From Prevotella sp. (GTDB lineage: Bacteria > Bacteroidota > Bacteroidia > Bacteroidales > Bacteroidaceae), in contig JAFZIL010000048.1 of the NCBI GenBank assembly GCA_017554385.1, positions 1-64,000 on the forward strand: a DNA stretch of 64,000 nucleotides, in the 5' to 3' direction. The translations under genes were made by a program, and so were the position numbers. Of the stretch, positions 1 to 64,000 are shown in pieces. Numbering within the stretch: the first letter of the stretch is position 1; each line of letters starts with the position of its first letter. Below the pieces are notes generated by a model that was not told the DNA's origin, searched no databases, and saw only the letters and a program-made list of their open reading frames with translations.

Positions 1-5
1 AGGCC

Positions 6-56
6 GGGGTGGGGTCTGTAAATATCAGACAGCGAGGAATATACAGACCCCACCCC
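6..56 (-). terminator. 15-bp perfect inverted repeat downstream of GH115
   Basis: Positions 6-20 and 42-56 are perfect inverted copies (arms read GGGGTGGGGTCTGTA on the plus strand) around a 21-base loop. The hairpin lies just past the GH115 stop codon and probably ends or stabilises that transcript. No T run follows inside the window, so termination is an inference. Confidence 0.45.
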
Positions 57-58
57 TG

Positions 59-90
59 CCCCTCCCCTTGAAGGGAGGGGAGTGGCTGCG
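59..90. repeat. GC-rich hairpin, dispersed repeat copy 1
   Basis: CCCCTCCC (59-66) pairs with GGGAGGGG (73-80), followed by AGTGGCTGCG. Nearly the same string, GGGAGGGGGAGTGGCTACG, forms the right arm of the hairpin at 40199-40242, so this looks like a dispersed intergenic hairpin family with two copies here. Confidence 0.5.
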
Positions 91-127
91 CACAGAGTCC
101 TTCTCAGATTTCTCATGTTCGGACTTT

Positions 128-2701
128 TTAAAGTGGACTCATCTCTGGTCCCACGTAAGTGGGTTTGAGTCCACCCCAGTCAACAATGACGCGCTGCAAC
201 ATCTGGCCCGGATCCTTGGCAATGAAGCTGATGGTATGAGCAGCTTTGGTCTTGTCAACGGCAAAACGCAGGCGGCAGACGGCTCCATTACGCATCACCT
301 GATCCTTCCATGTGCGAGAGTACTCTTCAAACTTATTCTCGAACACCTGTGGCTGACCGTCATCCACGGCGATGGACACGACATTGCTCTTGCCTGCATA
401 GAGGGGCCAGAAGGGAACGGTGTAGACCGTCACCTCAACAGTATCGCGACTAACGGCAGGGAAGGAGTAGGTGGCTTGTCCGAGTTGCATGACCTGCCAG
501 TCATAGCCAATGCCACTGACGAGGCGGGCATCGCTGCTCTTATTGTCGTAGTTGGAGAGATCGAGCACGTAGCAACCTTGCAATGTTTCGTGTTTGGGCG
601 TGAGGTCAACAGGCAGCTCGTTGATGCCGTCATAACGCTTCACTTCAGGCTTCTTATAATACATCGTAGTGTTAGTGAAGCCCGTTGACAAAGCCATCAT
701 GCCACGCCATTTACCATTCAGTTGCTCGTTATAGCGGCGGTTCAGGGCATCAATACTGTCGTAGGCTTGCTCCATCTGGCGTGCTGCCCAGTTAGCCTCT
801 GCGAAAAGTCCCTGTGCGCCAAGTTCCTGATTCAGCTGTGCCATAAGGAACTTGCGGTTCATCTGACAAGCGCCTTGGACGGGAAACTGCAGCAACTCAT
901 AAAAAGCATCGGATGCGGACGAATTACCATAGAGAACATGCCCTGCACCTCGTATGTTCGTTGCCATTAATTCAACGGCATCGCTCAGACGCTGGTAGTC
1001 GGCCAGTCGCTGCTGTGCGTCACCATAGTTCTGGAACGAAAAATCCGTGGGTTTCAGTCCCGTGTGCTCCTTGTCGTCCCATTCGTATTCAAAGCCCATG
1101 AACTCCGGTTTGCGGCTCCATGCTAACCGGTAGTAGTCGTCGAGAATTGTCTGGAATTCCTTCTCATGTTCTTTTCCGAAAAGGCTGGCAAGCATCTCTG
1201 CCTGATGGCATTTGGTATTACTGATATTGAAAGTCCCAAAGTCCCATGCCATGTCCATGAATGTCTGAATGCCCAACTCCATAGGCTTGATATCGCCCAC
1301 GTTCAGCAACCAATAACGGTCGGCACCCGTGTCGTAGGCTTTCTTCAGTTCCTCATACATCAGCACGGGCGGTGTGGTGTTGAGCCACAAATAGTCGTGC
1401 GGCGCACCGAGATAGGAGAGATGATAATAGACACCTGCCCTACCCGACCGCCGTTGTTCCTCGGGATTGGAAACGCGCTTCAGATAGCCATAGTTATCAT
1501 CGACCCATACCAGCGTGATATCGTCGGGCACACGCAGACCGTTCTCGTAGATGTCCATTGTCTCCTTGTAGGGCACAAAGATCTGAGGAATTGTCCGCGG
1601 GTCGGGAGATGAGCTTGGAGAAGAGATTGGTGAGTAAGCCTTGTGCTTTACCAACAATTCGCGCTGGTCTTTGATGACCTGTTCGATGAGCGGCACACGC
1701 TCGTTCATCGGCAGGTTGCCGCGCAGTCCGGCATCATGCACGCCTCGCATAGCCACGGTGTAGATATTCTCGTATTGAGAGGCTTCGGCCAGGCGATCGT
1801 CCCATTTCTTCACGATGGTCTCGCGGTTGGTCTTGTAGTTCCAGTCACCATCTCGGTTCTGATCCCACTCGCTCTTGGCTGCATTATTCAGCAGCAGTGG
1901 CTCACAATGTGAGGTGGTGACGATGATGCCGAACGAGTCACAGACCACCTTGCTGTCCGGATGGGAGTAGAAAGCACCCGTACACGAATGCATGGCTGGA
2001 GCCAGCATGTTCGCCTTCAAACGTAACAGCAGTTCACAGACACGGGCATAGGTACGTGGGCCAATATCGCCCAACTCCTTTTCATAGTTCGTAGTGGCCC
2101 ATGGCTTCAATCCCCAATCCTCGTCGTTGATAAAGATTCCCCTGTACTTAACGCTGGGTGTCTTTGAGACATAATCGGCAGTGACATATACGCTGCTGCG
2201 TCGTTCTACGGGAACGTCGGCCCACCAGTACCAAGGCGACACTCCCATCTTCTCGGAGAGCGTGAAGAGCCCGTAGGCCGTTCCTCGGCGGTCACTGCCC
2301 ACGACAAAGAGCTGGTCACCGTCGGTCTTTATCAGGAACTGCTCCCATCCGCCACTGATGGTCCCGGCATCTACCCGTCCACCCTTCACAAGGCGATCAA
2401 CGTAAGGACTATGTCCCAACGTACCTATTATAATCTGAGCTGCCTTGGCATTGGCCGTGACAACAGGCTTCAAGCCCGTCACCCGCTCCACGTCTTCGGC
2501 AAAGAGCGCTACCGCCTTCCTTACGGCAACCGGTTCGCCCGCATCCACATAAATCGTGGCTACCCTGCTTTTGTCAAAGAGCGCGAAGCCACCCTTTGTC
2601 TCGCTCACAGTGAGCATCGTATCTGCTACCGACCGTTGTGCAACCAAGGTGAGTAGCAGAAGGATGCTCATTGAGAAAGCTCTATTCATCATTTTTTTCA
2701 T
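128..2701 (-). CDS. GH115 xylan alpha-1,2-glucuronidase
   Basis: Predicted to remove (4-O-methyl)glucuronic acid side chains from xylan, probably in the periplasm. Residues 1-26 form a Sec signal peptide without a lipobox. The rest reads as GH115: an N-terminal alpha/beta domain (about 30-180), then a catalytic region with the stretches FINDEDW (~190), VWVDDNYGY (~395) and VGDIKPMEL (~470), and a C-terminal beta-sandwich (~680-857). The length of 857 aa is normal for the family. Its ATG overlaps the TGA of the upstream GH43 gene (ATGA), so the two are translationally coupled and probably act together on decorated xylan. Family assignment is from recognised sequence; activity on a given xylan is inferred. 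Confidence 0.93.
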   Translation of the reverse strand: MKKMMNRAFSMSILLLLTLVAQRSVADTMLTVSETKGGFALFDKSRVATIYVDAGEPVAVRKAVALFAEDVERVTGLKPVVTANAKAAQIIIGTLGHSPYVDRLVKGGRVDAGTISGGWEQFLIKTDGDQLFVVGSDRRGTAYGLFTLSEKMGVSPWYWWADVPVERRSSVYVTADYVSKTPSVKYRGIFINDEDWGLKPWATTNYEKELGDIGPRTYARVCELLLRLKANMLAPAMHSCTGAFYSHPDSKVVCDSFGIIVTTSHCEPLLLNNAAKSEWDQNRDGDWNYKTNRETIVKKWDDRLAEASQYENIYTVAMRGVHDAGLRGNLPMNERVPLIEQVIKDQRELLVKHKAYSPISSPSSSPDPRTIPQIFVPYKETMDIYENGLRVPDDITLVWVDDNYGYLKRVSNPEEQRRSGRAGVYYHLSYLGAPHDYLWLNTTPPVLMYEELKKAYDTGADRYWLLNVGDIKPMELGIQTFMDMAWDFGTFNISNTKCHQAEMLASLFGKEHEKEFQTILDDYYRLAWSRKPEFMGFEYEWDDKEHTGLKPTDFSFQNYGDAQQRLADYQRLSDAVELMATNIRGAGHVLYGNSSASDAFYELLQFPVQGACQMNRKFLMAQLNQELGAQGLFAEANWAARQMEQAYDSIDALNRRYNEQLNGKWRGMMALSTGFTNTTMYYKKPEVKRYDGINELPVDLTPKHETLQGCYVLDLSNYDNKSSDARLVSGIGYDWQVMQLGQATYSFPAVSRDTVEVTVYTVPFWPLYAGKSNVVSIAVDDGQPQVFENKFEEYSRTWKDQVMRNGAVCRLRFAVDKTKAAHTISFIAKDPGQMLQRVIVDWGGLKPTYVGPEMSPL

Positions 2702-4341
2702 TCTACGGAATAGTCGAAGCGGTCAACGTCAATGTAGCCACCCGTCTTTTTCGTGGCATAGTTGAAGATAGCGAACTTCGAACCCATGAAGAAGCGACGG
2801 TAATCGAAGCGCATGCGATAGTCTTTGGTGCCAATCTGTTCCCACTTCTCACCGTCCATACTGTAGTAGAAGTTGGCAGCATCGTTGTGACCGGGCTGGA
2901 AGTCGCCGGTAATGCGCAGCCAGATAGTCTTTGACTTGGGGTAGAGCAAGGTGATGGCAATGCCCTTTACCATCTTCTCCTCAACGTTGGTCACGGCCTT
3001 TTCGCGTTCTGTGAGACTGACTACCTGCTCGCTCATCTCCAAGAAGAAGTTTTTGCCCACACGCTTCAGTGTCAGCACACCGCTGTCGCCATTAAAGGCA
3101 GCGAAGCCAGCGCAGTCACCGTCCTTCATGTGGGAATAGTCGATGCAGATGCTGCCCGAGCACGTGGGCCCTTCCATGCGCTGCGTCAACGTATTAGGAG
3201 CAAGGTAGAGGTTAGGCACCACGCGGCTGGTTTTCAGACGCAGGAAACCGGGACGCTCGGCAAGACTCCATGCGTTATCCACAGGATTGTGGTTCCACTG
3301 CCAACACTTCTTTAGTTTAGAATTGATAATTGAGAAGTCATCACTGCACACGATATGGGTCTCGGGCATGCCGCTACGATAGGGACGAACGGTGTCGGGC
3401 ACCTTTCCATTCTCATCGCCAAGCATGGGCCAGCCGTCAATCCAGCGAACGGGCGACAATGTAAGCACGCGCCCTACTCCACCGCGATCCTGGAACATGA
3501 TGCCGTACCAGTCGCCCTCCTCGGTGTCGACGATGGTGCCCTGTGCCAGATAGCTGAAGCCACCGAAGTCGCTCTCAAGGATGGTGTTCTTCTCCCACGT
3601 GCCGTTCAGATCCTTCGTTCGATAGCACACCTCACGACGATGACGGCCTGGAGCGAAGACATGGCTGATGAGCAGGGCGTAGTAGGTGCCGTTGTGCTTG
3701 ATGACACGGGTACCTTCCAGCAGTCCGCGCTCGTCTTCCTCGCGCTGGAAGTAGTGGCGCAGGCTACCTTCGACGACGCTTTTCAGATCGCGACTGAGCT
3801 GGCACATCTCGCCTGTTCCGAAGAACACGTAGGGCGTTCCGTCGTCGTCGAAGAACAGCGTGGCATCGTGGAAATGGCGCAAGCGCGAGTGGATGGTCCA
3901 CGGTCCTTCGGCTTTCGGAGCAGTGAAGATATAGGTGTCGCCCATTGAACCGGCCTCGTTAGGAGCGAGCAGTGCCCAGAACTTGCCGTCGTGGTATTTC
4001 AGCGACGTAGCCCACTGTCCGCGTCCATAAACGGTGCCCACGCCCTCACCCTTCTGCTGGTCGAGCGGCAGGGAGAAACTGAGATCATACTTCGGCGAGT
4101 CGGTCAGACGGTCGAAGATATAGCCGACGGTCTCCCAGTTCTTCAGGTCTTTCGATGCCATAACGGGAGCACCTGGCATAAGGTGCATCGTCGTGGAGAC
4201 CAGATAAAAGGTGTCGCCCACGCGGATGACGTCGGGATCGGGCACGTCGGCCCAGAGCATCGGGTTCTTGATCTGCGCAGCTACGCTGCTAAATGACAAC
4301 TGACAAATGATTAATGACAAACTCAGTAGTAAACGTTTCAT
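2698..4341 (-). CDS. GH43 beta-xylosidase / alpha-L-arabinofuranosidase
   Basis: A 547-aa secreted glycosidase that probably releases xylose or arabinose from xylo-oligosaccharides. The signal peptide starts MKRLLLSLSL and ends at VAAQ (~23); its core is encoded by heptad repeats. The five-bladed propeller has the GH43 signatures: ADVPDPDVIR (general base, ~35), ATLFFDDDGTPYVFFG (~155) and EGTRVIKHNGTYYALL (general acid, ~209). Residues ~350-547 are the usual C-terminal concanavalin-like domain. The ADVPDPDV...STTMH pattern suggests subfamily 12, not proven. The ATG at 4341 is preferred because a longer frame (to 4407) would run through a 9-bp tandem repeat in the leader. It overlaps GH115 by 4 bases. 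Confidence 0.92.
   Translation of the reverse strand: MKRLLLSLSLIICQLSFSSVAAQIKNPMLWADVPDPDVIRVGDTFYLVSTTMHLMPGAPVMASKDLKNWETVGYIFDRLTDSPKYDLSFSLPLDQQKGEGVGTVYGRGQWATSLKYHDGKFWALLAPNEAGSMGDTYIFTAPKAEGPWTIHSRLRHFHDATLFFDDDGTPYVFFGTGEMCQLSRDLKSVVEGSLRHYFQREEDERGLLEGTRVIKHNGTYYALLISHVFAPGRHRREVCYRTKDLNGTWEKNTILESDFGGFSYLAQGTIVDTEEGDWYGIMFQDRGGVGRVLTLSPVRWIDGWPMLGDENGKVPDTVRPYRSGMPETHIVCSDDFSIINSKLKKCWQWNHNPVDNAWSLAERPGFLRLKTSRVVPNLYLAPNTLTQRMEGPTCSGSICIDYSHMKDGDCAGFAAFNGDSGVLTLKRVGKNFFLEMSEQVVSLTEREKAVTNVEEKMVKGIAITLLYPKSKTIWLRITGDFQPGHNDAANFYYSMDGEKWEQIGTKDYRMRFDYRRFFMGSKFAIFNYATKKTGGYIDVDRFDYSVE
4291..4325. repeat. Heptad repeat inside GH43 signal-peptide codons
   Basis: Five 7-bp units in plus orientation: AAATGAC, AACTGAC, AAATGAT, TAATGAC, AAACTCA. 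On the coding strand they give the hydrophobic residues SLSLIICQLSF of the signal peptide. The same type of repeat encodes the signal core of the SusC at 31092-31126. Confidence 0.8.
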
Positions 4342-4360
4342 AATTATTGGGGTTTTTGAT

Positions 4361-4414
4361 GATAGGGCTAATGAGGCCAATAGGGCCAATGAGGCCAATG
4401 AGGCCAATAGGGCT
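4361..4414. repeat. 9-bp tandem repeat in the GH43 leader
   Basis: Six 9-bp units: GATAGGGCT, AATGAGGCC, AATAGGGCC, AATGAGGCC, AATGAGGCC, AATAGGGCT. They lie in the presumed 5' untranslated leader between the -7 box (4426-4433) and the GH43 start codon. Confidence 0.85.
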
Positions 4415-4425
4415 TATCGGTGGTG

Positions 4426-4433
4426 CAAAGGTA
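4426..4433 (-). promoter_or_regulatory. -7 box (TACCTTTG) for GH43-GH115
   Basis: A TAnnTTTG box on the minus strand, 85 bp upstream of the GH43 ATG. It immediately follows the terminator hairpin of the upstream gene. No -33 TTTG is seen at the normal spacing, and the PUL operator found at four other promoters is missing here. Confidence 0.5.
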
Positions 4434-4435
4434 GC

Positions 4436-4484
4436 AAAAACAATCGAGACGCAGCTAAAGGCTACGTCTCGATTTGTTTTGATG
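4436..4484 (-). terminator. Terminator of the 1252-aa gene
   Basis: AATCGAGACG (4442-4451) pairs with CGTCTCGATT (4465-4474). On the minus strand the stem is followed by GTTTTTG. It sits 40 bases past the stop codon at 4525. Confidence 0.7.
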
Positions 4485-4524
4485 ATGTTTCATCGTTGCA
4501 GGCGGGAGCCTACACCGATAATAA

Positions 4525-7500
4525 TTACTTCTTCACCACCTTTTCGGTGCTTACGGTACCGTCGGTCATGGTCTTCTTCATGAGAACCACACCCTGACGA
4601 GCGTGCGAGATGCGACGACCGTTGAGGTCGAAGAGCTCGATGGCGCGAACCTTATTAGGCGTAGCTTCGAGTGTCTCGATGCCGTCCTGAGCAGCCTTGG
4701 CATAGTCGAAGCCAGCAGCAGGAGCGGTGAGCACGATGCGAACCTCGTTGAAGAAGGTGTGAGAGCTGGAACCTGCGTTGACACCGATGGTCAGCTCACC
4801 GTCGGTTACCTCGATCTCATCGATCACAGCAGCCTGGTTGTCGTTACCAGCGAAGGGGAATGCCTGTCCGATACCCGGGATATACATTTCCTCACCCTGA
4901 TCGCTATCGCCTCTGTAGGGGCTCTGAGTCTCATTGAAGTCGGATGTTACGACGTAAGCATAGCTGTCAGCGAAGACACCAGCGTCGCCATTGTTACGCT
5001 CACCAAATGCGAATCTGACAGAGTAGACACCTGCGGGCAGGTCATAGATAGTCTGCTCAACGCGGTAGCTGCTGCCCCAAGTCTGGAACATGGCATCCTG
5101 AGCAATCTCAGAGTTACCCTTCCAAGCACCCCAACCAGGAGTCAAGCCAGGACGGTTGTAACCGTCGGGAGTAGTCCAACCAGGAACCGACTCGTCGGTG
5201 AAGTCAACGCCATCGCTCAGCTTATAGGTATTCGGGTTCTTCACGAATACGGTCATGTCGTAAGTAGGAGTAGTTTCCTCTAAGGTCTCCTCGTCGACAA
5301 CAGGCTCGAACGGGTCAACATCCTTATCTGCTATCTGAGCATAGAGACGCTGCTTGATAGCGGTCTTCAGAGCCTCAGCATAAATATCTTCGTCGTCGAG
5401 TGCGTTGTTAGCGACCTCGATAAGAGGATCGTCCTCACCACCCAGAGACTTCAGAGCCTCAGCACCAAGACGCAGACGCTCGATGAGCACAGCCACGCCA
5501 GTACCCTTGCCACCATTAGCATCCTCGGGAGCCGAGACACCCTCAGTGAAGAGCAGGCTGGTCTTATTGGCAATATCTTTCAGATCGGCGATAGCTGTGA
5601 TGAGCTGTGCATCGTCCTTCAGCACGTCGAAGCTGTAGTTCAGCTGCCACTGCTCGTTCTCCTCGTCGCCCAGATTCTCCCACTCAGAAGTACCATTGTA
5701 CTTGCCGACAATGCTCACAAGCTCTTGATAGAGTGCGGTCTTTGCAAACTTGTTAGAAGCGTTCTGGCGCACCACATCGATGGCCTTCTTAATCTGCGTA
5801 TCGTAAGAATCGCAGTTAGCACGGTGTGTACCCAGAGCCTCAACGGCAGCATTCAGTTCAGCCACGGCGTTGTCATAGGCCGAAGGCGAAGTGAACTTAG
5901 CGCCATCATACTTGGCGATAGTGCTGCTCAGGTTGTTGTATGCCTCACCCAGATAGCGTTCGTCGCTGTTTCCTTCGAGAGCAGACTTGGCAGCAGCCAG
6001 TGCCTCGTCAAGCTTCATCATATACTCAATACCTGCTTTGTTAGGCATGTACTTCATAGCTACGTTGGCAATGATCACCTCGTTGAAGCCCGGACGGTCC
6101 CAACGTACGATGAAGTTACCACTGGTCTCAGGAACAAAGTTGATAGAAGTCTTGGTAGAACCGCTTACGGCATTCTTACTACCATTCACATTTGGCTTAT
6201 TGTTGATAGTCTGTGTGAACACTTCCTCCTCGTCGGCAGTCAGCACCTTCAGGTCGAGAGTAGAACCATTATCCTTCCACATAGCGCTGTTGAACGAGAT
6301 GGTGTACTTCTTACCAGCCTCAAGTGCAATTTCGTAGCCGGGAACAGAACCATACTCGATATAACCCTCACGGAGATAGAAGCCCTTGGTGAAGTCGCCA
6401 CCGGCAGCGAAGTCAAACATACGAGCACCGCCACCATAGTTTGTACCGGCAGGACGCTCTGCGTCTTGATACATCACGTAGAATCCTTCGGGAATGTTAT
6501 CAGCAGCACAATCAGTAAAGTACTCAGCAGGAATCAGGTCCTTAGGCTGGTCGTTCGGGTCGTTGACGGTCTCACCGATGTTCACGGTGAACTCATATTC
6601 GCCAAAGATAGAATCGTCGAGACGCATCTCAGGATAGATCTTCGTCACCTTGACAGTGCACTCACCGTCGGACAGAGAACCGGCAGAAAGAGTCACCTCC
6701 TTGGCAAAGCCAGAAGCGGGGCTTACGGTCATGGCAGCACCGTTGGCAGTAGCCACGAGGGCAGCGCAGTCAACAACCTTGTCGAAGGTAAGGTTGAACG
6801 TAACGTTGTTAGGCAGGTTGAACGAGCCGTCCTCAGGATCGGCAACCATCACAGTAGGTGTAACAAAGGTGTAGGGATAGCCCTCGTTTTCCTCAATGCT
6901 CTGGTCATGGTCGGCAATGCCGGCGAAGTCGGCAACTGCTGTACCCTGGTTAGCACCCGAGGTGTAGATCAGGCCAATGCTGTTGGTGAAGGTCACCTCG
7001 ACCTGTGCATTATCATTCAGGGCATCCTCAAGGAAGATATAGAAGCGACCGTCGTCGAGACCCTCGATGGAAGCGATTTTCTTTTCAGCTCCATTAGCCT
7101 TTACGGTAGCGCAGCCCTCGAAGAACAGACGGCGAGCGCCGCTCTGCTTCACCAGTTCGGGAAGGTTGGTGTCGAAGCCGAAGTCGAGCAGCACAACATC
7201 GTTGCTGAACATGGCAGAAGTACCGGCCTTGTAAACCTCGAACTTGATGTTGTCGAAGTAGTAGTTGTTGGCTTCTGCAAACTCATTGAGGTTGAAAGCA
7301 ATAGACTGGAACTTCTTGCCATTGGGCTCGTTGTTCGTTTTGCCTTCAGCCTGGTCGGCAGTCACAGTACCTTCCATCGTGAAGTGCTGCCAGTCTTCGG
7401 TGAATTCCACGTCGCCCAGCATCTGATAGTGGATATAGTCACCCGGCTCTGCGTGTGCCTGTGTGCTGGCCTTTGCAGCAACGTCGGCACGATAGTCGAA

Positions 7501-8283
7501 CGATACGCGATACTTGGCATCGGGCAGCAGAACCTCGTTGAAGCGGAACCAGAACTGGTTGTCCCAAGGCTGAGAAGCCTTAGCGGTAGCAGCAACCATG
7601 ATACCACGGCTGTCATCAACACCCACACCGTCGGTAATCTCAGCGTTGGGCACAGGCATCGTGTCGTCAGGATAGATGCGGGCAAAGAAGCTGCTGTTGT
7701 CGTCGCCTTCCATGCTGCCGTTGTTGATCAGGTCGATCCAGCCCACGGTCTTCTTCTTACCAGTGGTCTCAACGGTCATGCTGAGAACGGTGACATCGGC
7801 CCAGTTGGCACCCTTGATGGCGTGCAGGTGGGCATAACCCTTGTCCTTCACCATCTGCTTCAGGTCGACGGTGTAGATGGTCTCGCCCTCTTCTTCGCCA
7901 GCCTGGCTGCTGAAATACTTGCCACTCCAACCGCCCTTCGTGTTGTCAATCAGGTGCGACTGAGACTCGTCCTCGTTCCACTGACCCTCGTCTACGTCGC
8001 GGTTGAAGAGGAAACGCGGGGTACCATCACTCACGATAACGGTAAGCTTCGTGTAGTTGGTCAGATCAGCATAGTTGATTACATTGCTGTCGCCATAAGG
8101 CAGTCCGGTAGCTTCGCCCAGAACCCAAACACACTCGGCTTCACCGGTGCTCGAAGCATCTAAGGTCCAGCCGTCCCATGAGCAGAAGGGAACCTCTTGC
8201 AGGGAGATTTCCTCAGCACTCACATTCATTGCACCCACTGCCATGAGCAGGAGGGCAAGAAACATTTGGTAAGTTTTTCTCAT
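4525..8283 (-). CDS. Giant secreted multi-module xylan-binding-type protein (1252 aa)
   Basis: No catalytic domain is recognised. Signal peptide 1-23, no lipobox. Module 1 (~25-165; motifs GLPYGDSN, PRFLFNRD, LHAIKGANWADVTV) recurs in the next gene. Residues ~178-352 (NGSMEGDDNSSFF, GVGVDDSRGI, FDYRADVAAK, YYFDNIKFEVY) resemble the CBM4-like modules inserted in Bacteroidota GH10 xylanases. An Ig-like domain follows (~480-565), a beta-sandwich (~600-745), FIVAR-like helical repeats (~750-990) and a final beta-sandwich (~1005-1195). The tail ends ELFDLNGRRIS...VVKK, a C-terminal pattern common in secreted Prevotella proteins. It has its own promoter with the shared PUL operator. Likely a surface glycan-binding or scaffold protein; the function is inferred from modules and context. 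Confidence 0.85.
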   Translation of the reverse strand: MRKTYQMFLALLLMAVGAMNVSAEEISLQEVPFCSWDGWTLDASSTGEAECVWVLGEATGLPYGDSNVINYADLTNYTKLTVIVSDGTPRFLFNRDVDEGQWNEDESQSHLIDNTKGGWSGKYFSSQAGEEEGETIYTVDLKQMVKDKGYAHLHAIKGANWADVTVLSMTVETTGKKKTVGWIDLINNGSMEGDDNSSFFARIYPDDTMPVPNAEITDGVGVDDSRGIMVAATAKASQPWDNQFWFRFNEVLLPDAKYRVSFDYRADVAAKASTQAHAEPGDYIHYQMLGDVEFTEDWQHFTMEGTVTADQAEGKTNNEPNGKKFQSIAFNLNEFAEANNYYFDNIKFEVYKAGTSAMFSNDVVLLDFGFDTNLPELVKQSGARRLFFEGCATVKANGAEKKIASIEGLDDGRFYIFLEDALNDNAQVEVTFTNSIGLIYTSGANQGTAVADFAGIADHDQSIEENEGYPYTFVTPTVMVADPEDGSFNLPNNVTFNLTFDKVVDCAALVATANGAAMTVSPASGFAKEVTLSAGSLSDGECTVKVTKIYPEMRLDDSIFGEYEFTVNIGETVNDPNDQPKDLIPAEYFTDCAADNIPEGFYVMYQDAERPAGTNYGGGARMFDFAAGGDFTKGFYLREGYIEYGSVPGYEIALEAGKKYTISFNSAMWKDNGSTLDLKVLTADEEEVFTQTINNKPNVNGSKNAVSGSTKTSINFVPETSGNFIVRWDRPGFNEVIIANVAMKYMPNKAGIEYMMKLDEALAAAKSALEGNSDERYLGEAYNNLSSTIAKYDGAKFTSPSAYDNAVAELNAAVEALGTHRANCDSYDTQIKKAIDVVRQNASNKFAKTALYQELVSIVGKYNGTSEWENLGDEENEQWQLNYSFDVLKDDAQLITAIADLKDIANKTSLLFTEGVSAPEDANGGKGTGVAVLIERLRLGAEALKSLGGEDDPLIEVANNALDDEDIYAEALKTAIKQRLYAQIADKDVDPFEPVVDEETLEETTPTYDMTVFVKNPNTYKLSDGVDFTDESVPGWTTPDGYNRPGLTPGWGAWKGNSEIAQDAMFQTWGSSYRVEQTIYDLPAGVYSVRFAFGERNNGDAGVFADSYAYVVTSDFNETQSPYRGDSDQGEEMYIPGIGQAFPFAGNDNQAAVIDEIEVTDGELTIGVNAGSSSHTFFNEVRIVLTAPAAGFDYAKAAQDGIETLEATPNKVRAIELFDLNGRRISHARQGVVLMKKTMTDGTVSTEKVVKK

Positions 8284-8345
8284 AAATGTTTTGTTTTTAG
8301 TTAATAAAAAAAGTATGTTATTACAATTCGTTTCGGATTCCGCTG

Positions 8346-8407
8346 CAAAGGTATGACTGTTCTACGAAAAACTCTTTATCTTATGTGCCATTGTGTTTTG
8401 TTTTCGT
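8346..8407 (-). promoter_or_regulatory. Promoter with PUL operator, 1252-aa gene
   Basis: The -7 box TACCTTTG is at 8346-8353. Upstream on the minus strand, ACAT (8383-8386), 6 bp and AAG (8374-8376) end 20 bp before the box. A weaker copy, ACGA-N6-AAC, lies 21 bp further up, to 8407. There is no -33 TTTG. The arrangement is identical at 12882, 33843 and 62398. Confidence 0.75.
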
Positions 8408-8450
8408 CAAAACGTTTTCTCAAACGGGTTTTATGCGTACAAATTGAAAA

Positions 8451-8507
8451 GCACCTGGTGCCACGCGGGCGCCAGGTGCCTGATAGTTGGGCGTAAACGT
8501 TACGCCC
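8451..8507 (-). terminator. Two-hairpin terminator of the 1436-aa gene
   Basis: The first hairpin is GGGCGTAA (8489-8496) with TTACGCCC (8500-8507). The second is GCACCTGG (8451-8458) with CCAGGTGC (8472-8479), which on the minus strand is followed by TTTTC. Both lie just past the stop codon at 8524. Confidence 0.75.
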
Positions 8508-8523
8508 TAAAGTAGGAGGGGGA

Positions 8524-11500
8524 TTACTTCACAAACACCTTCTTGCCATTAATGATGTAGAGACCCTTCTGAGCCTTCATCACCTTCTGACCATTCAGGT
8601 TGTAGATACCCTCGACTGCATCGGTCTTGTTGACAATGGTCTCAATACCGGTGAGCTCACCTGAGAGGCATGCAAGACGGAAGTCGGAGAACGACATCCA
8701 GTTGTGAACCTCGCTGGTAACACCCTGTACACCAATGGTTACAACAGAAGGCTCGTCGGTAGTCACATTGAAGAGCACCCAAGCATCGTTCCAACCACGG
8801 TTGAAGTCACCACCAGCAGAACCGATAGTCTTCATATCCTTCGTTTCTTCGCCAGCCTTCAGTGTCATGGTCACAGCAGCCGAAGCACGACCCTTGACGG
8901 TGAGCAGATACTGACCCTTAGGCAGTGTAACATCCTGAGTAAGGGCGATGTCCCAAGAGCTGTCACCCCACTTGTTGCTGTCGAAGTACTTGTGAGCTGA
9001 ATTGCCCTCGCCATCGGTCCAAGGCTCATTGCTGAGGATCTGGATACCATTCTCAACGCTGACAGTCCATCCGTTGATACCATCCTCGGCCTTCGGGTTC
9101 ACGATCTTGTCGGAAACATCACCGGCACCCTCGACACCCTCAGCCTTAGCGTTCGACTCGATGTAGGCACGATAAGCCTTCACCAGAGCCTCAGTCTTAG
9201 CAGTAGCGTCGGCAGCGTTGGTAGCAGCACTGTTATTCAAAGCGTCCTCAACGACACCCTGCTTCTCTGCGCTGGCGTATGGCCAAGCTTCAGCATCGAT
9301 GGTGATGTTGGCCTGAGCCTCAGCCAGGCCGTCGTAAGCAGCCTTGGCATCCTTGAAGTTGTTGGTAGCCTCGTTCAGAGCCTTGATGGCAGCCTCGAGG
9401 GCGGCAGCATCGGTCTCGTCGACATTGCCATACTGCTGGATAGCTGCATCGAGTGCGCTCTTCTCATCGCCAGTCACATTTGCATAGTCTGCATTATTCT
9501 GAGCATCCTTGGCAGCAGCCAGAGCCTCCTCGTAGAGTTGCTTGTAGGCATTAGGATCGGTGATCGGGCCGTAGTAGGTCAGCTGGGCATTGTCGAAGAC
9601 AGTCCAGTCAGCGTTAGAGTTCTCGGTACGCTTGATACCAATCTTCAGCGTTCCACCGATGACATTCACCTTACCAGTGGTGTTGCCAGTGTACTCGCCG
9701 TTGGCGATAGCATCAAGAGCGGCACCAAAGTTTGCTGCGCTTGTCTCGTTGACGAAAGCAGCCTCGGTCTCGTTAGCATAGATCTTAGTGGTTCCGTTGG
9801 TACCATAACCAGCAATGCTGAACTCATAGATACCGTCGGGCACATTGGTCAAAGTCTGGTTGAAGTCGAACGTGTTGTTCCAGAACTCCACACCATAGGT
9901 AGCGCGGTCAGCATTAGGTCTACCAATGTTGACGTTACCACCGGCATGGGTTTCAGTCCAAGCGCTATTACGCAGGTCGTTGCGGTTGAACTTAGGAGCC
10001 TTAACGAGATAGGTAGCATCGACGGGAGCCTCCTCGGTGGCATTTCCCATCAAGATAAGCAGTGCATCCATGCGCAGACCCTCGAGGGTAGCGGCAGGAA
10101 CGAACTGCCACTGGGCAGCGGCAGCAGTACCGTCGGCAGCAAGCGTCACCACATCATTCTCGCCAGCGGTGAGATAATTCTCGCCGTTGCTGATGGTCAA
10201 CACATCGTCGGCCACCTTCTCAATCGTCCAACCATAGGCAGCACCATCGCACCATTCTCCATTGAGGAAGTGATTATTGCCACCATTGCTCACCTGAGAA
10301 TCAAGCGTATACTTGCCATCGACCAGAGCCACACCGAAGTCCAGACCTTCCTCGTTGACAGCGGCATGGGTACCCCAGTTAGCACCAGCAGCAAGATACT
10401 TGTGCGTAGCTACATTATATATATAATAGGTACCATCGGCCACTGCGGGCTTGAAGGGAGCCTCGTACTTCACGAGCTTGTTGCCTGCATTGAACTCATA
10501 GGTCTCACCATACTTGGTCATTGTACCGGTAACGATGACGGCAGCACCAACCTCCACGTCGTCGATAGAAGCGAAGTCGGCACCGTCGATGCCCTTACCC
10601 TTGTAGCACTCGAACTGAGCGCTCTCAGTTGTACCGTCGTCAGAGATCCAATAGGTGATGAAACCATCCTGGAACTTGTCGACCTTAGAAACGATACCCT
10701 TTACGAACACCACGTCGGTCAGAGCCACACCTGCGTCAATCAGATTGATAGCCTCTGCCACGGTGTAAGCAGTCTCCTCAGTGTTAGCGATGGTTGCCGG
10801 AGTATAGGTTGTAGTAGCGTCGGTAGCGTCAGCCAAAGTGACGACAACCTTCTTCAACTGGGTATTACCAGCAACAGCCAGCACAACGTTGGTCGAATTG
10901 CCTTCCCATACGCCCTCAGCAGCGGCATCGCCATTGATGGTATTGCCAGCATTCCACTTACCGTTTTCGTAGACCACCTTCACGATAGCCTTGCCTTCGG
11001 GAGCAACGAGCGTCATGGTGCCGCCATACATACGCATCTTCGGAGAAGAGCCCCAGTAACGGTTAGCTGTAGAAGCATTGCTCGGAGTGATGGTCATGGT
11101 GACGCCACCCTCGACGATAATCTCGTCCTCAGTAATATCACCATCATGGCTGGTGTTAGAAGAAGCAGCGTGGGTAGAGGCATCGAAGTCGAAGGTGACA
11201 ACCTCCTCGGCCACGGCACCCTGAACCAGTTCAATGCTGGTCACCTCAATGTTCTGGTAGCGTACATAGACGAACTCGTCGTAGAGCTTAGCCTTCATAG
11301 CCTCGTCGATAACGAACTCGTAAGGCTTTTCGTCGTTCTTGATGCCAGAAACCTCGTCGATGGTCTGTCCGTTCTTGTCGAGCAGGGCAATCTGACCGTC
11401 GGCAACAGTGCGCAGCGGGCCACGAGATGCGTCGGGCATGGTGAAGTTGACACGGATGATGTCACCCACCTGTGCGAAATCATTGAAGTAGGCAGCGTCG

Positions 11501-12834
11501 AGCTTGATGTTCTTGTAGTCACCTGCAGTCTCCACAGTACCTGTAGTAGCATCCCAAATCACGCCATAAGCAGGAGTAATCACAGGAGCAGCAGCCTCCT
11601 TAAAGAGATACAGACCAGTCACAGTGACATTAGCCCAGTTTGCACCCTTGATAGCATTCAGGTTGGCAATGCCCTTGTCGGCAAGCATCTGTGCCAGGTC
11701 AACAGTAACAATATTGTTCTCGTTGGTGAAATACTTGTCTTCCCAGCCGCCCTTCGGGAACTCAATCATGTGCGATTCAGCCTCTGTGGCACTATAGCCG
11801 CCATTATCGATATCGCGATTCATCATGATACGAGGAGTTCCTTCAGCATAAGCAACATACAGTTTGCTATACTCAGCCAAGTTGGCAAAGTTCAAATAGC
11901 TTACGTTACCGTCACCATAAGGCAGACCAGAGGGAACAAACAACTCATAGGAACATCCTGTAGCCGAACCTGTAGTAGGAGCAGTTGCGCTGTCCCAATG
12001 CATGAACATGGCAGCTGTCAAATCGGTGAAGCCATCCTTCAGTGCTAAAGCAGCAATAGCATCGTTAATAGCTGTTGTTGCAGCAGTCAGACTGGCCTCT
12101 GTGGCATCGGCAGCAGCGAGAGCAGCCTCAGAAGTAGTAATCGTACTCGTTAATGCGGCGAAAGAGGCATCCGTGTAAGCGAAAGAATTCACCATCTTAG
12201 CCTTAGCAATAGCGTCGCTCAGGTCTTCCTTGAACGAAGCGAGCGGGTCGGCGCTTACATACTCCTTCAGGGTATAGAAGCTGAACCATGTGGCCTCTTC
12301 GTACTTGGCGGGACCATTGTCCTTCAGATAAAGACCAGTGCCTTTGTTCTTCAGGGCAAACTTGCCGTCATTGGACTCAATCTCCCAAACAGCGAGATTC
12401 AAACCGTCCTGACCATTTTGTCCATTCAGACCCATGATAAAGCTGCAACCACCTGTAGCAGGTTGTGAATTCAGGCAACCACCACCCCAGATGGAGTAAT
12501 CACTACCATCAGCCTTACACGACTGAAGATAGTAACAACCGCTGACATCACCACTTTGGCCTTGGGTTTGGGCAGCAACCAGACGGAAGGTGAGAGCAGT
12601 GTTGGTCTCGACGAATGCCGTAGCATACACGTCATAGCCAAGGTTTTGGTTAGTTGTACCAAAGAAAGCCTTTGCGTCTGTTTCATTCACGATAGCAAAC
12701 TTCTGGCCATCTAACGCTGCCATAGTAGCGAGCTTCTGGTCAAGCTCATACGTCTTTACAGCAGCATTTGCTACGCCTGCTACACATAGCAGCAATAGCG
12801 TGAGAATAGATTTGGTTAATCTTTTCATAAGCAT
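8524..12834 (-). CDS. Giant secreted multi-module protein (1436 aa)
   Basis: A companion of the 1252-aa protein. Signal peptide 1-25. A beta-trefoil-like N-terminal region (~30-195) precedes a helical segment (~200-265). Module 1 is shared with the 1252-aa protein (~290-410; GLPYGDGN, PRIMMNRDID, LNAIKGANWANVTV). Further on are a beta-sandwich (~540-670), an OB-fold-like domain (~690-790; FVKGIVSKVDKFQDGFITY), a second ricin-like region (~793-920; YYIYNVATHKYLAAG), a beta-sandwich (~925-1100), FIVAR-like helices (~1100-1240) and a beta-sandwich (~1240-1390). The end (GIYNLNGQKVMKAQKGLYII) is the common Prevotella C-terminal motif. No enzyme domain is seen. It carries the shared PUL operator. 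Start: ATG at 12834, or the next ATG two codons on (MLMKR). Role inferred as glycan capture. Confidence 0.85.
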   Translation of the reverse strand: MLMKRLTKSILTLLLLCVAGVANAAVKTYELDQKLATMAALDGQKFAIVNETDAKAFFGTTNQNLGYDVYATAFVETNTALTFRLVAAQTQGQSGDVSGCYYLQSCKADGSDYSIWGGGCLNSQPATGGCSFIMGLNGQNGQDGLNLAVWEIESNDGKFALKNKGTGLYLKDNGPAKYEEATWFSFYTLKEYVSADPLASFKEDLSDAIAKAKMVNSFAYTDASFAALTSTITTSEAALAAADATEASLTAATTAINDAIAALALKDGFTDLTAAMFMHWDSATAPTTGSATGCSYELFVPSGLPYGDGNVSYLNFANLAEYSKLYVAYAEGTPRIMMNRDIDNGGYSATEAESHMIEFPKGGWEDKYFTNENNIVTVDLAQMLADKGIANLNAIKGANWANVTVTGLYLFKEAAAPVITPAYGVIWDATTGTVETAGDYKNIKLDAAYFNDFAQVGDIIRVNFTMPDASRGPLRTVADGQIALLDKNGQTIDEVSGIKNDEKPYEFVIDEAMKAKLYDEFVYVRYQNIEVTSIELVQGAVAEEVVTFDFDASTHAASSNTSHDGDITEDEIIVEGGVTMTITPSNASTANRYWGSSPKMRMYGGTMTLVAPEGKAIVKVVYENGKWNAGNTINGDAAAEGVWEGNSTNVVLAVAGNTQLKKVVVTLADATDATTTYTPATIANTEETAYTVAEAINLIDAGVALTDVVFVKGIVSKVDKFQDGFITYWISDDGTTESAQFECYKGKGIDGADFASIDDVEVGAAVIVTGTMTKYGETYEFNAGNKLVKYEAPFKPAVADGTYYIYNVATHKYLAAGANWGTHAAVNEEGLDFGVALVDGKYTLDSQVSNGGNNHFLNGEWCDGAAYGWTIEKVADDVLTISNGENYLTAGENDVVTLAADGTAAAAQWQFVPAATLEGLRMDALLILMGNATEEAPVDATYLVKAPKFNRNDLRNSAWTETHAGGNVNIGRPNADRATYGVEFWNNTFDFNQTLTNVPDGIYEFSIAGYGTNGTTKIYANETEAAFVNETSAANFGAALDAIANGEYTGNTTGKVNVIGGTLKIGIKRTENSNADWTVFDNAQLTYYGPITDPNAYKQLYEEALAAAKDAQNNADYANVTGDEKSALDAAIQQYGNVDETDAAALEAAIKALNEATNNFKDAKAAYDGLAEAQANITIDAEAWPYASAEKQGVVEDALNNSAATNAADATAKTEALVKAYRAYIESNAKAEGVEGAGDVSDKIVNPKAEDGINGWTVSVENGIQILSNEPWTDGEGNSAHKYFDSNKWGDSSWDIALTQDVTLPKGQYLLTVKGRASAAVTMTLKAGEETKDMKTIGSAGGDFNRGWNDAWVLFNVTTDEPSVVTIGVQGVTSEVHNWMSFSDFRLACLSGELTGIETIVNKTDAVEGIYNLNGQKVMKAQKGLYIINGKKVFVK

Positions 12835-12881
12835 TTGTTTTTGGTTAATAAATAAAATTATAATAATAGACTAATCGAATG

Positions 12882-12943
12882 CAAAGATACTATACACGCG
12901 CGAGAAAGACTTTTCAAAATGTCTCGTTACGTTTCCTATTTGT
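12882..12943 (-). promoter_or_regulatory. Promoter with PUL operator, 1436-aa gene
   Basis: The -7 box TATCTTTG is at 12882-12889. On the minus strand ACAT (12919-12922), 6 bp and AAG (12910-12912) end exactly 20 bp upstream. A second element, ACAA-N6-AAC, is 21 bp further up (to 12943). A TTTTG lies upstream, but at 25 bp it is too far for a normal -33. Confidence 0.75.
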
Positions 12944-13025
12944 TGCAAAAACATGAGACAAACAGCCATGAAACACCGATGCAGCGGCCATCCGCATGCC
13001 TCCGATGCATAAGCAGATAGTGACA

Positions 13026-13076
13026 GTCTTGCAAACAGGGGCTGTTTGGATGTCAAACAGCCCCTGTTTGCAAGAC
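13026..13076. repeat. 22-bp perfect inverted repeat (AAACAGGGGCTGTTT core)
   Basis: Positions 13026-13047 and 13055-13076 are perfect inverted copies around a 7-base loop. Each arm contains a small dyad, AAACAG-GGG-CTGTTT or its complement, and the two dyads are 22 bp apart (13033 and 13055). The core matches the 22-bp array at 62165-62274. It lies 44 bases past the HTCS stop codon and may also serve as a terminator, but no T run follows. Confidence 0.85.
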
Positions 13077-13120
13077 AAGGAAGTATTTATTGCGAAACGA
13101 CGTGGCAATGATGCATTCTG

Positions 13121-16100
13121 CTACTGCTCTGCATATTCGGACGGAGCCACGCCGAAATGTTTGCGGAAGATGGTAGAGAAGTGAGCAAGGTTAGAGAAGC
13201 CTACGGTATATGCCACCTGGGTGACGTTGATCTTCTGTTCCTTGAGCAGGCGGGCAGCCTGTTCAAGGCGGATGTTACGGATAAATTCGCTGGTCGAGAT
13301 ACCGGTCAGCTCCTTCATCTTGCGGTGGAGCTGTGCACGGCTGATGCCTACCTCCTGCGTGAGCATCTCGACGTTGAAGTCGCTGTCGCTGAGATTCTTG
13401 TTGATAGCCTTCATGATGCGCTCCATGAGCTGCTCGTCATTGCCTTTCACCTCGGGCTGTTCCACCTTGTCGGCTTGCTGCTGGGCACCGGTGAACTTAC
13501 CTTTCAGACGCTGGCGTCCCTGAATCAGGTTGTCGATAGTGAGGTGTAGCTCTTCCATGTCGAAAGGCTTGGCGAGGAAAGCGTCGGCACCACGCTCGAG
13601 ACCTTCAAGGCGGTTGCCCACATCGGCTTTCGAGGTAAGCATGATGACGGGGATGTGGGAGATGTTCATGTTGGTCTTGATCATGCGGAGCATGGTGAAT
13701 CCGTCCATCTCGGGCATCATCACGTCGCTGATGACGAGGTCGTAGCCATCGCTGGTGAGCAGTTCCTTCAGACCCTCCTTACCATTGGAGCAGAGTCCAA
13801 ACTTATAGTAGTGACTCAGCTCGGACTGAATGTAGCGGGCTATCTCAACATCGTCGTCGACGATAAGCACACGATACTTCTGCGAGCTATGAGAATGTTG
13901 CACGACAGGTGCACCCTGATCGGACAAGACACCTTGGACAACGGGGGTTTCGTCGATTTCCTCAGGAAGCAGATGGCTATTGCCTAAGGGCAGGGTAACG
14001 GTAAACACAGCACCACGCTGTCCGTCTGGGCGGTTCTGGGCGGTGATGGTTCCATGATGCATGTCGACAATCATCTTGCAGAGGTTCAGCCCGATTCCAG
14101 TTCCGTCGATGTGCATGCGACGCGAGTTGTTGCCTTGGTAGAAGCGGTCGAAGATATGTTTCAGACTGTCACTATCGAGTCCGATGCCGCTGTCGATGAC
14201 CTGCAACTGCATGGCATCGTCGGTATGGGTGAGGTTAATGGCAATAGTACCGCCGTCGTAGATATACTTGAAAGCGTTGGAGAGGAGGTTGGTTATCACC
14301 TTGTCGAACTGGGAATGGTCGACCCATGCCTCGATACTGTCGGCATCATGGTTGAAAGTGAAGTCGATGTTGCGGTCACGGGCGTTGAACTCGAACATCT
14401 TGTAGATGCCCTGTGTGAAGGCGACCATCTCGGTGAGCTGACAGTGGAGCTGGAGCTGCTGCTTGTCAATCTTACGCACGTCAAGTATCTGGTTGACGAG
14501 GTTAAGGATGCGCTTGGCGTTATGATCGATAGTGTCGACGGCTGCATTCTTTTCCAACTTCTTCAAGGCAGCGAGGATGAGCGTCAGCGGTGAACGGATG
14601 TCGTGGGTGGCATTGATGAGGAACTTCATCTTCTCTTCGTTCAGTTGCTGATTGGCATGGCGACGGTAGGTGCGCAACACATAGAATGCCAAGGCACCGA
14701 GAAGAGCGAAGTAGATGAAATAGGCGAGAAGCGAACGGTACCACGGAGCACGGATGGTTACTACAATAACCTTTGAGGGAGTGTACTCGCCAGAAACCTG
14801 GGCGCGCACCTCGATACGATAGGTGCCCGGCTGCATGTGACCAAGGGTAAACTCGTTGATGCCGGCGGGATTGGAAATCCACTGTCCGTCATTCACGCGA
14901 TATTCGTAGGCCACGTTCATCGGGTTGTCGAAGTTCATCTGGGAGAAGGCCAAAGTGACGGTGTGGTCAAGATAGCTCAGAGTGAAATAGTCGGACTCAT
15001 TAACGGGCTTCTCAGTAACACATACTCCATTGAGCACAATGCCCTTGGTGACTGTCTGACCACTTGCGAAGAAAGCCGTAAGCTGTACAGGGTCGAGCGA
15101 TGAATGGGCCTCCTTAATATCCTGAGGCGAGAAAACAGTGAGACCGTCGTTGTGGCCGAAGAAGATGCGGTCGGTATCGGTATGCATACCCACACCGTAG
15201 ATGTACTCCTTCTGCGTAAGGCCGTTGCCATTGATATGGCCAATGAACGACTGGCTCTTCAGCGAGTACTGCCAGATGCCATTGGACGTGGAGCACCAGA
15301 GGTCACCGTCGTTTGACTGTACGATATAACTGATAACCTTGTTTGCCAGTTGTTCACTACCCGGGAAACGACCGACCTGACGCGTACGGCGGTCGTAGAG
15401 ATAGAGCCCCTGCTCGGTACCTATGACGATGCTACCAGATAGTTGTTGTCCATCGGCCAGATGGCCATCGCGCAGTTCACAGACATCGAAACAGACAACA
15501 CCGTCGAGCAGTGAGTTCCAACCCATGGAACGGAAACTGTCGTCACGGGGCGAGAAGCACGACACACCCGACGAGGTGGCCATCCAGATGTAGCCCTGAC
15601 GGTCGCTGGCCATGCCCATGACCCAGTTGTTGCATAGATAGCCACGCACGCTGTCACGCTGGTTCATATCGTAGTTGCGCAGCTGGCCTGTAGAGGGATT
15701 GTATACGCAGAAGCCACGCGAAAAGGTCGAAATGTAGATGTTTCCCTCGGCATCGGAGGTCATGTCGTTGAAGCGGTCGCAGTCGAATGTCACACGAAGT
15801 TCGGAACGTCCAGTGACTGGATCATAGCTAAAGAGACCGTCGTCAGTACCCACCCAATAGCGGTGCTGACGGTCGCGGAAAATGAACTCAGCTGCGTTGG
15901 GCGCCGACGGACGGCTTACAACATGGCCATTGGCATTAAAACCGTAAACGCCCACGCCCTGAACGGTACACCAGACGATGCCGCCATCGCCCTCACAGAT
16001 GGAGGATACATTTGAGCCCAAACGCAACCCTTGGGCTGCAAAGCTCCAACTGCTGAACTGCATGGGACGCTGGGGCACCACGAGCAGTCCCTTGTGATGG

Positions 16101-17023
16101 CAGCCTAACCAGAGATTGCCGCTACGGTCGAAGAAGACTGCACTGATTTTAGCCGTATGAAGGTCGAGCTCAAAAATATCGATGTCGACATATTCCAGAC
16201 GCCGGGGATTGGTGTTGACAATGCGATAGACACCCTTTCCACGCGTACCTATATAGATAAAACCACTTTCGGCACCCCCGACGCGGGTGAACAGGACATC
16301 CTTGCCATCAACGGCACTCATATCGATATCAGCAATCGAGGCCTTGCCATTGCGCCAAGACATGACGCCATGGCTACAGACCACAAGTATCTCGTCAGCC
16401 AGTTCAATAAAGCCAACTGGCGTGCCCACCTGAGACGAGAAGGTCTCAACCTTGTCACCTTTACGCATGCTGAACGATGGTTCGAAGCCGCCCTTCCACA
16501 AGCGTCCATGCGAATCTTCAAACAAACGGCTGAAATAATTATTGGTTCCGGCCAAGGAATATAGAGAAAGACGGCCTTTGTCATCAAGGACAAAAGCTCC
16601 ATAGCCGGCAGTACCCAAAAGAATAGTACCGTCACTACGCTCTATAATAGTGGAGACTCGAGGATGGATGCCATCGGGAAAAGGATAGTGGACAAACGAC
16701 TCGGTGCCCATGTCGAAGCGGTCGAGGCCATGGTTGGTTCCTACCCAGAGCCGGCCCTTGCTGTCGCAAAGCAGCGATACCACGACATTGATTGCAAGCG
16801 ACGTAGTGTCGGCATCGTCATGAAGGAACGTCTGGTAATGATACCCATCGAAGCGGTTAAGTCCATAGTCAGTTGCAATCCATATACTGCCCTGGCGATC
16901 CTGACAAAGATCAGAAATAAGACCGCTGGAGAATCTGTCTGAAGGGAAAAGATGTCCGTTCTGCGCGTAGCATAAGCCATGCAACATGAGACAGAAGGAA
17001 AAAAATATTAGTAGTTTTTTCAT
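13121..17023 (-). CDS. Hybrid two-component system regulator (HTCS), xylan PUL
   Basis: A one-protein sensor and regulator expected to bind a xylan-derived oligosaccharide in the periplasm and activate the PUL. Signal peptide 1-20, then about 14 regulator-propeller repeats (motifs such as GSIWIATDYGLNRF and GRLWVGTNHGLDRF), a Y_Y_Y domain (~690-755) and one membrane helix (~768-790). The cytoplasmic part has the H-box NATHDIRSPLTL (~806), an ATPase domain (DSGIGLDSDSLKHIFDRF, GTGIGLNLCK), a receiver (~1047-1165, acceptor Asp in DLVISDVMMPEMDG) and an AraC-type HTH (~1195-1300). All key residues are present. 1300 aa is typical. It has a separate promoter without the PUL operator, consistent with low constitutive expression. 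Similar in type to the Prevotella XynR regulator; orthology is not shown. Confidence 0.95.
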   Translation of the reverse strand: MKKLLIFFSFCLMLHGLCYAQNGHLFPSDRFSSGLISDLCQDRQGSIWIATDYGLNRFDGYHYQTFLHDDADTTSLAINVVVSLLCDSKGRLWVGTNHGLDRFDMGTESFVHYPFPDGIHPRVSTIIERSDGTILLGTAGYGAFVLDDKGRLSLYSLAGTNNYFSRLFEDSHGRLWKGGFEPSFSMRKGDKVETFSSQVGTPVGFIELADEILVVCSHGVMSWRNGKASIADIDMSAVDGKDVLFTRVGGAESGFIYIGTRGKGVYRIVNTNPRRLEYVDIDIFELDLHTAKISAVFFDRSGNLWLGCHHKGLLVVPQRPMQFSSWSFAAQGLRLGSNVSSICEGDGGIVWCTVQGVGVYGFNANGHVVSRPSAPNAAEFIFRDRQHRYWVGTDDGLFSYDPVTGRSELRVTFDCDRFNDMTSDAEGNIYISTFSRGFCVYNPSTGQLRNYDMNQRDSVRGYLCNNWVMGMASDRQGYIWMATSSGVSCFSPRDDSFRSMGWNSLLDGVVCFDVCELRDGHLADGQQLSGSIVIGTEQGLYLYDRRTRQVGRFPGSEQLANKVISYIVQSNDGDLWCSTSNGIWQYSLKSQSFIGHINGNGLTQKEYIYGVGMHTDTDRIFFGHNDGLTVFSPQDIKEAHSSLDPVQLTAFFASGQTVTKGIVLNGVCVTEKPVNESDYFTLSYLDHTVTLAFSQMNFDNPMNVAYEYRVNDGQWISNPAGINEFTLGHMQPGTYRIEVRAQVSGEYTPSKVIVVTIRAPWYRSLLAYFIYFALLGALAFYVLRTYRRHANQQLNEEKMKFLINATHDIRSPLTLILAALKKLEKNAAVDTIDHNAKRILNLVNQILDVRKIDKQQLQLHCQLTEMVAFTQGIYKMFEFNARDRNIDFTFNHDADSIEAWVDHSQFDKVITNLLSNAFKYIYDGGTIAINLTHTDDAMQLQVIDSGIGLDSDSLKHIFDRFYQGNNSRRMHIDGTGIGLNLCKMIVDMHHGTITAQNRPDGQRGAVFTVTLPLGNSHLLPEEIDETPVVQGVLSDQGAPVVQHSHSSQKYRVLIVDDDVEIARYIQSELSHYYKFGLCSNGKEGLKELLTSDGYDLVISDVMMPEMDGFTMLRMIKTNMNISHIPVIMLTSKADVGNRLEGLERGADAFLAKPFDMEELHLTIDNLIQGRQRLKGKFTGAQQQADKVEQPEVKGNDEQLMERIMKAINKNLSDSDFNVEMLTQEVGISRAQLHRKMKELTGISTSEFIRNIRLEQAARLLKEQKINVTQVAYTVGFSNLAHFSTIFRKHFGVAPSEYAEQ

Positions 17024-17055
17024 TATGGTAAAACCGGTTTTCAGATTAGATGCTG

Positions 17056-17063
17056 CAAAGATA
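17056..17063 (-). promoter_or_regulatory. -7 box (TATCTTTG) for the HTCS gene
   Basis: A TAnnTTTG box 33 bp upstream of the HTCS ATG. A TTTG occurs only 12 bp upstream of it, too close for a normal -33. The ACAT/AAG operator is absent. Confidence 0.55.
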
Positions 17064-17135
17064 CAACTTATTTGTCAAATATAGTTCACAATTAACGTTT
17101 CTTATACTTTTCTTTTTGTCTCATGGCGCACAAAA

Positions 17136-17176
17136 GAAAAAGCGGCAGCCGATATTTCGCATACAGGCTTGCCGCT
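17136..17176 (-). terminator. Terminator upstream of the HTCS promoter
   Basis: On the minus strand AGCGGCAAGCC pairs with GGCTGCCGCT (one bulged base) around a 15-base loop and runs into TTTTTCTTTT. It isolates the HTCS gene from transcription coming from upstream. Confidence 0.75.
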
Positions 17177-17433
17177 GGGCATTAGTTTTACCATAACTAA
17201 TTACTCTCTGAAAAATCAACTACTAACTACACAAGTTATGAAAACATAACTAACTAATCAAATTACTTGGTTGGAAAGGCTTTCAAAGCCTAAACTAGTT
17301 CACTAACTATTCACTAACTATTTCACTAAAACTAACTTTCTCATCAATTTCTTATTGACAATGCAAAATTACGCATTTTTCCCATAACTGGCTATCTCAC
17401 ATGTTTCGGTTACTTTCATTTTCGTATTAATTC
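17177..17433 (-). ncRNA. Possible small transcript between two terminators
   Basis: The AT-rich stretch between the SusD terminator (17434-17469) and the terminator at 17136-17176 has its own TAnnTTTG box on the minus strand (TAATTTTG, 17364-17371). It contains repeated GTTAGTGAA-type units: TCACTAACTAT twice at 11-bp spacing near 17300 on the plus strand. Small stems are AGTTATG/CATAACT (17234-17251) and AGGCTT/AAGCCT (17277-17291). A ~200-base non-coding RNA is possible. No convincing ORF was found; a 30-codon frame runs into the downstream terminator. Confidence 0.3.
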
Positions 17434-17469
17434 AAAAAAAACCGCCGTCTGCGAGGGCAAACAGCGGTT
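17434..17469 (-). terminator. Rho-independent terminator of the PUL operon
   Basis: A 12-bp stem (two G-T pairs) with loop CCTC, followed on the minus strand by eight T. It is 24 bases after the SusD stop codon at 17493 and marks the end of the FAS1-SusCD operon. Confidence 0.9.
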
Positions 17470-17492
17470 GGAAATGGGTTTTTCGGCTCAAA

Positions 17493-19178
17493 TCACTTCA
17501 AGGGAAGATACCAGTTGTTAGTATCCATGAGCAGTGTGCGAAGCTGGTCATCGGCCTGTCCGTTACGACGGCTGATGGGATCGGCCAAATAGGCAGGATC
17601 GCCACGACGCAGGGCCACGCGCATGAGATCATAGAATCGATAGCCCTCAAAGGCACCCTCGAGTGCCATCTCGTTGACGATCATATCTTCGACGAGCGGA
17701 ATCTGGTAGTCGATGGTGTCCTGGCGTGTGGCTAACTGCGACTGGGGCTGCGGCAGCACATAATAGTTGTTGCACTGGGAATCACCACTGCCAAGAGAGT
17801 GGATACCGATGGTGTTCTCACGGGTGAACGCGGTCTTGTCGAACGAAATGAGCTCTCCGGCCTTCACCTGCTCAAGACTATCGACATAAGCCTGGATGTT
17901 CTCTGAACAGAGGCCATACTTCAGCACAACCATAGCCGACTGAGGTAGTCCGGCACGGTTAAGAGCCTCGGCATAGCGCAGATAGACCATGTTCTTGCGG
18001 TAAGTGGCTATGCGGTCGCTCCACAGTTTGTTAATGCTCTGATGATAAGAGGAATACTCAGAGTAGGCATCCTGACCACCACGCGACGAGAGCCTGTAGT
18101 TGGAATAGAGGCGCAGGTCGCCTACAAGGATGTCGTCGCTGAAGCCGCTACGGGGCACATAGACGGTGTCGGTCGCGGTTTCGGTCTTGTACTCCTTGCA
18201 GTATATCTGCTCGGCAGATATGCGACGCATACCCGGTGACGGGGCGAGCTGATAGTAGTAGTTGTTCTCACGGGTGGAGTTGAAAACGTTGTTCAAGTCG
18301 CTTACTGTGCCATCGAAGATGCGCTCTTCCATGGGAATGATGCTCAGGTACTCTTCGGTGCTGGTGACGTAATAGCTGTCCTGCGGGCGCTGGAACTCAG
18401 TAACGCTGTTCCACTGTATGCGGTTTCCACTGCGCATGACGACAGGAATGTCCTTGTCGTTCAGGTAGCTGTTGTACCAGCGTGCAGCTTCTTCATAGCG
18501 TCCGCTCCAAAGACAGAGGTCGCCGAGGAGTACGCGCATGGGGATGAAGAACATGTCAGAGTTCCACGAGCCGATAGTACCGAAATGAGGCAGCTCGACA
18601 AGGGCGTAAGGTGTGAGGTCGTTGATGAAGTAGTTGCAAATCTGCTGAATGTCGGAATACTGCTGACTGCGGGCATCCTCGGCCTCGCGTTCAGTCATCA
18701 CAGGCGTGGTAACCAAGGGCACACGGCCATAGTTCTTAGCCAACTCTAAGTAAGCCCAGGCACGGAAGCCCTTCACCGCAGCATACTCATACTTGAAAAT
18801 TTGGCGTCCACGACGTTGCAAAGCCGTATCGACATGTGCTAAAAAGTAGTTGCAATTGTTGATCACAGCATAGTAGTCACTCACCTGATTGTACTTGTTG
18901 GGCTGCGAGAAGTCGAAAGCAGCCAGACGCTTCAGGTCGGACGAGGCGACCTCGGTGGGAAGCACCAAGTCGCTACGTGTCTCACCAAGCAGTACAACAC
19001 GATCGGCAATGATCTGCATGCGATTGATTATGCCTAACACGCTATAGACCGAGTCGGTAGGATGGTTGAGCGTGTTGTCCTCTTCGAACTCAACAAGCTC
19101 GGAAGAAGTCTCGAGCATGTCACTGCAGGAAGTGAAGAGTGAAGAGTGAAGAATGCTGCGCACAGAAGCCAGCCACAT
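17493..19178 (-). CDS. SusD/RagB family lipoprotein, N-terminus out of frame with MITK start
   Basis: An outer-surface glycan-binding lipoprotein expected to cap the SusC encoded just upstream (19237-22464). The mature part is typical SusD: TSCSDMLETSSELV at the N-terminus, TPR-like helices (FRAWAYLELAKNYGRVPLV, RVLLGDLCLWSGRYEEAARWY) and a final Trp-containing NNWYLPLK. The lipobox Cys follows LFTS. The open frame begins at ATG 19178 (MWLASVRSIL), a poor signal peptide. The start used by the five preceding genes of this operon exists here at 19201 (ATGATTACCAAG, giving MITKINNKCGWLLCAAFFTL), but it is in another frame. The frames part at a TTCACTC heptad run (19131-19154). One more 7-bp unit would join them. 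It may be a phase-OFF allele, a natural short start, or a sequence error. Confidence 0.85.
   Translation of the reverse strand: MWLASVRSILHSSLFTSCSDMLETSSELVEFEEDNTLNHPTDSVYSVLGIINRMQIIADRVVLLGETRSDLVLPTEVASSDLKRLAAFDFSQPNKYNQVSDYYAVINNCNYFLAHVDTALQRRGRQIFKYEYAAVKGFRAWAYLELAKNYGRVPLVTTPVMTEREAEDARSQQYSDIQQICNYFINDLTPYALVELPHFGTIGSWNSDMFFIPMRVLLGDLCLWSGRYEEAARWYNSYLNDKDIPVVMRSGNRIQWNSVTEFQRPQDSYYVTSTEEYLSIIPMEERIFDGTVSDLNNVFNSTRENNYYYQLAPSPGMRRISAEQIYCKEYKTETATDTVYVPRSGFSDDILVGDLRLYSNYRLSSRGGQDAYSEYSSYHQSINKLWSDRIATYRKNMVYLRYAEALNRAGLPQSAMVVLKYGLCSENIQAYVDSLEQVKAGELISFDKTAFTRENTIGIHSLGSGDSQCNNYYVLPQPQSQLATRQDTIDYQIPLVEDMIVNEMALEGAFEGYRFYDLMRVALRRGDPAYLADPISRRNGQADDQLRTLLMDTNNWYLPLK
19131..19154. 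repeat. Heptad repeat at the SusD signal-peptide junction
   Basis: On the coding (minus) strand, TTCACTC occurs twice and is followed by TTCACTT. The run sits exactly where the MITK frame (from 19201) and the SusD frame diverge. Seven is 1 modulo 3, so gain of one unit (or loss of two) would switch the frame. Confidence 0.8.
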
Positions 19179-19201
19179 TTGTTATTTATCTTGGTAATCA
19201 T

Positions 19202-19229
19202 AATTTTCAATTTTCAATTATCAATTTCG
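19202..19229. repeat. Heptad repeat upstream of the SusD MITK start
   Basis: Plus-strand units AATTTTC, AATTTTC, AATTATC, AATTTCG directly abut the ATG at 19201 (minus strand). They fill the gap between the SusC stop codon and the SusD start. Confidence 0.8.
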
Positions 19230-19236
19230 ATTTCGA

Positions 19237-22200
19237 TTACAGGTTGATGTTCACACCCAAAGAGAAACTTCTGCCGGCAGAGAGCAAACCGCGGTCGATA
19301 CCCTGAGAAAGGATGCTGGAACCAAGAGCACAATCGGGATTGCTACCTAAGTAACGGGTCACAGTGAAGAGGTTCTGGGCGTTGCCCCAAAGGGTGATAC
19401 CCTGCAGATAAGTGCTACGAATAGGCAGGTGCCAGGAGAGGGTAACACTGGAGAGACGCAGGTAGCTGCCGTCCTCAATCCAACGGTCGCTGAAGCGCGA
19501 GTTGCCCATCGGGTCGCCATAGGTGGCACGAGGAATCTCGGTCTGCTGTCCCTCAGTAGTCCAACGGTACTGCATGGCCGTGGTCTGGTTAAGGAACAGG
19601 CTGCCGCCCTCAATGAGCGAACGCTGGTAATTATAGACATCATTGCCCAAAGAGTAGTTCATCACGGCCTGCAAAGAGACGTTCTTGTAGGTGAGCGTAG
19701 TGTAGATATTACCATAGATGTCGGGATTAGGATCGCCGATGATGGTACGATCGGACTCATCGATGAGCTTATTGCCGTCAAGATCGACAAAGCGCATGTC
19801 ACCGGCCTCGAAGTACTGTCGATCGCCATTCTGCTTCAGGATGTAATAGCCGTCGGCCTGAGCTTGAGCGGTAGTGGTATAGACGCCGTCGGTCTTGTAA
19901 CCATAGAACACGCCCACGGGCTGTCCCACCTCGGTGAGTACAGTTCCACTATAGATAGAGGTCTCGATGGACTTGTCATTGTTGGGCAGGGCAGTCACCT
20001 TATTCTTATAGTGGCCTGCCGATGCACCGAGTTCCCAGCTGAAGTTCCTCAGAGCCAGTAACTTGGCACCCACATTGACATCGAAACCAGCATTCTCGAG
20101 CTTGCCGTTGTTGGTCCAGTTCTGTTGTAAACCACTGGTCCAAGCCAACTGGCTCAATGAAAGCAGATTCGAAGTCCAGCTCTTGAAGAAGTTCAGACCG
20201 ACATGGATACGATTGTTGAAAAAGTTTCCAGAGAGACCGGCGGTCAGACGATTCGTTGTCTCCCACTGCAGGTCGGTGTTACCGATATTGCCGATAATCT
20301 TGCTGCTGGCAGTCTCACCAAGCATACGCTTAGAAACGAAATATGAACGCGAAGCGGTATAGTCTACATCGTCGTTACCAGTCATGTCGAAGCCGACGCT
20401 CAAGCGCAGATAGTCAATGGCCTTCACACCACTGAGCCAACGCTCGTTGCTGAGCACCCAAGCACCCTCGACGCTGGGGAACAGTCCCCACGTTGCACCG
20501 AATAGGCGCATGCCGGAAGCATCGTCGCCAAAACGCGAAGAGGCATGAGCCGAGAGACCTGCATTGAGATAGAAGCGCTCGGCATAGTTGAAGTCGGCCA
20601 ATGCATACCAAGCAATTTCGCGAATCTGGTCATCGGCACCGCCGGTAGACTTGAAACGCAACGAACTGGACATGTTTGGCGTCTTATCATTGCCGGAGTT
20701 ATAGCCCAGTTGCGAGGTGAGCTTGTAACTGTTGCTCATATAGCGCACACCGGCCATCACCTTGAGATTGTAAATCTGAGGCTTGACATTGACGTTCCAC
20801 GTCAGACGGGTGTCACTCTGGATAATCGTCTGACTGGCTGCCTGACTCTGAGCCATGTTATCAAGTTGGGTTCCCTCGTCAAGTCCCTCAACATAGAAGG
20901 TGGGTACACCTTGAATAGGAAGGTAGTAGTTCTCGTTGGTATTGACCAAACCGAGCGTAAAATGCTCCTGAAGGGAAAGATGACGATTGAACTGATACTT
21001 CGGCGTGATGGCAAACATGACAAGACGGTTACCGAAAGAGTTACGGTTCTTGCCGTCGCCATGCTCAAGAATTGAGGTAGGATTGGCCAGACGACCACGT
21101 CCCTGGAACATACCCTCAAGGTAATCATCGGCCTCGGCAAGATAATGGGAAATGTTGCCATGCTTGTCATAAGCATACGGCGAGAGGAACGGAGCCTTGG
21201 TCAGTCCGAGGAAACCTGGCGAAGTAATCACCATACCAAGCGGATCGGCAGGTGCACCATCGTCGCGCAGAGAGCGGTCGACATCACTGTAGGATGCATC
21301 GAAGCGCACGTCAAGACGTCTGGTAATAGTGATATCGGAGTTCAAACGCATGTTAAAGCGCGAATAGTCATTCTCCTTCAGCGTGCTGTTGCCCAGCGAA
21401 TAGCCCACCGAGAGGTTGTAAGAAGCAGCGTCATCACCACCTTGCACGTTGATGCCGTAGTTCTGAGAGAAGGCATTCTTGTAGACCTCGTCAGCCCAGT
21501 CGGTCTCGTTGTGATACTGATTATAATAATAGTAATTGGGCTCACTGTTCAAGTACTTCATCTTACCCAGTGAATTGGGGTTCATCTTACCAGTAAGCAG
21601 CTCGGTGGTATAGAGACGATAATCATCGGCCTTCATCATCTCAGGCAGACGGGGAACGAGTTCATAGCGGCCATTGATGGTCACATCGATCTTAGTAGCC
21701 ATCGATTTGTTGCGCTTGGTCTTGATGACCAGCACACCTCCGGCACCCTTGGCACCATAAAGGGCGGTACCGTTTTTCAGAACCTCGACACTCTCAATGT
21801 CATTGACGTTGAGGTTGGCCAAAATGTTGTTGGTGTAACCGTCATGCAACATCTCACGGTTGTACTGCATATCCATGAGCACACCGTCAATGACGACTAA
21901 CGGCTGGGCGTTGCACCAGAGCGAGTTGATACCCTCAATGAGCATGGTGTTGCCCATACCAGGAATACCACCACGGCTCACCGTGCGAACATCGGCACCA
22001 AGTCGCTGGGCAACAAGGGGATCAATGCTCAGCTCGGAATTATTGTCAAAATGACCAGTCTCGCTGCTTACGGTAGCGACGGTCTGACGATTATAAGTCT
22101 CGCTGAAGGCATCGCTGTAGAGCTTGCCGTCAGCCTTGTCGCCATTGATGGCACGCTGCTGCAGGTTATAGCCATCAATGCGCATCACGACGGAACGGGT

Positions 22201-22464
22201 GTATGTGGGTACTTTCAACTCATAGTATCCCTGTTCGTCGGTCATTGAGGTCTGACGCTGGTTGCCATATGCCGAGACGATGACACCTGCCAAAGGCTGG
22301 CCGGTGGCGGCATCGACGACATGGCCCGTCACGGTCTTCAGATGGCTGGTGCTTTCCACCGGACGGTTGCTATTCACCTCCGTATTCTCCTGCGCTGTTG
22401 CTGCAACAAAGCCACAGCCAACTGCAAACGTCAGGAAGATATATCTTATATTCTTGGTAATCAT
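19237..22464 (-). CDS. SusC/RagA TonB-dependent outer-membrane transporter
   Basis: A 1075-aa oligosaccharide importer of the outer membrane, energised by TonB. Signal peptide MITKNIRYIFL...ATAQ (~25). A carboxypeptidase-like regulatory domain (~44-120; GHVVDAATGQPLAGV, DEQGYYELKV) precedes the plug (RLGADVRTVSRGGIPG, PLVVIDGVLMD, DIESVEVLKNGTALYGAKGA) and a 22-strand-type barrel that ends ...FSLGVNINL. Length is normal. It pairs with the SusD encoded immediately downstream. ATG at 22464 carries the shared initiation sequence TTATGATTACCAAG. The upstream FAS1 gene ends 19 bases before it, so both belong to one operon. Confidence 0.95.
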   Translation of the reverse strand: MITKNIRYIFLTFAVGCGFVAATAQENTEVNSNRPVESTSHLKTVTGHVVDAATGQPLAGVIVSAYGNQRQTSMTDEQGYYELKVPTYTRSVVMRIDGYNLQQRAINGDKADGKLYSDAFSETYNRQTVATVSSETGHFDNNSELSIDPLVAQRLGADVRTVSRGGIPGMGNTMLIEGINSLWCNAQPLVVIDGVLMDMQYNREMLHDGYTNNILANLNVNDIESVEVLKNGTALYGAKGAGGVLVIKTKRNKSMATKIDVTINGRYELVPRLPEMMKADDYRLYTTELLTGKMNPNSLGKMKYLNSEPNYYYYNQYHNETDWADEVYKNAFSQNYGINVQGGDDAASYNLSVGYSLGNSTLKENDYSRFNMRLNSDITITRRLDVRFDASYSDVDRSLRDDGAPADPLGMVITSPGFLGLTKAPFLSPYAYDKHGNISHYLAEADDYLEGMFQGRGRLANPTSILEHGDGKNRNSFGNRLVMFAITPKYQFNRHLSLQEHFTLGLVNTNENYYLPIQGVPTFYVEGLDEGTQLDNMAQSQAASQTIIQSDTRLTWNVNVKPQIYNLKVMAGVRYMSNSYKLTSQLGYNSGNDKTPNMSSSLRFKSTGGADDQIREIAWYALADFNYAERFYLNAGLSAHASSRFGDDASGMRLFGATWGLFPSVEGAWVLSNERWLSGVKAIDYLRLSVGFDMTGNDDVDYTASRSYFVSKRMLGETASSKIIGNIGNTDLQWETTNRLTAGLSGNFFNNRIHVGLNFFKSWTSNLLSLSQLAWTSGLQQNWTNNGKLENAGFDVNVGAKLLALRNFSWELGASAGHYKNKVTALPNNDKSIETSIYSGTVLTEVGQPVGVFYGYKTDGVYTTTAQAQADGYYILKQNGDRQYFEAGDMRFVDLDGNKLIDESDRTIIGDPNPDIYGNIYTTLTYKNVSLQAVMNYSLGNDVYNYQRSLIEGGSLFLNQTTAMQYRWTTEGQQTEIPRATYGDPMGNSRFSDRWIEDGSYLRLSSVTLSWHLPIRSTYLQGITLWGNAQNLFTVTRYLGSNPDCALGSSILSQGIDRGLLSAGRSFSLGVNINL

Positions 22465-22483
22465 AATGACGAATTATTTAATA

Positions 22484-24112
22484 TTAATTTCTTCTGGGAC
22501 GGAGATAGATGCAGTCGAGGTACATCTCGCGGGCAAAGCGCGACGTCTCGCGGGCCAGAATGCTGCACTGCAGCTTCACGCTGACCTTGATGTCCTGCTG
22601 GTCGTAATTGCAAGCGGGGAAATGGAAAGCCTCGGCCAGAACAATGGTATCGACCTTCTCGGGATTATTCTGGAACTGCTGATCACCGCAGTCGAAGGTC
22701 TTCTCTTTGCCTTTCTCATCGACATAGTTGACAAAAGCCTTGAATTTGCAGGGGCGCAAATCGGGGTTCGTGTTAGAAACGGCCTTGGGCAGAATAATGG
22801 CACAGATGTCGTAATCGCCCGAAAGAGTGTTGTTGACACGGAACGTAAGGCTCCAGTTTGACGTACCCGTACTGGGAAGAATCTGCAAATAGGCATTCTC
22901 CGAAATACTGTCAGCAATCTCACGACGAGTGTTGTATGAGCAATCATTCTCGGAGGTGATGAGCCATGTAGCCTCACCCTCTGACCACAACTCCTTCAGA
23001 TAAGTCTGAGCAGGGGTGAAAGGCCATGCATCAGTTTTGTAGAACATACCATTGCTACACGACACTGGCTCGGCACCGTAGAGAATACCACCAGGCGCAA
23101 AAGGCTCCTTAAACACATGGAAGACTGGTTTGCCACTCACATACCCCTTGCGCCAGCTGAGATAAGGCACTGAGACAAGCGAGTCCTGGGTGTTGTGCTG
23201 GTCGGTCATGTTGAAGATGGCATCCTCGAGGAGTGCACGAGTAGTCCAGTAATGCTGGATGGAGTCGCGCTTGAGCACCTTCTCGTCATAGACAAAGTAC
23301 TTGGTTGCCTCGTCCCATGCCTGCTGCCAGCCCTGTGCAGAAGGAGCAACAGCCCAATAGGCCGAGTCTTCGTTATTGATAAGACCGATGGCCTGGAGCA
23401 TGCGGTTATACTCGATGATCACCGAGTCAACATAAACGGGAACACCCTCGACAATACCGCTCGAAACAGATTCATCGGCACTGAAGTAATCCTGTTCGTA
23501 TTGACGCAGACTGAGACCTACGGGCTTCATGTCTGGCATGTCGCACAGCGCTTCATAAAGGTTGTACTTGTAGGGAAGGGGACGCTCGGTGATGTGGAGC
23601 ACACCATTTTTGGCATGTAGATTGCTTGCAGTAACCGCCACGTCCTCTATGCTGCCAGTCTTCGTGGTAACGTGCTTGGAATTGAGCATCAGCATTCGTT
23701 GCTCGACATCTTTAAGCGAACTGGCCTGTCGTGAAAGATGGTTGAACACGAAGAACTTCTCAACGACGGAATCGCCCTGATTGGTCTTAACAAGTTCAAG
23801 AAGAGAGTCACGGTTGAAGGTACCGTTGAGCGGAGCAACAACGGTAAACGACTGGCCTCCATCGAGCAACTGAGCATAGCTGACGGGAGTCTTCTTATGC
23901 ATGCGGAACACCTTGGTCTGCTCCAGCACCTGGCAGAAATCGCTCAGCTGAGGGTTCTGCTTCAGTTGCTGCCACAGTGTTTGGTCACTACCTGCGGCAG
24001 AGCCATTGCCCTCGTAATGGTCATCCCACTCGGAGCATGAGGTGAGGGATGCGACGATGCCGCAGCTTACCATACCTGCCAGGAGGAAATATTTTATGCT
24101 TTTGGTAATCAT
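22484..24112 (-). CDS. FAS1 (fasciclin) domain lipoprotein (542 aa)
   Basis: A surface or periplasm-facing lipoprotein. The signal peptide runs MITKSIKYFLLAG to the lipobox SLTSC (~26). Two FAS1-like regions are visible: ~40-180 (LSDFCQVLEQTKVF, QSFTVVAPLNGTFNRDSL, NGVLHITERPLPY) and ~185-360 (YNLYEALCDM, YWAVAPSAQGWQQAWDEAT). The rest (~400-542) looks like a beta-sandwich with FNFPACNYD-like text near the end (AFHFPACNYDQQDIKVSVKL). FAS1 domains usually mediate adhesion or binding; here it lies inside a glycan operon, so a role as accessory surface glycan-binding protein (SusE/F-like position) is inferred. Start ATG 24112 with the shared MITK initiation sequence. Confidence 0.8.
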   Translation of the reverse strand: MITKSIKYFLLAGMVSCGIVASLTSCSEWDDHYEGNGSAAGSDQTLWQQLKQNPQLSDFCQVLEQTKVFRMHKKTPVSYAQLLDGGQSFTVVAPLNGTFNRDSLLELVKTNQGDSVVEKFFVFNHLSRQASSLKDVEQRMLMLNSKHVTTKTGSIEDVAVTASNLHAKNGVLHITERPLPYKYNLYEALCDMPDMKPVGLSLRQYEQDYFSADESVSSGIVEGVPVYVDSVIIEYNRMLQAIGLINNEDSAYWAVAPSAQGWQQAWDEATKYFVYDEKVLKRDSIQHYWTTRALLEDAIFNMTDQHNTQDSLVSVPYLSWRKGYVSGKPVFHVFKEPFAPGGILYGAEPVSCSNGMFYKTDAWPFTPAQTYLKELWSEGEATWLITSENDCSYNTRREIADSISENAYLQILPSTGTSNWSLTFRVNNTLSGDYDICAIILPKAVSNTNPDLRPCKFKAFVNYVDEKGKEKTFDCGDQQFQNNPEKVDTIVLAEAFHFPACNYDQQDIKVSVKLQCSILARETSRFAREMYLDCIYLRPRRN

Positions 24113-24147
24113 AACTATAAACTATTTACTATGAACTGTGAATTAGT
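24113..24147. repeat. Heptad repeat at a FAS1-FAS1 gene junction
   Basis: Plus-strand units AACTATA, AACTATT, TACTATG, AACTGTG, AATTAGT fill the gap between the start codon at 24112 and the stop codon of the upstream gene (24143-24145), which lies inside the last unit. Confidence 0.65.
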
Positions 24148-26119
24148 GGGTGTCTTCGCCTTCAGGACTGCCATAGACGCTCTTCGGGCAAAGCTCGATA
24201 TAGTCAAACGACCAATAGCGGTCGGGATCGTCGAGTACCTGGCGGAAGCGCAAGTGGTAGGTCTTGTTGCTATCGAGATATTTGGTTGCCAGAATGCGGC
24301 GCAACGGACTAAGCTCGCGCATGGAATCGTCGCCACCACCGGGATGCCAGCAGTCTGGGCCTTTCATGTATCCACGGTTATGCATGGCCTTGTCGTTGGC
24401 AACATTCTCTTCCTCATCTTCCGTATCGGCCACGGAGCCAATGGTCGGGTCACCTCCCCATACGCGAAGGTCGATGGGGATTCCGCAGGGTTCGTTCTCC
24501 AGATAAACCTGAATCACACCACGCTCCTCACCAGGAGTGTAACCCAAACGAATCTCATAGGTACCCGTGGGAACGGGAGGCAGTTTGAATGTCACGTCGA
24601 ATACACCACTGACACAGACTGCGTTTGCCTGATAGGAATGCCAGTAGTCCACGTCACTATGCACTCCAACAAAGGTTTCCTTACTGCATTTCCAGTCGGT
24701 AATGTAGCTGTTCTTGAAACCCGTAAGAATGTCCTCACCATAGCGGCCACGGCCGTTACAGTTCATGAAGTCGGGACTAAGCACGGTAGCATCAATACGT
24801 ATGCGACGGTTAAGCACCTCATCGCGTACTTGTGTTGTGTAAGCCAAGATGTCATCGAGATAGTGGTAGACACCATTCAACGCGTTCTGATCGGTAGAAC
24901 CCGATTCAGAGGGTGATAGCACTTTCACTCCTTGGATAAACTTTCCACGTTCAGGACGGTTCTGTACACCACGGCGGTTGATAAACAAACCAGCTGAAGG
25001 ACCGGCAAAACGCATGATCGTTCCAGGACACATCGTCTCATAATACTCCTCAGGATCAATGAGTTTGGTATCCAGACAACGCTCGCGGATGGTACCTGAG
25101 GGCACCCAGCTGTTATACTGACCAACGCGGTTCAGCAAATGATAGCTGACAAAACGGTTGAGTGGGTTGCGGCGATCCTTAGGATTATCGTCGTACTGGC
25201 CTGCATCCTCTGGATAGGTGGCGTCGTAGATCTTCTTGGCATAGGCCTTGAGGTCATCCATGTTGTAAATGCCGTTGCGGTGATAAACAGAGTCGGGCTC
25301 GACAAAGGCAGTGTACTTGAAGTAGCGTTTGCCCACCCAGAAGGTGCGGGTGTATGTGGCACCGCCACTGGTACAACGCTCCATGGTGCCAGTGTAGACC
25401 GAGTCATCACCACAACTATAGGTCTCGTCAATGTATTTCGTCAGCGAGTCGGCCATACCCGTAAGCTTGAGTGCCTGGAAGAAGAGCGTGAGCGTTGAAT
25501 CCTCCTCAATCTTATCGGCCAGCAACATGCTTGACGACGAAATGGTATTGTTCAGCACGTGTACCACACCATTGGTCACGGAGTCGTTGAACTCCACCAT
25601 GCGCGCGTTCTTATTAATATAATATACGAGCTTATTGTTGTTCTCCACGTCCGAGTCACTTGACAACACGATATAGGCATCGTCCATATTCAGTTCGGGC
25701 AGCGCACCCTCGCTGATGTCAGTGGTGAAGAAGGCACCCTTCTTAATAATGTGGGTACGTGCCAGCGTGTCGCAGGTCTCAGTAGGAATCTGGTCGATAC
25801 TGCTATAGCCCATGCGCTTCAAATAGCGGGCTATACCCTCATTGTTCGGGGCAAAGAGCGTGTACTTCAACAGTCCTGCTGTGCTATAGGTTCCATAAGT
25901 GGAAAGCATGGAGTAATATGGCGTACGCTTCAGAATGCCAATAAACTCACTGAACTGTTCAGGACGCTCCTCCAGGAACTCGGCTGCCGTAAGCTTGGTC
26001 GATGAATAGTAATTCTCGGGTACATCGTCATCATTGTCCACGCAGGAGACCATTGCCGCGCTGAAAGCGCAACCTACGAGACATGAGGCGAAGTAATACT
26101 TAATATTCTTGGTAATCAT
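24143..26119 (-). CDS. FAS1 (fasciclin) domain lipoprotein (658 aa)
   Basis: A second FAS1 lipoprotein of the operon. Signal peptide MITKNIKYYFASCLV with lipobox MVSC (~26). FAS1 signatures are FSEFIGILKRTPYYSML, YTLFAPNNEGIARYLKRMGY (~80-100) and NGVVHVLNNTI (~185); a second related region follows (~200-420). The C-terminal third (~470-650; PTGTYEIRLGYTPGEERG, YHLRFRQVLDDP, FDYIELCP) looks like a galactose-binding-like beta-sandwich. ATG 26119 is chosen over a TTG at 26128 because it matches the shared start sequence TTATGATTACCAAG and the TTG lies in heptad repeats. Function beyond surface binding is not known. Confidence 0.8.
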   Translation of the reverse strand: MITKNIKYYFASCLVGCAFSAAMVSCVDNDDDVPENYYSSTKLTAAEFLEERPEQFSEFIGILKRTPYYSMLSTYGTYSTAGLLKYTLFAPNNEGIARYLKRMGYSSIDQIPTETCDTLARTHIIKKGAFFTTDISEGALPELNMDDAYIVLSSDSDVENNNKLVYYINKNARMVEFNDSVTNGVVHVLNNTISSSSMLLADKIEEDSTLTLFFQALKLTGMADSLTKYIDETYSCGDDSVYTGTMERCTSGGATYTRTFWVGKRYFKYTAFVEPDSVYHRNGIYNMDDLKAYAKKIYDATYPEDAGQYDDNPKDRRNPLNRFVSYHLLNRVGQYNSWVPSGTIRERCLDTKLIDPEEYYETMCPGTIMRFAGPSAGLFINRRGVQNRPERGKFIQGVKVLSPSESGSTDQNALNGVYHYLDDILAYTTQVRDEVLNRRIRIDATVLSPDFMNCNGRGRYGEDILTGFKNSYITDWKCSKETFVGVHSDVDYWHSYQANAVCVSGVFDVTFKLPPVPTGTYEIRLGYTPGEERGVIQVYLENEPCGIPIDLRVWGGDPTIGSVADTEDEEENVANDKAMHNRGYMKGPDCWHPGGGDDSMRELSPLRRILATKYLDSNKTYHLRFRQVLDDPDRYWSFDYIELCPKSVYGSPEGEDTH

Positions 26120-26154
26120 AATTTTCAATTCTCAATTATCAATTCTCAATTATT
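26120..26154. repeat. Heptad repeat between SusD and FAS1 genes
   Basis: Plus-strand units AATTTTC, AATTCTC, AATTATC, AATTCTC, AATTATT. The run abuts the ATG at 26119 and includes the TAA of the upstream SusD gene. Confidence 0.85.
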
Positions 26155-27832
26155 TCGTCAGTTCCGAGTCTTCGCCGGTAGTGAATGCTGGATTCTGCTT
26201 GAGCAGCGGGTTCACTTTCAGCTCGTTCTTGGCATAGGGGAAGTAGATGATGTTAGGATCAGCCAGTTTGATCTTGATGGCATTCACATTCTCGAGATAC
26301 TTGCGCGTTGCCAGGTTGATGAGACGTGAATTGTCGCCATCGCGGCGTGCGAAGCGCACGAGGTCGTACCATCGCTTACCCTCGAAGACAAACTCGCGTT
26401 GACGCTCTTCGATGACAAGGTCTTCCATAGCAGCCTTAGAATCAGTATAGTCGGTCTTCTTCAATGTGCTGGAACGGCCAGTAACTGCATCGTTGGCACG
26501 TTTGTTCACTATGTCAATCAATGCGAAGGCGGCATCGAGGTCACCCTCACCGTTTCGCTCAATCAGTGCCTCAGCCATGATGAGGATCATATCGCTCAGA
26601 CGATAGATTATCCAGTTGGCCGACGTGCCGGAGCCCGAGTTGGATGAAAGTTTCAGATCCTTTTCGGTCGTAACATTCTGGGTAGAATAGCTTACAGAAG
26701 TGCGTGCATACTTGGTGATGGCGTAGCGCGAGCTGACGAGCTCGGCGCTCTCATAGGCACGTCCGTCGGTACGCTTAAAGGTGTTGTTGCTACCTGTGGC
26801 GACATCCTTGAACAGGAAGTCGGGAGCGACGAGTCGTCCTAACGTATTGTTGTTGTACATGTAGTAACTGCTCACTAACGAGTTTTGCTGGCTAGAGGTA
26901 CCCGGGATATAGAGCTCGAAGATACTCTCGAAGGAGTTGCCGTCACCGAATATCTCGTTGTAGGCATTACCACAAGTGGTGCTACCGACGGGTTTCTCTA
27001 AAATCATTGGAATACTGTCAATGAGGGCGATGTTATTGACTGAGCCTTCGCGCTCAAGCATCTCTTTGTATTGCTGTTGCTTGTATTTAATCACTAAGTC
27101 ACAATAGTTGATAGCGTTATCCCAGTCACCCTTCCAGAGGTACAGGTCTGCCAGCAGGGCATAAACCATCCAGCGGGTCACCTTGGATGAATTCACGTAA
27201 GCATTGGGGCTGTCATCGGTATAATAGCGACGCACGGCATTGCCCTTGATGCTTTCGAGGGAGTTAATCAGCGAATCGAGCACTGCATTGAAAGGAGTAG
27301 CAGGCAAAATATAGTCCTGCGTGTCGTCGATACTTGGCTCCGTAGAATAGGGAACGTCACGGAATGTGCGAATCAGGTAGAAGTAACAGAGCGAACGCAG
27401 TGTGACGGCCTCGGCCACGTTGGCGAGCATCTCATCCTCGGTATAGTTCGGGTCGATGGCCTGCACCTTTGGCGCATAGTGGCACACGATGTTACAACGG
27501 TTGATGCACTCATAGAACTTGGCCCAGTTGCAATAGGGATTCGACGGCAGAAGATTCTCCTTCAGAATCTCGTTCATATCGTTGGGAACGTTGGAACCGC
27601 CACGAATATTGTCGCTGCGCATTTCGCCCCAGACAGCCATTCGCGTCAGCACGTCGCTACCCCACAACGTTTCATAACAGCTGCTCATTGCGCTCGTCAC
27701 GTCGGCTTTCTCCGTCCAGTAGTTCTCGAGCACCACATCGTTCATGGGCAGGATGTCAAGGAAGTCGGAACAGGATGTCAAACCGCAGATCACGCAGACA
27801 GCACAGATTGATTTTTTTATCTTGGTAATCAT
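26150..27832 (-). CDS. SusD/RagB family lipoprotein (560 aa)
   Basis: Surface glycan-binding partner of the SusC encoded just upstream (27864-31187). Signal peptide MITKIKKSICAVCVICG and lipobox LTSC (~21), then SDFLDILPMNDVVLENYW as in many SusD proteins. TPR-like helices follow (LRSLCYFYLIRTFRDVPYST, YALLADLYLWKGDWDNAINY). The C-terminal SusD region has MILIMAEALIERNGEGD, EERQREFVFEGKRWYDLVRF and NPAFTTGEDSELTK. Full length. ATG 27832 is preferred to TTG 27841 for the same reason as in the neighbouring genes. Unlike the SusD at 17493, here the MITK start is in frame. Confidence 0.95.
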   Translation of the reverse strand: MITKIKKSICAVCVICGLTSCSDFLDILPMNDVVLENYWTEKADVTSAMSSCYETLWGSDVLTRMAVWGEMRSDNIRGGSNVPNDMNEILKENLLPSNPYCNWAKFYECINRCNIVCHYAPKVQAIDPNYTEDEMLANVAEAVTLRSLCYFYLIRTFRDVPYSTEPSIDDTQDYILPATPFNAVLDSLINSLESIKGNAVRRYYTDDSPNAYVNSSKVTRWMVYALLADLYLWKGDWDNAINYCDLVIKYKQQQYKEMLEREGSVNNIALIDSIPMILEKPVGSTTCGNAYNEIFGDGNSFESIFELYIPGTSSQQNSLVSSYYMYNNNTLGRLVAPDFLFKDVATGSNNTFKRTDGRAYESAELVSSRYAITKYARTSVSYSTQNVTTEKDLKLSSNSGSGTSANWIIYRLSDMILIMAEALIERNGEGDLDAAFALIDIVNKRANDAVTGRSSTLKKTDYTDSKAAMEDLVIEERQREFVFEGKRWYDLVRFARRDGDNSRLINLATRKYLENVNAIKIKLADPNIIYFPYAKNELKVNPLLKQNPAFTTGEDSELTK

Positions 27833-27860
27833 AATATTCAATTTTCAATTATCAGTTATT
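27833..27860. repeat. Heptad repeat between SusC and SusD genes
   Basis: Plus-strand units AATATTC, AATTTTC, AATTATC, AGTTATT lie between the SusC stop codon (27864) and the SusD ATG (27832). Confidence 0.75.
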
Positions 27861-27863
27861 CAA

Positions 27864-30800
27864 TTAGAACTGAATGGTGACGCCTCCGGTGAACGACTTG
27901 GCACGCGGAGTCTTGGCACCATCGGTGACAATACCCATCGAGCCGTAACCCACCTCAGGATCGGCACCCGAGTACTTGGTCAGGCAGAACAGATTGTTAG
28001 CCGAGACATAGAGGCTGAGCTGTGTGAGGCCCCACTTCTTGATGATCTTCGGATCGAGCGAATAGCTGATCTGCGAGTAGTTCAGACGGATGAACGAGCC
28101 ATCCTCGACGAAGCGGTCGGAACCCAGATAGTTATAACCCGTCTGTCGCAGCGCACGCGGAATCTCGGTGACGTCGCCCTCAACACGCCAGCGCCAGTTC
28201 ACTGCGCGGCTCTGGTTGTTGTTGTCGTACATCTTCTCAACCTCCATGCGTGCGGCATTGATAATCTTGTTGCCATAGCGGAAGTTGAACTGGTTGTTCC
28301 ATGTCAGGCGACCGAAATTCAACTTGAAACCGAAACCGCCGGTAAACTTAGGCAGTGACGAACCAAGATATACAATATCGAGCTCGTTGATCTGACCATC
28401 ATGGTTGATGTCTTCATAGATGGCATCACCACCACGGAACTCATAGTTCACCTGTCCGGCACAGAACATCATGGGTTTGGTCATACCGTTCTCATCGAGG
28501 ATGACCAGACCGTCCTTATCGCGGGCCACTGGAGCATTAGGACCGCTGACGCCCTCGATTTCTTCGGGCGAGTAGTCGCTGTACTGATAGACGCCCTTAT
28601 ATCTGAAACCATAGATAGAGCCCATGGCAGTGTTCAGCTCCACACGTGTGAGGTATGAACCGTTCGAGCGGTTGAACTCATGGTTGAGCGAAGCCAGACA
28701 GGTTTCGTCCATAGAGGTTATCTGGTTCTTGTTGTTAGCAAAGGTCGTATTGAAGTCGAACGAGAACTTTCCAATCTTAATGATGCGGTTACCATTGAGG
28801 TTGAACTCCCAACCGACGTTCTTCATGTCGCCTACGTTCTGATAGGCCAGCGAAGAGTAGCCCGAAGAGGTAGGAATACCGCGGTTGGCCATGAGCAGGT
28901 CACTGGTGTACTGCCAGTACATCTCAACATTACCCGTGATGCGGTCGTCGAAGAATCCGAAGTCAGTACCAATATTCCAAGTCTCTTTCTGCTCCCACTT
29001 CAGTTTCTTCAGCTGAATGTTCTGCGGAGATACAGAGCCTACTCCTAAATAGCCTGCACCGTCGCGATACTTGCTGAAGTAGAGGCCCTCGGCACCTGGC
29101 TGACGACCTACGATACCCCAACCTGGACGAATGGACAGCATCGACACGAAAGGCAGTGCTTCCTTGAACCAAGGTTCCTTGCTGATGTTCCAGCGCAGAG
29201 ACAGGGCAGGGAAGTTACCCCAGCGCTCGTCGTCACCGAATTTTGTCGAACCGTCGCGACGTACAGAGAAGTCAAACATATAACGTCCTTTGTAGGCATA
29301 GTGGGCCGAATAAGTGAAATAGATGGAGCGCCACTGTCCGCTACCCGTCGACATGCCATCGATGATACCTTCGGCAGCCGTGCTCTGGATAGTTCCTGAG
29401 GGCAGTCCCCACGATGTAGTGCTCTGCGATGACGAGTTTCCGCTGGTCATCTGTCCGCGCAGCATCATGGTGAGCTGGTGGTCTTGGTTGGCAAAGGTCG
29501 GGGTGAATGTCAGTGTGTGGGTAGTGGTGACGCCCAGGCTCTTCGATGAGTTTGCCGTGGAGCGGTTACTCTGCTTTCCCTGTTCGTCGTTCCATCCTGT
29601 AGTACTCAGCGACAGCGGCATGAACTGATCCTCATAACGGTTGAAGATGTTGAACACCACCTTACCTTCATAATCCAATCGGTGGTGCTCGTTGTCAAGA
29701 CCCAGCAGACGGTAGTTGAGCTTGAACTCAGGAGTAATGTTGTAGCTGGTCTCGTTGTTCTTGGCCAGATGAGCCAGAGCCACCGGGTTCTTATGGTTTA
29801 GCTGGTCGCTCAGTGACGAGCTGACGGTGGGCAACATGGAGTAGTAGTCATCCAGGTCGTTACCCTCCTTGTCCTGCTCATAGATAGAGAGGTTTGGCAT
29901 GCGTACGTATGCAATAGAGAGCAGGTCGCCGTTGTTTTTCTTGTTCTTGGTATAGGTCAGGGCGATGTTTGTCTCGATCTTGATACGGTCGCTGACGAAA
30001 TAGTCCAGGTTCACACGCGAGGTGAAACGGTCCAGCTGCTGTTCAATGATTGAACCGGTCTCATGGTCGTAACCGGCACCAATGCGGAAATGAGCCTTCT
30101 CGCCACCACCGCTCAATGCCAAGTAGTGGTTCTGACGCCAACCCGTCTTCTTTACTTCCTTGAGCCAGTCGGTATTGTTATTATACATCTCGTACTCAGG
30201 GAATGAGGGGTTGTAGTTCAGCTCTTGAATATTGCTAGCCACGTCGCTCATTGATGGATTGAAGTATTCCTCCTTTAAGAGCATGGTGTACTCATCACCG
30301 TTCAGCATCTTGTAGCCATTGGGCTGGTAGGTTCCAGTCAGACGGAAGCTGTAGTTCACGCGCGTCTTACCGCGTGCACCGCGCTTGGTCTTGATCTCAA
30401 TGACACCGTTCGAGCCCTGCGATCCCCAGATGGCCGTTGCAGCGGCATCCTTCAGCACATCAATGCTGGCAATGTCCTCAGGATTGATGTTGAGCAGTTC
30501 GGCAAACTTCTCTTCGTTCATACTGGAGGGGTCAAAATCATTGGCGTTAGTTTCCCAAACGTTGCCGTCAACCACGATAAGAGGTTCACTGGAACCATTG
30601 ATACTCGACACACCGCGCAGGCGCATCGACGTACCCGAACCCAGGTTACCAGAGTTGGCCACAATGTCAAGACCGGCGATACGACCTTGCAGAGCCTCGT
30701 CGACGGTGGTGATGGCCAGTCCTTCAAACTCGCTCATGTCGATGCTCTGTCGAGCCGTCGAGATTTCATCGACGGGAATAGCCAGACCCGAGCCCTGAGC

Positions 30801-31187
30801 CTTTTTCTTCGACACCACGGTCACTTCCTTGATCTGCGTAGCATCATGCATCTTCACATTGAACTTGGTCTTGTTGAAGGGCAGTGTCACGGTTTTATAG
30901 CCCACGTAGGTAATGCGGAGCTTATCCTTCGGGTTCTTCAGACGGAAGGAGAAGTTACCACTCATATCGGTTACAGCCGATGCTACGATACGGTTGGCAG
31001 CGTCAAGCTCGACAACGTTGGCCATCATTACAGGACCAAAGTTGTCGGTTACCGTTCCGCTGATGATGTCGCCGGCTTTCTGCGCGTAGCTAAATGACAA
31101 ATGACAAATGATAAATGACAAACTTATCAAGAGTCGCTTATTGAACGGACATACATCAAGTAAGTCCCTACATTTCTTGGTAATCAT
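27864..31187 (-). CDS. SusC/RagA TonB-dependent outer-membrane transporter (1107 aa)
   Basis: The operon's first SusC. A carboxypeptidase-like domain (~42-115; GTVTDNFGPVMMANV, DMSGNFSFRL), a plug (EALQGRIAGLDIVANSGNLG, SEPLIVVDGN, DIASIDVLKDAAATAIWG) and a barrel ending KSFTGGVTIQF are all present. The signal peptide is unusual: the MITK start adds about 15 residues (MITKKCRDLLDVCPF) before a normal-looking signal, NKRLLISLSF...FSYAQ, nearly the same as the GH43 signal (MKRLLLSLSL). The core of that signal is encoded by heptad repeats (31092-31126). This suggests the MITK initiation sequence was added upstream of an older start. ATG 31187 preferred over TTG 31196. It pairs with the SusD at 26150. 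Confidence 0.95.
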   Translation of the reverse strand: MITKKCRDLLDVCPFNKRLLISLSFIICHLSFSYAQKAGDIISGTVTDNFGPVMMANVVELDAANRIVASAVTDMSGNFSFRLKNPKDKLRITYVGYKTVTLPFNKTKFNVKMHDATQIKEVTVVSKKKAQGSGLAIPVDEISTARQSIDMSEFEGLAITTVDEALQGRIAGLDIVANSGNLGSGTSMRLRGVSSINGSSEPLIVVDGNVWETNANDFDPSSMNEEKFAELLNINPEDIASIDVLKDAAATAIWGSQGSNGVIEIKTKRGARGKTRVNYSFRLTGTYQPNGYKMLNGDEYTMLLKEEYFNPSMSDVASNIQELNYNPSFPEYEMYNNNTDWLKEVKKTGWRQNHYLALSGGGEKAHFRIGAGYDHETGSIIEQQLDRFTSRVNLDYFVSDRIKIETNIALTYTKNKKNNGDLLSIAYVRMPNLSIYEQDKEGNDLDDYYSMLPTVSSSLSDQLNHKNPVALAHLAKNNETSYNITPEFKLNYRLLGLDNEHHRLDYEGKVVFNIFNRYEDQFMPLSLSTTGWNDEQGKQSNRSTANSSKSLGVTTTHTLTFTPTFANQDHQLTMMLRGQMTSGNSSSQSTTSWGLPSGTIQSTAAEGIIDGMSTGSGQWRSIYFTYSAHYAYKGRYMFDFSVRRDGSTKFGDDERWGNFPALSLRWNISKEPWFKEALPFVSMLSIRPGWGIVGRQPGAEGLYFSKYRDGAGYLGVGSVSPQNIQLKKLKWEQKETWNIGTDFGFFDDRITGNVEMYWQYTSDLLMANRGIPTSSGYSSLAYQNVGDMKNVGWEFNLNGNRIIKIGKFSFDFNTTFANNKNQITSMDETCLASLNHEFNRSNGSYLTRVELNTAMGSIYGFRYKGVYQYSDYSPEEIEGVSGPNAPVARDKDGLVILDENGMTKPMMFCAGQVNYEFRGGDAIYEDINHDGQINELDIVYLGSSLPKFTGGFGFKLNFGRLTWNNQFNFRYGNKIINAARMEVEKMYDNNNQSRAVNWRWRVEGDVTEIPRALRQTGYNYLGSDRFVEDGSFIRLNYSQISYSLDPKIIKKWGLTQLSLYVSANNLFCLTKYSGADPEVGYGSMGIVTDGAKTPRAKSFTGGVTIQF
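31092..31126. repeat. Heptad repeat encoding the SusC signal-peptide core
   Basis: Plus-strand units AAATGAC, AAATGAC, AAATGAT, AAATGAC, AAACTTA. Read on the coding strand they give SLSFIICHLSF. Near-identical in sequence and context to 4291-4325 in the GH43 gene. Confidence 0.85.
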
Positions 31188-31215
31188 AATTCTCAATTTT
31201 CAATTCTCAATTCTC
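31188..31215. repeat. Heptad repeat between FAS1 and SusC genes
   Basis: Plus-strand units AATTCTC, AATTTTC, AATTCTC, AATTCTC. The TGA of the upstream FAS1 gene (31207-31209) lies inside the run, so its last residues (IEN) are heptad-encoded. Confidence 0.85.
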
Positions 31216-33753
31216 AATTAGTAACGGCTTATCAATCAGATGAACAACAGCTGACGACGTAGTTTCGATGTTGACTGCTTGCCTGGCATCAGAAGAATTG
31301 TACTGATACTCACGAGCCATCAGGTTGAACAAACTCGGGTCGGAAGTCACCACTCGGCGGGTATTGCCGGCATGGTCCACAACCTCGATTCCGTCAGACT
31401 TAAGCGTAGCATTGACACGATAGAAACGATCGGTCGAGGGGTCAATGACAGCTGTTTCAAAAATACCGTTTTCTTCCTCAGCACCGATGAATAGCGCATT
31501 ATCCTGAATGTGATACTTCAGGAAGTTCACAATTTGGAGCGAGTCGCGTGTCATCGCAGTCAGGTTTCCAGCCTCTTCGTCCTCGGCAACCTGATCCCAT
31601 GTGGGGAGCTTGCCTTTCTTCTGAAGTTCCTCAATGCTCTCATTGGTAGGCACATAAATGGTATAATGGTAGGTATTGAAAGTGGAGATATTCTCTCCGG
31701 CCGTAGCATTGCGCTTGTTGTGAATCTTCTCAAACAGTCCGCTACCGTCCATCAGTTCGAGGAACTTCGAGAACTCGTCGTGTTGAGCCAGCACGTCGCG
31801 CACCGTTTGTCTTGTTCCTAAGATAGGCTGCGAATTCAGAATATAACTCTTGCCGTTACCACCGTCGGTCTGGTCGTATATTTCGCTTACCTCCAAAGGT
31901 TCTGCCTCGTTCAGCTGGTAGCTTCCTTCAACAGTCATGCCATTGGCACCGGCCTGAGCGTTATTGACCTTGATCTCAGTGCCGCCCTTGGTACGATAGT
32001 AGGTATGTCCGTCCTCCACATTACCAATGACGATGTGTGTGTCGAGAACATCCTTCAAGCGGTTCTTTATCTGATAATTATCTCGCACGACGCCAATGCT
32101 GTCGCCTATCTCGCCCGTTTCTGGATCGTAGTTCCAAATGCTGGCCCATACCCTATCTTCTTTCTTCACGATAGTTGGATCGTAATGGAACTGGTACAGT
32201 TGCAGCTTGTCCTTGCCATAGGAGCAGGGGTCTACATACTGAAGCATAGCATTGTTAGTGGGAATGAAGAAGCTGTAGTACGAGTTCAGTGAATTCAGGT
32301 AGACATCGTACTGCAACTGCTCGATGGCCCAGTAGAGTATGCGCATGGTCTCATTGATGAGTGCGGGGAAGCTGACGCTCACATAGGCTGTGGGCGAGTA
32401 GACGCGGTTAGTCAGGTAGACGGCACCATTACAGCCGAGCCATACCGAGTCGATAGCTTCGATCTCCACGCCCATGGGGTCGTTGGCATCGTTCAGAATA
32501 CTCTGGAATTTCGAGGGAACCGACGAGACAAACGACGAAAGCATGTTGTTGTTCAAGAGCTTTGCGACCACATCGTCGGGCACCTTGTCCCACGTTCCAT
32601 AGTAGTCGCGCAGCACCTTACCTGCGCCATCGTTCCAGTACTCCTCAAGAGCGGCATTGCTGGGAACCATCATCACTGCCATATCGCGCTGCATGACAAT
32701 GTTGCCACTCTGGTCGTCCAGACCGGCATAGTAAGCGTTCCACTCAGGGTCGAACTTCAACTGTCCGTTCACCGCGCCTCTATTAGGTGTTGCGTTCAGC
32801 GGCAGTCCACCCTGTGATTTCTCTGAGAAGAAGCGCTTCTGGAAAACGGTATCCACGTTGGTATCATAGAGATAATTATACTGCGTGGCAACAGACTGAT
32901 CCAGAGGATAGGGTGCACAATAGCGCTCTAACAGCTTATTGAACTCACTCACGGCTGGTTTCTGCTTGATCAGTTCAGCCATGTTGGGCAGGGGCGTCAC
33001 TACTTCGGCCATCTTGTGGATAAATCCGTTCGAGCACTTGATGTTGGCCTGCTCCACTTGTACACCGTTGACACTGGCATCGCCAGGCTGACGGTTGGTC
33101 TTGTGGTTGAAGATGAAGTTATAATCGTCGTTGGTGATACGCTTGTTCACGAGCTGTTTCTCGATAAACTGCACCAAGGGCACGGTCGAGTTGTCGGTCA
33201 TGCAAACCATCGGCTGACCGCTTTCGCGGAACCGGCGCCAATAGGGATTGTCGGGCATCTGGTCGGCACGGAGCACAGACACAGAGTCGTAGGTAGTGCT
33301 CGATGCGAAACGACGCATGGCCTCGCCCTCACGTGGGGGATTGCCCTCGACGCTCGACAGACTTGCCACCTGCATCGAGTTGTCCATCATGCTGCCGAAG
33401 AGCAGCAGTTTCTTCTGTGAGTTTGTGAGCATTCTGTAACCGCTCACTCCCCACGGATTGTTACGGTAAAACCTGTCGTAGGCCGCATCATCGGCCACAA
33501 ACAGTGTCTTCGAGCCCGTCTTGGCCAGCACTTCGCGGTAGCCAAGATCATTAATCATCTGCACCGTATTGGTGTAGTTGCCTTGTTCGTCGAGCCAGCT
33601 GTAGATGCTCGAACCCCACCCGTCAGGTGTACGTTCGTCCAAATCGTAGTCGCTGCACGACGTCATCAAGACGCCACTACCTGCAAACAGTACACCAGCG
33701 GCAGTCAACAGCAAGCTGCGACTTCGCTTCCAGATCTGTCTTTCGGTTTTCAT
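31207..33753 (-). CDS. FAS1 (fasciclin) domain lipoprotein, first gene of the PUL operon (848 aa)
   Basis: A large lipoprotein; lipobox LMTSC (~33) after a signal with MKTERQIWKRSR. The first FAS1 domain covers ~45-260 (IYSWLDEQGNYTNTVQMI, GSKTLFVADDAAYDRFY, CSNGFIHKMAEVVTPLPN). A divergent middle region (~265-600) contains IVMQRDMAVMMVPSNAALEE and YSFFIPTNNAMLQYVDP, so probably two more FAS1 copies. The last lies at ~650-848 (FSKFLELMDGSGLF, YHYTIYVPTNESIEELQKKG, SSAVVHLIDKPLL). It is the promoter-proximal gene, with the strong PUL operator upstream. Binding of host or plant glycan is inferred; no enzyme motif is seen. Confidence 0.82.
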   Translation of the reverse strand: MKTERQIWKRSRSLLLTAAGVLFAGSGVLMTSCSDYDLDERTPDGWGSSIYSWLDEQGNYTNTVQMINDLGYREVLAKTGSKTLFVADDAAYDRFYRNNPWGVSGYRMLTNSQKKLLLFGSMMDNSMQVASLSSVEGNPPREGEAMRRFASSTTYDSVSVLRADQMPDNPYWRRFRESGQPMVCMTDNSTVPLVQFIEKQLVNKRITNDDYNFIFNHKTNRQPGDASVNGVQVEQANIKCSNGFIHKMAEVVTPLPNMAELIKQKPAVSEFNKLLERYCAPYPLDQSVATQYNYLYDTNVDTVFQKRFFSEKSQGGLPLNATPNRGAVNGQLKFDPEWNAYYAGLDDQSGNIVMQRDMAVMMVPSNAALEEYWNDGAGKVLRDYYGTWDKVPDDVVAKLLNNNMLSSFVSSVPSKFQSILNDANDPMGVEIEAIDSVWLGCNGAVYLTNRVYSPTAYVSVSFPALINETMRILYWAIEQLQYDVYLNSLNSYYSFFIPTNNAMLQYVDPCSYGKDKLQLYQFHYDPTIVKKEDRVWASIWNYDPETGEIGDSIGVVRDNYQIKNRLKDVLDTHIVIGNVEDGHTYYRTKGGTEIKVNNAQAGANGMTVEGSYQLNEAEPLEVSEIYDQTDGGNGKSYILNSQPILGTRQTVRDVLAQHDEFSKFLELMDGSGLFEKIHNKRNATAGENISTFNTYHYTIYVPTNESIEELQKKGKLPTWDQVAEDEEAGNLTAMTRDSLQIVNFLKYHIQDNALFIGAEEENGIFETAVIDPSTDRFYRVNATLKSDGIEVVDHAGNTRRVVTSDPSLFNLMAREYQYNSSDARQAVNIETTSSAVVHLIDKPLLIEN

Positions 33754-33842
33754 ACGAATTTTTTGATTGTTTTTGTTTATGATTTGTTTTGCTTTTAACT
33801 TCTCGTTATTGGGCTGGCAAAAACCATCTCGGTTTGCCGATG

Positions 33843-33904
33843 CAAAGGTATAAACAAAACACGCGTAATACTTGTTCCTATGTCCGATGTGCTTTTTCTC
33901 TCGT
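33843..33904 (-). promoter_or_regulatory. Promoter with PUL operator, FAS1-SusCD operon
   Basis: The -7 box TACCTTTG is at 33843-33850. On the minus strand ACAT (33880-33883), 6 bp and AAG (33871-33873) end 20 bp upstream. A second half-site, ACGA-N6-AAG, is 21 bp further up (to 33904). This is the clearest direct repeat of the four, and no -33 TTTG is present. Confidence 0.78.
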
Positions 33905-33993
33905 ACGCGCGCTTTTGCGTGCGTTTCGCGAATTTTCCATTTTGTTTCAACAACTGGTGAAACAGCTAATAATGGGCACTTTGAATGTTTCTA

Positions 33994-35973
33994 CTACGCT
34001 TTGAGTGCCTTCACATACTGCCACAACTTGCGATAAAAAGGATGACGGCAGAGGGTTCCCCTGTCACCTAACATTATAAGTTTCATACGCGCACGTGTAA
34101 TGGCCACATTCATGCGACGCAGGTCACGTAGGAAGCCTATCTGCCCCTCGTCGTTCGAGCGAACCAGCGAGATGACGATGATGTCTCGCTCCTGCCCCTG
34201 AAAGCCGTCCACGGTATTCACCGAAATCAGACTGCGGAAAGGTTTGAAGAACTCGCGCTTGCGCAACATGCGTCGCAGCAGCTGCACCTGGGCACGATAG
34301 GGTGAGATGATGCCCACGTCGAGCCGCTCATTGAGTATCCGTTCCTTGCCAATCATCTCGAAGTAAGCTTGCAGGGCAAGGAGGGTCAGCTGGGCCTCGG
34401 ACTCGTTAGAGAATGAAGAGTGAAGAGTGAGTAGTGAAGAATTGGTTTCCGCGCCAGCTTTTCCTTTGCCTGATGCAGTAGCACATTCTTCATTTTTCAT
34501 TCTTAATTCTTCATTACCCGTGTCTATCCAAGTTATCGGCAGGTCCAGGTCCAAGATGCTACGGTATTTCACCTCGGGTGCACTCTCGACCATGTTATGA
34601 TAGAACCAGTCGGAAGAAAAGCGCATGATATCCTCATGCATGCGATACTGCATGGTGAGCAGCGTCACCACCTCGGGCTTCTGTTCTACGATGCGCTCCA
34701 TGAGTGTCTTGCCCAGTCCCTGCTTCATGGCTTCGTAGCATTTCACCGTAGGCGGCAGCTGACAGTGATCGCCGGCCAGGATTACGCGACCAGCACGACG
34801 AATGGGTATCCAGCTGGCGGCTTCGAGTGCCTGGGCAGCCTCATCGATGAACAGTGTGCCGAACTTCATGCCGTCCAACAGGCGATTAGCCGAGCCCACC
34901 AGCGTACAGGCGATGACGCGGGCCTCGCCGAAGAGCTGCTGGTTGATGCTGATCTCAAGGGCAGTGGCTCGGTCCTTCAGCCGCTCCATCTTCTGATGCC
35001 ATGAGCTATCACCGCGCTTGCGGTTCTGGCGCAGCTGACGGATGGCCTTGCGTATGGCCCACAACTGCGGATAGTCAGGATGGGCCTCGAAACGGCGCTC
35101 ATAGGTGAAGGAGAGCATTTTATCGTCGACGCGCGACGGATTTCCGATGCGCAACACGTTTAGCCCGCGGTCGACAAGCCGCTCCGAAATCCAGTCAACT
35201 GCCATGTTGCTCTGTGCACACACCAGCACCTGACTCTCTCGGCGCAGCGTCTCGTAGATAGCCTCGACAAGCGTGGTGGTCTTGCCCGTACCGGGAGGAC
35301 CATGCACAATGGCTACATCCTTGGCCCTGAGCACCTCGTTCACGGCATGCTCCTGCGTACGGTTCAGGTAGGGAAAGTGCATGTCGGCAAAGGAAAAGGT
35401 CTCTGCCCGCATACCACGTGTATAGAAGAGATCGCGCAGATAGCCCAGCCGTCCCTTTGCGCGCATGGTGCGCTCCAGCGCATCGAACATCAGACGGTAC
35501 GAGGTCTCGTCGAAGCCCAGCTGCACACCCACCGTGCCTGCCTCAGCACTCTGCAGGTCTATAATCGGAGCATTGTCGGGCAAGGCGATGACCATGCGGT
35601 CGCCATCGACATAGCTCACCGTACCATGAATAGAGGGGAGTGAAGAAGGAGTGACTGGAGAGTGACTGGGAAGTGAAAGGGACAATGGACCACACAAGAA
35701 GAAATCCACAGGACGCCCGAACTCGAAGTTATGGTCGGTGTCCTGCTCATCTTCGGTAGTAGCCGTACGGTGTACCTCTATGCAGAGCTGGTTCAGCGAG
35801 TTATAGTAACTGCGCCCCACACGCACCGGCCACCACGCGTCGCCACGGGCCACGCGCCGCTCTACGCCTATCTGCTCAGTGAGCTTTCGGTGGGCGTCGA
35901 GTTCCTCTTCGTATTCCATCTGCAGCAGCATGCGCTGGCGCTGCAGTTCCAAAACCGATGCGGCGGTATTCAT
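33994..35973 (-). CDS. SF1B DNA/RNA helicase (Upf1/IGHMBP2-like)
   Basis: A 659-aa ATP-dependent helicase. Motifs: Walker A GPPGTGKTTTLVEAI (~235), motif II FIDEAAQALEAASWIP, motif III GDHCQLPPTV, TMQYRMHEDIMRFSS, motif V VDGFQGQERDIIVISLVRS and motif VI VAITRARMKLIMLGD. The start ATG 35973 (MNTAASVLELQ) is used; the frame is open to 36036, but that extension lies in the terminator hairpin of the tRNA. Two in-frame low-complexity insertions are seen. One (~485-525, around NEELRMKNEE and SSLLTLHSSF) is encoded by inverted heptad repeats. The other (~110-130, PLSLSLPSHSPVTPSSLPS) comes from 11-bp repeats near 35640-35690. The helicase core seems intact despite these. Confidence 0.92.
   Translation of the reverse strand: MNTAASVLELQRQRMLLQMEYEEELDAHRKLTEQIGVERRVARGDAWWPVRVGRSYYNSLNQLCIEVHRTATTEDEQDTDHNFEFGRPVDFFLCGPLSLSLPSHSPVTPSSLPSIHGTVSYVDGDRMVIALPDNAPIIDLQSAEAGTVGVQLGFDETSYRLMFDALERTMRAKGRLGYLRDLFYTRGMRAETFSFADMHFPYLNRTQEHAVNEVLRAKDVAIVHGPPGTGKTTTLVEAIYETLRRESQVLVCAQSNMAVDWISERLVDRGLNVLRIGNPSRVDDKMLSFTYERRFEAHPDYPQLWAIRKAIRQLRQNRKRGDSSWHQKMERLKDRATALEISINQQLFGEARVIACTLVGSANRLLDGMKFGTLFIDEAAQALEAASWIPIRRAGRVILAGDHCQLPPTVKCYEAMKQGLGKTLMERIVEQKPEVVTLLTMQYRMHEDIMRFSSDWFYHNMVESAPEVKYRSILDLDLPITWIDTGNEELRMKNEECATASGKGKAGAETNSSLLTLHSSFSNESEAQLTLLALQAYFEMIGKERILNERLDVGIISPYRAQVQLLRRMLRKREFFKPFRSLISVNTVDGFQGQERDIIVISLVRSNDEGQIGFLRDLRRMNVAITRARMKLIMLGDRGTLCRHPFYRKLWQYVKALKA
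34412..34515. repeat. Inverted heptad-repeat element inside the helicase gene
   Basis: Left arm 34412-34442 (AATGAAGAGTGAAGAGTG...) and right arm 34485-34515 are 31-bp inverted copies with six mismatches, most of which give G-U pairs in RNA. They flank a 42-bp core. Both arms have a 7-bp period. The element adds about 35 codons in frame between conserved helicase motifs. Confidence 0.8.
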
Positions 35974-35994
35974 AACTGTCTGTTTACTCCCAAA

Positions 35995-36042
35995 CTCAAA
36001 AAAAAGATGCACCTCGCTTTCACGGCGGAAGTGCATCTTTGT
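35995..36042 (-). terminator. Terminator of tRNA-Val
   Basis: AAAGATGCAC (36003-36012) pairs perfectly with GTGCATCTTT (36031-36040). On the minus strand it runs into eight T. It lies between the tRNA gene and the helicase start. Confidence 0.9.
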
Positions 36043-36052
36043 TTTGATTGAG

Positions 36053-36127
36053 TAGGGACGCCCGGGCTCGAACCGGGGACCTCTGCAATGTGACTGCAGC
36101 GCTCTAAACCAACTGGGCTACGCCCCT
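36053..36127 (-). tRNA. tRNA-Val (anticodon CAC)
   Basis: A cloverleaf can be drawn on the minus strand: acceptor AGGGGCG with CGTCCCT (one G-T pair), anticodon stem CTGCA/TGCAG with loop GTCACAT (anticodon CAC), T arm CCCGG-TTCGAGC-CCGGG and discriminator A. The D stem has one mismatch. CCA is not encoded, as is common in Bacteroidota. Confidence 0.9.
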
Positions 36128-36147
36128 CTATTGCTCAATTGCGACTG

Positions 36148-36179
36148 CAAAGGTACACCTTTTTTTGTAAACGAGCAAA
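36148..36179 (-). promoter_or_regulatory. Promoter of tRNA-Val
   Basis: TTTG (36176-36179), 20 bp spacer, TACCTTTG (36148-36155) on the minus strand: a complete Bacteroidota housekeeping promoter, 21 bp before the tRNA. Confidence 0.85.
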
Positions 36180-36297
36180 TTTTTTGACCGTTTTTTTCTT
36201 TTCCAATCCATTTTTTCCTGTTTTACGCGAGAGCCTATCACGGTGGTTGACTTAGGTCAACGAATCGCAATCACCGACCGAAAAAGCCTTCAAATGC

Positions 36298-36328
36298 TTT
36301 GTCAGAAGCCCGAAACGCACTACCTTTG
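36298..36328 (+). promoter_or_regulatory. Promoter of the 31-codon gene
   Basis: TTTG (36298-36301), 19 bp spacer, TACCTTTG (36321-36328). A complete promoter that points at the small ORF at 36419. Between them are two small stems: GTAATC/GATTAC (36334-36350) and CTTGACC/GGTCAAG (36379-36396). Confidence 0.85.
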
Positions 36329-36418
36329 CACATGTAATCGTGATGATTACGCACATGTTATTCATTAGGTTAGTAGTTCTTGACCGTATGGTCAAGTATT
36401 AGATTTAAGGTAAAGATT

Positions 36419-36514
36419 ATGTTATTAGATTTTCAAACTACGGCCATGTTGGCGTCGGTTGCCGTTGCCGCAATTCTGAGCATCGTCACACTGACACACA
36501 CCAACATCCGTTAG
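36419..36514 (+). CDS. Small hydrophobic peptide (31 aa), single membrane helix
   Basis: A 31-codon ORF from ATG 36419 to TAG 36514, with its own promoter (36298-36328) and a strong terminator directly after it (36518-36556). The peptide starts MLLDFQTTAM, has a continuous apolar stretch (LASVAVAAILSIVTL) that can span a membrane once, and ends THTNIR. Short hydrophobic peptides of this size include type I toxins, KdpF-like and CydX-like subunits and stress peptides. No partner operon (kdp, cyd) lies nearby, and no antisense antitoxin promoter was identified. Function unknown. The leader of about 85 bases with two small hairpins may regulate it. Confidence 0.65.
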   Translation: MLLDFQTTAMLASVAVAAILSIVTLTHTNIR

Positions 36515-36517
36515 AAG

Positions 36518-36556
36518 GAGTGCGGGGTGAGTGATTCATACCGCACTCTTTTGTTT
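36518..36556 (+). terminator. Terminator of the 31-codon gene
   Basis: GAGTGCGG (36518-36525) pairs with CCGCACTC (36541-36548), followed by TTTTGTTT. It begins three bases after the stop codon. Confidence 0.9.
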
Positions 36557-36559
36557 ATA

Positions 36560-36597
36560 CAAAAAACAGGGACTGTCTCTTCCGAGCAGCCCCTGTT
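36560..36597 (-). terminator. Terminator of gpmI
   Basis: On the minus strand ACAGGGGCTG (complement of 36587-36596) pairs with CAGTCCCTGT (complement of 36566-36575), with one G-T pair, followed by TTTTTG. It faces the terminator at 36518-36556. Confidence 0.85.
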
Positions 36598-36612
36598 GTC
36601 ATAAAGCCAGTA

Positions 36613-38133
36613 TTAGTCACAAATCAGGCACTCGCCCGTCATGTCCTTGGGCTGCTCCAGTCCCATGATGTGCAGGATGGAGGGAGCCACGTCGGCCAGA
36701 CGACCGTCCTTCACCGTAGCCGAGTTGTTGTCGGTGACGTAGATGAAGGGCACAGGATTCAGCGAGTGGGCCGTGTTGGGCGTACCGTCGGCATTGATGG
36801 CGTTGTCGGCATTGCCGTGGTCGGCAATGATGATGGCCTCGTAGTCGTTCTTCTTGGCAGCCTCGATGACCTCACGCACGCAGTTGTCTACGGCATGAAC
36901 GGCCTTGGCAATGGCGTTATAGACGCCCGTATGGCCCACCATGTCGCCGTTGGCGAAGTTCACCACGATGAAGTCATACTGCTGTGTGCCGATGGCGGCT
37001 ACCAGCTTGTCCTTCACCTCGTAGGCACTCATCTCGGGCTTCAGGTCATAGGTAGCCACCTTGGGTGAAGCCACGAGGATGCGGTCCTCGTTCTGGTAGG
37101 GAGCCTCGCGTCCACCGTTGAAGAAGAACGTCACGTGGGCATACTTCTCCGTTTCGGCAGTGTGCAGCTGCTTCTTGCCCTGCTGCGAGAGATACTCGCC
37201 AAGGGTATTCTCTACGTTCTCCTTCGGGAAGAGGATGTGCACGCCAGTAAAGTTGGCATCATACGGTGTCATGCAGTAGTACTGCAGGCCAGGGATGGTC
37301 TTCATGCCAGCCTCGGGCATATCCTGCTGGGTAAGCACGATGGTGAGTTCCTTGGCGCGGTCGTTGCGGAAGTTGATGAAGATGACCACGTCGCCCTCCT
37401 CGATGCATCCGTTGACGCTGGCGTTGTGGATGGGTTTGATGAACTCATCGGTCACACCCTCGTCATAGCTCTCCTGCATGGCAGCAACCATATCTGTAGC
37501 CTGCTTGCCCTCACCGTTGACCAGCAAGGCATAACCTTGCTGCACTCTTTCCCAACGCTTGTCGCGGTCCATTGCGTAGAAACGGCCCACAATCGAAGCG
37601 ATGGCGGCGTCGTTCTTAGCGCAGACATCGGTCACCTGCTGGATAAAGCCCTTGCCACTCTTCGGGTCGGTGTCGCGACCGTCCATAAAGCAGTGTACGA
37701 AGGTCTGGTTCTTCAGGCCGTAGTGCTTGCCCACCTCGATAAGCTTGAAAAGGTGGTCAAGGCTGGAGTGCACACCACCGTCGGAGCAGAGGCCCATAAG
37801 GTGCAGCTTCTTGTTGTTCTCCTTAGCATAGGTATAGGCAGCCTTCACTTGCGGGTTCTCCACAATCGAATTGTCCTTACAGGCGCGATTGATCTTTACA
37901 AGGTCCTGATAGACGATGCGGCCGGCACCAATATTCAGGTGGCCAACCTCGGAGTTACCCATCTGTCCGTCGGGCAGACCCACGTCTTCGCCCGAGGCCT
38001 GCAGCTGCGAGTGGGCCGAAACGGCCGTCAGATAATCAAGATAAGGTGTAGGCGTATTATAGATCACGTCGCCCCGTCCGTGCTGTCCGATTCCCCATCC
38101 GTCGAGAATCATCAGTAATGCTTTCTTTGCCAT
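36613..38133 (-). CDS. gpmI: 2,3-bisphosphoglycerate-independent phosphoglycerate mutase
   Basis: A cytosolic glycolytic enzyme interconverting 3- and 2-phosphoglycerate. 506 aa, normal length. Alkaline-phosphatase-superfamily metal and catalytic sites are all visible: MILDGWGIG (Asp ~11), [17 protein letters not shown] (catalytic Ser ~61), [50 protein letters not shown] and [13 protein letters not shown] 38133 ([12 protein letters not shown]) has nothing competing upstream. It is a single-gene unit with its own -7 box and terminator. Confidence 0.97.
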
Positions 38134-38170
38134 AATACCGTATTATAATAATGTGTACTTGTTTCGGGCG

Positions 38171-38178
38171 CAAAATTA
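38171..38178 (-). promoter_or_regulatory. -7 box (TAATTTTG) for gpmI
   Basis: A TAnnTTTG box 38 bp upstream of the gpmI ATG on the minus strand. No clear -33 TTTG at standard spacing. Confidence 0.5.
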
Positions 38179-38331
38179 CAAAAAAATAATGAATTGGCGT
38201 ACTCCTTGGCTTAGTTTTTTTCATTCACCACCTCAGTCATTGATGTAGAAGAAGTCGGGATAAGCAGTTAAAAAAGTTGAAAAAACCTACACATTTGAAT
38301 GTAAAATGATAGAAAGTTGGATAAAATATCG

Positions 38332-38339
38332 TATTTTTG
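38332..38339 (+). promoter_or_regulatory. -7 box (TATTTTTG) for the 566-aa secreted protein
   Basis: A TAnnTTTG box about 100 bp upstream of the ATG at 38443. No -33 element at standard spacing. The PUL operator is absent. The rest of the 38134-38442 gap shows only AT-rich leader sequence. Confidence 0.45.
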
Positions 38340-38442
38340 TACCCAATTTCAAAATAGTGTAACACTATCACTAATAACGACGACAAACTACTGAGACAAT
38401 TCTTAAGGAACAAAAAACAAACAAAAGTCATAAATAACAACA

Positions 38443-40143
38443 ATGAAATCAAACATGAAATTCGTTACTCTAGCCTTGGCTGCTATGTGTAGTCTTGCCG
38501 TAAGTGCACAGTCAGTAAAGCTCAATGGAGTAGGCCACAACAACCGTTATGATGACGGCGACCAGATGGTTAGCACCTATTTAGGTTGGAACGCCGAACT
38601 GAACAAGGCCGTCTTCATCGTCGACAACGGACTCTACACCATGTCGTGGAACGGCACCAGCCTGACCACTCCCACCAAGGAGCCACCCGTGGTTGCCTCA
38701 GAGATTAAGGGCGACAACGAGAAAGAGAAGTGGGCCAACGACTTCAACATGATGTATGGCAACTCGGGTGCCGTCTATGTCAACGGCTACGTAGTCACCG
38801 TCATGTCGCGCGACGAACAGTCGACCACCGACGATGAGCTCTTCGCTGTACGTAAGTGGGATGCCAAGACCGGCAATCTGCTCTCGTCGAAAATCCATCC
38901 GAAGAGCGACTGCCTCGAATCGGCTGGCATGGCCTACAACCCCAAGGATGGAAAGGTCTACGGACTGTTCTATCTGACCGAGCAGAAGCTGTCGGAGACC
39001 TTCACCGAGGATCCCGACTTCTTCGTCGACGAGGATGGCGAGTCCAGCGACCAGGATGCCGGCTATGCCATCTGCACCGTCGACCTGAAGACGATGAAGG
39101 TCACTCCTATCACACCGGGACTCTACTACTATAACTTCGTCACCTTCGCCATCAACAGCGACGGACGCGCCTTCGCACTGACCAGCGGTGGCAGCAACGG
39201 CGTCATCAACGACGAAGGCAAGATGACCGACATCAACGGCAACCTGACTGGCGCACAGCTCTGCGAGTTCGACCTTGCCACAGGTCTGATGAAGACCAAG
39301 GAAAGCAGCTACATAGACGAAGAGGGTACGGTGCAGACCGAACAGGTCAACATCTACGACCACGGCACAGGCTATAGCTCTCAGTACAAGCGCCAGAGCG
39401 CCTGCTTCAGCAAGTCCAACCCCAACATCATGTACTGGAACGGCTTCTATAACAGCGGCAAGGGCATCAACGAGTGGGGTTCGTGGAGCTCGCTCAGCGA
39501 CAAGGAGTGGCGCACCAACGGCAAGTACGACACGTCGCTCTATGCCGTCGACATCACCACTGGCGAGGCTACCCGCCTGGCTAACATCAAGAACCGCTGG
39601 ACGTTCTCGTGCCTCTGGGCCGACGGCGACGACGCAAGCGACGATTCAGACATCGATATCATCGGCACCGAACCCGAAACAGGTGCCTATATCGCCTTGT
39701 CGACTGCCGACAACGGTGCCATCTGGCAGCAGGTGGAGCTGGGCAAGCAGTACACCTACTACCTCGAGCCCGCCATCGGATGGAAGGTACACAGCGTAAC
39801 GTTCAACAACCAGGACATCACGAGCCAGATCACCGAGAACGACATGATCACCACGCCCGTCATCAACAGCGAGCGTTCTACGCTCTTCGTCACCTTCGAG
39901 CAAACGATTCCCAACGAGATACGCGGCTTAGAGAAACCCGCCAGCGAAGTGAGAATCCTCGGCAAGGAAGGCGGTATCAGCGTGCAGAACGCCAAGGCTG
40001 GCGACCTGCTGCAGGTATTCTCTGTCGACGGACGACTGCTGCAGTCGCAGAAGCTCAGCTCCGACAAGGCCGAAATTGCCCTCGCCTCCAAGACACTGTA
40101 TATCATTAAGGTAGCCGACAAGGTGCTGAAGGTGCGCCTCTAA
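38443..40143 (+). CDS. Secreted propeller-like protein of unknown function (566 aa)
   Basis: Signal peptide MKSNMKFVTLALAAM...SAQ (~23). Repeated blocks of the type 'observed value then unit' (LFAVRKWDAKTGNL, YAICTVDLKTMKVTPITPG, LCEFDLATGLMKT, LYAVDITTGEATRLANI) indicate a beta-propeller over ~30-420. A small beta domain with TYYLEPAIGWKVHSVTFNN follows (~425-490). The end (GDLLQVFSVDGRLLQ...IIKVADKVLKVRL) resembles the C-terminal sorting-type domains of Bacteroidota secreted proteins; type IX secretion is possible but not shown. It stands alone between its own -7 box and a strong terminator. I do not recognise a specific function. Confidence 0.85.
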   Translation: MKSNMKFVTLALAAMCSLAVSAQSVKLNGVGHNNRYDDGDQMVSTYLGWNAELNKAVFIVDNGLYTMSWNGTSLTTPTKEPPVVASEIKGDNEKEKWANDFNMMYGNSGAVYVNGYVVTVMSRDEQSTTDDELFAVRKWDAKTGNLLSSKIHPKSDCLESAGMAYNPKDGKVYGLFYLTEQKLSETFTEDPDFFVDEDGESSDQDAGYAICTVDLKTMKVTPITPGLYYYNFVTFAINSDGRAFALTSGGSNGVINDEGKMTDINGNLTGAQLCEFDLATGLMKTKESSYIDEEGTVQTEQVNIYDHGTGYSSQYKRQSACFSKSNPNIMYWNGFYNSGKGINEWGSWSSLSDKEWRTNGKYDTSLYAVDITTGEATRLANIKNRWTFSCLWADGDDASDDSDIDIIGTEPETGAYIALSTADNGAIWQQVELGKQYTYYLEPAIGWKVHSVTFNNQDITSQITENDMITTPVINSERSTLFVTFEQTIPNEIRGLEKPASEVRILGKEGGISVQNAKAGDLLQVFSVDGRLLQSQKLSSDKAEIALASKTLYIIKVADKVLKVRL

Positions 40144-40198
40144 TCGCCTTACCTATCACCCTACATCCCACGTTCGTTCGTGGGAAAGGTCACCTCTC

Positions 40199-40249
40199 CG
40201 TAGCCATTCCCCTTCCCGTCGCAGGGAGGGGGAGTGGCTACGCTTTTAT
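40199..40249 (+). terminator. Terminator of the 566-aa gene; dispersed repeat copy 2
   Basis: An 18-bp stem with two G-T pairs: GTAGCCATTCCCCTTCCC (40200-40217) with the arm ending GTGGCTAC (to 40241), then GCTTTT. The right arm matches the repeat at 73-89 near the left end of the window. Confidence 0.8.
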
Positions 40250-40273
40250 AACAGTAACGCGCATGACCATGCC

Positions 40274-40334
40274 AGGAGCATTCCTTGCTCATATCAGCAA
40301 CGTTCCTTGATTGTGTCGGGAATGCTCCTTACTC
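40274..40334. repeat. 22-bp periodic array A, three degenerate dyads
   Basis: Three units share CCTT at a fixed place with a 22-bp period (centres near 40283, 40305, 40327). The first is the dyad GAGCA-TTCCT-TGCTC; the others are imperfect. The first and last units also form an 11-bp inverted repeat (AGGAGCATTCC, 40274-40284, with GGAATGCTCCT, 40319-40329). Confidence 0.6.
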
Positions 40335-40356
40335 ATGTCATCAATATTGATTTGTC

Positions 40357-40422
40357 TTTGCTGACGAAGGTCAGCAGATTAGCTGACACACGTCAGCAAT
40401 GTTGCTGACCTTCGTCAGCAAA
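40357..40422. repeat. 22-bp periodic array B, three perfect GCTGAC-NNNN-GTCAGC dyads
   Basis: Units at 40360-40375, 40382-40397 and 40404-40419: the same 6-bp arms with centres GAAG, ACAC and CTTC, separated by 6-bp spacers AGATTA and AATGTT. The first and last units also make a 20-bp perfect inverted repeat (40357-40376 with 40403-40422). Confidence 0.9.
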
Positions 40423-40560
40423 TAAAAAGAAGGCTTCATTGAACGAACAAACAGCATTAATGACACAAGCATGCACGCCTCATGGAACGAAGAAACAACG
40501 ACATGCCAACAAAGAGATGGCATCCTATACACTCACGAGGATTCATCTTGGCTTTTTTTT

Positions 40561-40640
40561 AAATGATTATCCGCAATATACCGACAAGGACGCTGAAAGC
40601 GTCAACAATCGCCTGATTGCGGATAATCATTTTTTTTTAA
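40561..40640 (+). terminator. 17-bp perfect hairpin with T run
   Basis: AAATGATTATCCGCAAT (40561-40577) pairs with ATTGCGGATAATCATTT (40616-40632), followed by six more T. Inside the loop a second stem, GACGCT/AGCGTC, occurs (40589-40603). No gene is evident immediately upstream on the plus strand (40423-40560), so what it terminates is unclear. Confidence 0.65.
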
Positions 40641-40699
40641 ACACGCGCAACTTTTCTAAAAAACCTTGCGCAACACATCGTTATTTACACAAAAATCAG

Positions 40700-40707
40700 T
40701 ACCTTTG
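40700..40707 (+). promoter_or_regulatory. -7 box (TACCTTTG) for GH127/GH146
   Basis: A TAnnTTTG box 36 bp upstream of the ATG at 40743. No -33 TTTG, and no PUL operator in register. Confidence 0.5.
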
Positions 40708-40742
40708 CAGCAAAGTTTCCGAAAACATCGAGAACAAAGGAT

Positions 40743-43181
40743 ATGAAGAAAATGATGATGGCTCTGCTGATGGCAACCGGCGTGGTGGCTGCCAGCGCAC
40801 AAGACAAACTGTATGCCAACGAGTTCCCACTCGGGGATGTCACCCTGTTGGACGGTCCGTTGAAGAAAGCGCGCGACCTGAACATCCAGACGCTGCTGAA
40901 GTATGACTGCGACCGGCTGCTGGCTCCTTATCGCAAGGAGGCGGGGCTGGAGCCTCGTGCCAAGACCTATCCCAACTGGGACGGGCTGGACGGACACGTG
41001 GGCGGCCACTACCTCACGGCAATGGCCATCAATGCCGCTACGGGCAACGACGAATGCCGACGCCGCATGGAGTATATGATCAGCGAGCTGCAGCTCTGTG
41101 CCGATGCCAATGCCAAGAACCATCCGGAATGGGGCAAGGGCTACGTGGGCGGCATGCCTAACAGCGAGCGCATCTGGAGCACGTTTAAGAAGGGTGACTT
41201 CAGGGTGTACTTTGGCTCGTGGGCACCATTCTATAACCTCCACAAGATGTACGCGGGCCTGCGCGATGCGTGGCTTTATTGTGGCAACGAACAGGCCAAG
41301 CAGCTCTTTCTGGGCTTCTGCGACTGGGCCTGCGACCTGACGGCAGGTTTGACGGACGAACAGATGGAGCAGATGCTAAGCAACGAGCACGGCGGCATGA
41401 ACGAGGTTCTGGCCGATGCCTACGCCATGACGAAAGAGCCCAAATACCTCTATGTGGCTACGCGATTCTCACACCGCCGACTGCTTACCCCGATGTCGCA
41501 GCGGCAGGACAATCTAGACAACATGCACGCCAACACACAGGTACCGAAAGTCGTAGGCTTCGAGCGCATTAGCGAACTTGCAAACTTGTATCCGATGAAG
41601 CACTGCTGGTTGGCAGATAATGGTGATAAGATTTGCGGTTCAACCATTTTTGAGCCTTATCACGAGGCAGCGAATTTCTTCTGGGACATCGTGACCGGTG
41701 AGCGTTCGCTGGCCTTTGGCGGAAACTCACGTCGTGAGCACTTCCCCAGCAAGGAGGCCTGCATCGACTTCATCAACGACATCGACGGTCCTGAGACCTG
41801 CAACACCAACAATATGCTGAAGCTCACCGAGGACCTGCACCGTCGTAATCCCGAGGCGCGCTATGCCGACTACTACGAACTGGCAACTTTTAATCATATC
41901 CTCTCGTCGCAACACCCTGAGCACGGCGGCTTTGTGTACTTCACCCCTGCCCGTCCGCGCCATTACCGCAACTACTCCGCGCCAAACGAAGCCATGTGGT
42001 GCTGCGTAGGAACGGGTATGGAGAATCACGGCAAGTACGGACAATTCATCTATACCCACGTGGGTAATGCGCTCTACGTGAACCTCTACGTAGCTTCTGA
42101 GCTGAACTGGAAGGAGAAGGGTATTGTGCTTCGTCAGGAAACCGCCTTCCCTTATGCTGAGACTTCTCGCATCACCATCGCCAGCGGCAAGGGGCAGTTC
42201 CCATTGCTCGTGCGCTATCCCGGTTGGGTGAAGCCTGGCGACTTCAAGGTAAGCGTCAACGGCAAGGCTGTCGACATCATCACCGGTCCGTCGAGCTACG
42301 TTGCCATCGACCGTCCATGGAAGAAGGGCGACATCGTTGAAGTGACCTTCCCCATGCACAACAGCCTGAAGTATCTGCCCAACGTGCCGCAGTACGTAGC
42401 CCTGATGCACGGTCCCATCCTGCTGGGTATGAAAACGGGTACGGAAGACCTGGCACACCTCGTGGCTGACGACAGCCGCTTCGGACAGTATGCCAGCGGC
42501 AAGAAGCTGCCCATCAACGAGGCTCCCATCCTCATCAACAACAACATCGACGATATCGCCCAGCAGATCATTCCCATTGAAGGCAAACCGCTGCACTTTG
42601 TGTTGGAAACAAAGATGGAAAATGGCATTGCCAACGAACTGCAACCGTTCTTCGAGATTCACGACTCGCGCTACATGATCTACTGGCTTGCCCTGTCGGA
42701 GAAGAACTATAAGAGCTATCTCGACAACCTGGCCAAGGAGGAACAGGAACGCCAGGCGCTGGAAGCCCGTACCATCGACAAGGTACAGCCAGGTGAGCAG
42801 CAGCCCGAGACCGACCATAAAATGGAGACCGACAACTCGTTTGTGGGCAACACGAACGACGTGTTCTATCGCGATGCCCGCGACGGCCATTACTTCAGCT
42901 ATCTGATGCAGACAGCAGGACGCACCGACCTTCAGTTGCGCCTGCAATACTGGGGCGTGGGCGAATGGAAAAGCCACGAGTTCGACATCTTCATTGACGA
43001 CCAGCTGCTGACAAGTGTCAACAACACCGGGAAATACCGTATCTCCGAATTCAAATACGAAACCTACGACATTCCCGCCCAACTGCTTCAGGGCAAATCG
43101 AAGGTGCGCGTAAAGTTCGTGGCCAAACCCCGCAAGCAAATTGGCGAAATCTATGGCGTAAGGCTCATCAAACAGCAATAA
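40743..43181 (+). CDS. GH127/GH146 (DUF1680) beta-L-arabinofuranosidase
   Basis: Predicted to release beta-linked L-arabinofuranose from plant glycans or glycoproteins, in the periplasm or at the surface. Signal peptide MKKMMMALLMATGVVAASAQ. The (alpha/alpha)6 barrel has the family stretches NWDGLDGHVGGHYLTAMA (~80), EHGGMNEVLADAYAMT (~215) and EAMWCCVGTGMENHGKYGQF (~415); the Cys-Cys and the Glu are the expected zinc and catalytic positions. Beta domains follow (~480-640), with a C-terminal sandwich (~680-812). 812 aa fits GH146 better than the shorter GH127 enzymes, but family choice is inferred. It is convergent with the next gene; the two stop codons are one base apart and no terminator lies between them. 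Confidence 0.92.
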   Translation: MKKMMMALLMATGVVAASAQDKLYANEFPLGDVTLLDGPLKKARDLNIQTLLKYDCDRLLAPYRKEAGLEPRAKTYPNWDGLDGHVGGHYLTAMAINAATGNDECRRRMEYMISELQLCADANAKNHPEWGKGYVGGMPNSERIWSTFKKGDFRVYFGSWAPFYNLHKMYAGLRDAWLYCGNEQAKQLFLGFCDWACDLTAGLTDEQMEQMLSNEHGGMNEVLADAYAMTKEPKYLYVATRFSHRRLLTPMSQRQDNLDNMHANTQVPKVVGFERISELANLYPMKHCWLADNGDKICGSTIFEPYHEAANFFWDIVTGERSLAFGGNSRREHFPSKEACIDFINDIDGPETCNTNNMLKLTEDLHRRNPEARYADYYELATFNHILSSQHPEHGGFVYFTPARPRHYRNYSAPNEAMWCCVGTGMENHGKYGQFIYTHVGNALYVNLYVASELNWKEKGIVLRQETAFPYAETSRITIASGKGQFPLLVRYPGWVKPGDFKVSVNGKAVDIITGPSSYVAIDRPWKKGDIVEVTFPMHNSLKYLPNVPQYVALMHGPILLGMKTGTEDLAHLVADDSRFGQYASGKKLPINEAPILINNNIDDIAQQIIPIEGKPLHFVLETKMENGIANELQPFFEIHDSRYMIYWLALSEKNYKSYLDNLAKEEQERQALEARTIDKVQPGEQQPETDHKMETDNSFVGNTNDVFYRDARDGHYFSYLMQTAGRTDLQLRLQYWGVGEWKSHEFDIFIDDQLLTSVNNTGKYRISEFKYETYDIPAQLLQGKSKVRVKFVAKPRKQIGEIYGVRLIKQQ

Positions 43182-43182
43182 T

Positions 43183-44181
43183 CTACGACCGTGTCATCAT
43201 CTTATGCCAGATAAAGATGCGTAGTTTGTCTATGAATACAGGAACGAATAAGAAAAAGAGAATCCACAAGAAAGTACAAAGGACAAACGAGAGGGTATCC
43301 AAACCCATGAACCACGCTCTTATCTGGTATAGATAGACACGCTCGAAAAAGCCTGGGAAGCAATGGACTAAGAAGATGGAAAGGCAGGACACTGCAAGCC
43401 AGTTGACTGCGCTGCTCTTGAAGGACAGCTTGGTGAAGAACAAAAACAGGGAAACGCTCTCAACAATCACCAAAGGGCAAGAATAGGCATAGACTTTTGA
43501 CGGGTCTATCTGAAGGAAATGCAACAGATAGACTGAGAGAGTAATAAGCAATGCCATACCCATATAGGCTACCAGGTCAATGGTCCTGCTTTGTGTCGTA
43601 CACCTGTTCGGATATAGCCGCATATAACGCCCTAAGACATAAAGTCCCATGAAGGAGAGCGGAGAATAACCCAAGGAGAACCAATCCGTTGAGATCAGAC
43701 AACCGAAAAGCGTTTGGAGCAGGAAGAAGAACAACAAGAAGGTTTCAACGCTTTTCTTCGGTTCTTTGTCTACGAAGCTGTTCAATGCCGGCGCAAACAA
43801 ATACAGCATAACATACGACCAGACGAACCAATAGTCATCAACGAACGCCCGCAGGCTCAGCTCTCCAACGCCACTCATCAAGGCAAGGAAGCCAAACATG
43901 ACCAAGCAAATAAAAAGCAACTGGAATAGGAGTTCTCCTAACCGAACGAACCGGAATTTTATGGAAAACCAGCCCGAAATGAGGATAAAGACATTCACGC
44001 ACACTATCGAGAACGATTCCACAAGATAGCGCATAAATGTTCCTACGGGAGCAGCTGCATGATCTGCCAACGACGGCATGCCCAAGGCTTTGAAATCGGC
44101 ATGGACCACCAACACCAGGAACATAGAAACCAGCCGAAGCAGTTCTATGTTCGAGTCTCTTGTCTGCTTGTCGTTATTCAC
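43183..44181 (-). CDS. Acyltransferase 3 family membrane protein
   Basis: An integral membrane O-acyltransferase of the OafA/YrhL type, 332 aa. The N-terminus has the family signature RDSNIELLRLVSMFLVLVVH, with the conserved Arg and catalytic-type His, followed by about ten membrane helices. It probably acylates a surface polysaccharide or glycolipid; substrate unknown. The start is GTG 44181; no in-frame ATG precedes the first helix. It is the last gene of a minus-strand operon, nine bases after the PD40 lipoprotein gene. A weak heptad-like run spans its start region. Base composition looks more AT-rich than in the neighbours, judged by eye. Confidence 0.88.
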   Translation of the reverse strand: MNNDKQTRDSNIELLRLVSMFLVLVVHADFKALGMPSLADHAAAPVGTFMRYLVESFSIVCVNVFILISGWFSIKFRFVRLGELLFQLLFICLVMFGFLALMSGVGELSLRAFVDDYWFVWSYVMLYLFAPALNSFVDKEPKKSVETFLLFFFLLQTLFGCLISTDWFSLGYSPLSFMGLYVLGRYMRLYPNRCTTQSRTIDLVAYMGMALLITLSVYLLHFLQIDPSKVYAYSCPLVIVESVSLFLFFTKLSFKSSAVNWLAVSCLSIFLVHCFPGFFERVYLYQIRAWFMGLDTLSFVLCTFLWILFFLFVPVFIDKLRIFIWHKMMTRS

Positions 44182-44190
44182 TTATTCGCT

Positions 44191-45705
44191 TCATTCCTTT
44201 TGACCAGGTTGCCCGCCTCTGCTGACGAACTTGGCAGGAACGGGGTCCTGCTTCAAGACGTCGGCCCACTGCTGGGGCGAGACGGTGACGGGACCGGTCA
44301 TCAACTCAGGGATGTTGTAGCTCTTCATCAGTTGACGATGGTAGTCGGGATCGTCGCAGGGCAGTTCGAAGGGCTTTGTGGCGTGGCCTTCGGCATCGAC
44401 ATGGGCAAAGAAGGGACGGGTGAAGTCACCATCGTAGCGACGACTGCTGAAGACTATCCAACGTCCGCTGCGACTCCAGGTGTGATAGGCCTCCACATTG
44501 GGACTGTTCACCTCCTTGAAAGGCCGTATGCTGTCGGTCTTCAGATCCATAAGCCAGAGGTCGGCATCGCGGTGCCAGATATGGAAGCAGCCCCACTCGC
44601 CCACGCTGAGCAGAAGCCAGCGGCCATCGGAGGAGATACGCGGCAGAGTGGCACTAAGGTTCTGTGAAGCAGCATCGAATACCATTTCACGTGGCCCGAA
44701 AGTAAGGGTCTTCTCGTTGAACGGCTTGCGATAGACGTTGTACTTGATTTCCTTGTAGCGTTTGATGCTCTGCGTCTCGGCGCTTGTGGTGTCGCGCTGC
44801 TCGAAATGGGCAGAGCAGTAGTAGAGCCACTTGCCATCGGGACTCCAGAAGGGGAACACCTCGTACTCGTCGGGATCGTTCTCGACAGTGCTCACCTCAC
44901 CATGTTCCAGGTCGTAGAGGATGAGGTCGCTCTGCGAGTCGAGCACCTCAATCTTGTTGAGGTCACGGGTGTGGAACATCTGCATGGTGTTGTTGGTGGA
45001 GTAGGCAATGAGCGGCAGGCGCGGATGCCATGTAGGATAGACACCTGCGGAGAGCGTGGAGTCGGTCTTAAGGTTGGTCTTGATAATCTTCCCGTCGTAG
45101 TTGATGACCGTTCCGCCTAAGTTCTGACGGGCGTGGAACTGCATGCGCTGCGGATTGCCGTTCTGATAGTTGTGGCAGTTGATGCACTGTCCGTTCTTCT
45201 CCGTAGAGCATAGGACATTGTCATAGATGACGCGCTCGTCGTAGTTTTCCAGGCAACGCTGGTTGATGGTCAGCTCCTCGTAGGTGACATAGGAAGGTGA
45301 GATGAGTCGGTACGAGAGCCACGGGTCGATAGAGTCGGGCGACACGTAGATCTCGAAAGGCTTGTAGCGCTGCCACTTGTCGTTCTGGCGGGCAAAGACC
45401 TCGATGCTGATGCTGCCACCCTTGGCTGCCTCAGCCAGCGGACGCCAGTCGTCGATGGAAGGCATGACTTTCGGACCTTCACTGACCAGCTGCTCCTGAC
45501 CAGCTGTGAAACGGCAGACCACCTCGTCGGCAGGCTGCATAAGCTGGAAGTGGAGCGGTGCCATATTAATAGGTATAGTGACGCCACTGTAGTCGGGATA
45601 GATGGAGGCAGACTTGCCTGCATCGGTATAGTCGGTGGGCACTTGTGGCTGCGAGCAGGCAGCCAGCAGCGCAATGATGCCCAGTGCAAAGTACTTCAAA
45701 CGCAT
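44191..45705 (-). CDS. PD40-propeller lipoprotein with a CXXCH haem-type motif
   Basis: A 504-aa lipoprotein (lipobox LLAAC, Cys ~17). The N-terminal part (~30-165) is a beta domain. At ~173 the motif CINCH lies in NGQCINCHNYQNG, the standard c-type haem attachment form. TolB/PD40-like propeller repeats follow (~215-470; GVYPTWHPRLPLIAYSTN, VFPFWSPDGKWLYYCSAH, TLPRISSDGRWLLLSVG, AYHTWSRSGRWIVFSSRRYDG). Haem binding is inferred from the motif alone. It lies between a DUF6057 membrane protein and an acyltransferase, with tight spacing (17 and 9 bases), so one operon. Role unknown; redox sensing or electron transfer at the cell surface is possible. Confidence 0.85.
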   Translation of the reverse strand: MRLKYFALGIIALLAACSQPQVPTDYTDAGKSASIYPDYSGVTIPINMAPLHFQLMQPADEVVCRFTAGQEQLVSEGPKVMPSIDDWRPLAEAAKGGSISIEVFARQNDKWQRYKPFEIYVSPDSIDPWLSYRLISPSYVTYEELTINQRCLENYDERVIYDNVLCSTEKNGQCINCHNYQNGNPQRMQFHARQNLGGTVINYDGKIIKTNLKTDSTLSAGVYPTWHPRLPLIAYSTNNTMQMFHTRDLNKIEVLDSQSDLILYDLEHGEVSTVENDPDEYEVFPFWSPDGKWLYYCSAHFEQRDTTSAETQSIKRYKEIKYNVYRKPFNEKTLTFGPREMVFDAASQNLSATLPRISSDGRWLLLSVGEWGCFHIWHRDADLWLMDLKTDSIRPFKEVNSPNVEAYHTWSRSGRWIVFSSRRYDGDFTRPFFAHVDAEGHATKPFELPCDDPDYHRQLMKSYNIPELMTGPVTVSPQQWADVLKQDPVPAKFVSRGGQPGQKE

Positions 45706-45722
45706 AGCTGATTAGGTATTGT

Positions 45723-47627
45723 TTAATAGGTCTTCAGGCCTCGCATGAGGAAATAGTCGAAGTAATAGGTGTTACCGAAGCGGGAACGCATGACCTTGGC
45801 CAGCTGCTCTTCGTTCATGCCGGCATACTGTTGGGCTGCCTGCATGAACTCCTTGTAAGTAGCAGGTATCGAAGGGTCGAAGGGCATCCTGCTGATGTCG
45901 ACGGTCTTCTCAAGGTTACCGAACATAAAGGCGGCCTCCTGATAGTGACGAGGCATAGGGCCGTCGGGATGGAGCTGGATGTAATTGTAGAAAGCACGCC
46001 AGAAGGTGGGAATGTCCTTCTGCTGCAGGGCAGCCGACATAGCCAGCTCGCTCTTCAGGGGAGAAGAGGTGTTCTGGCTGCTCAACAGGGTGAGCAGGAA
46101 GGTCTCGACAACCGACTGGTCGCTGGCCAGCAGGTCTTCGTGGTCGAGCAGTGGCAGGATACCACCCAGTTCGGGATCTTTCTTCATATCGTCGGGATAG
46201 GTGACGAAGTGCTCGTAGTGCTCGGCCCACTCACGATGATAGCGAGTCTTCTTCAACAGGTCGATGAATTTCTTGGCCAACGTGGTCTCTCCATTCACCA
46301 AAGCACTGCGCGTGAGATATTTCAGATAGATCGTGCGCCATCCGAACTCCACGCCATCCTCCATACACCAGCGATAACAGTAGTTGGGCAGTCCATAGTA
46401 GAGATAAAGCTGCTTGCCGCCTTGCACCACCATCGGCACGGTGAAGGGGGCGTTGGGCATGGAGGAACCATTACGGTAGTTGTACATCTCGTCGCCAACC
46501 CGTCCTAAGCGGAAGAGTGCCAGGTTCTTATACATCCAGATGAAGCGCGTAGGCTCTTCATCACAGGAAGCAGCGATACTGAGCATGCCTTCCCAGTCGC
46601 AGTTCTCGAGAGCTTTATCCATTTGCAATTCGCGATGGAAATTGGCATCCTTATACCAGTAGTGCCAGCATCCCCAGACGGTACCTCCTATGACAAGTAC
46701 TTGGAGCAATACCCATACGATAGGCTTTCGAACCCAACGTAGACTCCACTCAGAACGAAAGAAGACTGCCAACAGGATGAAGAAGGCGCAGAGTAGTCCG
46801 TAAGGCCAGTAGTACTGCGTATAGAGCTCAACAGACTCGAAAAGAGGAAGAGCCTGACGATAGATGTCATCGACATTGGTCTCGTAGAAAACGTTACGAT
46901 AGAATACCAACGGCACGAAGAAAACGAGCAACAGGGCCAGCACCGTCTGGGAGATTTTCCATTTAAGCGTCATTTGCTCTAATCTCCAGCCAACGAGGGC
47001 CATCAGAACAATGGCTAACAGTCCGTAGAAACCTGCCAATGGATAGAGCACTACTGCGGCAAAGACCATGAAGAGAAGAGAGACGGGAAATGAAAGACGA
47101 GAAACATGTTTAAGCAGTACACGCCATGCCCATACCGATGCCACTGCCATCGAGAGTCCGATGACTGTGATGAAGAAGAAGCCACGCAGTTTCAGCATGT
47201 AGACCCAGTAGCCCACGCCAAAATCGGTGAGCAGCACCAAGGCTATGGGCACAAGCAGGAGTGCCGACCACCAACGCGACACACAGAAGGTGCGCTTGGT
47301 AAGCCATACGAGCAGTCCACACCACAGGCATAGCAACAAGGTACCAAGCCATGGTACAAAGAGAAATTGCGTGAAATATGTGCCAAGGTAAGTCAACAGG
47401 CCACCCGCCACCACCAGCTGCTGCTTGAAGAACAGCGGTGTGTAGAGGAACAAGTTCATCTCCTCAACACAGAACAGATACTCGCTCTCATTGTTCAAAA
47501 CAACGACAAACGCTGCTACCAGTGCCACAAGCACAAGCAGCAGCGGATAGAAACGCAGACGCTGCTCAGTGAGCCACGCCTGCTGTTTCTTTTCTTTTGG
47601 GGAACTGACGGTCTGTTTCTTACCCAT
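45723..47627 (-). CDS. DUF6057 family membrane protein
   Basis: A 634-aa inner-membrane protein. A basic N-terminus (MGKKQTVSSPKEKKQQ) is followed by nine to ten membrane helices over ~25-325, then a soluble, helix-rich C-terminal half (~335-634; CDWEGMLSIAASCDEEPTR, FRLGRVGDEMYNY, YHREWAEHYEHFVTYPDD) that resembles TPR-type repeats. This architecture matches the Bacteroidota DUF6057 group; no function is known. The start follows the upstream GH43-like stop codon by two bases, indicating coupled translation. Confidence 0.8.
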   Translation of the reverse strand: MGKKQTVSSPKEKKQQAWLTEQRLRFYPLLLVLVALVAAFVVVLNNESEYLFCVEEMNLFLYTPLFFKQQLVVAGGLLTYLGTYFTQFLFVPWLGTLLLCLWCGLLVWLTKRTFCVSRWWSALLLVPIALVLLTDFGVGYWVYMLKLRGFFFITVIGLSMAVASVWAWRVLLKHVSRLSFPVSLLFMVFAAVVLYPLAGFYGLLAIVLMALVGWRLEQMTLKWKISQTVLALLLVFFVPLVFYRNVFYETNVDDIYRQALPLFESVELYTQYYWPYGLLCAFFILLAVFFRSEWSLRWVRKPIVWVLLQVLVIGGTVWGCWHYWYKDANFHRELQMDKALENCDWEGMLSIAASCDEEPTRFIWMYKNLALFRLGRVGDEMYNYRNGSSMPNAPFTVPMVVQGGKQLYLYYGLPNYCYRWCMEDGVEFGWRTIYLKYLTRSALVNGETTLAKKFIDLLKKTRYHREWAEHYEHFVTYPDDMKKDPELGGILPLLDHEDLLASDQSVVETFLLTLLSSQNTSSPLKSELAMSAALQQKDIPTFWRAFYNYIQLHPDGPMPRHYQEAAFMFGNLEKTVDISRMPFDPSIPATYKEFMQAAQQYAGMNEEQLAKVMRSRFGNTYYFDYFLMRGLKTY

Positions 47628-47629
47628 TG

Positions 47630-48703
47630 TTATTTCTTTGCTTTTTTCTTCTGCTTGTCCGACCAGCTCTTCAGTCGATTATACTCGCTCTCAGTGATTC
47701 GCATAAACGAGCCGTGCTGCGGTGAGCTAACACCCTTGATGTCGACAGGATTCTTAAAATTGCGCATGTGCTCGTCAGCCTCACAAATACGGTAGTGCTT
47801 CGGATGGTCGCTATACTGGATGTAAGCCACACGCCAGTTCTTGTCACCGATAAGCTGGAAGGCACTGCTACCCTCACAGTTTTTCCGACCCTCAAAGGAA
47901 ACGTAATCGTCATCAACGGGTTCTCCCCAACCAACGGTCAGATGCTTCGAGGTGGCTGTATAGATGCCGGGCTTTCCACCTTCCTTCTTGATAAGCATGT
48001 GATAATAGCCGTCAGGAAGAAGGTTGATATCAGCATCGATGGTGGCATAGCCCCAGTCGAAGAGCAGGCGAGGCTGCGTCAGCTTGGTGAACGTCTTGTC
48101 GGCATGCGAATAGTACATGCGGTCGTACTTCTCCTCTTGACGGTTCAGCATTGAGTAGTAAATCATGTAGCCACCCTGGTCACCGTTGTCCCAGATATAG
48201 TCGGGGTCCCAGAATATCTGCGGTGCCCAGACGCGGTTGATGGTCGACCAGTCGCGATAAACACCTTCATGCCAGTAGTCGCTGAAGATCTGCAGACCCT
48301 TACGATAGTCGAAGCTGACGCTCTTCCAATGGATCAGGTCGTCACTGCGAAGCAAATCGATACCGTAGTTGTCCCAGTCACTCTGTTTGCCCAGTGCCTT
48401 GGTCATTGAGTTGTTCATGTCGGTGGTCACCATCACATAGCCCTTGCCATCCCACGAACGGCAGATATAGGCATCGCGTTGCCCACCCTCAATGCGTGCG
48501 TGCACCTTAGGATCCATAATGGGATCACCGTCAATCAGGTCTTCATAATTGTATCCGTCGCGGCTGATGGCGTATGCCGTCCACTGTCCACGGTCGCTCA
48601 TGTGGCAATAAAGATAACCGTAGTTACCCTTCTGAAAATTCTGGGCTGATGCCGAAAAAGCGGTCAACGCCATTGCTGCGGTAAAGAGTAGTTTTTTCAT
48701 CAT
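47630..48703 (-). CDS. Secreted GH43-like five-bladed propeller protein
   Basis: A 357-aa protein with signal peptide MMKKLLFTAAMALTAFSASAQ. Features of the GH43/GH117-like propeller fold: YAISRDGYNYEDLIDGDPI, DLLRSDDLIHWKSVSFDY, INRVWAPQIFWDPDYIWDN and YATIDADINLLPDGYYHMLIKKEGG. The general-base Asp normally near the N-terminus is not obvious; Asp in DADINL and the Glu in KKEGG are candidate catalytic residues. It may act on arabinose-containing glycans, in line with the neighbouring GH127/146, but its substrate is unknown. First gene of the four-gene minus operon, with a complete promoter upstream. Confidence 0.85.
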   Translation of the reverse strand: MMKKLLFTAAMALTAFSASAQNFQKGNYGYLYCHMSDRGQWTAYAISRDGYNYEDLIDGDPIMDPKVHARIEGGQRDAYICRSWDGKGYVMVTTDMNNSMTKALGKQSDWDNYGIDLLRSDDLIHWKSVSFDYRKGLQIFSDYWHEGVYRDWSTINRVWAPQIFWDPDYIWDNGDQGGYMIYYSMLNRQEEKYDRMYYSHADKTFTKLTQPRLLFDWGYATIDADINLLPDGYYHMLIKKEGGKPGIYTATSKHLTVGWGEPVDDDYVSFEGRKNCEGSSAFQLIGDKNWRVAYIQYSDHPKHYRICEADEHMRNFKNPVDIKGVSSPQHGSFMRITESEYNRLKSWSDKQKKKAKK

Positions 48704-48741
48704 TTATCTGTTGTTTGATTGTTTTATCTGCATTTCGTTTG

Positions 48742-48773
48742 CAAACTTACAAACTTATTTTGAAAACGCCAAA
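48742..48773 (-). promoter_or_regulatory. Promoter of the GH43-like operon
   Basis: On the minus strand TTTG (48770-48773), 20 bp and TAAGTTTG (48742-48749). The -33 element lies inside the stem of the ompA terminator (48765-48799), so the two signals overlap. Confidence 0.75.
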
Positions 48774-48812
48774 TGTTTCGCGAAGAAACATTTGGCGTTG
48801 TCTTGTTTTTTG
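48765..48812. terminator. 15-bp perfect hairpin after the ompA-type gene
   Basis: AACGCCAAATGTTTC (48765-48779) with GAAACATTTGGCGTT (48785-48799), loop GCGAA-like. It follows the OmpA stop codon at 48824 on the minus strand. The longer T run (TTGTTTTTTG) is on the plus-strand side, so it may work in both directions. Confidence 0.75.
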
Positions 48813-48823
48813 CAGGAAAAAGC

Positions 48824-49687
48824 TTACTTGTCAGTTTCGGGAGCCTCACCGATAAGGTCCATGAACTCGTCAAGTTTCGGCGTGATGATAATCTGGGTGC
48901 GGCGGTTGCGCTGCTTACCCAGCTCGGTGTCGTTCGACTGCAAAGGATTGTACTCGCCACGACCGCCGGCAGTCAGACGTTTCGGGTCTACACCGTACTG
49001 TGTCTGCAAGGCCTGAACCACGCTCGATGCACGCAGACAAGAGAGGTCCCAGTTGTTGCGAATGTTCTGACGCGAAATGGGCACATTGTCGGTATTGCCT
49101 TCAATCAGCACGTCGTAGTCCTTGTAGTCCTTAATAATCTTGGCAATCTTCGACAGGGTCTCTGCGGCACGGTCGTTAATCTCATAAGAACCGCTCTTGT
49201 AGAGCATGTTGTCGGCTAAAGAGATGTAGACCACACCCTTCAGCACCTGTACATCGACCTCCTTCAGCTCTTCCTTCGAGAGCGAACGGGTAAGATTGTT
49301 CGTCAGCACCATGTTCAGCGAGTCACTCTTCGACTTCACCTCTACCAGATGACGGATGTACTGGTTTGACTCGTTGATCTGGTCTACGAGTTTCTCGATA
49401 GACACATTGTTCTGTGAGGCGTTCGAAAGACTCTTGTCGAGCGACTCCTGCAGCTTGGCATACTTGGCCTCGGCAGCAGCCAATGCCTGCTGCAAACCTT
49501 TCTGCTGTTCTTCCAAGCTGGTAATACGGGCATTCTTGGCAGCCAAATCTTCCTTGGCACTCTGCAGGTTAGTGGAAAGCGACTTATTCTCATCCTGACA
49601 AGCCGTAAGGGCTTTCTTGCTGGCGCAGCTGCTCATCAGCACTACGACTGCAGCAGCCATCAACATTGTTGTTTTCTTCATAATCAT
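48824..49687 (-). CDS. OmpA-family peptidoglycan-associated lipoprotein
   Basis: A 287-aa lipoprotein: lipobox LMSSC (~21), then a long coiled coil (~30-125, rich in Glu, Lys, Ala, Leu and Gln heptads) and an OmpA-like peptidoglycan-binding domain (~160-272; YDVLIEGNTDNVPISRQN, NWDLSCLRASSVVQAL, GRGEYNPLQSNDTELGKQRN). The Asp and Arg that bind diaminopimelate are present (NTDNVP; NRRTQIII). It likely ties the envelope to peptidoglycan through a stalk. Start ATG 49687 or the next Met two codons on. A single gene with a complete promoter. Confidence 0.93.
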   Translation of the reverse strand: MIMKKTTMLMAAAVVVLMSSCASKKALTACQDENKSLSTNLQSAKEDLAAKNARITSLEEQQKGLQQALAAAEAKYAKLQESLDKSLSNASQNNVSIEKLVDQINESNQYIRHLVEVKSKSDSLNMVLTNNLTRSLSKEELKEVDVQVLKGVVYISLADNMLYKSGSYEINDRAAETLSKIAKIIKDYKDYDVLIEGNTDNVPISRQNIRNNWDLSCLRASSVVQALQTQYGVDPKRLTAGGRGEYNPLQSNDTELGKQRNRRTQIIITPKLDEFMDLIGEAPETDK

Positions 49688-49713
49688 GTTCTTTTATAAT
49701 TAATAAGACGGTG

Positions 49714-49744
49714 CAAATTTAGTGATTAGACGTACATCAGCAAA
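49714..49744 (-). promoter_or_regulatory. Promoter of the OmpA-family gene
   Basis: TTTG (49741-49744), 19 bp, TAAATTTG (49714-49721) on the minus strand; 27 bp from the -7 box to the ATG. Confidence 0.85.
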
Positions 49745-49824
49745 AAAATGTCTATCGCAATTATGGAAATTTAACCTCGATAGCATGACATTAAAATATT
49801 TTTGGTGACATGTTCTGTAATATG

Positions 49825-49856
49825 TTTGGCCGTATCTCGAAAAAGTAGTACCTTTG
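49825..49856 (+). promoter_or_regulatory. Promoter of purL
   Basis: TTTG (49825-49828), 20 bp, TACCTTTG (49849-49856), 36 bp before the purL ATG. Divergent from the OmpA promoter. No purine riboswitch-like fold was recognised in the short leader. Confidence 0.88.
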
Positions 49857-49891
49857 CACGCAAAAAGCAAAACATAACACATAATTAAGGT

Positions 49892-52800
49892 ATGATTCTT
49901 TTTTTCCAGACTCCGCAGAAGAGCGTGATGGCCACTGAGACGGACCACCAGCTCACGCAAGAAGAAGTACAGAAACTATGTTGGCTCTATGGCGATGCCA
50001 CGCTGCTCGAAGGCGAGAAGCTCGAAGGCCGCTACGTAGGTCCGCGCCGCGAAATGGTTACCCCTTGGTCGACAAATGCCGTTGAGATTACGCAGAACAT
50101 GAATCTCAATGGCATTTCGCGTATTGAGGAGTACTTCCCCGTGGCCGACAAGGATGCTGAACATGACCCCATGCTACAGCGCATGTACAACGGGCTTGAC
50201 CAAAGCATTTTCACCATCAACATCAAGCCAGAGCCCATCAAATATGTGGAGAACCTGGAAGAATATAACGAGCAGGAAGGCCTGGCGCTCTCACCAGAAG
50301 AGATTGAATATCTGCATGGGTTGGAGAAGCAGAACGGCCGTCCACTGACCGACTCGGAAATCTTCGGTTTCGCACAGATTAACTCAGAGCACTGCCGCCA
50401 CAAGATATTCGGTGGTACTTTCATCATTGACGGCAAGGAGATGGAATCATCGCTTTTTGCCATGATTAAAAAGACCACGCAGGAGAACCCCAATAAGATT
50501 CTGTCGGCCTATAAGGATAATGTGGCATTCGCCCAAGGCCCAGTTGTAGAGCAGTTTTCCCCTGCCGACCAAAGCACTGCCGACTGGTTCCGTGTGAAGG
50601 AAATCGAGAGCGTTATCTCGCTGAAGGCTGAGACCCATAACTTCCCCACTACCGTGGAGCCTTTCAACGGTGCTGCTACTGGCACCGGTGGCGAAATACG
50701 TGACCGCATGGGCGGTGGCACGGGTTCATGGCCTATCGCTGGAACTGCTGTTTATATGACCGCTTACCCTCGTTTGCACGATGATAACGATGTTGCTCGC
50801 GATTGGGAAGACATCCTCCCTGTTCGTCAATGGTTGTATCAGTCACCACAGCAGATTCTGACAAAGGCCTCTAATGGTGCCTCCGATTTTGGTAATAAGT
50901 TCGGTCAGCCGCTGATCTGTGGTTCCGTGCTCACCTTTGAGCATCAAGAGGGTCAGGAGAAATACGCTTACGACAAGGTCATCATGCTTGCTGGTGGCGT
51001 GGGCTACGGCACCAAACGTGACTGTCTGAAGAAGGAACCACAGAAGGGCAACAAGGTAGTGGTCGTCGGTGGCGACAACTACCGCATCGGTCTTGGTGGT
51101 GGTTCGGTATCGAGCGTCGACACAGGCCGCTATTCCAACGGCATCGAGCTGAACGCCATCCAGCGTGCCAACCCTGAGATGCAGAAACGTGCCTATAACC
51201 TGGTGAGGGCATTGTGCGAGGAGGACGTGAACCCCGTGGTCTCCATCCACGACCACGGCTCGGCAGGTCATCTGAACTGTCTCAGTGAACTGGTGGAAGA
51301 ATGCGGTGGCGAGATCGATATGACCAAGCTGCCCATCGGTGACAAGACGCTCTCCAGCAAAGAGATTATTGCCAATGAAAGCCAGGAGCGTATGGGTCTG
51401 CTCATTGATGAGAAACACATCGACCATGTGCGCCAAATTGCCGAGCGCGAGCGTGCTCCGCTCTATGTGGTCGGCGAGACGACCGGCGACGCCCACTTCT
51501 CCTTCCGTCAAGGCGACGGTGTGAAGCCCTTCGACCTCGACGTAGCCCAGATGTTCGGCCACTCACCGAAGACCGTCATGCGCGACAACACGGTTGAGCG
51601 CCATTACACCCCCGTCACCTATACAGTGGGCAGCGGTTCTGCCGCTGCTATCAACGATTATCTCGAGCGTGTCCTTCAACTCGAGGCCGTGGCATGCAAG
51701 GACTGGCTCACGAACAAGGTGGACCGCTCAGTAACGGGAAAGATTGCCCGCCAACAGTGTCAGGGCGAGCTGCAATTGCCGCTCAGCGACTGTGGTGTCG
51801 TGGCTCTCGACTACCGCGGCGTGAAGGGTATCGCCACCGCCATCGGCCATGCCCCACAGGCAGGACTTGCCGATCCTTCTGCCGGCTCGGTGCTCTCTGT
51901 AGCCGAGGCTCTGACGAATATCGTCTGGGCACCATTAGCCGACGGTATGGACTCCCTTTCGCTCTCAGCCAACTGGATGTGGCCCTGCCGTTCACAGGAA
52001 GGCGAGGATGCCCGTCTCTACGCTGCAGTGAAAGCACTAAGCGACTTCTGTTGCGACCTGCATATCAACGTTCCCACGGGCAAGGACTCGCTCTCGCTTT
52101 CTCAGCAGTACCCCAACGGTGAGAAAATTATATCACCAGGAACGGTCATTGTCAGCGCTGGTGGTGAGGTGTCAGACATCAAGAAGGTGGTCAGCCCCGT
52201 TATCGTCAACGACCACCGCGCTTCACTCTACCACATCGACTTCTCATTCTGCGAGCAGCGTCTTGGCGGATCGGCCTTTGCACAGAGCCTGAACCGTGTA
52301 GGCGACGATGTTCCTACAGTCAACAATCCCGAATATTTCGCCGACGCCTTCATGGCCATCCAGCAGCTCATTGAGAAAGGATGGATCATGGCTGGTCACG
52401 ACATCTCAGCCGGTGGTCTTATCACCTGCCTGTTAGAGATGTGCTTCGCCAATACGAAGGGCGGCCTGCACATCAACCTGCACGACCTCTGTCAGGACGG
52501 AGACATAGTGAAAACGCTCTTCGCCGAGAACCCTGGTGTGGTTATCGAGGTGAGCGACGAACACAAGTTTGAGTTCCGCGAGTTCATGGAGGAACAGGGC
52601 ATCGGATACGCCAAGATAGGCTACCCCGTTGAGGACAGTCGCACCATTGAAATTGTTTGCGACAACTCACCTCTTATTCTCGACATAGACCACCTGCGCG
52701 ATGTGTGGTACAAGACCAGTTATCTGCTTGACCGAAAGCAATCGTTCAATGGAAAGGCTCGCGAACGCTTTGACAACTATAAGCAACAGCCTGTGGAGAT

Positions 52801-53626
52801 GAAGTTCCCGAAGGGCTTCACCGGTAAGCTCGCCCAGTACGGTCTGAACCCCGATCGCTGGAAAGAAGAAGCCTCAAACCTTCCCAAAGCTGCCATCATC
52901 CGCGAGAAGGGCACCAACGGTGAGCGTGAGATGGCCTACTGCCTCTATTTGGCCGGCTTCGACGTGAAGGACGTAATGATGACCGACCTCATCACTGGTC
53001 GCGAGACGCTCGACGAAGTGAACCTCATCGTCTTCTGCGGCGGTTTCTCCAACAGCGATGTCCTCGGCTCGGCCAAGGGATGGGCAGGAGCCTTCCTTTA
53101 CAACCCGAAGGCCAAGGAAGCCCTCGACCGCTTCTATGCCCGCAAGGACACCCTGTCGCTCGGTATCTGCAATGGCTGCCAACTGATGGTTGAGCTCGGG
53201 CTGACTGGCACTAAGGGTGCAAAGATGCTGCATAACGACTCACACAAGTTTGAAAGCAACTTCCTCACGCTGCAGATTCCAGAAAACAAGAGCGTGATGT
53301 TCGGCTCTCTGAGTGGCTCGAAGCTCGGCATCTGGGTGGCCCACGGAGAAGGAAAGTTCCATTTGCCTGGCAAGGAGAGCGACTTCAACGTCATCGCGAA
53401 GTACAACTATCACGGCTATCCCTCCAACCCGAACGGTAGCGACTACGACGTGGCAGGCATCTGCTCGGCTGACGGACGTCATCTATGTATGATGCCGCAC
53501 TTGGAGCGTGCCATCTTCCCCTGGCAGAATGCCTGGTATCCGAAAAACCGACGTAACGACGAGGTGACGCCCTGGATTGAGGCATTCGTCAACGCGAGGA
53601 AATGGATTTCAATGCATCATGCTTAA
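49892..53626 (+). CDS. purL: Phosphoribosylformylglycinamidine synthase (large single-chain form)
   Basis: Fourth step of purine synthesis: converts FGAR to FGAM using ATP and glutamine. 1244 aa, the fused form with an N-terminal PurS-like part, two AIRS-like halves and a C-terminal glutaminase. Visible signatures: SEHCRHKIFGGTFIIDG (~170), LKAETHNFPTTVEPFNGAAT (~250), GTGGEIRDRMGGGTG, VSIHDHGSAGHLNCLSEL and TGKDSLSLSQQY. The glutaminase has FCGGFSNSDVLGSAKGWAG, nucleophile Cys in LGICNGCQLMVEL (~1093) and PHLERAIFPWQNAW. ATG 49892 (MILFFQTPQKS) is the usual Bacteroidota start. The stop codon is followed at once by a heptad-type inverted repeat shared with the chromate transporter start. Confidence 0.97.
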   Translation: MILFFQTPQKSVMATETDHQLTQEEVQKLCWLYGDATLLEGEKLEGRYVGPRREMVTPWSTNAVEITQNMNLNGISRIEEYFPVADKDAEHDPMLQRMYNGLDQSIFTINIKPEPIKYVENLEEYNEQEGLALSPEEIEYLHGLEKQNGRPLTDSEIFGFAQINSEHCRHKIFGGTFIIDGKEMESSLFAMIKKTTQENPNKILSAYKDNVAFAQGPVVEQFSPADQSTADWFRVKEIESVISLKAETHNFPTTVEPFNGAATGTGGEIRDRMGGGTGSWPIAGTAVYMTAYPRLHDDNDVARDWEDILPVRQWLYQSPQQILTKASNGASDFGNKFGQPLICGSVLTFEHQEGQEKYAYDKVIMLAGGVGYGTKRDCLKKEPQKGNKVVVVGGDNYRIGLGGGSVSSVDTGRYSNGIELNAIQRANPEMQKRAYNLVRALCEEDVNPVVSIHDHGSAGHLNCLSELVEECGGEIDMTKLPIGDKTLSSKEIIANESQERMGLLIDEKHIDHVRQIAERERAPLYVVGETTGDAHFSFRQGDGVKPFDLDVAQMFGHSPKTVMRDNTVERHYTPVTYTVGSGSAAAINDYLERVLQLEAVACKDWLTNKVDRSVTGKIARQQCQGELQLPLSDCGVVALDYRGVKGIATAIGHAPQAGLADPSAGSVLSVAEALTNIVWAPLADGMDSLSLSANWMWPCRSQEGEDARLYAAVKALSDFCCDLHINVPTGKDSLSLSQQYPNGEKIISPGTVIVSAGGEVSDIKKVVSPVIVNDHRASLYHIDFSFCEQRLGGSAFAQSLNRVGDDVPTVNNPEYFADAFMAIQQLIEKGWIMAGHDISAGGLITCLLEMCFANTKGGLHINLHDLCQDGDIVKTLFAENPGVVIEVSDEHKFEFREFMEEQGIGYAKIGYPVEDSRTIEIVCDNSPLILDIDHLRDVWYKTSYLLDRKQSFNGKARERFDNYKQQPVEMKFPKGFTGKLAQYGLNPDRWKEEASNLPKAAIIREKGTNGEREMAYCLYLAGFDVKDVMMTDLITGRETLDEVNLIVFCGGFSNSDVLGSAKGWAGAFLYNPKAKEALDRFYARKDTLSLGICNGCQLMVELGLTGTKGAKMLHNDSHKFESNFLTLQIPENKSVMFGSLSGSKLGIWVAHGEGKFHLPGKESDFNVIAKYNYHGYPSNPNGSDYDVAGICSADGRHLCMMPHLERAIFPWQNAWYPKNRRNDEVTPWIEAFVNARKWISMHHA

Positions 53627-53686
53627 TGCATAATGCATAATGTCATTACGCAGCAATTAAGCAATAAGCATTATGAATTATGCATT
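53625..53686. repeat. Inverted heptad repeat across the purL end and transporter start
   Basis: AATGCATAATGCATAATG (53625-53642, period 7) pairs with CATTATGAATTATGCATT (53669-53686) at 17 of 18 positions around a 26-base loop. The transporter ATG (53673-53675) lies inside the right arm. Confidence 0.85.
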
Positions 53687-54209
53687 ATTTAAGACCTTCT
53701 TTAAGATTGGCCTGTTCACCCTTGGCGGCGGATATGCCATGATACCATTGATTGAGGCCGAGGTGGTCGACAAGTATAAGTGGATTACGAAAGACGAGTT
53801 CCTTGACCTCATCGCCATTGCGCAGAGCTGTCCTGGTGTCTTTGCCATCAACATCGCCATCTTCATAGGCTACAAACTACGCAAGGTAAGTGGGGCCGTA
53901 GTCGCATCTTTCGGCACGGCCCTGCCCTCATTCCTCATCATCCTGGCCATTGCCATGTTCTTCAGTCAGTTCAAGGACAATCCGGTCGTGGCATCCATCT
54001 TCCGAGGAATCCGTCCGGCTGTGGTGGCACTCATCGCCGTACCTACGTTCCGCTTAGCTATGAGTGCGAAACTCACATGGGCTACCTGCTGGATTCCCAT
54101 CGTCGGTGCATTGCTCATCTGGCTACTCGGTGTCTCACCTATTTATATTATATTGGCGGCAGGCATTGGCGGCTATGTCTATGGAAGTATTATCAAACCT
54201 ACTGAGTAA
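53673..54209 (+). CDS. Chromate-type transporter, first half
   Basis: A CHR-family short protein (178 aa). Signatures near the N-terminus: FKIGLFTLGGGYAMIPLIEAE and IAQSCPGVFAINIAIFIGY, followed by a middle FRGIRPAVVALIAVP; about five to six membrane helices. The next gene encodes the other half, so the two probably form a heterodimeric transporter equal to a full-length ChrA. Chromate is the family name; the natural substrate may differ. The start codon is buried in an inverted repeat that could reduce translation. Confidence 0.9.
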   Translation: MNYALFKTFFKIGLFTLGGGYAMIPLIEAEVVDKYKWITKDEFLDLIAIAQSCPGVFAINIAIFIGYKLRKVSGAVVASFGTALPSFLIILAIAMFFSQFKDNPVVASIFRGIRPAVVALIAVPTFRLAMSAKLTWATCWIPIVGALLIWLLGVSPIYIILAAGIGGYVYGSIIKPTE

Positions 54210-54219
54210 GGAATAGAAA

Positions 54220-54795
54220 ATGCTATACTTATATTTGTTCATCACGTTCTTTGAAATCGGTCTGTTCGGGTTCGGTGGCGGCTACGGTATGCTCTCACTC
54301 ATCCAGCACGAGACAGTTGAGCACTGGCACTGGATGACATCATCAGAATTTACCGACATTGTCGCCATCAGCCAGATGACGCCCGGCCCCATCGGTATCA
54401 ACTCGGCCACCTACGCAGGCTACACGGCCTGTGCTAATGCTGGCTACAGCATGCCCATGGCGGTACTGGGATCGGCTACAGCCACCTTTGCCTTGGTCCT
54501 TCCGTCTCTCATCCTTATGGTGCTCATCAGCAAGATGTTCCTCAAATATATGCGCACACAGACCGTACAGTCAATCTTTGCCGGCCTGCGTCCTGCCGTT
54601 GTCGGTCTTTTAGCTGCCGCCACGCTTCTCCTCTGCACCAAGGACAATTTCTCTTCGCCTTCAGAAAATGCCTGGCAGTTCTGGATCAGCATCGGTCTTT
54701 TCCTTGCCACCTTCTTCGGCACACTCATCCTGAAAATCAATCCCATCAAGATGATTCTCATGGCCGGCTTCGCCGGACTACTGCTGCTCTACTGA
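54220..54795 (+). CDS. Chromate-type transporter, second half
   Basis: The partner CHR half (191 aa), ten bases after the first. Signatures FFEIGLFGFGGGYGMLSLIQ, ISQMTPGPIGINSATYAGY and FAGLRPAVVGLLAAATLLL, with helices to the C-terminus (PIKMILMAGFAGLLLLY). Paired short CHR genes usually encode opposite-topology subunits; that is known of the family and is inferred here. Confidence 0.9.
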   Translation: MLYLYLFITFFEIGLFGFGGGYGMLSLIQHETVEHWHWMTSSEFTDIVAISQMTPGPIGINSATYAGYTACANAGYSMPMAVLGSATATFALVLPSLILMVLISKMFLKYMRTQTVQSIFAGLRPAVVGLLAAATLLLCTKDNFSSPSENAWQFWISIGLFLATFFGTLILKINPIKMILMAGFAGLLLLY

Positions 54796-54844
54796 CACTA
54801 AAAACACACCATACTGGAATCTATATAATACAGCTATCTAATAT

Positions 54845-55510
54845 ATGAACGTACAGATAGAAGAGTCTTGGAAACGACACTTACAGGGTGAGTTTGAGAA
54901 GCCTTACTTTGAGAAGCTTACTGAAAGCGTGCGACGCGAGTATATGACAGGAGCATGCTACCCGCCAGGACGGCTGATCTTCAACGCCTTCAACCTGTGT
55001 CCGTTCGACCAAGTGAAGGTGGTGATTATCGGACAAGATCCTTATCATGAGCCAGGACAGGCCCACGGACTAAGTTTTTCGGTACAGGAAGGCGTGATGT
55101 TCCCGCCATCGCTACAGAACATCTTCAAAGAGATAGAGATGGACTTAGGCACGCCCGTACCACAGAGCGGTGACTTGACACGATGGGCACGGCAGGGCGT
55201 ACTACTGCTTAACGCCACGCTTACCGTGCGAGCACATCAGGCCAACAGCCACGCCATGCTCGGCTGGCAGAACTTCACCGATGCAGCCATCCAGGCACTG
55301 GCCACCCATCGCGAACATCTGGTCTACATGCTTTGGGGAGGCTTTGCACGCTCGAAGGCCTACATGATTGACAAGCAGAAGAACCTCGTGCTTGAGAGTG
55401 TACACCCCTCGCCCCTTTCGGCCAATCGTGGTGGCTGGTTCGGTCAGCATCAGTTCTCGCGTGCGAACAATTATCTAATAGAGCAGGGCTTACAGCCCAT
55501 ACAGTGGTAG
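54845..55510 (+). CDS. ung: Uracil-DNA glycosylase
   Basis: A base-excision repair enzyme removing uracil from DNA. 221 aa, a normal family 1 length. The catalytic water-activating loop VVIIGQDPYHEPGQAHGLSF (~60-79) and the His-Pro-Ser loop ESVHPSPLSANRGGWFGQ (~185) are intact, and the Gly-Phe-rich binding region LVYMLWGGFARSKA is present. ATG 54845 starts MNVQIEESWKRHL, as expected. The 49-base gap before it contains no recognisable promoter, so it may be transcribed with the transporter genes. Confidence 0.97.
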   Translation: MNVQIEESWKRHLQGEFEKPYFEKLTESVRREYMTGACYPPGRLIFNAFNLCPFDQVKVVIIGQDPYHEPGQAHGLSFSVQEGVMFPPSLQNIFKEIEMDLGTPVPQSGDLTRWARQGVLLLNATLTVRAHQANSHAMLGWQNFTDAAIQALATHREHLVYMLWGGFARSKAYMIDKQKNLVLESVHPSPLSANRGGWFGQHQFSRANNYLIEQGLQPIQW

Positions 55511-55542
55511 AGGCAAATCGCCCCGGCAGCGGTAGCAAATTG

Positions 55543-55570
55543 TTCACTTATCAGTATTCACTTTTCACTT
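55543..55570. repeat. Heptad repeat in the DUF3109 leader
   Basis: Plus-strand units TTCACTT, ATCAGTA, TTCACTT, TTCACTT end five bases before the DUF3109 ATG. The unit TTCACTT also closes the run in the SusD gene at 19131. Confidence 0.75.
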
Positions 55571-55575
55571 AAAAA

Positions 55576-56217
55576 ATGACTGTTCCTCCCATACTCCAAA
55601 TAGGCGACATACTCATCTCTTCGGACATCCTAACAGAAGAATTCTGCTGTGACCTGAATGCTTGTAAAGGTGCCTGTTGCATCGAGGGCGATGCCGGTGC
55701 ACCAGTCACTATGGACGAGATTGCCGAAATTGAGGACATGCTCGATGCCGTATGGGCCGACCTTTCGGCACAAGCTCAGGCAGTGGTCGACCGTCAGGGC
55801 GTAGCCTACACCGACCAGGAGGGCGACCTCGTGACGAGCATCGTAGGCGGTAAGAACTGCGTCTTCACCTGTTACGATGAGCTGGAAGTTGACGGCAAAA
55901 CCGTCAACCACTGTTGCCTCTGTGCTTTAGAGAAAGCCTACAGAGCCACTCACCATTCGCCATCAGCCAGCCACCCCTTTATCAAACCCATTAGTTGCGC
56001 CCTCTACCCCATCCGCGAGAAGCAATTCAGCGACGGTACCGTAGCCCTGAACTACCATCAGTGGGACATCTGCCGTCCTGCTCGCGAGAAAGGACGCAGT
56101 CTTCATCTGCCTGTCTACCAGTTCCTGAAAGAACCACTTATACGCCGCTTTGGCAAAGAATGGTATGACGAGCTATGCACCTTGGCCGATGAGCTTCACC
56201 GGCAAGGCTATCTGTAA
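55576..56217 (+). CDS. DUF3109 family cysteine-rich protein
   Basis: A conserved Bacteroidota protein of 213 aa and unknown function. Cysteine clusters are plain: EEFCCDLNACKGACCIEGDAG (~20-38), NCVFTCYDE (~95), NHCCLCALE (~112), KPISCALYPIRE (~143) and WDICRPAR (~160). The pattern suits binding of an iron-sulfur cluster or zinc. ATG 55576 follows a heptad-repeat leader. Next to ung by position only; no functional link is evident. Confidence 0.9.
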   Translation: MTVPPILQIGDILISSDILTEEFCCDLNACKGACCIEGDAGAPVTMDEIAEIEDMLDAVWADLSAQAQAVVDRQGVAYTDQEGDLVTSIVGGKNCVFTCYDELEVDGKTVNHCCLCALEKAYRATHHSPSASHPFIKPISCALYPIREKQFSDGTVALNYHQWDICRPAREKGRSLHLPVYQFLKEPLIRRFGKEWYDELCTLADELHRQGYL

Positions 56218-56245
56218 TCGGTCATTTCAAATCATGGAACAACTA

Positions 56246-56281
56246 AAATGGGCTTTCCCTCGCGTGAAGGAAAGCCCATTT
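56246..56281. terminator. Bidirectional terminator between DUF3109 and secDF
   Basis: AAATGGGCTTTCC (56246-56258) pairs perfectly with GGAAAGCCCATTT (56269-56281). It lies between two convergent genes, so it probably serves both. Confidence 0.8.
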
Positions 56282-56303
56282 GTATTATTGCTATGGATGC
56301 GTA

Positions 56304-59300
56304 TTATTTCGCAGCTTCAGCAGGAGTCTCTTCCTCGCGGATAGAACGTCCCATCACAAGGAATGCAGTGGGAGCAGCGATGAAGATAGACGAGAGCGTA
56401 CCAAAGACTACACCCAGGATCATGGCGAACGAGAAGCTACGGATGCTATCACCACCAAGGATGAAGATACAGAGCAACACGATGAGCGTGGTAACTGAGG
56501 TGTTGATGGTACGAGCCAGTGTCTGGTTCAGCGAATCGTTGAACAGCTGCTGACGGTCGCGCTTCGGATAGAGATGGAAGTTCTCACGGATACGGTCGAA
56601 GACCACCACCTTATCGTTGATAGAGTAACCTATCACGGTAAGGATGGCACCGATGAATACCTGGTCGATCTCTAACGACATGGGAACGATACCCCACAGA
56701 GCCGAGTAGAGGCCGATGACGACGAGGGCGTCGAGTGCCAGTGCAACGATAGCACCGGTCGAGAAGGCCACATTGCGGAAGCGGAACAGGATGTAGAGGA
56801 AGATGGCAATCAGGGCGATGATCACCGAGATGATAGCACCGTAGGTGATATCCTTAGCCACCGACGGACCTACCTTTGCCGAGCTGATGATTGAGCCACC
56901 CTGACGTACATCAGGATTCTTGAAGTCCTCAACGCTCTCCTGAGCCACCAGACCGGCAGCCTTCAGAGCCTCGTAGAGCTTATCCTCAGCCATATCATCA
57001 ACCTCAGGATTATTCGACTCGATATCCCAGTTGGTCGAGATACGCACGGTCTTGCCGTCGGTACCCAGTGCGATAACGCTGGTGTTAGCCTCCTGTCCTG
57101 CCTTCTCACCGATAGTGTTGACGAAAGTACCGGCCAGTGTCTGGCGCACCTTCTCTACGGGAGTCTCCTTGTCGAGAGTCACCACATAGTTGCGACCACC
57201 AGTGAAGTCGATGCTCTGGCTGAGACCACGAACAAAGAAGCAAACAATGAATGCAAGTGCTGCAACACCCCAAATGATGAAACTCTTCTTATAGGCGCCC
57301 ATGAAATTGTACTTACTGTTGGCAAAGGCATCCTTCAAGATAAAGCCCTTGAAAGTCAGGTTGGACCACTTGTCCTTCTTCAGCTGACGCTCATAGACCA
57401 GACGGGTCAGGAACACTGCAGTGAAGAACGAAACGGCAATACCGATGATCCACGTTGTGGCGAAGCCCTTCACAGGACCCGTACCGAAGTAGAGCAAGAT
57501 GATACCAGTAATCAGAGAGGTGAAGTTTGAGTCGAAGATAGCCGAGAAAGCGTTTGAATAACCCTTCTGGATGGCTTCCTTCACACCAAGACCACGGCGC
57601 AGCTCTTCCTTCGTGCGCTCATAGATGAGCACATTGGCATCGACAGCAGTACCCAGTGTCAGCACGATACCGGCAATACCAGGCATGGTCAAGGCAGCCT
57701 GGAACGAGGTAAGGATACCCAGAGTGAAGAACAGGTTGAACAGCAGTGCGATATCAGAGATGATACCGGGGATGAAACCATAGAGGAGAATCATATAGAT
57801 CATCAGCAGCACAAAAGCCACGATGAACGAGATGATACCCTGCTTGATTGACTGTGCACCGAGCGAGGGGCCAACCACCTCTTCCTGTACGATACGCGTG
57901 GGAGCCGGCATCTTACCAGAGTTCAGCGTATTAGCCAGATCCTTGGTATCCTCGATGGTGAACGAACCGGTAATCTGTGAGTTACCACCGTCGATCTGCG
58001 AGAGGATGCGGGGAGCCGAGTAGACAGCGTCGTCAAGGACGATAGCCACTGCGCGACCAATGTTCTGCTTGGTAATCTGCGACCAGCGGCGTGCACCGTC
58101 ACTGTTCATCTGCATCGAAACAGAGGGATGACCCATCTGGTCGAAGTCGTCCTTTGAGTTGGTGATGACATCACCCTCTAACGGAGCGCGACCATTGGGC
58201 TCGGTAATCTTCAGTGCATAGAGGGCGAAGATGTCGCCACGGGTGTTCTGTCCACCGAAGTCCTCGGGCTTGGCACCCCAGCGCAGCTTACACTCGGCAG
58301 GCAGAATCTGTGCAGCAACCTCAGAGTAGATGACCTTGTCGATGTCAGCTGTATCGCGAGCATTGGCATAACCCACGATGGCCAGTCCCTGACCCTGTGC
58401 TGGCTGGAAGATGGCGAAGAGCGGGTTCTGCTTCAAAGCCTCCTCACGAGCCTTCGAGTCAGCAACCTTTGCATCTTTCTTGGCCAGTTTGGCAGCTAGG
58501 TCAGCAGTAGCAGCTTTAGCAGTATCGGCAGCGACACTGTCAGCGCTTTCCTGATTCTCAGCAACTTCGGCAGCCTCAGCAGGCTCGGTGGCAGCAACGG
58601 TGTCAGCCTCGACTTTCTCACCGCTCATCACAGCTGCATAGCGATTGTTCAGCTGAGCCAGCAGAGGAACGATTTCCTGTGTGTTATAGGTCTCCCAGAA
58701 TTCAAGGTTGGCAGAACCCTGGAGCAGCTTACGCACGCGCTCAGGCTCCTTGATACCAGGCATCTCGACCATGATACGGCCACTCTGACCCTCCAGCTTC
58801 TGGATGTTGGGCTGTACGACGCCGAACTTATCGATACGGTTACGCACAACGTTGAACGAGTTGTCGACGGCACTCTGCACTTCTGCACGCAGGGCAGCCT
58901 CGACCTCGCTGTCGGTCGACTGGGTGCTCACCTTGCCCTTCATCTGCTGTGTAGCAAAAATCGAGGCGAGGGGACGACCCTGACCATTCTGTTTCCAATA
59001 CTTGACGAAGAGCGAGATAAAGTCGTCCTGACTGGTCTCCTCTTCCTTCTTAGCCTCTTCCATCGACTTCTTATAGGCAGCGTCCTGTTTGTGGTCGGCC
59101 AGTACATCGACTACGTCGGGCACTGAGACCTCAAGAATCACGTTCATACCGCCCTTCAGGTCAAGACCGAGGCCGATTTCCATTTCGCGGCACTGCTTCA
59201 GTGAGTAGAGCCCTAAGTAGACTTTCTCGTTCATCACTGAATCGAGATACTCCTGACCTTCGATCTCGCCCATGGCAGCAGCCTTACTTTCATAGTGGCG

Positions 59301-59384
59301 CGTAACAAACGAGAAGGACAGGTAGAAGCAGCACACGAGCACAAGCACGAGTGCAATAAACTTTACAATTCCTTTGTTTTGCAT
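56304..59384 (-). CDS. secDF: Protein translocase subunit SecDF (fused)
   Basis: Fused SecD and SecF of the Sec export machinery, using the proton gradient to aid late protein export. 1026 aa, about twelve membrane helices. SecD part: LGLDLKGGMNVILEVSVPDV (~70), GRIMVEMPGIKEPERVRKLL, GDVITNSKDDFDQMG, ALTMPGIAGIVLTLGTAVDA and NVLIYERTKEELRRG. SecF part (~690-1026): SIDFTGGRNYVVTL, VIGYSINDKVVVFDRIREN and LNQTLARTINTSVTTLIVLL. An Ala/Glu-rich low-complexity stretch (~265-310) lies in the periplasmic SecD domain. A fused form is normal in Bacteroidota. ATG 59384. Confidence 0.97.
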   Translation of the reverse strand: MQNKGIVKFIALVLVLVCCFYLSFSFVTRHYESKAAAMGEIEGQEYLDSVMNEKVYLGLYSLKQCREMEIGLGLDLKGGMNVILEVSVPDVVDVLADHKQDAAYKKSMEEAKKEEETSQDDFISLFVKYWKQNGQGRPLASIFATQQMKGKVSTQSTDSEVEAALRAEVQSAVDNSFNVVRNRIDKFGVVQPNIQKLEGQSGRIMVEMPGIKEPERVRKLLQGSANLEFWETYNTQEIVPLLAQLNNRYAAVMSGEKVEADTVAATEPAEAAEVAENQESADSVAADTAKAATADLAAKLAKKDAKVADSKAREEALKQNPLFAIFQPAQGQGLAIVGYANARDTADIDKVIYSEVAAQILPAECKLRWGAKPEDFGGQNTRGDIFALYALKITEPNGRAPLEGDVITNSKDDFDQMGHPSVSMQMNSDGARRWSQITKQNIGRAVAIVLDDAVYSAPRILSQIDGGNSQITGSFTIEDTKDLANTLNSGKMPAPTRIVQEEVVGPSLGAQSIKQGIISFIVAFVLLMIYMILLYGFIPGIISDIALLFNLFFTLGILTSFQAALTMPGIAGIVLTLGTAVDANVLIYERTKEELRRGLGVKEAIQKGYSNAFSAIFDSNFTSLITGIILLYFGTGPVKGFATTWIIGIAVSFFTAVFLTRLVYERQLKKDKWSNLTFKGFILKDAFANSKYNFMGAYKKSFIIWGVAALAFIVCFFVRGLSQSIDFTGGRNYVVTLDKETPVEKVRQTLAGTFVNTIGEKAGQEANTSVIALGTDGKTVRISTNWDIESNNPEVDDMAEDKLYEALKAAGLVAQESVEDFKNPDVRQGGSIISSAKVGPSVAKDITYGAIISVIIALIAIFLYILFRFRNVAFSTGAIVALALDALVVIGLYSALWGIVPMSLEIDQVFIGAILTVIGYSINDKVVVFDRIRENFHLYPKRDRQQLFNDSLNQTLARTINTSVTTLIVLLCIFILGGDSIRSFSFAMILGVVFGTLSSIFIAAPTAFLVMGRSIREEETPAEAAK

Positions 59385-59431
59385 TTTGTTTTTTATGTTG
59401 TTTATTATTTATATATGCCGAAATTAGCTTG

Positions 59432-59439
59432 CAAATATA
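59432..59439 (-). promoter_or_regulatory. -7 box (TATATTTG) for secDF
   Basis: A TAnnTTTG box 47 bp upstream of the secDF ATG on the minus strand. The -33 region has only TTTTCC at about the right place. Confidence 0.5.
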
Positions 59440-59488
59440 GTGATTTTTTTACATTGTGGAAAATTTTCAGCCCATTTTCCTACATTTT

Positions 59489-60592
59489 TTAAGGATTATG
59501 ACCCATTTTCAGCCAACAAACGACTGGAAAATGGTCACTTTCTTTAATTTTCGAGTCCACAAGGCAGTGATAAGGCTTGAGGTCTTCGGAGCACAAAACA
59601 TGGTCAATTCGGAAGTTAAATCCTTTCTGATTATATGACAATCCGAGTCCTCGTCCGCTTGCAGCGAAGCAGTCGGTAAGTCCTTCGGCAATGGTATGGC
59701 GAGTGAAGGAAATGGGGGTGTCGTTGAAGTCACCACATACGATGACGGGTCCGCTGCCCCGGTGCTCGCTAATATATCGTCTGATGGCCTTTGCCTGTGC
59801 GGCCCTTATCTTGAACGCACCGCTAAGTTTTCCTAATAGCATCTTTCCTTCTGCCTTGGCAGTGTCGCGCTCCATACTTCCTTTCAGTATTTCCTTGTAT
59901 TGCTGACGCTCTTTCTTGTTGAGATGTATGTTTTCTAAATGGCATCCCACAACGAGCATCGTGTCGGCTCCCACTTGCAAATAGAAAGCGGCAGCACCGT
60001 TGACACGGGTTGACGAAGTCAGGTCGATACGCTCGGAACGCAGGATGGGGAAGCGCGTGTGTAGTCCGACGTGGTTGGACCATGTGACTTTGTCGTAACA
60101 GATTTTCACCCGTGCATTATATTTGAAATGCTCAGCAAAGCGGTCATCCGCGCTTCTCCAAGTGTCATTATCCTCCTGCAGACAGATGATGTCGGCCTGC
60201 TGATGGCACAGATAACTAAAGACAGAGTCGAAATGGTCGCCCTTTGCAATAGTGCTACCGAAGCCACTGACGTTGTAGGAAACGAGTTTCAGTGCATCAT
60301 TGGGCGGTGATTCCATCGCGCGCACGGGCACATATATATTAATAGGTACGTAAGCGAGGATGAAACCGAGAACCGGAATCCACAACTTTCGCCAGGCAAA
60401 GAGTGTCCAAAAGCAAAGCATCAGCAGGTTGGCAAGCAAGAAGATGGGGAAGGTCATGCCTACACAGGCCAACAACGGATACTGTTCAGGGTCTATACGG
60501 TCACTGAAGCCCACAAGTAACATGAGCACGACTATGGCAAAGTTGGCTCCGGCTATAAGCTGGATGGTAATTATCTTCAAACGCTTGATCAT
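59489..60592 (-). CDS. Membrane-anchored endonuclease/exonuclease/phosphatase (EEP) family protein
   Basis: 367 aa: three membrane helices (~8-28, ~40-62, ~68-88) then an EEP domain with all core motifs: ALKLVSYNVSGFG (~100), ADIICLQEDND (metal-binding Glu ~140), VVGCHLENIH, IVCGDFNDTPIS (~290), FRIDHVLCSEDL (~330) and SDHFPVVCWL (~355). It could cleave nucleic acid, phosphoinositide-like or other phosphodiesters; the substrate cannot be told from sequence. Its ATG overlaps the TGA of the rhomboid gene (ATGA), so the two are coupled. Confidence 0.92.
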   Translation of the reverse strand: MIKRLKIITIQLIAGANFAIVVLMLLVGFSDRIDPEQYPLLACVGMTFPIFLLANLLMLCFWTLFAWRKLWIPVLGFILAYVPINIYVPVRAMESPPNDALKLVSYNVSGFGSTIAKGDHFDSVFSYLCHQQADIICLQEDNDTWRSADDRFAEHFKYNARVKICYDKVTWSNHVGLHTRFPILRSERIDLTSSTRVNGAAAFYLQVGADTMLVVGCHLENIHLNKKERQQYKEILKGSMERDTAKAEGKMLLGKLSGAFKIRAAQAKAIRRYISEHRGSGPVIVCGDFNDTPISFTRHTIAEGLTDCFAASGRGLGLSYNQKGFNFRIDHVLCSEDLKPYHCLVDSKIKESDHFPVVCWLKMGHNP

Positions 60593-61521
60593 CGTTCGCG
60601 GCTGGCATCGAAGAGTGTCTGCTTCTCTTCCTTAGTCAGGCTGTCGTAACCCGAACGGCGTATCTTGTCGAGAATAGCATCGATTTCGTCTTGACGAGCC
60701 TTTTTTCGGGCGTTATATGCCATATCATCCTCGCGTGTAGCGCTGCGTGGCTGCTGGGGTTCGGCATGCATGTGGCTGTTTCTCTGACGCTGCTGACCAA
60801 AGTTGCGCTTCATCTGGTCGAAGAACTGCTGGCCCCCACTCATGTCGAAATGGTTTCCGGGATGCTTACGCCAATAGCGTATGAGGAAAAAGCCGAAGAG
60901 CATACCTCCCAGATGGGCCATGTGGGCAACACCGTCGCCCGGTGAGCTCATGGCCGAGAACAACTCTATAGCTGCATAGCCTATGACGAACCACTTGGCC
61001 TTAATGGGTATGGGCAAAGGGAAAATGAAGATACGATCTTCGGGGAAGGTCATGCCAAAAGCAAGGAGAATGGCATAGACTGCTCCCGAGGCACCAATGG
61101 TGCACCACTGGTTCAGGTAGTCACCCACGGCCATCGACCCGTAACCCGTGATGTTCACGTACTCGTAAGCAGCCAGTCCTTCATTGGCATAGGTGATATA
61201 TTGCACAACTTCCTGGCAAACACCTGCACCGATTCCGCAGAAAATGTAATAAAAAAGGAATTTTTTGGCACCCCACACATGTTCGACCACGCCTCCGAAC
61301 ATCCAGAGAGCAAACATGTTGAAAAACAGGTGCATGAATGAACCATGAAGGAACTGATAAGTGATAAACTGGAACAGGTGGAAATCGGATGCCATAAAGA
61401 AATGCAGCCCTCCCCACTGGTTCAAGGAAATGCCTCGAGGCTCAAGCACCACAGTAGCCAGATAGGCCAGCACATTGATGATGAGCAGGTTCTTGGTGAT
61501 GATGGGTATGTTGCGTAACAC
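60589..61521 (-). CDS. Rhomboid family intramembrane serine protease
   Basis: 310 aa from the proposed GTG at 61521 (MLRNIPIITKNLLIINV). Six or seven membrane helices. Catalytic serine in CTIGASGAVYAILLAFG (GxSG) and histidine in VAHMAHLGGMLFGFF, plus the L1-loop region FLHGSFMHLFFNMFALWMFG. A long hydrophilic C-terminal tail (~215-310, rich in Gln, Arg and Lys) is cytoplasmic. The frame stays open to a GTG at 61593, but that codon lies inside a TAnnTTTG box, so a start there would not be on the transcript. Translationally coupled to the EEP gene. Confidence 0.9.
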   Translation of the reverse strand: MLRNIPIITKNLLIINVLAYLATVVLEPRGISLNQWGGLHFFMASDFHLFQFITYQFLHGSFMHLFFNMFALWMFGGVVEHVWGAKKFLFYYIFCGIGAGVCQEVVQYITYANEGLAAYEYVNITGYGSMAVGDYLNQWCTIGASGAVYAILLAFGMTFPEDRIFIFPLPIPIKAKWFVIGYAAIELFSAMSSPGDGVAHMAHLGGMLFGFFLIRYWRKHPGNHFDMSGGQQFFDQMKRNFGQQRQRNSHMHAEPQQPRSATREDDMAYNARKKARQDEIDAILDKIRRSGYDSLTKEEKQTLFDASRER

Positions 61522-61592
61522 AGATCTATTGACTATTTGATAATTAACATGAAAGAAATTAACAGCACACACATAATGTGGCTTTCCGGGCA

Positions 61593-61600
61593 CAAAATTA
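61593..61600 (-). promoter_or_regulatory. -7 box (TAATTTTG) for the rhomboid-EEP pair
   Basis: A TAnnTTTG box 72 bp upstream of the proposed GTG start. A TTTG lies 23 bp upstream of it, slightly longer than usual. Divergent from the HU promoter. Confidence 0.5.
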
Positions 61601-61682
61601 CGAAATTAATCCGTTTTTTTGCACAAAAAAGGTGTCTAAAGCACTTTTTTTTATGAAAAATCTCATTTTTTCCGTTTTTTTG

Positions 61683-61713
61683 TTTGTTTTCTAAATACTT
61701 TGCCCTATATTTG
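61683..61713 (+). promoter_or_regulatory. Promoter of the HU gene
   Basis: TTTG (61683-61686), 19 bp, TATATTTG (61706-61713), 53 bp before the HU ATG: a complete promoter. It rules out an upstream start for HU at 61700. Confidence 0.88.
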
Positions 61714-61765
61714 CGGAAGATTTCGAACCTTTAACGTATTTATTCACATAAAAAATCAAATTATT

Positions 61766-62038
61766 ATGAACAAAACTGATTTAGTTGAGAAGATTGCAGC
61801 TGGTGCTGGTATCTCAAAGGTTGACGCAAAGAAGGCTCTCGATGCCACTGTTGCAGCTATTAAGGACGCTTTGATTGCAGGCGACAAGGTTTCACTCGTT
61901 GGTTTCGGCACATTCGCTGTGAACGAGCGCCCCGCTCGCGAAGGTATCAATCCTGCCACAAAGGCTAAGATCACCATCGCTGCCAAGAAGGTTGCTAAGT
62001 TTAAGGCTGGAGCTGAGCTGGCTGACGCTCTGAACTAA
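61766..62038 (+). CDS. hup: HU-family DNA-binding protein
   Basis: A 90-aa histone-like protein that bends and compacts DNA. Helical dimer part [20 protein letters not shown] (1-20) and [16 protein letters not shown], the core [20 protein letters not shown] with the usual Gly-Phe-Gly-x-Phe, and the DNA-binding arm with PA at [19 protein letters not shown] 61766 gives the standard HU length and N-terminus; a longer frame (to 61700) would start in the promoter. Single gene with its own promoter and terminator. Confidence 0.96.
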
Positions 62039-62060
62039 CATTTTTGTAAAATAAAATGAA

Positions 62061-62100
62061 CAGGCAGTAACCCATCACGGTTGCTGCCTGTTTGTATTTT
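62061..62100 (+). terminator. Terminator of the HU gene
   Basis: CAGGCAGTAACC (62061-62072) pairs with GGTTGCTGCCTG (62079-62090), with one T-G pair, followed by TTTGTATTTT. Confidence 0.88.
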
Positions 62101-62164
62101 ACAGCGCTCGTTATAGACCAACGGCATGCAGCCCGACGCACGAATTAAACCTAAAGGGCCGGGT

Positions 62165-62274
62165 AACAGCCCCTGTTAGCCTATCAAACAGCCCCTGTCA
62201 GCCACCCTTACAGCCCCTGTTAGCATATCAAACAGCCCCTGTTAGCCAGTCTAAGAGCCCCTGTTAGCCAAGCA
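62165..62274. repeat. Five-unit 22-bp tandem array (AACAGCCCCTGTTAGC + 6 bp)
   Basis: Units start at 62165, 62187, 62209, 62231 and 62253. Each has a conserved 16-bp part, AACAGCCCCTGTTAGC (at most two changes), and a variable 6-bp part: CTATCA, CACCCT, ATATCA, CAGTCT, CAAGCA. The conserved part holds the dyad AACAG-CCC-CTGTT. The array lies between the HU terminator and the GH98 promoter, within a 398-bp gap. It is too short in period for CRISPR. Confidence 0.92.
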
Positions 62275-62343
62275 GGCGATATTTCAATAACTATCGCGCG
62301 GGCTTATCATGTCTCATCGGCAAGCGCCGCATTTTTCATCGAT

Positions 62344-62405
62344 ACATATTCCAAACAGTATGAAACATGCGCCAAAGGTGTTTCGGTACTTTTACCGTAA
62401 CTTTG
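62344..62405 (+). promoter_or_regulatory. Promoter with PUL operator, GH98 gene
   Basis: The -7 box TAACTTTG is at 62398-62405. ACAT (62365-62368), 6 bp and AAG (62375-62377) end exactly 20 bp upstream. The other half-site, ACAT-N6-AAC (62344-62356), is 21 bp further up. Same geometry as three promoters of the PUL 28-54 kb away. No -33 TTTG. Confidence 0.78.
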
Positions 62406-62436
62406 CAGGCATTATCACATATTTATATTATAAGAC

Positions 62437-64000
62437 ATGAAGAGAACCGTAACTAATTGCCTTCTGCTGCTCCTCCTGCTGGCAGTACAGGCTGTATCGG
62501 CCCAGCAACGCCGACCAGTTGACAATGAGCACCCACTTTGGATGATTCATGTTGACGTTTGGAATAGTGCCGATCCGCAGAAAATCATCAATCTCATTCC
62601 CGATGACATCAAGCCCTATGTATGCATGAACCTGTCGCTGTCGTGTTCATACGACAAAGATCAGAACATGTATAAGATGCCACGCTGTGCCGTGCGCACC
62701 TATAAGTCATGGGCATCGGTGTGCCAAGCCAACAACATGTGGTTCACTTGCCAACCCGCCTCGGGCGGCCACACCCACATCCAGGACGATGACTTGGAGA
62801 CGTTCGAGTACTTCTTCAAGGCTTATCCCAACTTCTTAGGATGGAACTACGCTGAGCAGTTCTGGGGCTTTGACGAGGGCGGCGACAAGAGTTCGAGTAC
62901 GCAGGCCTCGCGTATCGCCCTGTTTGCCAAGCTCGTACCCATGCACCACGAGTACGGTGGCTTCCTCACCATCAGCTTCTGTGGCAATATCTGGAGCCAC
63001 GGCCTGAACCCCATGGGCATGATGAAGCGCAACTCGCAACTGCTGAAGGCCTGCAAGGACTATCCCGAGGCCATACTCTGGCTGTACAAGTACACTACCA
63101 GCAGCTGCTGGTACAACAACGAGAGCGTCACCTTCGGTCCCTTCATCAGCGGTTTGGCCAACAACTATGGTGTGCGCTACGACAACTGCGGATGGAACGG
63201 TGCACTTGAGGCCTTTTTCGGCAAAGACAGCGGAAAGAAATATCCTGGTGCCGCCGGTATAGGCACGGTCATGGAACAGACATGCGTCAACGGTGGTGCG
63301 GTATGGGACGGCCCCGAGCTTATCTGGACCGAGGATTTCCAGAACCTGAACAACTCGACCGTCGATGGCTATACACGCCGCAACTGGGGCATGTACCCGA
63401 ACTTCAAGGGCGTATGGATTGACATGTTCCGCCAGATAGTCAACGGTACCATGTATATCCCCTCGCGTGAGGAGGTCGTAGCAAAGACGAAGATTGTGGT
63501 GAAGAACGATATCAGCGCCAGTAGCAATAGCAGCGACGAGGAAAAATTTGCCGCATGGGGCGACCTCTACAACGGCCTATATAAGCAGGACGACCCATTC
63601 AACCGCGGCAACGGCCAGTGGATGGACAACTTCTGCTACTTCAAGAAGACCGGCCGCTACGGAGCCATTCCCATTGTCATCGGTCTCTACGACGAGCTGT
63701 CAAAGAAGATTCCCGTACAGGTGAGCAAGTCGAAACGCTCGTCGACATGGAGTTCGCAGACCAAGAAGGTGAACGAATTCAACGCACAGTATCCCGAGGT
63801 GTCATCGGGCGACCTCTACGTGAACCGCTATCGTAACCAGCTCGTCACCTACACCCCCTACTCCTATCTGAACAGCAAGAAGACGGCACAGGCCACCATT
63901 CCCCTGCAGTACAACACCTGCCAGGAGTTACAGCTGACCTACGGCAAACTCTCGAGCGGTCTCATTCGCGAATATGCCGACCACATCGACTTCTACCTGA
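62437..64000 (+). CDS. GH98 glycosidase, probable endo-xylanase (3' end outside window)
   Basis: Open from ATG 62437 to the window edge (at least 521 codons, no stop). Signal peptide MKRTVTNCLLLLLLLAVQAV then SAQQRRPVDNEHP. GH98 catalytic-domain features: LWMIHVDVWNSADPQKIINL (~35), PDDIKPYVCMNLSLSCSYD, CQPASGGHTHIQDDDLETF, FLGWNYAEQFWGFDE (~145), ISFCGNIWSHGLNP and GGAVWDGPELIWTEDF (~290); a beta-rich domain follows. GH98 includes blood-group endo-beta-galactosidases and, in xylan PULs of Bacteroides, an endo-xylanase acting on heavily decorated glucuronoarabinoxylan. The shared PUL operator in front of this gene favours the xylanase reading. The C-terminal part is missing. Confidence 0.88.
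   Translation, partial: MKRTVTNCLLLLLLLAVQAVSAQQRRPVDNEHPLWMIHVDVWNSADPQKIINLIPDDIKPYVCMNLSLSCSYDKDQNMYKMPRCAVRTYKSWASVCQANNMWFTCQPASGGHTHIQDDDLETFEYFFKAYPNFLGWNYAEQFWGFDEGGDKSSSTQASRIALFAKLVPMHHEYGGFLTISFCGNIWSHGLNPMGMMKRNSQLLKACKDYPEAILWLYKYTTSSCWYNNESVTFGPFISGLANNYGVRYDNCGWNGALEAFFGKDSGKKYPGAAGIGTVMEQTCVNGGAVWDGPELIWTEDFQNLNNSTVDGYTRRNWGMYPNFKGVWIDMFRQIVNGTMYIPSREEVVAKTKIVVKNDISASSNSSDEEKFAAWGDLYNGLYKQDDPFNRGNGQWMDNFCYFKKTGRYGAIPIVIGLYDELSKKIPVQVSKSKRSSTWSSQTKKVNEFNAQYPEVSSGDLYVNRYRNQLVTYTPYSYLNSKKTAQATIPLQYNTCQELQLTYGKLSSGLIREYADHIDFYL

Follow-up and report, generated by a model that had tools for sequence, protein, structure and literature searches.

In the Bacteroidota of gut and rumen, many plant-fibre loci are under the positive control of HTCSs, and to our knowledge little is known about how the output of these regulators is limited. 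The 64,000-nucleotide stretch of a Prevotella sp. contig analysed here (hereafter the window) carries a gene for such a regulator close to a FAS1-SusCD operon, two genes for giant proteins and, at some distance, a GH98 gene, with one promoter element recurring ahead of several of them. Which regulator reads this element, which genes does it head, and what might restrain the regulator itself?

The preliminary description of this locus had placed the element at four promoters, in the form ACAT-N6-AAG ending 20 bp before a TAnnTTTG motif, with a second half-site 21 bp farther upstream and no TTTG at -33. At all four the proximal half-site is exact, the 21-bp spacing holds, and the -33 TTTG is missing (0/4). 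A pattern scan of the window allowing up to two mismatches returned five operator matches against a mean of 0.01 in 100 shuffles (table 1). The mismatch of the fifth (17364-17425) consists of ATAG in place of AAG, GATAG being the usual form of that half-site end in relatives. The same scan, run window-wide rather than promoter by promoter, found the full form at none of the other promoters named as lacking it. At the HTCS promoter (17056) the exact form is indeed missing; a degenerate version of the pair, ACAAAAAGAAAAG, is present nearby at 17119, with 21-bp spacing and a gap of 22. The FAS1-SusCD promoter (33843) carries one more complete half-site, 20 bp farther upstream than the pair, and a near-match at 33945; the earlier list of four sites had missed both these extra half-sites and the fifth operator. 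Scored with a PWM, a matrix built from the RNA promoters of other genomes only, the sites at 17364, 12882, 8346 and 62344 take the first four ranks within the window in that order; the FAS1-SusCD site rests on its exact pattern, since the PWM gives 33843 only -3.6. Neither giant protein (1252 and 1436 aa) matched a family or a solved relative at the thresholds used.

Table 1. Features of the locus, in order of position in the window.
Feature	Position	Strand	Remarks
GH115 and GH43 genes, same cluster	128..4407	-	Pfam
Gene for 1252-aa protein	4525..8283	-	CBM_4_9 below cut-off (Pfam); recurrent partner with operator (homolog loci)
HTCS-type operator, two half-sites 21 bp apart, and TAnnTTTG	8346..8407	-	Ahead of 1252-aa protein gene; exact pattern match; PWM rank 3
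Gene for 1436-aa protein	8524..12834	-	No family found (Pfam)
HTCS-type operator and TAnnTTTG	12882..12943	-	Ahead of 1436-aa protein gene; exact match; PWM rank 2
HTCS: Reg_prop sensor, Y_Y_Y, HisKA, HATPase, receiver, AraC-type HTH	13121..17023	-	Pfam
Predicted target GTTTTACCATAA	17023..17034	-	Ends on A of HTCS start codon; unique match, pairing tests
Predicted small RNA, ~225 nt	17133..17357	-	TTAGTTAGT-like repeats, seed hairpin, terminator hairpin and T-run; family model R1; start inferred
Small RNA loop seed TTATGGTAAAAC	17185..17196	-	Complement in genome only here and at HTCS start
Fifth operator and TAnnTTTG	17364..17425	-	Heads predicted small RNA; one mismatch; PWM rank 1 (59.3)
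Terminator-like site after SusD	17440..17469	-	Between SusCD operon and small RNA; 1 found vs shuffle mean 0.7
Predicted operon, transcription order: FAS1 protein, SusC, SusD, two FAS1 proteins, SusC, SusD	17493..33753	-	Pfam
HTCS-type operator and TAnnTTTG	33843..33904	-	Ahead of FAS1-SusCD operon; exact match; PWM score -3.6
Extra half-sites upstream of FAS1-SusCD operator	33905..33945	-	Full half-site at 33924, near-match at 33945
HTCS-type operator and TAnnTTTG	62344..62405	+	Ahead of GH98; exact match; PWM rank 4
GH98 gene	62437..64000 (on to 65610 of contig)	+	Pfam GH98M and GH98C

The architecture of the element corresponds to a published class. The predicted operators of 16 B. thetaiotaomicron HTCSs are direct repeats, on average 21 bp apart (PMC3878776, Ravcheev et al. 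2013). In the window we find a one-protein HTCS and, following the definition in that paper, PUL operons preceded by two direct half-sites with a spacing of about 21 bp; the sections compared agree further in the AraC-type HTCS and in the presence of distant genes in some regulons. Genus and HTCS differ here, a fixed 20-bp gap to TAnnTTTG was measured, and the putative regulon includes an sRNA gene, a term with 0 occurrences in the main text of PMC3878776. The element is also conserved: the exact operator pattern occurs in 49/299 genomes, against 0 for the reversed pattern in every row of the same table. Around 54 sRNA loci, with the RNA promoter itself left out, there are 48 operator-core matches at a gap of 20 (four of them in the window), compared with 0-4 at each of the other gaps from 8 to 36. 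Homologs of the 1252-aa protein are preceded by operator-like sites in 25 of the 54 loci, window included. Genomes with an ortholog of the HTCS keep the operator before the corresponding genes, the SusCD promoters of relatives mostly lying outside the compared stretches, and the DNA-binding domain of the regulator shows a median identity of 91% over 46 ortholog loci (window and duplicates set aside). The repeated element is thus supported as a putative HTCS-type operator.

The preliminary description had proposed scanning the genome for the pattern. The exact proximal-half pattern has four matches in the 3.06-Mb genome, which are the four window sites, and no further exact operator copy exists in the rest of it. 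A relaxed scan gave 11 matches, comprising the five window sites, five located before xylan-type genes or gene pairs (GH10, GH10, GH115, and two gene pairs with GH43 second) and one at C32:47857, which we reject as an operator because it falls within a 341-aa coding frame. Five of the six relaxed matches outside the window precede xylan-type genes, in support of an HTCS-type operator.

The fifth operator seems to head, and to drive, a small RNA gene. The family model for this RNA (R1) has matches in 59/398 genomes of the genus, its own included; the 52 strongest were retrieved, 24 of which were also in the training set of the model. Among the 53 loci with upstream sequence (G066 had none; L026 and L027 were left out as they come from the same genomes as G215 and G330), 43 have an operator score of at least 14 before the RNA, a score that grants half a point for a gap of 20 and that is reached by 10/324 random stretches and 2/260 shuffles. 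In eight of the ten loci below this score the RNA starts 61-126 nt after the SusD stop and has no visible promoter; there the RNA may be released by cleavage near the end of the SusCD mRNA, and so would stay tied to the same induction. The family alignment has two-sided changes at 7/19 pairs, with 97.4% of cells paired; the terminator hairpin covaries and the seed hairpin shows 0 two-sided changes. The window RNA folds better than shuffles (z -2.1; 5/200 shuffles as good). With regard to a possible reading frame, the aligned part varies in length, and TAG/TAA is frequent in the 5' repeats. A simple scan for terminators missed the one that ends the RNA, and Rfam 15 gave no match for the small RNA, with only a tRNA at gathering score in the window. 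Judged by sequence only, the gene has its own promoter and an intrinsic terminator, the eight loci mentioned having no separate promoter. The fifth operator could be taken for a mere second HTCS promoter; we reject this reading, since between this operator and the HTCS there are both a conserved hairpin with T-run and another TAnnTTTG.

What this RNA might act on is suggested by its hairpin loop, which has a 12-nt match to the region around the start codon of the HTCS; the only genomic occurrences of GTTTTACCATAA are at the HTCS start and, in reverse orientation, within the RNA. TTACCAT is found in 26/48 HTCS leaders at -8 to -16 (with the G223 start moved), in 0/7 where the RNA has lost the loop seed vs 26/41 where it is kept (Fisher 0.0023). 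For the pairing tests the G223 and G215 leaders were moved to an upstream in-frame ATG after TTACCAT had been seen at that of G223, and L032 and L041, for which no start was found, were left out. Cognate RNA-leader combinations pair better than swapped ones (p=5e-5, dereplicated n=43), in duplex energies that disregard folding within each RNA and among sequences that are related. The advantage holds among leaders without TTACCAT (n=20, p=5e-5) and is not clear among those with it (n=23, p=0.11), as expected if all of these share one seed. The longest gapless helix is a weak discriminator, with a cognate median of 12 vs 11 when swapped. Four loci (L025, G128, G149, G250) have no good RNA-leader match, and in G313 a 13-bp helix is equalled by 2/8 controls. 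By these comparisons the predicted pairing with the putative target mRNA is conserved and co-varies.

We infer from these elements the following circuit. A dimer of the AraC-type domain of the HTCS would occupy both direct half-sites, spaced by 21 bp, with the proximal half-site standing in for the -33 box, and RNA polymerase would be recruited at TAnnTTTG. In this manner the HTCS would turn on the FAS1-SusCD operon, both giant proteins and the small RNA, and probably GH98. The hairpin loop of the RNA would then pair at the start codon of the HTCS mRNA and block its translation in trans, so that an active sensor would make PUL mRNAs together with the RNA limiting the sensor. That the element is the activator site of this HTCS, driving PUL genes and an RNA that closes such a negative feedback, we would give odds of roughly three in four. 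Given that the fifth operator would drive an RNA matching the start of the sensor's message, the sensor probably dampens itself, and an HTCS activating an sRNA that represses the HTCS is a likely arrangement. At the level of the genus, we find it fairly probable that a conserved Prevotella-type sRNA family, made from the xylan-HTCS operator or, in 8/53 loci, perhaps cut from the SusCD transcript, stops translation of that HTCS at the start codon in trans, seed and target co-changing, and so forms an RNA feedback loop in a PUL.

This predicted sRNA, headed by an HTCS operator and aimed at the HTCS, is the new part beyond the observation of four sites. The introduction of the RbpB paper presents as open whether and how Bacteroidales halt translation of existing PUL mRNAs after the stimulus fades, and the answer given there is FopS sRNAs on susC mRNAs. 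The predicted RNA offers a concrete candidate for a control that acts on the HTCS itself, with the bases named on both sides. FopS/GibS of B. thetaiotaomicron (PMC11697453), likewise an sRNA, has a terminator and blocks translation of PUL mRNAs by pairing next to the start codon, but FopS, as described in the portion compared, has susC mRNAs as targets, canonical sigma promoters and 14 copies, where we predict an HTCS operator and the HTCS as target. In enterobacteria, OmrA/OmrB are activated by EnvZ-OmpR and repress the regulator's own ompR-envZ mRNA (PMC12692685), an analogous logic in another phylum and in a two-gene system, whereas here sensor and DNA-binding domain reside in one protein (the RNAs themselves were not compared). 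The amount of the B. thetaiotaomicron HTCS Roc is also set via its mRNA leader, and its authors suspected an sRNA or RNA-binding protein (PMC10294740); there the control increases the amount of Roc, an effect that three candidate sRNAs did not have, and the parts of that paper compared identify no such factor. Among the literature matches listed, with most subscription journals outside the coverage, none describes an HTCS-linked feedback sRNA by title or abstract. The operator, for its part, offers a precise pattern for xylan regulon prediction across Prevotella genomes, many of which come from uncultured bacteria.

The RNA could instead be a cis leader, transcripts of the fifth promoter reading through into the HTCS and folding back on its start codon. 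The gene order would suit this reading, for in 46/52 of the strongest loci an HTCS ortholog follows downstream of the RNA on the same strand, in 42 of them within 540 nt. However, a conserved, covarying hairpin with a T-run ends the RNA; past this end the window HTCS has a TAnnTTTG to itself, and 38/41 closely spaced loci have such a motif there; RNA and HTCS are 1.1-2.2 kb apart in four loci; and in two genomes (G264 and G138) they are on different contigs with the match kept, which together make a cis leader quite improbable. (G343, where the HTCS ortholog is on another contig than a weak RNA match and its start was not found, was not counted as unlinked.) Other PUL mRNAs might also be the main targets of the RNA, the pairing with the HTCS leader acting as a sponge or as activation. 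Several TTAGTTAGT-like repeats in the RNA and the precedent of FopS sRNAs acting on susC mRNAs (PMC11697453) speak for this, as does the finding that 18/47 loci contain one or more other ORF leaders with equally good pairing (31/234 control leaders; 1/23 in the window). Yet the exact 12-mer match, in a genome-wide target search confined to that 12-mer, is unique to the HTCS in the genome, and the pairing co-varies with the HTCS leader; we regard other main targets as unlikely, and retain the HTCS message as the probable target.

As to the operator itself, chance matches in AT-rich promoters would be conceivable given half-sites that are short and loose, and random stretches do at times reach the operator score used (10/324). 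The shuffles, the zero counts of the reversed pattern in every row of the genome table and the sharp peak at gap 20 leave this explanation negligible. More serious is the question of which HTCS reads the GH98 site. The preliminary description had considered the element to be the site of the HTCS at 13121-17023 and GH98 to belong to its regulon. The published form, PWM, conservation and genome scan uphold an HTCS-type operator; GH98 is a candidate member of the regulon of this particular HTCS. A paralog on contig C62, whose DNA-binding domain is 58% identical and whose gene adjoins the GH115 site, could read GH98 and the distant GH10, GH43 and GH115 sites, leaving the window HTCS in control of its own PUL only. 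Operator-like sites at a gap of 20 precede 18/30 GH98 matches. Of nine genomes that carry GH98 and gave no ortholog of the window HTCS, six keep an operator-like site before GH98; we accordingly reject the GH98 operator as proof of control by the window HTCS, and GH98 may be under a paralogous HTCS. Against this, the GH98 site matches the window class exactly, and in G384 GH98 has a site of this kind and lies near the ortholog of the window HTCS, so that the division of labour between the two HTCSs is a tentative possibility, short of even odds. The proposed control of distant genes has a parallel in B. xylanisolvens, in which a single xylan HTCS governs both PUL 43, to which it belongs, and another cluster far away (Despres et al. 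2016, PMC4855328); the parts compared describe no operator or RNA, and here GH98 is the distant candidate target. The GH98 endo-xylanase BACOVA_03433 of B. ovatus (PMC4491172) acts on corn xylan and is encoded in a xylan PUL, whereas the GH98 predicted here lies ~28.4 kb from the SusCD promoter with an operator of its own.

All four promoter sites that the preliminary description had assigned to one direct-repeat operator match the full pattern ACN8AAS-N8-ACATN6AAG-N20-TANNTTTG exactly (see table). The list was incomplete, a fifth match with ATAG for AAG having been overlooked; among relatives, GATAG is the commonest form of this half-site. When up to two mismatches are allowed, the window yields five matches to the full pattern; 100 shuffles average 0.01. 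The half-sites are spaced by 21 bp and AAG occupies the position of the -33 box, which AraC-type activators overlap. The promoter at 33843 carries an extra (third) full half-site 20 bp higher up, and a near-match beyond that. A scoring matrix trained on 41 promoters of the small RNA described below, all from other genomes, ranks the window sites at 17364 (59.3), 12882 (36.8), 8346 (28.7) and 62344 (17.3) highest, in that order; the 33843 site scores -3.6 by this RNA-promoter matrix and the stretch directly upstream of it 10.6. Elsewhere in the genome, the GH10 site on contig C25 scores 25.8 and the site at C28:35253 scores 21.8.

Across the available genome (3.06 Mb, 98 contigs, 81% complete), exact matches to the proximal half of the pattern are confined to the four window sites. 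The relaxed pattern (up to two mismatches) has 11 matches, five being the window's operators, against one for the reversed pattern; outside the window they head xylan-type genes or gene pairs (GH10, GH43, GH115), apart from one within a coding frame. Across the genus, the exact full pattern is present in 49 of 299 genomes, with 0 for the reversed-pattern control in each tabulated row of the same set. The operator is confirmed, as a new member of a kind of element already known from HTCS regulators: in Bacteroides thetaiotaomicron, 16 predicted HTCS motifs are described as direct repeats spaced 21 bp apart on average (PMC3878776).

Operators, relaxed genome matches (on other contigs, C) and the terminator-like site after SusD
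Feature	Position	Strand	Remark
Operator	8346-8407	-	exact pattern match
Operator	12882-12943	-	exact pattern match
Fifth operator	17364-17425	-	match with ATAG for AAG
Operator	33843-33904	-	exact pattern match
Operator	62344-62405	+	exact pattern match
Terminator-like site	17469-17440		after SusD
Relaxed match	C25		before GH10
Relaxed match	C28		before GH10
Relaxed match	C28		before 703-aa protein without family, then GH43-CBM6
Relaxed match	C49		before MFS_2 sugar transporter, then GH43
Relaxed match	C62		before GH115, adjoining another HTCS
Relaxed match	C32		within coding frame

The fifth operator heads a predicted small RNA (17133-17357, minus strand). Between the terminator-like site and the HTCS come, in order, the operator, TAATTTTG, a stretch of about 225 nt that closes near 17133 with a GC hairpin and T-run, and TATCTTTG at 17063-17056. 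Folded alone, the predicted RNA is more stable than most shuffled sequences (z -2.1; 5 of 200 equal it). When 200 genus genomes were searched at the DNA level, two blocks proved conserved: the operator-promoter and the RNA 3' end. A covariance model built on 26 sequences (alignment A2, window included) matches 59 of 398 genomes at E <=0.001, own genome included; no Rfam 15 family matched the RNA. The structure is paired in 97.4% of cells, and cells with a two-sided change number 33 versus 9.0 in shuffles. Two-sided changes affect 7 of 19 pairs, all within the terminator hairpin, with none in the seed hairpin. The top of the terminator hairpin (GTATG-GAATA, GNRA-like loop; A2 columns 51-64) is near-constant, more so than a terminator should require; it may bind a protein. 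In G034 (stretch L317), the HTCS ortholog is preceded by an operator and by a divergent RNA-like sequence that the model does not match. The family probably extends beyond what the model captures.

Among the 52 strongest RNA matches outside the own genome (28 new, 24 from the model's training set), an HTCS ortholog with 55-71% identity starts downstream of the RNA in 46, within 540 nt in 42 loci and at 1.1-2.2 kb in four. The others comprise three with little contig left (about 120 bp in G104, about 230 bp in G097, 1.4 kb in G382) and three with the ortholog on a contig other than the RNA's (G138, G264 and G343, the last with a weak RNA match). The operator was scanned in 54 loci (G000 and L025 added), 53 of which had upstream sequence. 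It scores at least 14 in 43 of the 53, 42 having a gap (proximal AAG to TAnnTTTG) of 20, as in the exact sites, and one of 21, against 2 of 260 shuffled upstream regions and 10 of 324 random stretches, which were drawn from the same loci and may contain true operators. In eight of the ten loci below 14, the RNA model starts 61-126 nt past a SusD-homolog stop codon, and no operator is visible between (G382, G116, G138, G072, G171, G324, G097, G343; stretches L210, L225, L224, L240, L238, L239, L242, L245); in these loci the RNA may be cleaved off the SusCD mRNA at its end. In G264 and the window, both with an operator, the corresponding distances are 192 and 288 nt. The remaining two are G187, narrowly below (13.5), and G289, at a contig end.

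Away from the RNA promoter, the 54 loci contain 48 operator cores with gap 20, against 0-4 for every other gap in the range 8-36. Of these 48 cores, those in 25 loci (window included) stand before a homolog of the 1252-aa protein and those in four before the HTCS (G059, G223, G250, G149); 12 are unassigned. The window's HTCS promoter (17056-17119, minus strand) has a degenerate operator pair upstream (ACAAAAAGAAAAG, ACG 21 bp on, gap 22), and a half-site of this kind precedes the HTCS in 13 of 41 loci. The HTCS may act on its own promoter as well.

The hairpin loop of the small RNA, TTATGGTAAAAC, is complementary to GTTTTACCATAA, whose end is the A of the HTCS ATG. This 12-mer occurs exactly twice in the available genome, at the HTCS start and, reversed, in the small RNA; the reversed-pattern control has no match there. 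In 26 of 48 RNA-HTCS pairs the HTCS leader contains TTACCAT, 8-16 nt before the start (in G223 after the start was moved). It is found in 26 of 41 leaders where the loop seed is intact and in 0 of 7 where it is lost (Fisher p=0.0023), and in none of 11 HTCS homologs without an associated RNA (10 from genomes without a found RNA, plus L033), which are more distant than the orthologs. Cognate duplexes average -28.0 kcal/mol versus -25.4 when swapped, with 0 of 20,000 permutations as good (dereplicated, n=43: -28.05 versus -25.42, p=5e-5). The difference persists in leaders without TTACCAT (n=20: -27.43 versus -23.59, p=5e-5); where TTACCAT is present (n=23), p=0.11, which is expected if all share one seed. 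HTCS leaders also pair better than the leaders of other ORFs in their locus (-28.0 versus -20.7): 31 of 234 control leaders pair as well as the HTCS leader (window: 1 of 23), and the HTCS leader is the best in 29 of 47 loci. Other RNA stretches pair in G335 (17 nt) and G286 (15 nt), and a 13-bp helix spans the ATG in G313, where 2 of 8 control leaders pair equally well; pairing is poor in L025, G128, G149 and G250. At the sequence level, seed and target change together, as a unique co-varying match.

Two genomes separate the RNA from its putative target. In G264 (99% complete), the RNA and its own operator follow SusD on C17 and the HTCS ortholog is on C14; its leader, TTAGTTTTTGCCATAAC, retains the pairing (equalled by 8 of 300 shuffled leaders). 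G138 (70% complete) carries the RNA on C172 and, on C46, the HTCS with GTTACCATAAC before the ATG (3 of 300, or 7 of 300 with a longer RNA). Given these and the four loci at 1.1-2.2 kb, the small RNA should act in trans on the HTCS mRNA.

The sequences themselves show the operators, the RNA family and the co-varying match, and comparison supports well a small-RNA feedback on the HTCS. The HTCS would activate an RNA that would in turn repress it, making the PUL response self-limiting. FopS sRNAs of Bacteroides are described as blocking translation at the start codon (PMC11697453). The feedback logic is itself known, OmrA/B reportedly repressing ompR-envZ likewise in enterobacteria (PMC12692685); our literature search found, by title or abstract, no such use targeted at an HTCS. 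The Roc study proposed an sRNA or RNA-binding protein acting on an HTCS leader, where three candidate sRNAs failed (PMC10294740).

The DNA-binding region bears on which regulator reads the operator. Over its last 120 residues the HTCS has a median identity of 91% (minimum 73; 46 loci, window and duplicates excluded). Same-genome paralogs reach 58% (C62) and 24-38% (five others); a 698-aa frame on C33 did not match these residues. The window's HTCS is thus the best candidate and likely reader. The preliminary assignment of the operator to the HTCS at 13121-17023 agrees with the HTCS operator form, with the C62 paralog as a possible second reader.

The same description placed GH98 in this regulon. 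The gene begins at 62437 (plus strand), and its closest solved structures are the GH98 chains 9h6f, 9h6h and 9h6g; a B. ovatus GH98 is described as an endo-xylanase on corn xylan (PMC4491172). Short repeats of AGCCCCTGTTAGCC type occupy 62160-62280, directly upstream of the GH98 operator. GH98 matches occur in 78 of 249 genomes; upstream of the best 30 by score, the best operator-core score averages 6.03 at gap 20, against no more than 3.9 for any other gap between 8 and 35. Scores of at least 8 at gap 20 are found in 18 of the 30, 11 of 20 with the small RNA and 7 of 10 without. An HTCS ortholog (68%) is present in just one of these last ten, G034; the other nine, some from incomplete genomes, have a best match of at most 52%, yet six of the nine keep the operator-like site. 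Such sites at gap 20, even without an HTCS ortholog, suggest that GH98 is widely under HTCS-type control. The exact operator speaks for membership in the window HTCS's regulon and the sites kept without an ortholog against it, leaving that assignment plausible but not proven. In B. xylanisolvens, a distant cluster is described as controlled by one xylan HTCS (PMC4855328).

By Pfam, the minus strand carries, in window order, GH115, GH43, the 1252-aa protein, a 1436-aa protein and the HTCS, then SusD, SusC, two FAS1 proteins, SusD, SusC and a third FAS1. GH115, GH43, GH98 and the distant GH10 genes point to xylan as the probable substrate, and the nearest HTCS relatives in named contigs to a 'Prevotella-type' host. 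The two giant proteins (4525-8283 and 8524-12834) have no family match and may represent novel surface proteins that bind or cut xylan. The 703-aa protein (L302:15323-17431), which matches neither Pfam nor NCBIfam, stands first in an operator-bearing pair, followed by GH43-CBM6; GH10, GH97 and GH31 genes adjoin. At 22484-33753, three FAS1 (fasciclin) domain proteins lie amid tandem SusCD pairs of a xylan-type PUL, a make-up that to our knowledge looks unusual.
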